In this document: positions 1 through 18,707 of the stretch, piece by piece
Layout: each line of letters begins with the position of its first letter
Numbering within the stretch: the stretch's first letter is position 1
Source: Desulfobacteraceae bacterium
GTDB lineage: Bacteria; Desulfobacterota; Desulfobacteria; Desulfobacterales; UBA11574
Reading direction: 5' to 3'
DNA: 18,707 nucleotides
Assembly (NCBI GenBank): GCA_002868985.1
Contig: PKTV01000276.1
Span: 1-18,707, forward strand
Program-made: the position numbers and the translations under genes
Notes under the pieces: generated by a model
What the model was told of the DNA's origin: nothing
Databases searched by the model: none
What the model saw: the letters and a program-made list of their open reading frames with translations, nothing else

Positions 1-208
1 GGCGTCTTGCGCCCCTGAATGTCGGGATTTCGCAAAGCTCAACTTGCTGTTGAACGTAATCTGCATTTTTGAGATGGCTTGTAATAGAATAACACTTTAT
101 CAGAAAACATATAGCCCTTTTAAGGACGGTTTCGCTTTTATTAAGAACAAACTAACAGGGGAGATAAACGGGACATCCTATCATCCCCCATCCGATCGAG
201 GTTTTTGA
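1..208. other. Gene-free left edge with one REP-like unit
   Basis: No convincing gene is visible before the thioesterase. The stretch holds a REP-like unit at about 23-47 (CGGGATTTCG, then GCTCAACTTGC), whose relatives lie at 7162-7198, 9462-9495 and 15417-15461. A ribosome-binding-like CGAGG sits just before the ATG at 209. I see no confident promoter. Confidence 0.5.
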
Positions 209-667
209 ATGCAACAGCCGAACGATGATTATATCAACAAACTGATAGAAATGGTGAACACCAGCCCCTATCCCCGGCACCTTCGAATGGAACTGGTCTC
301 GATCTCTGTGGATCAGTCTGTGGTGAAGCTTAAAACCGAGCAATGCCATTTGCAGCCATTCGGGATTGTTCATGGCGGCGTGTTGGCCACACTTATCGAT
401 ACCGCAACGTTTTGGTCTGTATTTCTAAGGCTGCCTGAAGACGCGGGTTTGGTAAACATTGATCTCAAGCTCAACTATTTGAAATCGGTAAGCACGGGAG
501 CGATGACCGCACAGGGGCGTTGCATCAGGGCCGGTCGATCCATCAATTATGCCGAAGCAAGTGTAAAAGACAAAGAAGGGAACCTTATTGCCCATGGGAC
601 CTCAACCCTTATGGTATTGCCGGGAAAGGGGGTTCGGGTGGGAGCCAAGAAGTTTCTCGATCAGTGA
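209..667 (+). CDS. PaaI/YbgC-type hotdog-fold acyl-CoA thioesterase
   Basis: This 152-residue protein has the size and signature of single-domain hotdog thioesterases of the PaaI family, which hydrolyse acyl-CoA or aryl-CoA thioesters in the cytoplasm. The catalytic-type motif is HGGVLATLID at residues 55-64, with His55, Gly56, Gly57 and the conserved Asp64. The later INYAEASVKDKEGNLIAHGTSTLMV segment, given here only for recognition by its two halves INYAEASV and HGTSTLMV, is the usual beta-strand pair of the fold. The ATG at 209 follows a CGAGG ribosome-binding-like sequence. The acetyltransferase gene begins 20 bp downstream, so the two probably share a transcript. Family assignment is firm; the substrate cannot be read from sequence. 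Confidence 0.88.
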   Translation: MQQPNDDYINKLIEMVNTSPYPRHLRMELVSISVDQSVVKLKTEQCHLQPFGIVHGGVLATLIDTATFWSVFLRLPEDAGLVNIDLKLNYLKSVSTGAMTAQGRCIRAGRSINYAEASVKDKEGNLIAHGTSTLMVLPGKGVRVGAKKFLDQ

Positions 668-687
668 TTTTATATACAGCCAATTGA

Positions 688-1185
688 ATGATGATTACAG
701 AATTGCCAAAAGGTCTAACGATCAGAAATAGCAAGCCTTCAGACCATAAGCGAATCATCTCTGTGATGAAAGACTGGTGGGGGGGAAGAGACCTGACGTG
801 GATGTTGCCGAAACTGTTTCTTGTGCATTTTTGCGACACATCATTCATTATCGAAAAAGGTGACAACCTTATGGCTTTCTTGATCGGCTTTCTATCACAG
901 TCGAAAGCAAATGAAGGCTATATTCATCTTGTCGGGGTTCATCCCAATTATCGAGGTGTGGGGCTTGGAGAATTTTTATATCATCGTTTTTTTCAGATTT
1001 GTAAAAAAAATAACCGTGACACGATCAGGGCTTGCACATCGCCCGTGAATAAAGGGTCCATTGAGTTTCATAAAAAAATCGGATTCAATATTTTGAAAGG
1101 GGATGCTGAAGTTGACGGTGTTCAGGTGTCACTGGATTACAATCATCCAGGCGATTCGAAGGTATTGTTTGAAATAAAAATTTGA
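688..1185 (+). CDS. GNAT family N-acetyltransferase
   Basis: This 165-residue protein is a GCN5-related N-acetyltransferase that would transfer acetyl from acetyl-CoA to an amine. The acetyl-CoA-binding motif A is LVGVHPNYRGVGLGEFLY at about residues 81-98, containing the R-G-V-G-L-G pyrophosphate loop at 89-94. Motif B is NKGSIEFHKKIGF at about 121-133. The substrate is unknown. The gene starts with two consecutive ATGs, and either could be used; no Shine-Dalgarno sequence is visible, so translational coupling to the thioesterase gene 20 bp upstream is possible. The TGA stop (1183-1185) overlaps the first two bases of the inverted-repeat element at 1184-1333. Confidence 0.87.
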   Translation: MMITELPKGLTIRNSKPSDHKRIISVMKDWWGGRDLTWMLPKLFLVHFCDTSFIIEKGDNLMAFLIGFLSQSKANEGYIHLVGVHPNYRGVGLGEFLYHRFFQICKKNNRDTIRACTSPVNKGSIEFHKKIGFNILKGDAEVDGVQVSLDYNHPGDSKVLFEIKI

Positions 1186-1333
1186 CGGCTTCGTAAAAAG
1201 TCCATTTTCTGCGTTGCGCTTCATTTCGTGTTCACTGCGGCGTACATAAGTACGCCTCATTCCACGAAAATCACGACGCCTTTTTATCCCGCAGATTTTA
1301 TACGGGGGAACTTGAACTTTTTACGAAGCCGTC
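1184..1333. repeat. MITE-like nested palindromic element, 18-bp terminal inverted repeats
   Basis: The perfect 18-bp arms are GACGGCTTCGTAAAAAGT at 1184-1201 and its reverse complement at 1316-1333. Inside are TTCGTG/CACGAA and, at the centre, GGCGTAC (1239-1245), ATAA, GTACGCC (1250-1256). The whole 150 bp could fold as one long interrupted hairpin. Its left end supplies the GA of the acetyltransferase TGA stop. The core CTGCGGCGTAC-n-GTACGCCTCA matches the core of the element at 15297-15497. It encodes no transposase, so it is non-autonomous, or serves as a terminator-like structure. Confidence 0.85.
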
Positions 1334-1616
1334 TCAATTTTGACTTTTTACGAGTTCATCAAATTTAGAACCTCGAAATACATCTAATTACAAAAAGCAA
1401 GCAGGGCAGGTAAAAAAATAAGTTAAATAGTGTCCATCCATAAATGAGAATTTTTGTTTAAGATCCCCCGCTGGAAAGAACGGGATAAAAAGGCATGCGA
1501 AAAAAATAACCGCCCCGTTAAAGTACCGGGACAAGCCGGCATATATTTAATATTCCGAGGATTATTTTTTGAGCATAACGCAGATATTGGGCAAAAAGAC
1601 CATTTATGGATGGACA
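1186..1616. other. Convergent intergenic region made almost wholly of repeats
   Basis: This gap between a plus-strand and a minus-strand gene holds the element at 1184-1333 and most of the element at 1428-1619. Between them, about 1341-1363, is a short relic (GACTTTTTACGAGTTCATCA) resembling another element end. Small open frames here lie across the inverted repeats and look non-coding. Confidence 0.6.
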
Positions 1617-1619
1617 CTA
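1428..1619. repeat. MITE-like element, perfect 19-bp terminal inverted repeats with TA at both ends
   Basis: The left arm TAGTGTCCATCCATAAATG (1428-1446) and right arm CATTTATGGATGGACACTA (1601-1619) are exact reverse complements. The similarity continues inward at lower identity. If the outer TA on each side is a duplicated target, the element proper is GTGTCC...GGACAC, as in IS630/Tc1-type MITEs; that classification is inference. The right end provides the TAG stop of the minus-strand lipoprotein gene. The 192 bp has no transposase. Related ends occur at 15297-15497 and 17434-17545. Confidence 0.87.
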
Positions 1620-2111
1620 ACTGGCATCTGGAACGACGAATTCTTGCAGAGGCAGCTCACCTGTGGATTTAAACGGAATCGTCGAAGGCATTGTACCGCC
1701 TCCAAGCCGAAGACGTCCTGTGAGCTTATATCCGAGTTTTTCGGTTTCCGCCAGACCTCGCAATACCCTCACGACGTCTAAAACCGATGAATACAGCGTC
1801 ATGGGAATAAGGGCTGTTTCATAAGAAGGGATATTTACTTTGACATTGGCCACGCCGGTGGCCAACCGTTTTCCGTTGAGTTCGAGATCGCAATTGAGAC
1901 CTTTGATTTCCAGTGGGGTGTCATTGGTGTTAAAGACGCGCATTTCGATGGTAAAAACCGACTCAAAGATCTTTATTTCCTGAACGTTAAAATTTGCAAG
2001 GGTTATTCGGGGGGAATCCAACTGCTTACCCCATCCAGCACAACCGGACAATATCAAAAGAATGACGATTAACCCACCCAACAGGCTTATGTATTGCCGT
2101 AATGGAATCAT
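1617..2111 (-). CDS. LEA14-like (water stress/hypersensitive response domain) lipoprotein
   Basis: The product has a lipoprotein signal peptide: a short basic N-terminus, a hydrophobic stretch and the lipobox LSGC, with Cys24 as the lipidation site when read from the ATG at 2111. The mature part resembles late-embryogenesis-abundant type 2 (LEA14/WHy) domains, including the features NVQEIKIFESVFTIEMRVFN and NDTPLEIKGLNCDLELNG. It would sit at the inner or outer membrane facing the periplasm; its role is unknown. I chose the ATG at 2111 because it follows an AAGGCGG-type site and gives a normal-length signal peptide. An upstream GTG at 2144 would add 11 residues. The TAG stop lies exactly in the terminal repeat of the 1428-1619 element, so the C-terminus may have been set by that insertion. 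Confidence 0.82.
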   Translation of the reverse strand: MIPLRQYISLLGGLIVILLILSGCAGWGKQLDSPRITLANFNVQEIKIFESVFTIEMRVFNTNDTPLEIKGLNCDLELNGKRLATGVANVKVNIPSYETALIPMTLYSSVLDVVRVLRGLAETEKLGYKLTGRLRLGGGTMPSTIPFKSTGELPLQEFVVPDAS

Positions 2112-2270
2112 GTCCTTATCCGCCTTTCCCATGTTTTGACGCACGGCATTGCATGGACGATTTTTTGATCTTTAACATCCATCAATTTTCATTCAAGATT
2201 CAGGTTATATAGCAAATTCCCAATACCTTCACTATAGGATAACAAAGACATTGTGTCAACGAAACGGGAT

Positions 2271-3917
2271 TTAAAAAGGGGGTTGTCTGCCCGCAAATTT
2301 GGCCAAGGCTTTTCCTATTTGTGCTTCAGTGAAGGGTTTTTGAAGGATATCATTGACCCCTGAGGCATATGCCGTTTCATTGTCCTGGCCCTCGTTCTGG
2401 GTGGTTACCATGATGATGGGCAGCTCAACGTCGCTGTACCATTGCCGGACTCCCTTGGTGAATTCGATGCCGGTGATATCGGGCATGTTTAAGTCGGTGA
2501 GGATCACGTCGGGTTTTTCTTTTTGGACCCGTTCCAGAGCGTTGGCAGGGAATTCGAACAAATGGGATTCGCATCCCAAATTGTGGAGCACGGTTCTGTA
2601 AATGTTCAGAATCATCTTGGAGTCGTCCACGGCAAATATCTTCAGAGTGGCTTTTTCTTTTGCTGCCTTTTCCGGTGTAATCTGTTTGGCAAGATCATTG
2701 TGTCCTGCCTTTTCAAGGATTCTTGCAAAGTAGGATCGGACTTCAGGATGGGTTTTGTCGGTCAGATAATCGATGGCCGGCGTTTGAAAATAATCCTCAT
2801 CCAAAAGGTCCAAAAAGATGGTGTCACACTGGGAATCAATGATGGTTGTCATGATTTTCAAGGCTTCCGGGTCTTCAGAGCGGATTAGATTCCGGATACC
2901 ACCGGCCAGAGCGGCGTTGTAGTGGCGGTCGACGGCTTTTGCCGCAGCATTCCGAACGTTATCCACAGGGTCATTCAAACCGGCGGCCAACGTATAAACC
3001 CCTTTATCCAGCGGCAGCCTTCCCAGGGTTTCATACGCTGCAAATCGAACATTCGGATCTTCAGGCTGATGGTGTATAAGTTTTCGGATGGCTGGAATGG
3101 ATGCGCTGTCTCCGATGTCGCCGAGTACGTTCAAAGAGTGAATGATCAGATCGGGATTATCAACAAAAAGATTCTTGATCAAAATACGAATGCTCATCAC
3201 GCCGACGCCACCGAGTTTTTGCTTTACGGCGGTGCGTAAATGGGCGTGTTGCGACCCAAGTGTTTGATTGAGCATTTCCAGTGCTTCCGGAATCTGGATT
3301 TTGGCAATAATGTCAATGATCATAAGGTCCAGGTCAGAGTCCCCGCCAAGCCTGTCGCCCAGTTTCTGTATGGCCCCGGGTGTGGCCAGTGTACCCAAAG
3401 TGCGTATGGAAGCAATAATGACCTCATAATTACTAGAATATAGATATTCACTCACAGCGGTAACCGCTGAAGGGTCGGCGATCATTCCCAAAGCGATGAT
3501 GGCCGACTCAATGATTTTGACATCCTCTTCGTTGGTCAGGATATCCAGCAAGATCGGTACAGCCTCCTCAAACCGGATTTCTCCCGTGGCCTCTACCAGA
3601 AGTGCCTTGACGGGGGATTCTATTGTATTCGATAGCAAATCCGAAAGGATTTCCGGACCATCCAGTATCTTTGAAAACAAGGTCTCTTTGAGTTGTGGAA
3701 ATGATTCGGTAACGTCCGGGTTTTCAGCGATGACACCTGCCAGCAGGGGAATCGCAAAATCATCTTCTGCCCGACTGACTTCAAACAAGGCTTGTTTTTG
3801 GGCCTTTCGACTCACATGCTCCAGAGCGGAAAGAACGAGTTTCGCCTTGATCAAGTCCTTTTCTTTTATATCGAATCGAATCTCATCCAAAAGATCCTGT
3901 TCATTGATTTTTGCCAT
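2271..3917 (-). CDS. HEAT-repeat protein with C-terminal response-regulator receiver domain
   Basis: The product is about 548 residues. Roughly residues 20-400 are tandem alpha-helical HEAT/PBS-lyase-like repeats, recognisable by recurring units such as AVPILLDILTNEED, ALGMIADPSAV and TLGTLATPGAI. The last about 125 residues (from about 424) form a receiver domain with the acidic pair VDDS, the phospho-acceptor Asp in ILTDLNMP, the Thr of MVTT and the Lys of LQKPF, so phosphotransfer residues are intact. There is no DNA-binding or enzymatic output domain, so the repeats probably bind a partner. The ATG at 3917 is preferred because AAGGA lies 7 bases upstream; the longer frame opens with TTG at 3971. 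It lies 63 bp downstream of the HDOD gene on the same strand. Its histidine kinase is not in the window. Confidence 0.88.
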   Translation of the reverse strand: MAKINEQDLLDEIRFDIKEKDLIKAKLVLSALEHVSRKAQKQALFEVSRAEDDFAIPLLAGVIAENPDVTESFPQLKETLFSKILDGPEILSDLLSNTIESPVKALLVEATGEIRFEEAVPILLDILTNEEDVKIIESAIIALGMIADPSAVTAVSEYLYSSNYEVIIASIRTLGTLATPGAIQKLGDRLGGDSDLDLMIIDIIAKIQIPEALEMLNQTLGSQHAHLRTAVKQKLGGVGVMSIRILIKNLFVDNPDLIIHSLNVLGDIGDSASIPAIRKLIHHQPEDPNVRFAAYETLGRLPLDKGVYTLAAGLNDPVDNVRNAAAKAVDRHYNAALAGGIRNLIRSEDPEALKIMTTIIDSQCDTIFLDLLDEDYFQTPAIDYLTDKTHPEVRSYFARILEKAGHNDLAKQITPEKAAKEKATLKIFAVDDSKMILNIYRTVLHNLGCESHLFEFPANALERVQKEKPDVILTDLNMPDITGIEFTKGVRQWYSDVELPIIMVTTQNEGQDNETAYASGVNDILQKPFTEAQIGKALAKFAGRQPPF

Positions 3918-3980
3918 CCGCATTTCCTTTTTCTTAGTCAGATAAAGCTTGTTCGCGTTCAGGTTTAACAAAAGAAGGTG

Positions 3981-5000
3981 CTATTGTTCAGAAATATTTT
4001 GAGCGGCTTCCAAGACCTTGCCCATGATTTCGTTCATGTCGTCTTCTTGAATACCCAAAAATTCCATGGCCTTGTCATCCATCTGATACAACGTTCCGTC
4101 TATACCGAGTCCCAGACCCGTCATCATCGCGATGGCATCTGCCACATGAACGATGTAAGCCAATTTGCTGCCGTTTGACCGGGATGGGTGGTGGTGATAT
4201 CGTATGGCAACGGTTAAGGGTTTCGGTATGTTCCAGGTTTTGCATACCTCAGATGCGACTTCTGTATGGTCGAGTTCCAAAACTTTCTTTTCAGCATCCA
4301 GAAATGTGTGTTCACCATCGGCCATAAATTCCTCAAAGAGTTCCCACCTCTCCTGGATATACGAGTCAAGAATGAGTTTGCCGGAGTCATGAATGAGACC
4401 TGATGTAAAGGCGTCGTTTGATAATGATGGTTCTGTCTTTTTGGCGATAATCCTGGAACCAAAGGCAACTGCCAGAGAGTGTTTCCAAAGGGCTCCTGCA
4501 TCCAGCCCATAGCCCACCAGACTTTTGCTCAAAAGGCTGGCAGTACCCCCCATGGTAATGAGTTCTCCTAAGGTTTTATGTCCGAGGACAAGAGAAGCGC
4601 GTTGAATGGAGGTTACTTTACCGCTATACCCGTAGTATGGAGAGTTGGCCAGCTTCAGGATCTTGGCGGCAATGGCTTGATCGGTTTCAAAAAGATTTGC
4701 AAGCTCTTTAAAGTCCGATTTCGGATTTGCCATAATCTCACGGGCCTTAAGGACCGTTTGAGGCATGGGCGGTAAATCCTTCACGTTCCGCAAAATTTTC
4801 TTTTTTAAAACCTGGCCGGTTGGGCGATCGTTTTGCTTTTTTTTACTACGAAACTCGGAATTTATAGCTGACTTTGAGGTGAGATCGAGTTCGATGGTTC
4901 CCTTGCATGCCGGACAAGGAAAAGCGATCTTTTTACCCATTGGGAGACGTTCATCAGGGATGTCAAATACTTTGTTACAGTTCAGACAGTTTACCCGCAT
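3981..5000 (-). CDS. Zinc-ribbon plus HDOD domain signalling protein
   Basis: This 339-residue protein opens with an MJ0042-type zinc ribbon (Cys5-x2-Cys8 ... Cys29-x2-Cys32). After a basic linker comes an HDOD domain at about residues 70-290, starting with LPPMPQTVLKAREIM and containing NSPYYGYSGKVTSIQRASLVLG. HD-like residues are present: His174, His204-Asp205 in GLIHDSGKLIL, His245, a HHH at 269-271 and Asp288. HDOD proteins are usually regulatory modules of signalling or motility pathways, and whether this one hydrolyses anything is unknown. The ATG at 5000 has an AAGGGGG site upstream. It is the promoter-proximal gene of a pair with the HEAT/receiver protein, suggesting that both serve one pathway. 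Confidence 0.88.
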   Translation of the reverse strand: MRVNCLNCNKVFDIPDERLPMGKKIAFPCPACKGTIELDLTSKSAINSEFRSKKKQNDRPTGQVLKKKILRNVKDLPPMPQTVLKAREIMANPKSDFKELANLFETDQAIAAKILKLANSPYYGYSGKVTSIQRASLVLGHKTLGELITMGGTASLLSKSLVGYGLDAGALWKHSLAVAFGSRIIAKKTEPSLSNDAFTSGLIHDSGKLILDSYIQERWELFEEFMADGEHTFLDAEKKVLELDHTEVASEVCKTWNIPKPLTVAIRYHHHPSRSNGSKLAYIVHVADAIAMMTGLGLGIDGTLYQMDDKAMEFLGIQEDDMNEIMGKVLEAAQNISEQ

Positions 5001-5089
5001 ACAGAACCCCCTTGAAAATTATGGCGCTTTGAAATAATGAAACCGACGGTTGTCAGGGAATGAGTCTTTTGTATCAGACCAAGTGTCTC

Positions 5090-5104
5090 GCACAAAATAT
5101 GCCA
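5090..5104 (-). promoter_or_regulatory. Possible sigma54 (-24/-12) promoter for the HDOD gene
   Basis: The minus strand reads TGGCATATTTTGTGC, which keeps the GG-N10-GC spacing of sigma54 promoters but differs from TGGCACG-N4-TTGC at three positions. It lies about 90 bp upstream of the HDOD start. No upstream enhancer repeats were identified, so this is tentative. Confidence 0.22.
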
Positions 5105-5273
5105 AAACTGTGCATGGGAAAAATCGACAATAATTTCATAACACATTTAAATTATATACACAACCGATGGTTAAGGATTTGACGAGAAGTGTTACAAAGT
5201 GTCATATTCCTGACGCGCAGCTTTTTTCTATTTACCGATGGCATCCGTATAATTTTACCTTAAAAAATTTCCT

Positions 5274-5333
5274 GGTCTTTTCCTCTGTATTGGTGTTGTT
5301 GAAAATTAAGGGTGCGAAGCTCAAATAAACGAG
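5274..5333 (-). repeat. Dispersed leader repeat, copy 1
   Basis: On the minus strand the 37-base core (5323 down to 5287) runs from TGAGCTTCGCACCCTT to CAACACCAATAC. It aligns without gaps to copies at 6883-6919 (-) and 13148-13184 (+). The match to copy 2 extends to about 60 bp, ending in AAAAGACC. It lies upstream of the HDOD gene in sense orientation. Confidence 0.72.
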
Positions 5334-5371
5334 GTGAATCATACCGGCAGATCGTTTGCTCAAGAAAAACC

Positions 5372-5400
5372 TTGACACATTTTAAAATCCGGTCTGTATA
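5372..5400 (+). promoter_or_regulatory. Sigma70-type promoter of the isomerase gene
   Basis: TTGACA (5372-5377) is separated by 17 bases from TGTATA (5395-5400). TATATA two bases further on is an alternative -10. Transcription would begin near 5407 and leave a leader of about 78 bases with the alternative stems GGAGCA/TGCTCC (5409-5414 and 5435-5440) and GCCTG/CAGGC (5432-5436 and 5449-5453). Confidence 0.6.
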
Positions 5401-5484
5401 TAAAACATGGAGCAAGTAATAAATTAAAACGGCCTGCTCCCAAAAGATCAGGCTGCCGGCGAAAGTGTAAAAAGGAGCGTTAAG

Positions 5485-6240
5485 ATGGAAATGATCTCAG
5501 TGGAAAATCATGGCAAGGTTGTGTTTGCAAAGCTGAATCACGGCGTTTCCAATGCATTGAACCCAAAGGGGATTAAGGAACTGGAAGCGGTCTTAAAGCA
5601 GGTAAAAAACGATTCCGGTATAAACGGCTTTGTTCTGGGGAGCTCCAATGAGAAGTTCTTTTCCATCGGTTTTGATATTCCGGAGCTGTTTGAGATGAAC
5701 AGGGATGATTTCAGGGGTTTTTATCGTGTGTTCAATAAGGTCTGTTTGGATCTGTTTACACTGCCCAAACCCACGGTTGCGGCAATAACGGGCCACGCCA
5801 TTGCCGGTGGGTGCATTTTGGCACTGTGTTGTGATTATCGGTTCATTGCAAAAGGGCACAAGTTGATGGGCCTAAACGAGGTCAAACTGGGCTTGCCGGT
5901 TCCGTATCTTCCGGACAGGTTGCTACACGCTCTGGCAGGGGTTTGCAAGGCACGTGAGATGATGGAGAGCGGCAAGTTCTATCCATCGAATGAGGCACTT
6001 GAAATGGGCATTGTGGATAAAATTCTACCCATCGAGAATGTTGTGAAAGCGGCCATCGAACACGCCGACACGTTGGGGTCGCTGCCCAAGGTGGGGTATG
6101 AGATGATCAAACAGAATCGGGTGGAGGTGATCGAAGAACAGGTGACGGCTCGTCAGGATGAGAAGGAGGCATCTTTCATCGAGAGCTGGTATTCGGATGA
6201 GGCGCGTAAATGCTTGGAAGAAGCCATGAAGAAATTTTAA
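5485..6240 (+). CDS. Crotonase-fold enoyl-CoA hydratase/isomerase, probably a delta3,delta2-enoyl-CoA isomerase
   Basis: This 251-residue protein has the crotonase fold: oxyanion-hole regions FFSIGFDI (about 58-65) and AITGHAIAGGCILALCCDYR (about 100-119), then GLNEVKLGLP. Hydratases carry two catalytic glutamates. Here the first position is Ile111 (AGGCIL rather than GGCEL), while Glu132 in GLNE is kept. That single-Glu pattern and the GLNE-x2-LG wording resemble mitochondrial ECI1 isomerases, which shift a 3-enoyl-CoA double bond to the 2-position during oxidation of unsaturated fatty acids. Isomerase activity is therefore inferred and hydratase activity is less likely. The ATG at 5485 has AAGGAG 7 bases upstream, and a promoter lies at 5372-5400. 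It is a single-gene unit convergent with ogt. Confidence 0.88.
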   Translation: MEMISVENHGKVVFAKLNHGVSNALNPKGIKELEAVLKQVKNDSGINGFVLGSSNEKFFSIGFDIPELFEMNRDDFRGFYRVFNKVCLDLFTLPKPTVAAITGHAIAGGCILALCCDYRFIAKGHKLMGLNEVKLGLPVPYLPDRLLHALAGVCKAREMMESGKFYPSNEALEMGIVDKILPIENVVKAAIEHADTLGSLPKVGYEMIKQNRVEVIEEQVTARQDEKEASFIESWYSDEARKCLEEAMKKF

Positions 6241-6283
6241 ACGCCAACCTTTTTTTAGGAACGGTTCCCACGGATTTTTCGCA

Positions 6284-6760
6284 TTACCGATATTTTTGTT
6301 CCAGATCAAGCAGGGTCTGTTTCACTTCAATACCGCCGCCGAACCCGGTCAGTTTTCCACTGCTGCCGATAACGCGATGGCATGGAATAACAATAGGTAG
6401 GGGATTTCGGGCATTTGCCTGGCCCACGGCCCGACTCGCTTTTGGATTTCCAATGTTTTTGGCCAGTTCTCCATATGAAATGGTCTCTCCATATGGAACC
6501 TGACGAAGGGCCGTAAGTACCTTTTTTTGAAACGGTGTCGCGTTCAAACAAATGTCCAGGGAAAACGCTTTCAGTTTCCCCGCAAAATAAGCTTCAAGCT
6601 GGCGCAACACCTCTTGAAGGGGGTTGCGCTTTTTCACCCAATCGGATTCCGGCATAGCGGGATTGGCCCCTTTTGGAAAACTGATCAGACATGTTCCTTT
6701 ATCGTTTCCCGCCACCAGAAGCTTTCCCACAGGACTTTTCATATATTGATAATAGATCAT
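6284..6760 (-). CDS. ogt: Methylated-DNA-[protein]-cysteine S-methyltransferase (Ogt/AGT)
   Basis: This 158-residue protein is a full-length O6-alkylguanine-DNA alkyltransferase. It removes a methyl group from O6-methylguanine by suicide transfer to a cysteine. The active-site motif is PIVIPCHRVIG with Cys127. The helix-turn-helix and arginine-finger region is YGELAKNIGNPKASRAVGQA (about 96-115), followed by NARNP (116-120). The ATG at 6760 has AAGGAAG 7 bases upstream. It is monocistronic, and copy 2 of the dispersed leader repeat lies about 110 bp upstream in sense orientation. The Ada-type N-terminal regulatory domain is absent, so this is the repair enzyme only. Confidence 0.95.
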   Translation of the reverse strand: MIYYQYMKSPVGKLLVAGNDKGTCLISFPKGANPAMPESDWVKKRNPLQEVLRQLEAYFAGKLKAFSLDICLNATPFQKKVLTALRQVPYGETISYGELAKNIGNPKASRAVGQANARNPLPIVIPCHRVIGSSGKLTGFGGGIEVKQTLLDLEQKYR

Positions 6761-6869
6761 TGAAAAACTTCCTTTTTTTTCAAAGGCTTCTGAATAAACA
6801 GATAACTCAGGTTTCGTGCCTGAATATTACCAAAAGCAGTTAAAATAACAGGCTGATATAAATTTTTTC

Positions 6870-6929
6870 GGTCTTTTACGTTGTATTGGCGTTGCTGAAA
6901 ATCAAGGATGCGAAACTTGAATAAATAAG
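6870..6929 (-). repeat. Dispersed leader repeat, copy 2
   Basis: On the minus strand the core (6919 down to 6883) runs from CAAGTTTCGCATCCTT to CAACGCCAATAC. It matches copies at 5274-5333 and 13142-13234. A degenerate inverted partner of its start lies at 6802-6818 (ATAACTCAGGTTTCGTG). It is upstream of ogt in sense orientation. Confidence 0.72.
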
Positions 6930-6973
6930 TCAACTTGTTTTGTTTTGGAGCTGTGAAATCAATCATTCATAAT

Positions 6974-7000
6974 AAAAAAGCCGGGATATAATTCCCGGCT
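6974..7000 (-). terminator. Rho-independent terminator after tRNA-Asn
   Basis: On the minus strand an 8-bp stem AGCCGGGA / TCCCGGCT with a 6-base loop is followed directly by a run of six T. It starts 11 bases beyond the CCA end of the tRNA and would end the aspS/tRNA transcript. Confidence 0.9.
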
Positions 7001-7010
7001 TGTTATTTTT

Positions 7011-7086
7011 TGGCTCCCCAGCACGGACTCGAACCGCGGACTCGATGGTTAACAGCCATCTGCTCTGCCAACTGAGCTACTGGGGA
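7011..7086 (-). tRNA. tRNA-Asn(GTT)
   Basis: Read on the minus strand, the 76 bases fold as a cloverleaf. The acceptor stem TCCCCAG/CTGGGGA is perfect, with discriminator G and an encoded CCA. The D arm contains AGCTCAGTTGGCAGAGC. The anticodon stem is GATGG/CCATC with loop CTGTTAA, giving anticodon GTT (Asn). The T arm is CGCGG-TTCGAGT-CCGTG with one G-T pair. It is the next gene downstream of aspS on the same strand and is followed by a strong terminator. Confidence 0.95.
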
Positions 7087-7156
7087 TTAATTGAAAAAAA
7101 TTAACCTTATTTAAACTATAATCAAAACTCGATAATTAATTCCGACATAATGCCGA

Positions 7157-7214
7157 GTCTCTGCCAATTGAGCACCAGCGAAATCCCGCTTTGCGGGGCT
7201 GAGCTACTGGGGAT
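7157..7214 (-). pseudogene. Partial tRNA copy interrupted by a REP-like hairpin
   Basis: On the minus strand the sequence begins ATCCCCAGTAGCTCAG, identical to the 5' end of the tRNA-Asn gene. A roughly 26-base segment with the hairpin CCCGCAAAGCGGG then intervenes, and D-arm sequence CTCAATTGGCAGAG resumes. The anticodon arm, T arm and 3' acceptor strand are missing, so it cannot be a working tRNA. It looks like a 5' duplication of the neighbouring tRNA split by a mobile palindromic unit. Confidence 0.65.
7162..7198 (-). repeat. REP-like unit inside the tRNA relic
   Basis: The minus strand reads CCCCGCAAAGCGGGATTT, then CGCTG and GCTCAATTGGC. It matches the unit at 9462-9495 (CCCGCAAAGCGGGATTTTGC followed by TGCGCTCAACTTGC) almost throughout, and more distantly the units at 23-47 and 15417-15461. 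Confidence 0.6.
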
Positions 7215-7290
7215 CAAATGTAAACGTAGTAAATAATAAAAACTATATATCAAGTCAAGAAAAAATGTTTCTTTATTTGGTTGCCTATTT

Positions 7291-9072
7291 TCAGCTTGGT
7301 TTTATTCTCAAAGAAAGCTCATCAAGCTGGGCCTTGTCGGCTTCCGAAGGGGCATTGGTCAAGAGACAAGCCGCTTTCTGGGTTTTCGGGAAGGGGATTA
7401 CGTCCCGTATTGAAGATTGTCCGCAAAGGATCATCGCCAAACGATCAAAGCCGAATGCAATTCCCCCATGGGGCGGTGCACCGGAATCGAGTGCCGACAG
7501 CAAAAATCCAAACTTTTCCTCATAGGTTTTTCGATCCATACCCAATGCTGCAAATACCCGTTCCTGCAATTCCCTCTGGTGGATACGGATGCTGCCGCCG
7601 CCAATTTCCGAGCCGTTTAACACCAGATCATACGCCCGCGATTTAACGGAAAGCGGGTCTTTTTCCAGCAGATCATAATCTTCTTCAAGGGGGGCCGTGA
7701 AGGGATGGTGAAGGGCCTGGTACCGTTTTTCATTTTCATCGTATTCCAGTAATGGAAATCGGGTGATCCACACAAAACTGAAGGTGTTCGCTTGTATCAA
7801 CCCAAGTTTTTTCCCGAGAAAGTTGCGAAGATTTCCCAGTGCCTCGTTGGTGACTTTGGGCTGATCGGCCACAAAAAATACGAGATCGCCAGGCTGCATA
7901 TCGATGCGCTGTGCCAGTGCCTGTTTTTCATCCTCATTAAAAAACTTTGCAATGGGAGATTGCCAAGAATCTTCATGCACCTTGATCCATGCCAGTCCCT
8001 TTGCTCTGTAAACGGCGACAAGCTCGGTCAGATCATCGATTTCTTTTCGTGTAAATTTGATGCAGCCTTTGGCATTCAATGCCTTGACAATGCCGCCTTT
8101 TTTGACGACATCGGCAAAGACCTTGAACCCTGCATTTTCAACAATATCTGAAATGTTTACAAGCTCCAGATCGAATCGAATATCCGGTTTGTCCAGCCCG
8201 AAACGGTCCACGGCATCTTCATAAGAAAGGCGCGGGAAAGGGGTTTTAGGATCGATGTCCAGAACGTCTCTGAAAAGTTTGGTCATGAGTCCTTCCGTAA
8301 CATCCATTACGTCGTCTTCCCCGACAAAAGACATTTCCATGTCGATTTGGGTGAACTCCGGCTGGCGGTCCGCCCTGAGGTCTTCGTCTCTAAAGCATTT
8401 CACAATCTGGTAGTAGCGGTCAAACCCGGAAATCATTAAAAGCTGTTTGAAAATCTGGGGTGACTGGGGAAGTGCGTAAAAAAGACCCGGGTTCACCCGG
8501 CTGGGCACCAGATAGTCCCTTGCACCTTCCGGAGTGCTGCGGGTCAGCACCGGTGTTTCAATGTCGATAAATCTTCTGCTGTTCAGGTATTGCCTCACAG
8601 AGGTGGAAGCCTTGTGCCGGTTTATAATGTTTTTTTGAAAAAGCGTTCGCCTGAGATCGATATGGCGAAACTGTAACCGGATATTTTCCGAGACATCCAC
8701 ACTGTCTTCGATCATAAACGGCGGTGTTTCTGCGGCATTGAATATTTTGAGTTCCGTGACAAAAACCTCAATTTCACCGGTTTTCAATTTAGTGTTGGTC
8801 ATCCCTTCCAGTCTTTTTTCCACCTTCCCACGTATGCCGATGACATATTCACTGCGGAGGACATGGGCCTTTTCGTGAACTTTGTGGCTGACCTTGTGGT
8901 TGAAAACAAACTGCGTGAGTCCTTCTCTGTCTCGCAGCTCAACAAAGATCACCCCGCCGTGATCCCTCCGCCGCTGTACCCACCCCATCAACACCACTTC
9001 AGTGCCGACATCGTTTGCACCGAGTTCACAGCAGGTATGGGTCCTTCTCATATTTCCAAGCTTATCTGACAA
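7291..9072 (-). CDS. aspS: Aspartyl-tRNA synthetase, probably non-discriminating
   Basis: This is a full-length bacterial-type class IIb synthetase of about 593 residues. It has an N-terminal OB-fold anticodon domain (GWVQRRRDHGGVIFVELRDREG read in two parts: GWVQRRRD and HGGVIFVELRDREG), motif 2 FRDEDLRADRQPEFTQ, a GAD insertion and motif 3 GIAFGFDRL. Counted from the MRRTHTC methionine, His31 (RRRDHGG) and Gly83 (LEGMTN) match the residues associated with relaxed tRNA choice in Pseudomonas aeruginosa AspRS; discriminating enzymes such as E. coli have Leu and Lys there. It would then charge both tRNA-Asp and tRNA-Asn. The start is a TTG at 9072 with AAAGGAG 8 bases upstream. Alternatives are ATG 9051 and ATG 9105, both with poor sites. 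tRNA-Asn is the next gene downstream. Confidence 0.95.
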   Translation of the reverse strand: MSDKLGNMRRTHTCCELGANDVGTEVVLMGWVQRRRDHGGVIFVELRDREGLTQFVFNHKVSHKVHEKAHVLRSEYVIGIRGKVEKRLEGMTNTKLKTGEIEVFVTELKIFNAAETPPFMIEDSVDVSENIRLQFRHIDLRRTLFQKNIINRHKASTSVRQYLNSRRFIDIETPVLTRSTPEGARDYLVPSRVNPGLFYALPQSPQIFKQLLMISGFDRYYQIVKCFRDEDLRADRQPEFTQIDMEMSFVGEDDVMDVTEGLMTKLFRDVLDIDPKTPFPRLSYEDAVDRFGLDKPDIRFDLELVNISDIVENAGFKVFADVVKKGGIVKALNAKGCIKFTRKEIDDLTELVAVYRAKGLAWIKVHEDSWQSPIAKFFNEDEKQALAQRIDMQPGDLVFFVADQPKVTNEALGNLRNFLGKKLGLIQANTFSFVWITRFPLLEYDENEKRYQALHHPFTAPLEEDYDLLEKDPLSVKSRAYDLVLNGSEIGGGSIRIHQRELQERVFAALGMDRKTYEEKFGFLLSALDSGAPPHGGIAFGFDRLAMILCGQSSIRDVIPFPKTQKAACLLTNAPSEADKAQLDELSLRIKPS

Positions 9073-9198
9073 TGGACTGACTCCTTTCTGACTTGAATCT
9101 TGCATGAAGATTAATGAGAATATTTAACTTTCTGCAATTATTTGGTTTATTAAACAATTGCCGCTTCAGATATAATTAAATTTTTGCTGAAAGAACTC

Positions 9199-9322
9199 GT
9201 GGAATAAGGGGTCGTAATGAAAGAACCTGCCCGGACTATTAATAAAGGTCTTTTGTTTTAACAGGAGTTTCATCTATAACGTTAAATCGACGATGGTTCT
9301 TTCAAAACGATCCCTAATCCAC
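9199..9322. repeat. MITE-like element with imperfect ~28-bp inverted ends
   Basis: The left arm (9199-9227, GTGGAATAAGGGGTCGTAAT then GAAAGAACC) and the reverse complement of the right arm (9295-9322, GTGGATTAGGGATCGTTTT then GAAAGAACC) agree at about four positions in five. The 124-bp unit has no coding capacity. Confidence 0.6.
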
Positions 9323-9461
9323 TCAGACAGCTTCCAGTCAAAAATTTAATCATATCTGAAGCTTATAGTGAAAGCCTCCAACTCGTACAAAATTCGGGTC
9401 TAAAATCACGAAATCTTCGCTTCAACTTAAATTGAGCGATTGTCGAGGTTGCCGCATATAA

Positions 9462-9495
9462 GCAAGTTGAGCGCAGCAAAATCCCGCTTTGCGGG
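9462..9495 (-). repeat. REP-like unit
   Basis: The minus strand reads CCCGCAAAGCGGGATTTTGC and ends with GCGCTCAACTTGC. The perfect stem CCCGC/GCGGG with an AAA loop is at 9483-9495. The same unit lies in the tRNA relic at 7162-7198. Confidence 0.6.
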
Positions 9496-9631
9496 AGAAG
9501 ATGACGTTCCGGCTATAGTCAACTATGCGGGACGGTATCTGACGCAGTTGATGCGGTAAGATCGGCAATCCCGGAGGATTTCAAATTTTAAAAATATAAA
9601 TCAAGATAATTCGTTAAAAATAAAAAATATT

Positions 9632-10906
9632 TTATTCCCTTTTAATATTTGAAACGCTCAGTTTAAGTTTGATATTCTCCACAACATCTTCAATGGGGAT
9701 CAACACTTGATCTTTTGTGTCCATGTCACGTAAAATAACCTTGCCTTCTTTAATCTCGTTATCCCCCACGATCAAGACATGTTTTGCCCCCAGTCGATGG
9801 GCTCGCTTCATTTGGCTTTTTAAGCTTTTGTCGCCAAATTCCATTTCAGCTTTGACGCCTTCAAGGCAGAGTGCACAATTCCATTCAAAAGCCAAAGAAC
9901 CGCCCTTTTCACCCAGAGCGGCAATAAAAATGTCAGGGGTTTTGACAAGATCGGTGCTGTTGGAACCGGCAATTTCTGTTAATCTATCCAACCCGATGGC
10001 AAAACCTGTTGCCGGAATATCGGGTCCTCCCAATGCCTTGATCAGACCATCATACCGACCGCCGCCTGCAATGGCATTTTGTGCGCCCAATGCACTGGTT
10101 TGAATTTCAAACGTTGTACGGGTGTAATAATCCAGACCTCGAACCAGACCTTTGTCGACCACAAATGGAACGTTTAGCGCTGAAAGGGCCTTTTGGGTGG
10201 TTTCAAAGTGTTGATCACAAGTCGGACACAAATAATCCGGAATAGACGGTGCGTCCGTCATGGCCGCCCGGCAGGCAGGCACCTTGCAGTCGAGTACACG
10301 CAAAGGATTCCGGTCTTTTCGACGGACACAGTCTGAACAGAGATTTTCATTTAAAGAGGTTAAAAAATCTGAAAGTGCTGTCTTGAACATTGGACGGCAT
10401 TCAGGGCACCCCAGTGAATTGATATGGGCGTTCACATCGGAAACAGACAGTTTTGAAAAGAGTGTAACCAGGATAAAAATCAGCTCAACATCAGCCAGGG
10501 GTGAATCCACACCAAAAATTTCAGCATTGATCTGGTAGAACTGCCGGTATCTCCCTTTTTGGGGCCTCTCTCGACGAAACATGGGACCGATGGTATAAAA
10601 TTTCCGGACCGGATCTGTTGCATACAGTTTGTGCTGGATATAGGATCGACAGACCGATGCGGTAGCTTCGGGCCGAAGGGTGATCAGATCCCCTTTTCTA
10701 TCCGGGAAGGTATACATCTCTTTTTCAACAATATCGGTATCCTCACCAATGCTTCTGGCGAAGAGCTCGGTGCGCTCCATGATCGGGATACGGATCTCTT
10801 TGAACCCGAAATCTTCAAGAAGAGACCTGGCGGTCTTTTCAATCTGTTGCCAGAGCTCCACTTCTCCGGGGAGAATATCCTTAAATCCTCTGATTAACTG
10901 AATCAT
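9632..10906 (-). CDS. hisS: Histidyl-tRNA synthetase
   Basis: This 424-residue class II synthetase charges tRNA-His. It opens with the typical IRGFKDILPGE, has motif 2 at PMFRRERPQKGRYRQF (about 108-123), the histidine-binding segment LVRGLDYYTRTTFE (about 254-267), motif 3 region GGGRYDG and GFAIGLDRL (about 301-309), and a C-terminal anticodon-binding domain. The insertion between the catalytic motifs has eight cysteines (167, 170, 190, 193, 207, 212, 227, 230), a pattern seen in many bacterial HisRS proteins outside the E. coli type and suggestive of metal binding. The ATG at 10906 is preferred; it lies 2 bp beyond the stop of the hexulose-phosphate synthase gene, implying translational coupling. 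A GTG at 10924 is possible but unlikely. Confidence 0.95.
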   Translation of the reverse strand: MIQLIRGFKDILPGEVELWQQIEKTARSLLEDFGFKEIRIPIMERTELFARSIGEDTDIVEKEMYTFPDRKGDLITLRPEATASVCRSYIQHKLYATDPVRKFYTIGPMFRRERPQKGRYRQFYQINAEIFGVDSPLADVELIFILVTLFSKLSVSDVNAHINSLGCPECRPMFKTALSDFLTSLNENLCSDCVRRKDRNPLRVLDCKVPACRAAMTDAPSIPDYLCPTCDQHFETTQKALSALNVPFVVDKGLVRGLDYYTRTTFEIQTSALGAQNAIAGGGRYDGLIKALGGPDIPATGFAIGLDRLTEIAGSNSTDLVKTPDIFIAALGEKGGSLAFEWNCALCLEGVKAEMEFGDKSLKSQMKRAHRLGAKHVLIVGDNEIKEGKVILRDMDTKDQVLIPIEDVVENIKLKLSVSNIKRE

Positions 10907-10908
10907 CT

Positions 10909-12195
10909 TTATTTCTTTTCCCACCGCAAAAGTTCCGCCACCTTACTCAGGGTGCTTCCCTCTTTAATTTCTTCTCGTATGCGGTTTTCTCTCTCAAGTA
11001 CATCCATGCTTCGGTTGGCATATTCTACGGCGATGGCTTTCGGCAGCACGACCACCCCGTCGTCGTCGCCCAGCAGCCAATCCCCGGGTTCTACGCGCAT
11101 ATTGCCCACCGTTACAGGAACACCGATCTCTCCGAACCCTTTGGGTTCGCCGGCATTGGGCATCACCAGTCTGCTGAACGCCGGGAATTTCATTGCCAAA
11201 ATTTCAGGGCTGTCTCTCAGGCCGCCGTCGATGACAACGCCGCCAAGATTCCTTTGAACCGCCGAATGCGTTGCCAGCTCTCCCCAGAGGGCGGGCCCCG
11301 CCCCACCGGCGTCGATAACAATAATTTCACCCGGCTGTGCCACGTCGATGGCCTGAACCGGTTTGGCCCAGTCTCCGGGATATGTTCTTACGGTAACCGC
11401 CTGTCCCACCATTCGTATGCCTGGAAAAAGCGGTCGAATTCCCTGCAGAACCCCCCCCCGATGCAATGCATCCGAAAGGTTCGCTGACGATACCATTTCC
11501 AGAATTTCCCGAATCTGAGACTCGCCTTTTCGTTTAAAAAGGGTGGTGCTGATGCTTTTTCCGGTATCGAGCCCCTGGCGGATTTCTCGAGCCGCCTGTT
11601 CAGGATCCATGGCTTTGGTGATGGCGCCTCCCACAATAACGATGGCTGCACCGGCCTCCACCGCTCTGGCAGCGGTCTCGGAATTTATACCTCCGGCCAC
11701 CGCCACCGGGATGGACAATGCTTCGCTGACCTGGCGTAGAGCGTCGAAAGGATCTTTACCTTCCATCTGCTCGTCGATGGCGCAATGTACCGACACATAG
11801 TCAGCCCCAAAGTCCTCGACCTGCTTTGCTCTGGACAGAACATCATCCACTGCGATCATATCCACCACAATTTTTGCCCCATAGTTTTTTCCGGCCTGGA
11901 TGCACTCCCGGATGGTCGCATCGCTGGATGCCCCGAGCACGTCAACGATATTGGCACCTGCTTTGGCTGCAGTTTCGACCTCGGTTCTGCCGGCATCCAT
12001 GATCTTCATATCTGCAACGATGGTGCTGTCAGGAAAAAGTTTCCTGAGTTCCCTGACGGCATGTAGACCTTCACTCTTGATGAGCGGTGTGCCGGCTTCA
12101 AGCCAGTCAACGCCGCCGGCAATTCCGGCCTGGGCGCTTTTCAGCGCCCGTTTCAAATCTACAAAATCTAAAGCCAATTGCAGGATTGGTTTCAT
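10909..12195 (-). CDS. hxlA: 3-hexulose-6-phosphate synthase fused to an RraA-like (HMG/CHA aldolase family) domain
   Basis: This is a 428-residue fusion. Residues 1-about 212 are hexulose-6-phosphate synthase of the orotidine-phosphate decarboxylase superfamily, with Asp10 in LALD, the D-x-K-x2-D motif DMKIMD (62-67), a His in VSVHCAI and phosphate-binding AVAGGI and VIVGGAI. It joins formaldehyde and ribulose-5-phosphate, or runs in reverse to make ribulose-5-phosphate. Residues about 222-420 are RraA-like, with GELATH near 305 and RDSPE at 327-331. That RD-x2-E pattern belongs to the metal-dependent aldolase/decarboxylase members, so the domain may be an enzyme rather than an RNase E inhibitor. 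Such fusions are known from methanogenic archaea. The ATG at 12195 has AAAGGAGG 4 bases upstream. It is 10 bp after hxlB and 2 bp before hisS. Confidence 0.92.
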   Translation of the reverse strand: MKPILQLALDFVDLKRALKSAQAGIAGGVDWLEAGTPLIKSEGLHAVRELRKLFPDSTIVADMKIMDAGRTEVETAAKAGANIVDVLGASSDATIRECIQAGKNYGAKIVVDMIAVDDVLSRAKQVEDFGADYVSVHCAIDEQMEGKDPFDALRQVSEALSIPVAVAGGINSETAARAVEAGAAIVIVGGAITKAMDPEQAAREIRQGLDTGKSISTTLFKRKGESQIREILEMVSSANLSDALHRGGVLQGIRPLFPGIRMVGQAVTVRTYPGDWAKPVQAIDVAQPGEIIVIDAGGAGPALWGELATHSAVQRNLGGVVIDGGLRDSPEILAMKFPAFSRLVMPNAGEPKGFGEIGVPVTVGNMRVEPGDWLLGDDDGVVVLPKAIAVEYANRSMDVLERENRIREEIKEGSTLSKVAELLRWEKK

Positions 12196-12205
12196 ATTTC
12201 CTCCT

Positions 12206-12745
12206 TTACTCAATTACCGCGTGTCTGGATGAAACGCTTCCGACATCCTTTTTACGGGTCTGATATATGTTTAACACCACCGCCTCCAAAAAGAGAAAGG
12301 CGGATTGTTCAAATAGGGAACCAGCCATCTGAGCTGATTCCGGCTCACCATTCCGGCACAGTTTGGTGGTTCCGGGAAGGTGGAGGCTGTGATCCACCAG
12401 TGAACCGATTTCGGATTCAATATTTCCAAGGATACCATATGTTTCGGCCTCGTATTGTTTGGCGAGCCTTACCGCCTCGAGGGTCGACGGAGTTTTCCCG
12501 GATCCGCTTAAAACGATGAGCAGATCGTTATTTGTAATGGCGGGTGTAATGGTTTCGCCGCAAAAGTAAACGCTGTATCCCAAATGCATCAATCGCATAC
12601 AAAAACATCGCAGGATAAAACCGGTTCTTCCTTGGGCGGAAAAAAAGATGGATTCCGCGTTTAGGATCCTTTGGATAAAATCTTTGACAAGTTTCCCGGT
12701 GATATTTTTCATCAGGCACCGGTTCTCCTCCAGAATAATTTCCAT
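12206..12745 (-). CDS. hxlB: 6-phospho-3-hexuloisomerase (SIS domain)
   Basis: This roughly 179-residue SIS-fold isomerase interconverts 3-hexulose-6-phosphate and fructose-6-phosphate, the partner step of the synthase encoded 10 bp downstream. Supporting features are AQGRTGFILRCFCMRLMHLG (after IFFS), ETITPAITNNDLLIVLSGSG, the sugar-phosphate-binding SGSGKT, and the family-typical end GSLFEQSAFLF ... SSRHAVIE. The start is uncertain. ATG 12745 has only a weak GGGA site and ATG 12712 has GGAGGAG 12 bases upstream. The frame stays open for about 20 codons above 12745, back to a TGA, with plausible protein sequence but no ATG, GTG or TTG. It is the first gene of the hxlB-hxlA-hisS unit. Confidence 0.9.
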   Translation of the reverse strand: MEIILEENRCLMKNITGKLVKDFIQRILNAESIFFSAQGRTGFILRCFCMRLMHLGYSVYFCGETITPAITNNDLLIVLSGSGKTPSTLEAVRLAKQYEAETYGILGNIESEIGSLVDHSLHLPGTTKLCRNGEPESAQMAGSLFEQSAFLFLEAVVLNIYQTRKKDVGSVSSRHAVIE

Positions 12746-12820
12746 CAGTTCCCGGAAGGTAAACGATTTATCCTTTGTATTGTTTTTTGATGTCGGATAA
12801 TGTTTCAGAACAACCTCTCA

Positions 12821-12844
12821 ATCGGGTTTCCCCGATAAATCGGG
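12821..12844 (-). promoter_or_regulatory. Alternating hairpin blocks in the hxlB leader
   Basis: ATCGGG (12821-12826), CCCGAT (12831-12836) and ATCGGG (12839-12844) let the middle block pair with either flank, so only one hairpin forms at a time. It lies about 75-100 bases upstream of the hxlB start. It could be an attenuator or merely a REP-like relic; there is no adjacent T-run. Confidence 0.3.
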
Positions 12845-13100
12845 ATCTACTATTCGCTTCGACGCGTGTCAGGTTTCAGTAGTACCAAAAATTGGCTGAA
12901 CACTGAAACCAAAAAGTCTTGGAAATTTATTAATAAACTGGTAATGCATCCGTTTTCGATCAGACACTATTTAGAATGAAACCTTCCAAATTCTATCGTA
13001 TAAAAAACCTTATTTTTGAGATGTCAACGTATGGCCAATAGGGCTGCGTGTCAAGAAAATATTAAACACCCAACATATCGAAATGATACGCTGCTTTGGC

Positions 13101-13125
13101 TTGACAATGGCTGTTTCACCATTGT
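13101..13125 (+). promoter_or_regulatory. Possible -35 box overlapped by an operator-like inverted repeat
   Basis: TTGACA (13101-13106) overlaps ACAATGG (13104-13110), which is inverted as CCATTGT (13119-13125). A poor -10 (TAGTCA) follows at 18 bases. The arrangement suggests a repressor site on a promoter for the DUF2520 gene, but neither part is strong. Confidence 0.25.
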
Positions 13126-13141
13126 AGTCACTGTAAATATC

Positions 13142-13234
13142 ATAATTCAAGTTTCACACCCTTTATTTTTAACAGCACCAATATCGTTTAGCAGGTGAGC
13201 ACATTCCGTGAATACGTACTGAAACTTGAATTAT
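13142..13234 (+). repeat. Dispersed leader repeat, copy 3, enclosed by a perfect 15-bp inverted repeat
   Basis: ATAATTCAAGTTTCA (13142-13156) is the exact reverse complement of TGAAACTTGAATTAT (13220-13234), with 63 bases between. The 37-base core at 13148-13184 matches the copies at 5287-5323 (-) and 6883-6919 (-) at 29 of 37 positions each without gaps. It lies in the leader of the DUF2520 gene, ending 24 bases before the ATG. Confidence 0.78.
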
Positions 13235-13258
13235 ATGCAAACTCTCAAGGAAAACAAA

Positions 13259-14128
13259 ATGAAACCTTTATTTGCCATCGTCGGATGTGGAAAAGTGGGA
13301 ACAGCCCTTGCGATATTTTTAACCCGGGCCGGATACCGGCCAGCCGGATTTGCCAGCAAAAATCTGTCATCAGCCAAACATGTCGCCGACATTGTTCTTT
13401 CCGATCATTTCAGCGATGTTCCATGGGACATCACCCGACATGCGGATGTCGTGTTTATCACAACACCCGACAGTGTTATCAAAGACACGTGTAATGCTAT
13501 TTCCCAAAACATTGGCTTTGCCGATAATGCTGTTGTGATGCACTGTAGCGGGGCACTGGCGTCATCTGTGTTGTCGAGTGCGAAAACATGCGGTGCATGG
13601 ATAGGATCCATGCACCCGTTACAGAGTTTTGCTTCGGCCGATTACAAGACCAATCCTTTTCAAGGGATCATTGTTTCTTTAGAAGGTGAGGATCCGGCAG
13701 TTAACACCGCTAAAACAATTGCCGCAGATCTCGGTGGGACGGTGGTGACCCTTCTAACGGAGGCCAAAACCCTTTACCATGCATCGGCAGTGGTGGCCTC
13801 AAACTATCTGGTCACGCTGCTTGACCTTGCTGTTCGACTCATCGAAGAAGCCGGAGTCAAGCGGCAAGATGCGTTTAATCTATTAAAACCCTTGATTGAA
13901 GGGACGTTGTCAAATATAGGAAAAGTCGGCGTTCAAAAAGCGCTGACCGGTCCCATTGTCAGAGGAGATGTCAAAACCGTAGAAAAGCATATCGAGGAAA
14001 TCGGATTCAAAAGACCGGAGCTTCTCGCTTTGTATAAAATGCTTGCTTTTTATACCATCGATATTGCAGCGGCAGGGGATTCGATTTCGGAGTCATCCAT
14101 AAAAGAACTGAAAAGGATAACCACCTAA
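13259..14128 (+). CDS. Rossmann-fold DUF2520 domain protein (putative NAD(P)-dependent oxidoreductase)
   Basis: This 289-residue protein starts with a nucleotide-binding Rossmann motif, FAIVGCGKVGTALA, with G-x-G-x2-G at residues 9-14. Next come FITTPD and VMHCSGALASSVL at the end of the Rossmann domain. The HPLQSF signature introduces the DUF2520 all-helical domain, which includes YHASAVVASNYLVTLLDLA and later GTLSNI and KALTGPIVRGD. The architecture is that of ketopantoate-reductase or F420/NADP-oxidoreductase-like dehydrogenases, but the substrate is not established. The ATG at 13259 follows AAGGA by 7 bases; the longer frame from TTG 13226 has no such site and overlaps the inverted repeat. 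The TRAP dctP gene follows after 190 bp. Confidence 0.85.
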   Translation: MKPLFAIVGCGKVGTALAIFLTRAGYRPAGFASKNLSSAKHVADIVLSDHFSDVPWDITRHADVVFITTPDSVIKDTCNAISQNIGFADNAVVMHCSGALASSVLSSAKTCGAWIGSMHPLQSFASADYKTNPFQGIIVSLEGEDPAVNTAKTIAADLGGTVVTLLTEAKTLYHASAVVASNYLVTLLDLAVRLIEEAGVKRQDAFNLLKPLIEGTLSNIGKVGVQKALTGPIVRGDVKTVEKHIEEIGFKRPELLALYKMLAFYTIDIAAAGDSISESSIKELKRITT

Positions 14129-14216
14129 ATTTTGAACGGATGTACTCAAGTTTAGCATCCGAGTGTTGCTAAAAATCCTTTAAAGTAGCAGGTCAAAATA
14201 AATTTGTTCTTGTCCG

Positions 14217-14262
14217 CTTTACCGCTCCGCAAGCGGGATCTTCGACCGGCGGGAAGGTAAAG
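14217..14262 (+). promoter_or_regulatory. Structured element between DUF2520 gene and dctP
   Basis: CTTTACC (14217-14223) and GGTAAAG (14256-14262) enclose a smaller stem CCGCT/AGCGG. A short T-run follows a few bases later. It may act as a weak terminator for the upstream gene or as part of the dctP leader. Confidence 0.3.
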
Positions 14263-14318
14263 TATGTTTTTTCCGAATTATCGTACGACGCCAAAACAGA
14301 GAATTTAAGGAGGATCAT

Positions 14319-15299
14319 ATGATGAAAAAACTGCTATGGCTTATTGCCGTGTGTGTTCTGCTGTTATATTCCGGTTCTGCCATGGCCTTGACTCGGATTA
14401 AGCTGGGTGTTGTCACCAAGCCAGGGTCCGCACAAAACATTGTGGCAGAAAAATTTAAAGAACTTATTGAACAGGCGTCAAATGGTAATATAAGTGTTCA
14501 GATCTTCCATTCCAAATCCATCGGTAATGAAACTGAAATCCTGCAGCAGATACAGATGAACACGATACAGATGGGAATCATTACCGGTGGCCCTTTTGAT
14601 ACATTTGACCCGGTTGTTAGGGTGATCAACTATCCCTTTCTGTTCAAGGACAATGAACAAGCCGATGAGGTCCTGGATGGCCCGTTGGGGGCTAAAATAT
14701 TGAAGAGCCTGGAAAGGGCGGGATTTAAGGGGCTCTGTTTTTCAGAAAACGGTTTCAGGAACCTTACCAACAACAAACATTCCGTGAAAAGTCCAGATGA
14801 CATCAAAGGACTCAAAATTCGAGTCATGGCCTCTGCGCTTCACAGATCCATCTGGCAGGCTTTGGGTGCGAATCCCACACCGATGCCCTGGCCAATCTAC
14901 ACCGAGTTGGAGCAGGGTGTTATCGACGGCCAGGAAAATCCCCTCTGGGTCATGGAAGTCTATAAATTTTATGAAATTCAGAAATACATGACCCTGACCC
15001 GCCATGTCTACTCTCCCCACATTGACGTGGCTTCATTAAAATGGTGGAAGACGTTGGATGCCAACACACAGGACTTGATTCAAAGAACCATCCATGAAGC
15101 TGCTGTGTTTCAGCGAAATGACAATCGATCCAAAAATGCAGCCCGGCTTGCGCTTCTAAAGGAAAAGGGGATGAGGATCGAAGCACATCCGGATATAGAT
15201 GCCTTTCGTGACAAAGTGGCCGGACTCAAAGACATGGATCTTTACAGCGAACCGAGGGTTCAGGCGCTGCTGATAGAGATGCTGAATGCAACCAAATAG
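14319..15299 (+). CDS. dctP: TRAP transporter substrate-binding protein (DctP family)
   Basis: This 326-residue periplasmic solute-binding protein is of the DctP/TAXI-unlike, C4-dicarboxylate TRAP class. A Sec signal peptide spans residues 1-23 (basic MMKK, hydrophobic core, SAMA before the cut). The mature protein has RIKLGVVTKPGSAQNIVAEKF as its first strand and helix, the ligand-binding Arg region DIKGLKIRVM, and ELEQGVIDGQENP, the usual family signature near the binding cleft. It would deliver an organic acid to the DctQM permease encoded downstream. The substrate cannot be told from sequence. The ATG at 14319 follows AAGGAGG by 5 bases. The TAG stop coincides with the end of an inverted-repeat element, and 381 bp separate it from dctQ. 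Confidence 0.93.
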   Translation: MMKKLLWLIAVCVLLLYSGSAMALTRIKLGVVTKPGSAQNIVAEKFKELIEQASNGNISVQIFHSKSIGNETEILQQIQMNTIQMGIITGGPFDTFDPVVRVINYPFLFKDNEQADEVLDGPLGAKILKSLERAGFKGLCFSENGFRNLTNNKHSVKSPDDIKGLKIRVMASALHRSIWQALGANPTPMPWPIYTELEQGVIDGQENPLWVMEVYKFYEIQKYMTLTRHVYSPHIDVASLKWWKTLDANTQDLIQRTIHEAAVFQRNDNRSKNAARLALLKEKGMRIEAHPDIDAFRDKVAGLKDMDLYSEPRVQALLIEMLNATK

Positions 15300-15497
15300 T
15301 TTCCGTTCATAAATGGTTCTTTCTCCGGTGAGCAGCGTTCTCCGTGGGTTTCCGCCTGCGGCGTACTCGACGTACGCCTCAGCGAAAACCCTTGTGCGGC
15401 CCCCGTTAAAAACAAACGGGATTTCGTAACTGATTTAAAAAAATAAAGGGACTCAACTTGCTCACCGGAAAAACCTCACATTTATGAATCGGAAACT
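15297..15497. repeat. MITE-like element with near-perfect 19-bp ends
   Basis: TAGTTTCCGTTCATAAATG (15297-15315) is mirrored by CATTTATGAATCGGAAACT (15479-15497), with one inserted base. The centre is GGCGTAC (15360-15366), TCGAC, GTACGCC (15372-15378). The stretch TTCTCCG-GGGTTTCCG-GCGTAC-GAAAACCC aligns with the core of the element at 17434-17545. A second hairpin, CCCGTT/AACGGG, lies at 15402-15420. The left end forms the dctP stop codon. Confidence 0.82.
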
Positions 15498-15680
15498 TTC
15501 TCTTGATATCTGAATATTACAAGTATTGAATTTACTGAAGAGGTCATTCGACAAGATTCAGGAAATATCTTTCCTGTAAATGAAATTTAACTGTCAGGCA
15601 AGATGTATCAATAATTTACCAATGAAATCAATCTATTAAATGTTCTCCTCATTTTATTTGCGATCAATTGAGGTAGAAAA
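15300..15680. other. Intercistronic region between dctP and dctQ
   Basis: It is gene-free. Most of the left half is the element at 15297-15497, which includes a REP-like unit at 15417-15461. The right half is AT-rich and holds a hairpin CAGGAAA-TATC-TTTCCTG (15559-15576) without a T-run. Confidence 0.55.
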
Positions 15681-16166
15681 ATGGATGCTCTTGAACGGAT
15701 CAGCCGCTCTGTAAATCACTGGGTCGAATACGTTCTTTTTGGCCTTGGTTTCGCCATGTCCGTTGTTGTTGCCGTCCAGGTTTTTTTTCGTTATGCGTTA
15801 AATGATTCTCTATTCTGGTCAGAAGAACTGGCCCGCTATCTTCTGGTATGGTTAACTTTTCTGGGGGCTTCCGTTGCCTACCGTCGTAACATCCATCCGG
15901 GTGTTGATATTGTTTACACTCGGATGCCGGCGTCTATCCAAAGAACGATCTCAATTTTTATCCACTTCATCTCAACAGTCCTGTTCGGCGTTATGATTTT
16001 TTATGGGATTCAATTCTCTTATTTTGTTCGTTTGCAAATATCCCCGGCCTTGTATTTACCCAAATGGATTGTTTTCAGCATTATCCCCTTAAGCGGAATT
16101 ATTTTCATGATTCACGGCGTTACATTTCTAGTCGGTGAAATAAAAGGAACGGACCGTGACCACTGA
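15681..16166 (+). CDS. dctQ: TRAP transporter small permease subunit (DctQ family)
   Basis: This 161-residue integral membrane protein has four predicted helices, roughly residues 15-37, 48-68, 90-112 and 128-152. The family signature VQVFFRYALNDSLFWSEELA, followed by RYLLVWLTFLGASVAYRR, marks the second half of helix 1 and helix 2. DctQ forms the permease with DctM and takes substrate from DctP using a sodium gradient. The ATG at 15681 has GAGG 7 bases upstream. Its 3' end overlaps the start of dctM by 11 bases, indicating translational coupling. Confidence 0.93.
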   Translation: MDALERISRSVNHWVEYVLFGLGFAMSVVVAVQVFFRYALNDSLFWSEELARYLLVWLTFLGASVAYRRNIHPGVDIVYTRMPASIQRTISIFIHFISTVLFGVMIFYGIQFSYFVRLQISPALYLPKWIVFSIIPLSGIIFMIHGVTFLVGEIKGTDRDH

Positions 16167-17436
16167 AATTTTACTTCTATCCCTGCTTTTCCTTTTTGTC
16201 ATCAATACCCCCATTGCTATCTCTATCGGGATGGCATCCATTTTAGGAATACTGATCAAAGGCGATTTTCCCTTGATGATGGTTGTTCAGAGAATGTTCG
16301 GGGGAATAGATTCCTTTCATCTTATGGCAGTACCGCTTTTTATGTTTGTCGGGGTGATCATGGAAGCGGGAGGGATCAGCCGCAGAATCATCGATTTTGC
16401 AAACGCACTTGTGGGATGGCTTCCCGGAGGATTGGCTGCTGTGACGATTGTTTCGGCCATGTTTTTTGCCGGCATATCCGGCTCGGCTGCCGCTGATACT
16501 GCTGCGGTGGGTGCTATTTTGATACCGGCCATGAAGAATTCGGGGTACGAATCCGATTTTGCAGCTGCGGTTCAGGCATCCGGGGGTTCCATCGGCGTGA
16601 TTATTCCCCCTTCGATTCCCATGATTATTTTTGGTTTTTTGACCGGAGTCTCCATCGGGCAGCTGTTTGCCGGCGGAATTTTGCCGGGAGTCCTCATCGG
16701 TATAACCCTCGTGGGTGTTTCGACCTACATTTCCTGGAAAAAAGGGTATGCTGCCACGACCCCCTTTTCGATGACCCAGGTCTGGTACAATTTTAAACGA
16801 GCCATCCTTGCACTGGGAACCCCGGTGATCATCCTGGGGGGCATCCTTTTTGGTATTTTTACGGCAACGGAATCTGCGGCCGTGGCCGTGGTGTATGCGC
16901 TGTTTGTCGGTATGTTTGTATACAAAAAAATTAAAGTTAAAGACCTTGTTCGCCTTTTCAGGGACGGTGCCATAACATCATCTATTGTCATGTTTATTAT
17001 TGCTACAGCGTCAATATTCAGCTGGATCGCAGCCATTGAGGACATCCCTGCCAGTCTGGCCGGTTCGCTGCTTGGAATGACTCAAAATCCGGTCATGCTG
17101 CTCTTGATCATCAATCTGATATTGCTCATTGCCGGAACATTTGTGGAAACAACAGCGGCTTTGATCCTATTGGTCCCCATGATTACGGCAATGGTTTCCA
17201 CTTTGGGCATTGATATGATTCAGCTTGGGGTTATTGTTGTCACCAATCTGGCCATTGGCATGCTCACGCCGCCCATGGGAATATGCCTTATCGTCTCCGG
17301 CGCCATTTCCGGCGACAATCTGGCTGCCATCAGCAGGCGCATTGTGCCATTTTTAGCGCTGCTTCTCATTGACCTTTTGATAATTACCTTTTACTCTCCG
17401 TTGACGATGTGGCTGGCTCGAATGGTAGCTAAATAG
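16156..17436 (+). CDS. dctM: TRAP transporter large permease subunit (DctM family)
   Basis: This 426-residue polytopic protein is the ion-coupled transport channel of the TRAP system. Family features include NTPIAISIGMAS, PLFMFVGVIMEAGGISRRII, the small-residue loop GISGSAAADTAAVGAILIPAM, GGSIGVIIPPSIPMIIFG and LTPPMGICLIV; about a dozen hydrophobic helices are present. The start is GTG at 16156, with AAGGA 7 bases upstream, inside the end of dctQ. The TAG stop (17434-17436) is the first three bases of another inverted-repeat element. The length is normal for the family, so the element has not obviously truncated it. Confidence 0.94.
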   Translation: MTTEILLLSLLFLFVINTPIAISIGMASILGILIKGDFPLMMVVQRMFGGIDSFHLMAVPLFMFVGVIMEAGGISRRIIDFANALVGWLPGGLAAVTIVSAMFFAGISGSAAADTAAVGAILIPAMKNSGYESDFAAAVQASGGSIGVIIPPSIPMIIFGFLTGVSIGQLFAGGILPGVLIGITLVGVSTYISWKKGYAATTPFSMTQVWYNFKRAILALGTPVIILGGILFGIFTATESAAVAVVYALFVGMFVYKKIKVKDLVRLFRDGAITSSIVMFIIATASIFSWIAAIEDIPASLAGSLLGMTQNPVMLLLIINLILLIAGTFVETTAALILLVPMITAMVSTLGIDMIQLGVIVVTNLAIGMLTPPMGICLIVSGAISGDNLAAISRRIVPFLALLLIDLLIITFYSPLTMWLARMVAK

Positions 17437-17545
17437 TGTCCATCCATAAAGGGTCTTTTCTCCGCTGAACTTATTTTCCGAGGGTTTCCGGCTGAGACGT
17501 ACTTCGTGTACGTTTCGCCGAAAACCCTATTTATGAATTGGACAC
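17434..17545. repeat. Compact inverted-repeat element at the dctM stop codon
   Basis: TAGTGTCCATCCATAAA (17434-17450) has the same sequence as the arm at 1428-1444. Its inverted partner is TTTATGAATTGGACAC (17530-17545), with a few differences. Inside, AGGGTTTCCGG and CCGAAAACCCT flank the hairpin ACGTAC-TTCGT-GTACGT (17497-17513). It lies between convergent dctM and the peptidase gene and could also serve as a bidirectional terminator. Confidence 0.8.
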
Positions 17546-17593
17546 GGAAACGTTTTTCCCCTAATAGTTTATGGACGAAAATTGTCTTTTATA

Positions 17594-18707
17594 CTAAATT
17601 CTGAAAAGCTTGAGCGGGTCTTGGGCAAGCTCTTTGTTGGCTTCGTTCAGTTTGTTTTCATTGGATATTACTGCCACCGCATGTCGATCAGGGGTGTCGG
17701 CGAAATATTTTTCAGCAGCGTTGATGACCTGATCTCGGGTCATTTCAAGGAGTTTTTCCTTGAAGCGTTCGCGCATGTCATCCGATAAAGAAACGATCTT
17801 TCTGAAAAAAGCCTTTTTTGCGGCAGGTCCGGGCGGATCGGGTTTGTCAATTTCCGAGCAGACCTGGAGGACGGCCTCTTTAATATCCTCATTGCTGAAG
17901 TCTCCGGATCTTATGAAATTTCGAGCGCCGTCGTATACTTTCAGGGTGGAAACGATATGCGGGTCCCTGTAAGAACCGAAATAAAAAATTCCATCTTCGG
18001 GGCTGTATATGGCAAATCCACCGTATGCCCCTCCTTTCTCACGAATCTCCCGATGCAGATACATGGATCTTAATATTTTGCTGATAACGGATAAGGCCGG
18101 TGCATCTTCATGTGCCAGACGAACCGTCTCAAAGGTGCTGGCGACAAATGAGACAGCCGAAGATGTGCTCCACCCTTCCCTGGGGATTTCATCAGCAACA
18201 TTGATGTCAGGTGGCGTAAATCCATTGGCTGATGTTATGGGTTCAAGCCCTGATTCAAGCCTTTTATGTATGGATGTGATTGTCGACGAGGCTGAAGAAA
18301 TGGCAGGGTCTTCACCGATCAAGGCGATTTTTAGATTGTTTTTTATAAAAAGGGTTCTGCCGATCTCTTTTAATTCGTAAGATATGGATTTAAGATTGTC
18401 GTCCGAGAGGTTTTGGGTGATGGTTTTTATGGTTTTGAGTTGATGAATGCCACTCCAGGTTTCATTGAGCGCACTGCTGATTGAAAAATTTCTTGACGCC
18501 AACGACATGGCCAGTCGATGGCCGTTTTGAACCACCATGGATTCCAGGCCGGCTTTATATTCCAGAAAGAGACTTTTTAATCGAATCAAGTCAGAGAAAT
18601 CAAAATTATAAAAAAATTCTTCGATGATTTCAAACATGTTGTCCTGATTCCGGACCAGACATTTTCCATTAAACGCGACAAACGGCAGACAATCAGCCGA
18701 ACCTTCA
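17594..18707 (-). CDS. PreP/M16C-family zinc metallopeptidase, C-terminal part (5' end outside window)
   Basis: The open frame runs past the methionine at 18637 to the window edge with no stop, and the extra residues (SADCLPFVAFNGKCLVRN, QDNMFEI) continue the family pattern, so this is the C-terminal portion of a larger protein. M16C peptidases of the presequence-protease type are about 970 residues with the zinc site in the N-terminal half, which is not visible here. Present are the F-N-GK-LVRN and FSDLIRLKSL region, and the substrate-binding Arg-Tyr segment IREKGGAYGGFAIYSPEDG followed by FYFGSYRDPH. The likely role is degrading peptides about 10-65 residues long. The gene converges on dctM, and the TAG stop is at 17594-17596. 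Confidence 0.9.
   Translation of the reverse strand, partial: EGSADCLPFVAFNGKCLVRNQDNMFEIIEEFFYNFDFSDLIRLKSLFLEYKAGLESMVVQNGHRLAMSLASRNFSISSALNETWSGIHQLKTIKTITQNLSDDNLKSISYELKEIGRTLFIKNNLKIALIGEDPAISSASSTITSIHKRLESGLEPITSANGFTPPDINVADEIPREGWSTSSAVSFVASTFETVRLAHEDAPALSVISKILRSMYLHREIREKGGAYGGFAIYSPEDGIFYFGSYRDPHIVSTLKVYDGARNFIRSGDFSNEDIKEAVLQVCSEIDKPDPPGPAAKKAFFRKIVSLSDDMRERFKEKLLEMTRDQVINAAEKYFADTPDRHAVAVISNENKLNEANKELAQDPLKLFRI

Follow-up and report, generated by a model that had tools for sequence, protein, structure and literature searches.

Stop-like target sites of putative ISNCY-type MITEs at gene ends in a Desulfobacteraceae bacterium

The stretch of DNA analysed here (the window; 18,707 nucleotides of contig PKTV01000276.1 from a Desulfobacteraceae bacterium) carries, on the plus strand, a GNAT acetyltransferase gene (688..1185, an open reading frame with a TGA stop at 1183-1185) and the genes dctP (14319..15299, TRAP transporter binding protein, TAG stop at 15297-15299), dctQ (15681..16166) and dctM (16156..17436, TAG stop at 17434-17436), and, on the minus strand, a lipoprotein gene with an LEA_2 domain (1617..2144, its stop being the complement of 1617-1619). 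In the initial annotation, four inverted-repeat elements were described to have one end exactly on the stop codon of the GNAT, lipoprotein, dctP and dctM genes, and the window sequence confirms this coincidence for all four genes. Treating these elements, which are ~110-200 bp long and non-coding, as one group is justified only in part. Elements 2 to 4, with three of the four stop-touching ends, belong to one MITE family with the arm GTGTCCATCCATAAATGG (GTGTCC family), whereas the repeat at 1184-1333, touching the GNAT stop, represents a separate family with the arm GACGGCTTCGTAAAAAG (GACGG family).

Element 1 (1184..1333, no strand assigned), the MITE-like repeat of this second family, forms a predicted hairpin of -63.2 kcal/mol, and the GA of the GNAT stop (1184-1185) can be read in the window sequence as the opening bases of its arm GACGGCTTCG. 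The GACGG family prefers AANNTT flanks; among 13 pairs with two flanks (own-genome matches on contigs C344 and C418 left out), one displays a 6/6 and three a 5/6 duplication, one pair fits 8 bp instead, and the copy in the window has 3/6 flank matches. The GNAT orthologue of genome G004 (73%) stops with TAA at the same codon, 165, and that of G017 four codons later; the GA end of element 1 leaves the GNAT stop at the codon where translation ends in the G004 orthologue. Across 74 arms of the GACGG family, gene stops fall at -1 in 7 and at +10 in 8 cases, some of which may represent genuine truncations.

For the GTGTCC family, the earlier proposal that the element proper starts with G after TA proved correct at positions 1430, 15299 and 17436 and at 1617 on the minus strand, the preceding TA being part of the target and outside the element proper. 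Element 2, a putative ISNCY-type MITE of 188 bp (1430..1617, minus strand), touches the lipoprotein stop with its TGG arm. It lies between the target copies TAAATA (1424..1429), on its far side, and TAACTG (1618..1623; CAGTTA on the minus strand), which match at 4/6 positions, and the TA of the latter together with the G of the element gives the present lipoprotein TAG. Elements 3 (15299..15497, plus strand) and 4 (17436..17545, plus strand), placed in the ISNCY-MITE family by left arm and internal sequence only, each extend from a left terminus to an internal pseudo-arm and are preceded at the target position by CAAATA (15293..15298, at the dctP stop) and TAAATA (17430..17435, at the dctM stop), respectively. 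Positions 15497 and 17545, previously taken as outer ends, are internal, since conserved element sequence runs beyond this arm in other copies and pairs with such a pseudo-arm ('long') display a 6/6 target duplication in 0/73 cases, compared to 16/39 for TGG/TGA and 4/13 for TGG/TTC pairs. A target duplication and an outer right end were looked for at elements 3 and 4, neither being recognisable (1-2 of 6 matches); a possible right tail of element 4 (17546..17582, plus strand), a diverged arm with 2 mismatches, is a weak candidate with a target match of 2/6. Genome G005, from another genus, carries a counterpart of element 3 at the corresponding site (85% over 94 nt and 80% over 41 nt), hence the element at the dctP site looks old.

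Across 107 pairs, flank identity is raised at exactly six positions, and identical 6/6 flanks are found in 20/107 pairs compared to 1.5 in shuffles. The base following the duplication is A or G on 85/96 sides, and the symmetrised matrix of 34 sites reads [T/C]TA[A/G][C/T]TA[A/G], corresponding to the palindrome YTARYTAR, which holds TAA or TAG in two registers per strand. Since these triplets are part of the target and G is the first base of the element, TAG is rebuilt upon insertion at a stop. An IS630/Tc1-mariner MITE, the type assumed in the initial annotation, was rejected because identity spans six positions instead of a 2-bp TA, and the transposase encoded by full-length copies in relatives is of the ISNCY family. 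Likewise, no IS630 model occurs among the NCBIfam matches of the transposases from two full-length IS copies, the parent found being ISNCY.

Seven IS copies with GTGTCC ends, 1664-1697 bp long, occur in the relatives and are assigned to the ISNCY family (ISRm17-like), of which ISDol1 is another example. Five of the seven are flanked by exact duplications (TAATTA, TAATTA, TAGATA, TAACTA and TAGGTA), the other two by 5/6 matches, so that a 6-bp duplication at TANNTA is found in both MITEs and IS copies. The terminal inverted repeats are also common to the MITE and the autonomous IS, IS ends being mostly GTGTCCRTCC, with some GTGTCCGTCCATAAATCGG or GTGTCCATCCATAAATTG, next to the MITE arm given above. 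Two transposases tested against NF033593 score 438 and 456 bits (cut-off 325), and the L374 transposase shares 44.1-47.2% identity with plasmid records, most of which are annotated as ISRm17 family (12 of 195 listed). From these shared features we infer that an ISNCY-type transposase would mobilise the MITEs in trans. The own genome (89.7% complete, 577 contigs) gave no NF033593 match, a search for the parent by arm spacing of 0.6-4 kb (window and L031-L170) revealed no transposase in the longest frames, and a 30-nt end used as a query against plasmids gave five weak matches (E about 5). Between the arms of a 650-bp pair in G013 lies a small gene, judged phasin-like by eye.

The GTGTCC-family arm is present in 34/59 relatives searched, its hosts being sulfate-reducer-type bacteria and its elements small, non-coding and mobile; the own genome contains 90 arm matches at no more than 1 mismatch (reversed control, 0). 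Complete pairs are mostly 140-230 bp, and these multi-copy, short and transposase-free copies bear out the MITE-like reading of the initial annotation. For counting gene stops, only arms with at most 1 mismatch were taken in; internal 'long' arms, duplicate flanks and records L092, L117, L127, L138 and L155 (regarded as belonging to the G037 assembly) were excluded from the final count, and in one pairing step ten poor pairs were handled as single arms. For the null, real non-coding sites were given weights from the target matrix, and open reading frames of at least 80 aa served as genes. Among the matches listed in four sets, a gene stop lies at offset 0 or -4 in 79/378 element ends —the two ends of one element not being independent— compared to 19.3 expected, or 23.6 for the same ends with a sharpened target matrix. 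The coincidences are thus hard to credit to chance, as had been argued from the window, and the excess at in-frame stops proposed as a check is seen in the own genome (20/102 ends, 3.0 expected) as well as in other species. The latter comprise named loci (22/126, 6.7 expected, for 80 of 111 stretches listed, including a few likely chance matches from Clostridia, Bacteroidales and Cecembia), G013 (19/84, 6.0 expected, among the matches listed, the stretches covering some of its 102 exact matches, of which 100 are listed) and G037 (18/66, 3.6 expected, among the matches listed, likewise part of 108 exact matches, 100 listed).

Such numbers might arise from chance or intergenic crowding, if elements are kept out of genes, gene ends are close by and TAG/TAA is common in an AT-rich target. 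Indeed, 40-42% of the target-matrix weight is non-coding versus 16-19% of the sequence, and TAR lies within the target itself. Compared with unoccupied TANNTA sites, the excess is significant in 4/4 sets (a comparison including five G037 records and internal arms bearing the hexamer), and with plain TARYTA sites in 3/4; under the strictest definition, TARYTA with Y and R flanks, few sites remain and significance is lost in most sets (1/4 significant). When the comparison is confined to gene ends 5-60 nt upstream, significance holds for the own genome, G013 and G037 and is missing for the named loci (p = 0.39; 80 of 111 stretches listed). The null, however, already consists of matrix-weighted real non-coding sites, and the observed number is higher in 4/4 sets, which makes crowding an improbable explanation. 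Beyond what the target sequence accounts for, a 3- to 4-fold excess is left.

Whether stops are supplied, or C-termini trimmed, by the elements, as initially suggested, was examined with orthologues. Eight of nine close DctM orthologues stop at codon 426 and the ninth (G008) one later, at 427, the stop codon being TAG in 6/9; DctP ends at codon 326 in 12/12 orthologues, including all seven without element-like sequence past the stop, and the lipoprotein orthologues of G001 (89%) and G004 (77%) both stop at codon 175. Element-free orthologues thus share the position of the stop codon (DctM 8/9, DctP 7/7), leaving stop-supplying and C-terminal trimming unsupported for the GTGTCC family, an outcome that the initial annotation had itself listed as refuting its proposal. 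In reconstructed empty sites, genes with the stop at offset 0 regain TAA or TAG in place in 6/6 cases (two with 6/6, four with 4/6 matches), among them the lipoprotein gene, where TAA returns at the same place (duplication match 4/6); this result is weak by itself, as 4/6 matches are common in shuffles (~20/107) and a purine usually follows the duplication anyway. Judged from these comparisons, the stops at the GTGTCC-family genes of the window predate the elements, and the genes do not need the latter in order to stop. Conversely, insertion at TA in a coding 3' end could create a new TAG in one frame and persist where trimming is harmless, and stops at offset 0 do use the G of the element, with the TA-to-G junction as originally described. 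Additionally, in 12/378 ends the stop falls within the arm, at +13, which is the only register open to an insertion into an open reading frame, and in four of these cases, where the duplication is recognisable, the empty-site stop lies at +15, -9, +15 and +6 nt. Yet such truncation should fill +13 about as often as 0, whereas the matches listed give 12 versus 46, and the 33/378 stops at -4 contain no element base. Together with the orthologues, and more weakly the empty sites, this led us to reject C-terminal trimming for the window's GTGTCC-family genes, to which the test applies (the GACGG family being covered at GNAT only), and to regard truncation as very improbable.

Alternatively, a hairpin after the stop may protect or end the mRNA, selection then keeping copies at stops. 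Stable folds do exist at the elements, e.g. in the element 4 region (17430-17555, -44.5 kcal/mol, z -4.3), but two partial stretches, from elements 2 and 3, have no folding advantage over shuffles (z 0.12 and -0.35), and a GC-rich hairpin plus T-run terminator was found at neither element 3 nor 4 (region 14900-17700). The old-looking element at the dctP site, with its match in G005, sits between dctP and dctQM, and unequal expression of dctP and dctQM within a TRAP operon would be useful; at the same time, the element is absent after 7/12 DctP orthologues. Among the matches listed, true ends at stops are modestly biased towards TGG (62/243 versus 10/79 for TGA/TTC, p = 0.02), which would suit a functional hairpin. 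A stronger orientation bias (TGG 62/243 versus 1/89 for 'long' arms) was dropped once the long arm had been shown to be internal; the own-genome orientation count of 18/55 versus 1/29 is not repeated in the named loci (15/93 versus 5/22; 80 of 111 stretches listed). Divergence is no higher in copies at stops than in the rest, with 1.00 (n=15) versus 1.14 (n=37) mismatches of 16 in the terminal inverted repeats of complete copies and 0.37 (n=62) versus 0.33 (n=181) in TGG arms, in a sample excluding strongly diverged arms. They hence look no older, which gives no support for adoption as stop modules, and a hairpin function seems rather unlikely overall.

With high probability, therefore, ISNCY-type MITEs with a stop-like 6-bp target reached genes whose stops are ancestral and whose proteins stayed unchanged. 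Elements 2, 3 and 4 would be MITE copies mobilised by ISNCY-family (ISRm17-like) transposases, which would insert with a 6-bp stagger at the palindrome Y-TARYTA-R. Its first TA triplet, as well as its last TA with the next base, reads as a stop triplet on both strands. Of the three frames of each strand, just one can accommodate the site within an open reading frame, and such sites are frequent at real stops. At offset -4, the gene stop lies wholly within the duplicated hexamer; at offset 0, it is rebuilt at the junction from TA and the first G of the element, the protein being unchanged in either case. Elements would then often land where genes already end because their target reads like a stop codon, and damage avoidance would account for many copies at such sites. 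That the YTARYTAR target and the 5'-terminal G constitute a damage-avoiding strategy, perhaps also favouring translated or transcribed 3' ends, is a speculative and somewhat doubtful extension; if true, a preference for real gene 3' ends would account for the 3- to 4-fold excess. The family illustrates how a transposon can be kept clear of open frames by nothing more than its target sequence, and a stop encoded by an element need not signal a truncated gene to annotators.

YPAL and ERIC repeats also occur at stops. Comparable to the GTGTCC family is ISRm17 of Sinorhizobium meliloti (ISNCY): the relatives' full-length copies carry a transposase of NF033593, and one S. meliloti copy terminates in TGCCCATCCATAAAC / TGACCGTCCATAAAC beside TAG, nearly the MITE arm; the window elements differ in being ~110-200 bp long and encoding nothing. 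In two S. meliloti copies examined, ends could not be located in one, and a clear 6-bp duplication was missing from the other. Titles and abstract openings of the papers listed in literature searches contain no account of the GTGTCC repeat or of ISNCY stop-codon targeting. ERIC/IRU, RUP and Correia MITEs are likewise short hairpin MITEs next to genes, and ERIC can alter the stability of upstream mRNA (PMC2229807). They have TA at their termini, RUP being tied to IS630-Spn1, unlike the GTGTCC family with its 6-bp duplication and ISNCY parent. SPRITE of Streptococcus pneumoniae is also enriched near gene 3' ends with possible terminator co-option (PMC3049150), but has a U-rich tract, whereas elements 3 and 4 lack a hairpin plus T-run. 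Pneumococcal BOX repeats encode the stop codons of 36 coding sequences, comparison with orthologues giving no strong evidence of truncation (PMC3049150), and a stop-like target palindrome is not seen there as an explanation. BOX, another repeat in another host, gives the same picture as the window genes, with stops at a repeat and no sign of truncation, and the target reported here offers a simple, checkable reason why certain bacterial MITEs seem to encode the stops of unrelated genes without shortening their proteins.

On direct inspection, all four coincidences of a stop codon with an element end that the initial annotation had pointed out hold in the window. In the TAG stops of DctP, DctM and the lipoprotein (minus strand), TA comes from the host and G is the first base of an element; in the TGA of the GNAT gene, T is host sequence and GA are the first two bases of a different element (1184-1333, GACGG family). 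The GNAT, LEA_2, DctP, DctQ and DctM domains were borne out by Pfam. The elements at the three TAG stops, MITEs of the GTGTCC family, have the arm GTGTCCATCCATAAATGG in common, with GTTTCCGTTCATAAATGG as the variant at dctP. With at most one mismatch, this arm is found 90 times in the window's own genome (3.05 Mb, 577 contigs; reversed control, 0), and the GACGG arm 10 times at up to two mismatches. The former is also present in 34 of 59 relatives besides the own genome (same family, 23 of 23), its named matches being mainly Desulfobacterales or 'Deltaproteobacteria' assemblies among the 80 listed of at least 111.

Insertion had been proposed to occur at TA, as in IS630/Tc1-type MITEs; a 2-bp TA duplication is not borne out. 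In a set of 107 paired elements, internal arms still included, flank identity is elevated at exactly six positions, and the flanking hexamers of both ends are identical in 20 pairs (1.5 expected for shuffled partners). By pair type, such 6/6 matches occur in 16 of 39 TGG/TGA and 4 of 13 TGG/TTC pairs, and in 0 of 73 pairs of TGG with the 'long' internal pseudo-arm. A purine directly follows the duplication in 85 of 96 sides, and symmetrising yields a palindromic target, roughly YTARYTAR. Hence, the target spans 6 bp and ends in the TA.

Full-length insertion sequences bearing the MITE's ends were recovered with an ISNCY transposase model, which matched 14 of 24 family genomes, six above cut-off. 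Copies from five genomes measure 1664-1676 bp and are flanked by exact duplications in four cases (TAATTA, TAATTA, TAGATA, TAACTA) and by a 5/6 match in the fifth. Extending the search to the whole order (139 of 291 genomes matched, 28 above cut-off) added two copies that end in this way: one has an exact TAGGTA duplication, the other is 1697 bp long and has a 5/6 match; among the 17 loci with an ORF recognised by script, seven carry MITE-type ends, three unrelated or weak ends and seven none. Two of the IS proteins score 438 and 456 bits against NF033593 (cut-off 325) and contain DDE_Tnp_1 and DUF772 domains; one transposase matches ISRm17 transposases of Sinorhizobium at 44-47% in 12 listed records. 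The model found no match in the own genome, so the MITE copies there may be relics; alternatively, the assembly may not include the parent.

It had further been proposed that the elements supply the stops and may trim C-termini; orthologue comparison speaks against this. Eight of nine DctM orthologues (82-88% identity) terminate at codon 426 and the ninth at 427, six with TAG, and an arm within one mismatch occurs at none of the nine stops; in G019, the sequence after the stop begins TAATTTCCAGCC, possibly a remnant. All 12 DctP orthologues (77-95%) end at codon 326, followed by unrelated sequence in seven and, by eye, arm-like sequence in five (clear in G003, G005 and G002, faint in G014 and G019). 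The lipoprotein orthologues, ten in number, terminate at codon 175 in five cases (two with an internal TAG) and at 172-176 in four; Ns prevent reading of the tenth. Three GNAT orthologues are readable to the end; the stop lies at codon 165 in two of them and at 169 in the third, and the G004 stop position matches the window's. Removing the element and one target copy regained TAA or TAG in place in six of six offset-0 cases, including the window's lipoprotein; as two of these sites rest on 6/6 and four on 4/6 target matches, they count as supporting evidence only. Together, orthologue stop positions and empty sites indicate that the stops of the window's genes are older than the elements.

The suspected genome-wide excess of copies at in-frame stops was confirmed. 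Measured from the TA in contact with the element, gene stops peak at offsets 0 (host TA plus element G) and -4 (the target's first triplet, entirely host). These are the two registers that make YTARYTAR spell a stop codon. Stops lie at 20 of 102 true ends in the own genome (3.0 expected), 22 of 126 in the named loci of other species (6.7), and 19 of 84 (6.0) and 18 of 66 (3.6) in the relatives' genomes G013 and G037, respectively (p < 0.001 each). Pooled, this gives 79 of 378 (46 at 0, 33 at -4) against 19.3 expected, or 23.6 under a sharpened matrix; a third register, +13, the one that allows the target within a reading frame, accounts for 12 of 378 ends. Each of the four sets shows a significant excess when non-coding TANNTA sites without an element serve as the comparison, likewise with Y and R flanks required; restricting the sites to TARYTA leaves three sets significant, and TARYTA plus flanks, where just 4 to 42 sites are left per set, one. 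Against gene ends 5-60 nt upstream, with denominators containing internal arms, p values were 8.5e-5 (own genome), 0.044 (G013), 3.1e-6 (G037) and, not significant, 0.39 (named loci). An excess above sequence expectation remains.

The GACGG family, flanked by AANNTT, has no stop triplet in its target, so its coincidences need a separate explanation. Gene stops fall at -1 (TGA, 7) and +10 (TAA, 8) among 74 distinct arms in fetched loci, and real truncations might be among them. Among 13 pairs with both flanks there are hints of a 6-bp duplication, with one pair matching 6/6 and three pairs 5/6; in one pair, 8 bp fits instead.

Adoption of the elements as stop-plus-terminator modules was weighed against target choice plus tolerance. 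The 141-bp form folds into a single long hairpin (-47.9 kcal/mol, consensus of 21 copies), the dctM element reaches -44.5 kcal/mol (z -4.3), and -38 (z -3.2) was obtained for the left part of the dctP element; the latter's right part (z -0.35) and part of the lipoprotein element (z 0.12) fold no better than shuffles. A hairpin-plus-T-run could not be found at either the dctP or the dctM element, and Rfam returned only a tRNA over the window. In G005, which belongs to another genus, the dctP site carries a matching element, so at least one element has lasted. Divergence of copies at stops is not above that of others in the sample, which covered arms with few mismatches. Target choice plus tolerance is therefore favoured; adoption may have occurred at single sites, e.g. 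dctP.

Several further observations were made. A promoter-like match (9/12) lies at the right side of the dctM element (17539-17568), the region holding 8 such matches versus 4.0 (sd 2.3) in shuffles. Within the dctP element, CCCGTTAAAAACAAACGGG... (15400-15465) is without match in the G005 copy and is perhaps a nested insertion. In locus L256 of G002 (about 1690-2772), arm-like sequence comes after dctP, whose product is without about 29 residues, and immediately next is the M16-type peptidase gene, located past dctM in the window, with neither dctQ nor dctM in between; the arrangement is consistent with recombination between the two elements, alike in orientation, at the stops of dctP and dctM. 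In G003, a close relative with a 95% identical DctP, the dctP stop in locus L245 likewise carries an element, whose match with the window's is limited to 26 nt; this suggests that the element was replaced or that the site received a second insertion. In loci L106 and L108, the outward arm, CATTTATGGATGGACAC, contains an ATG (M-D-G-H) whose frame continues into some of the reading frames downstream; elements may therefore supply start codons as well. A further repeat candidate, a long inverted repeat at 9163-9362 (arms 9163-9186 and 9339-9362, 96% complementary; inner pair 9204-9227 and 9295-9318), is flanked by two genes that by eye resemble tRNA synthetases. Two copies of a 22-nt sequence, 95% identical, lie at 7176-7197 and 9474-9495; the sequence closes with a small GC-rich hairpin (AATCCCGCTTTGCGGG). 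At 10909-12745, a fused frame resembling, by eye, hexulose-phosphate synthase plus an RraA-like domain precedes a SIS-domain isomerase-like gene.

Repeats encoding stop codons without evident truncation have already been published for pneumococcal BOX (PMC3049150). Added here are a Desulfobacterales MITE family with an ISNCY parent and its target consensus, a two-register account of the stops, and an orthologue comparison at four genes.
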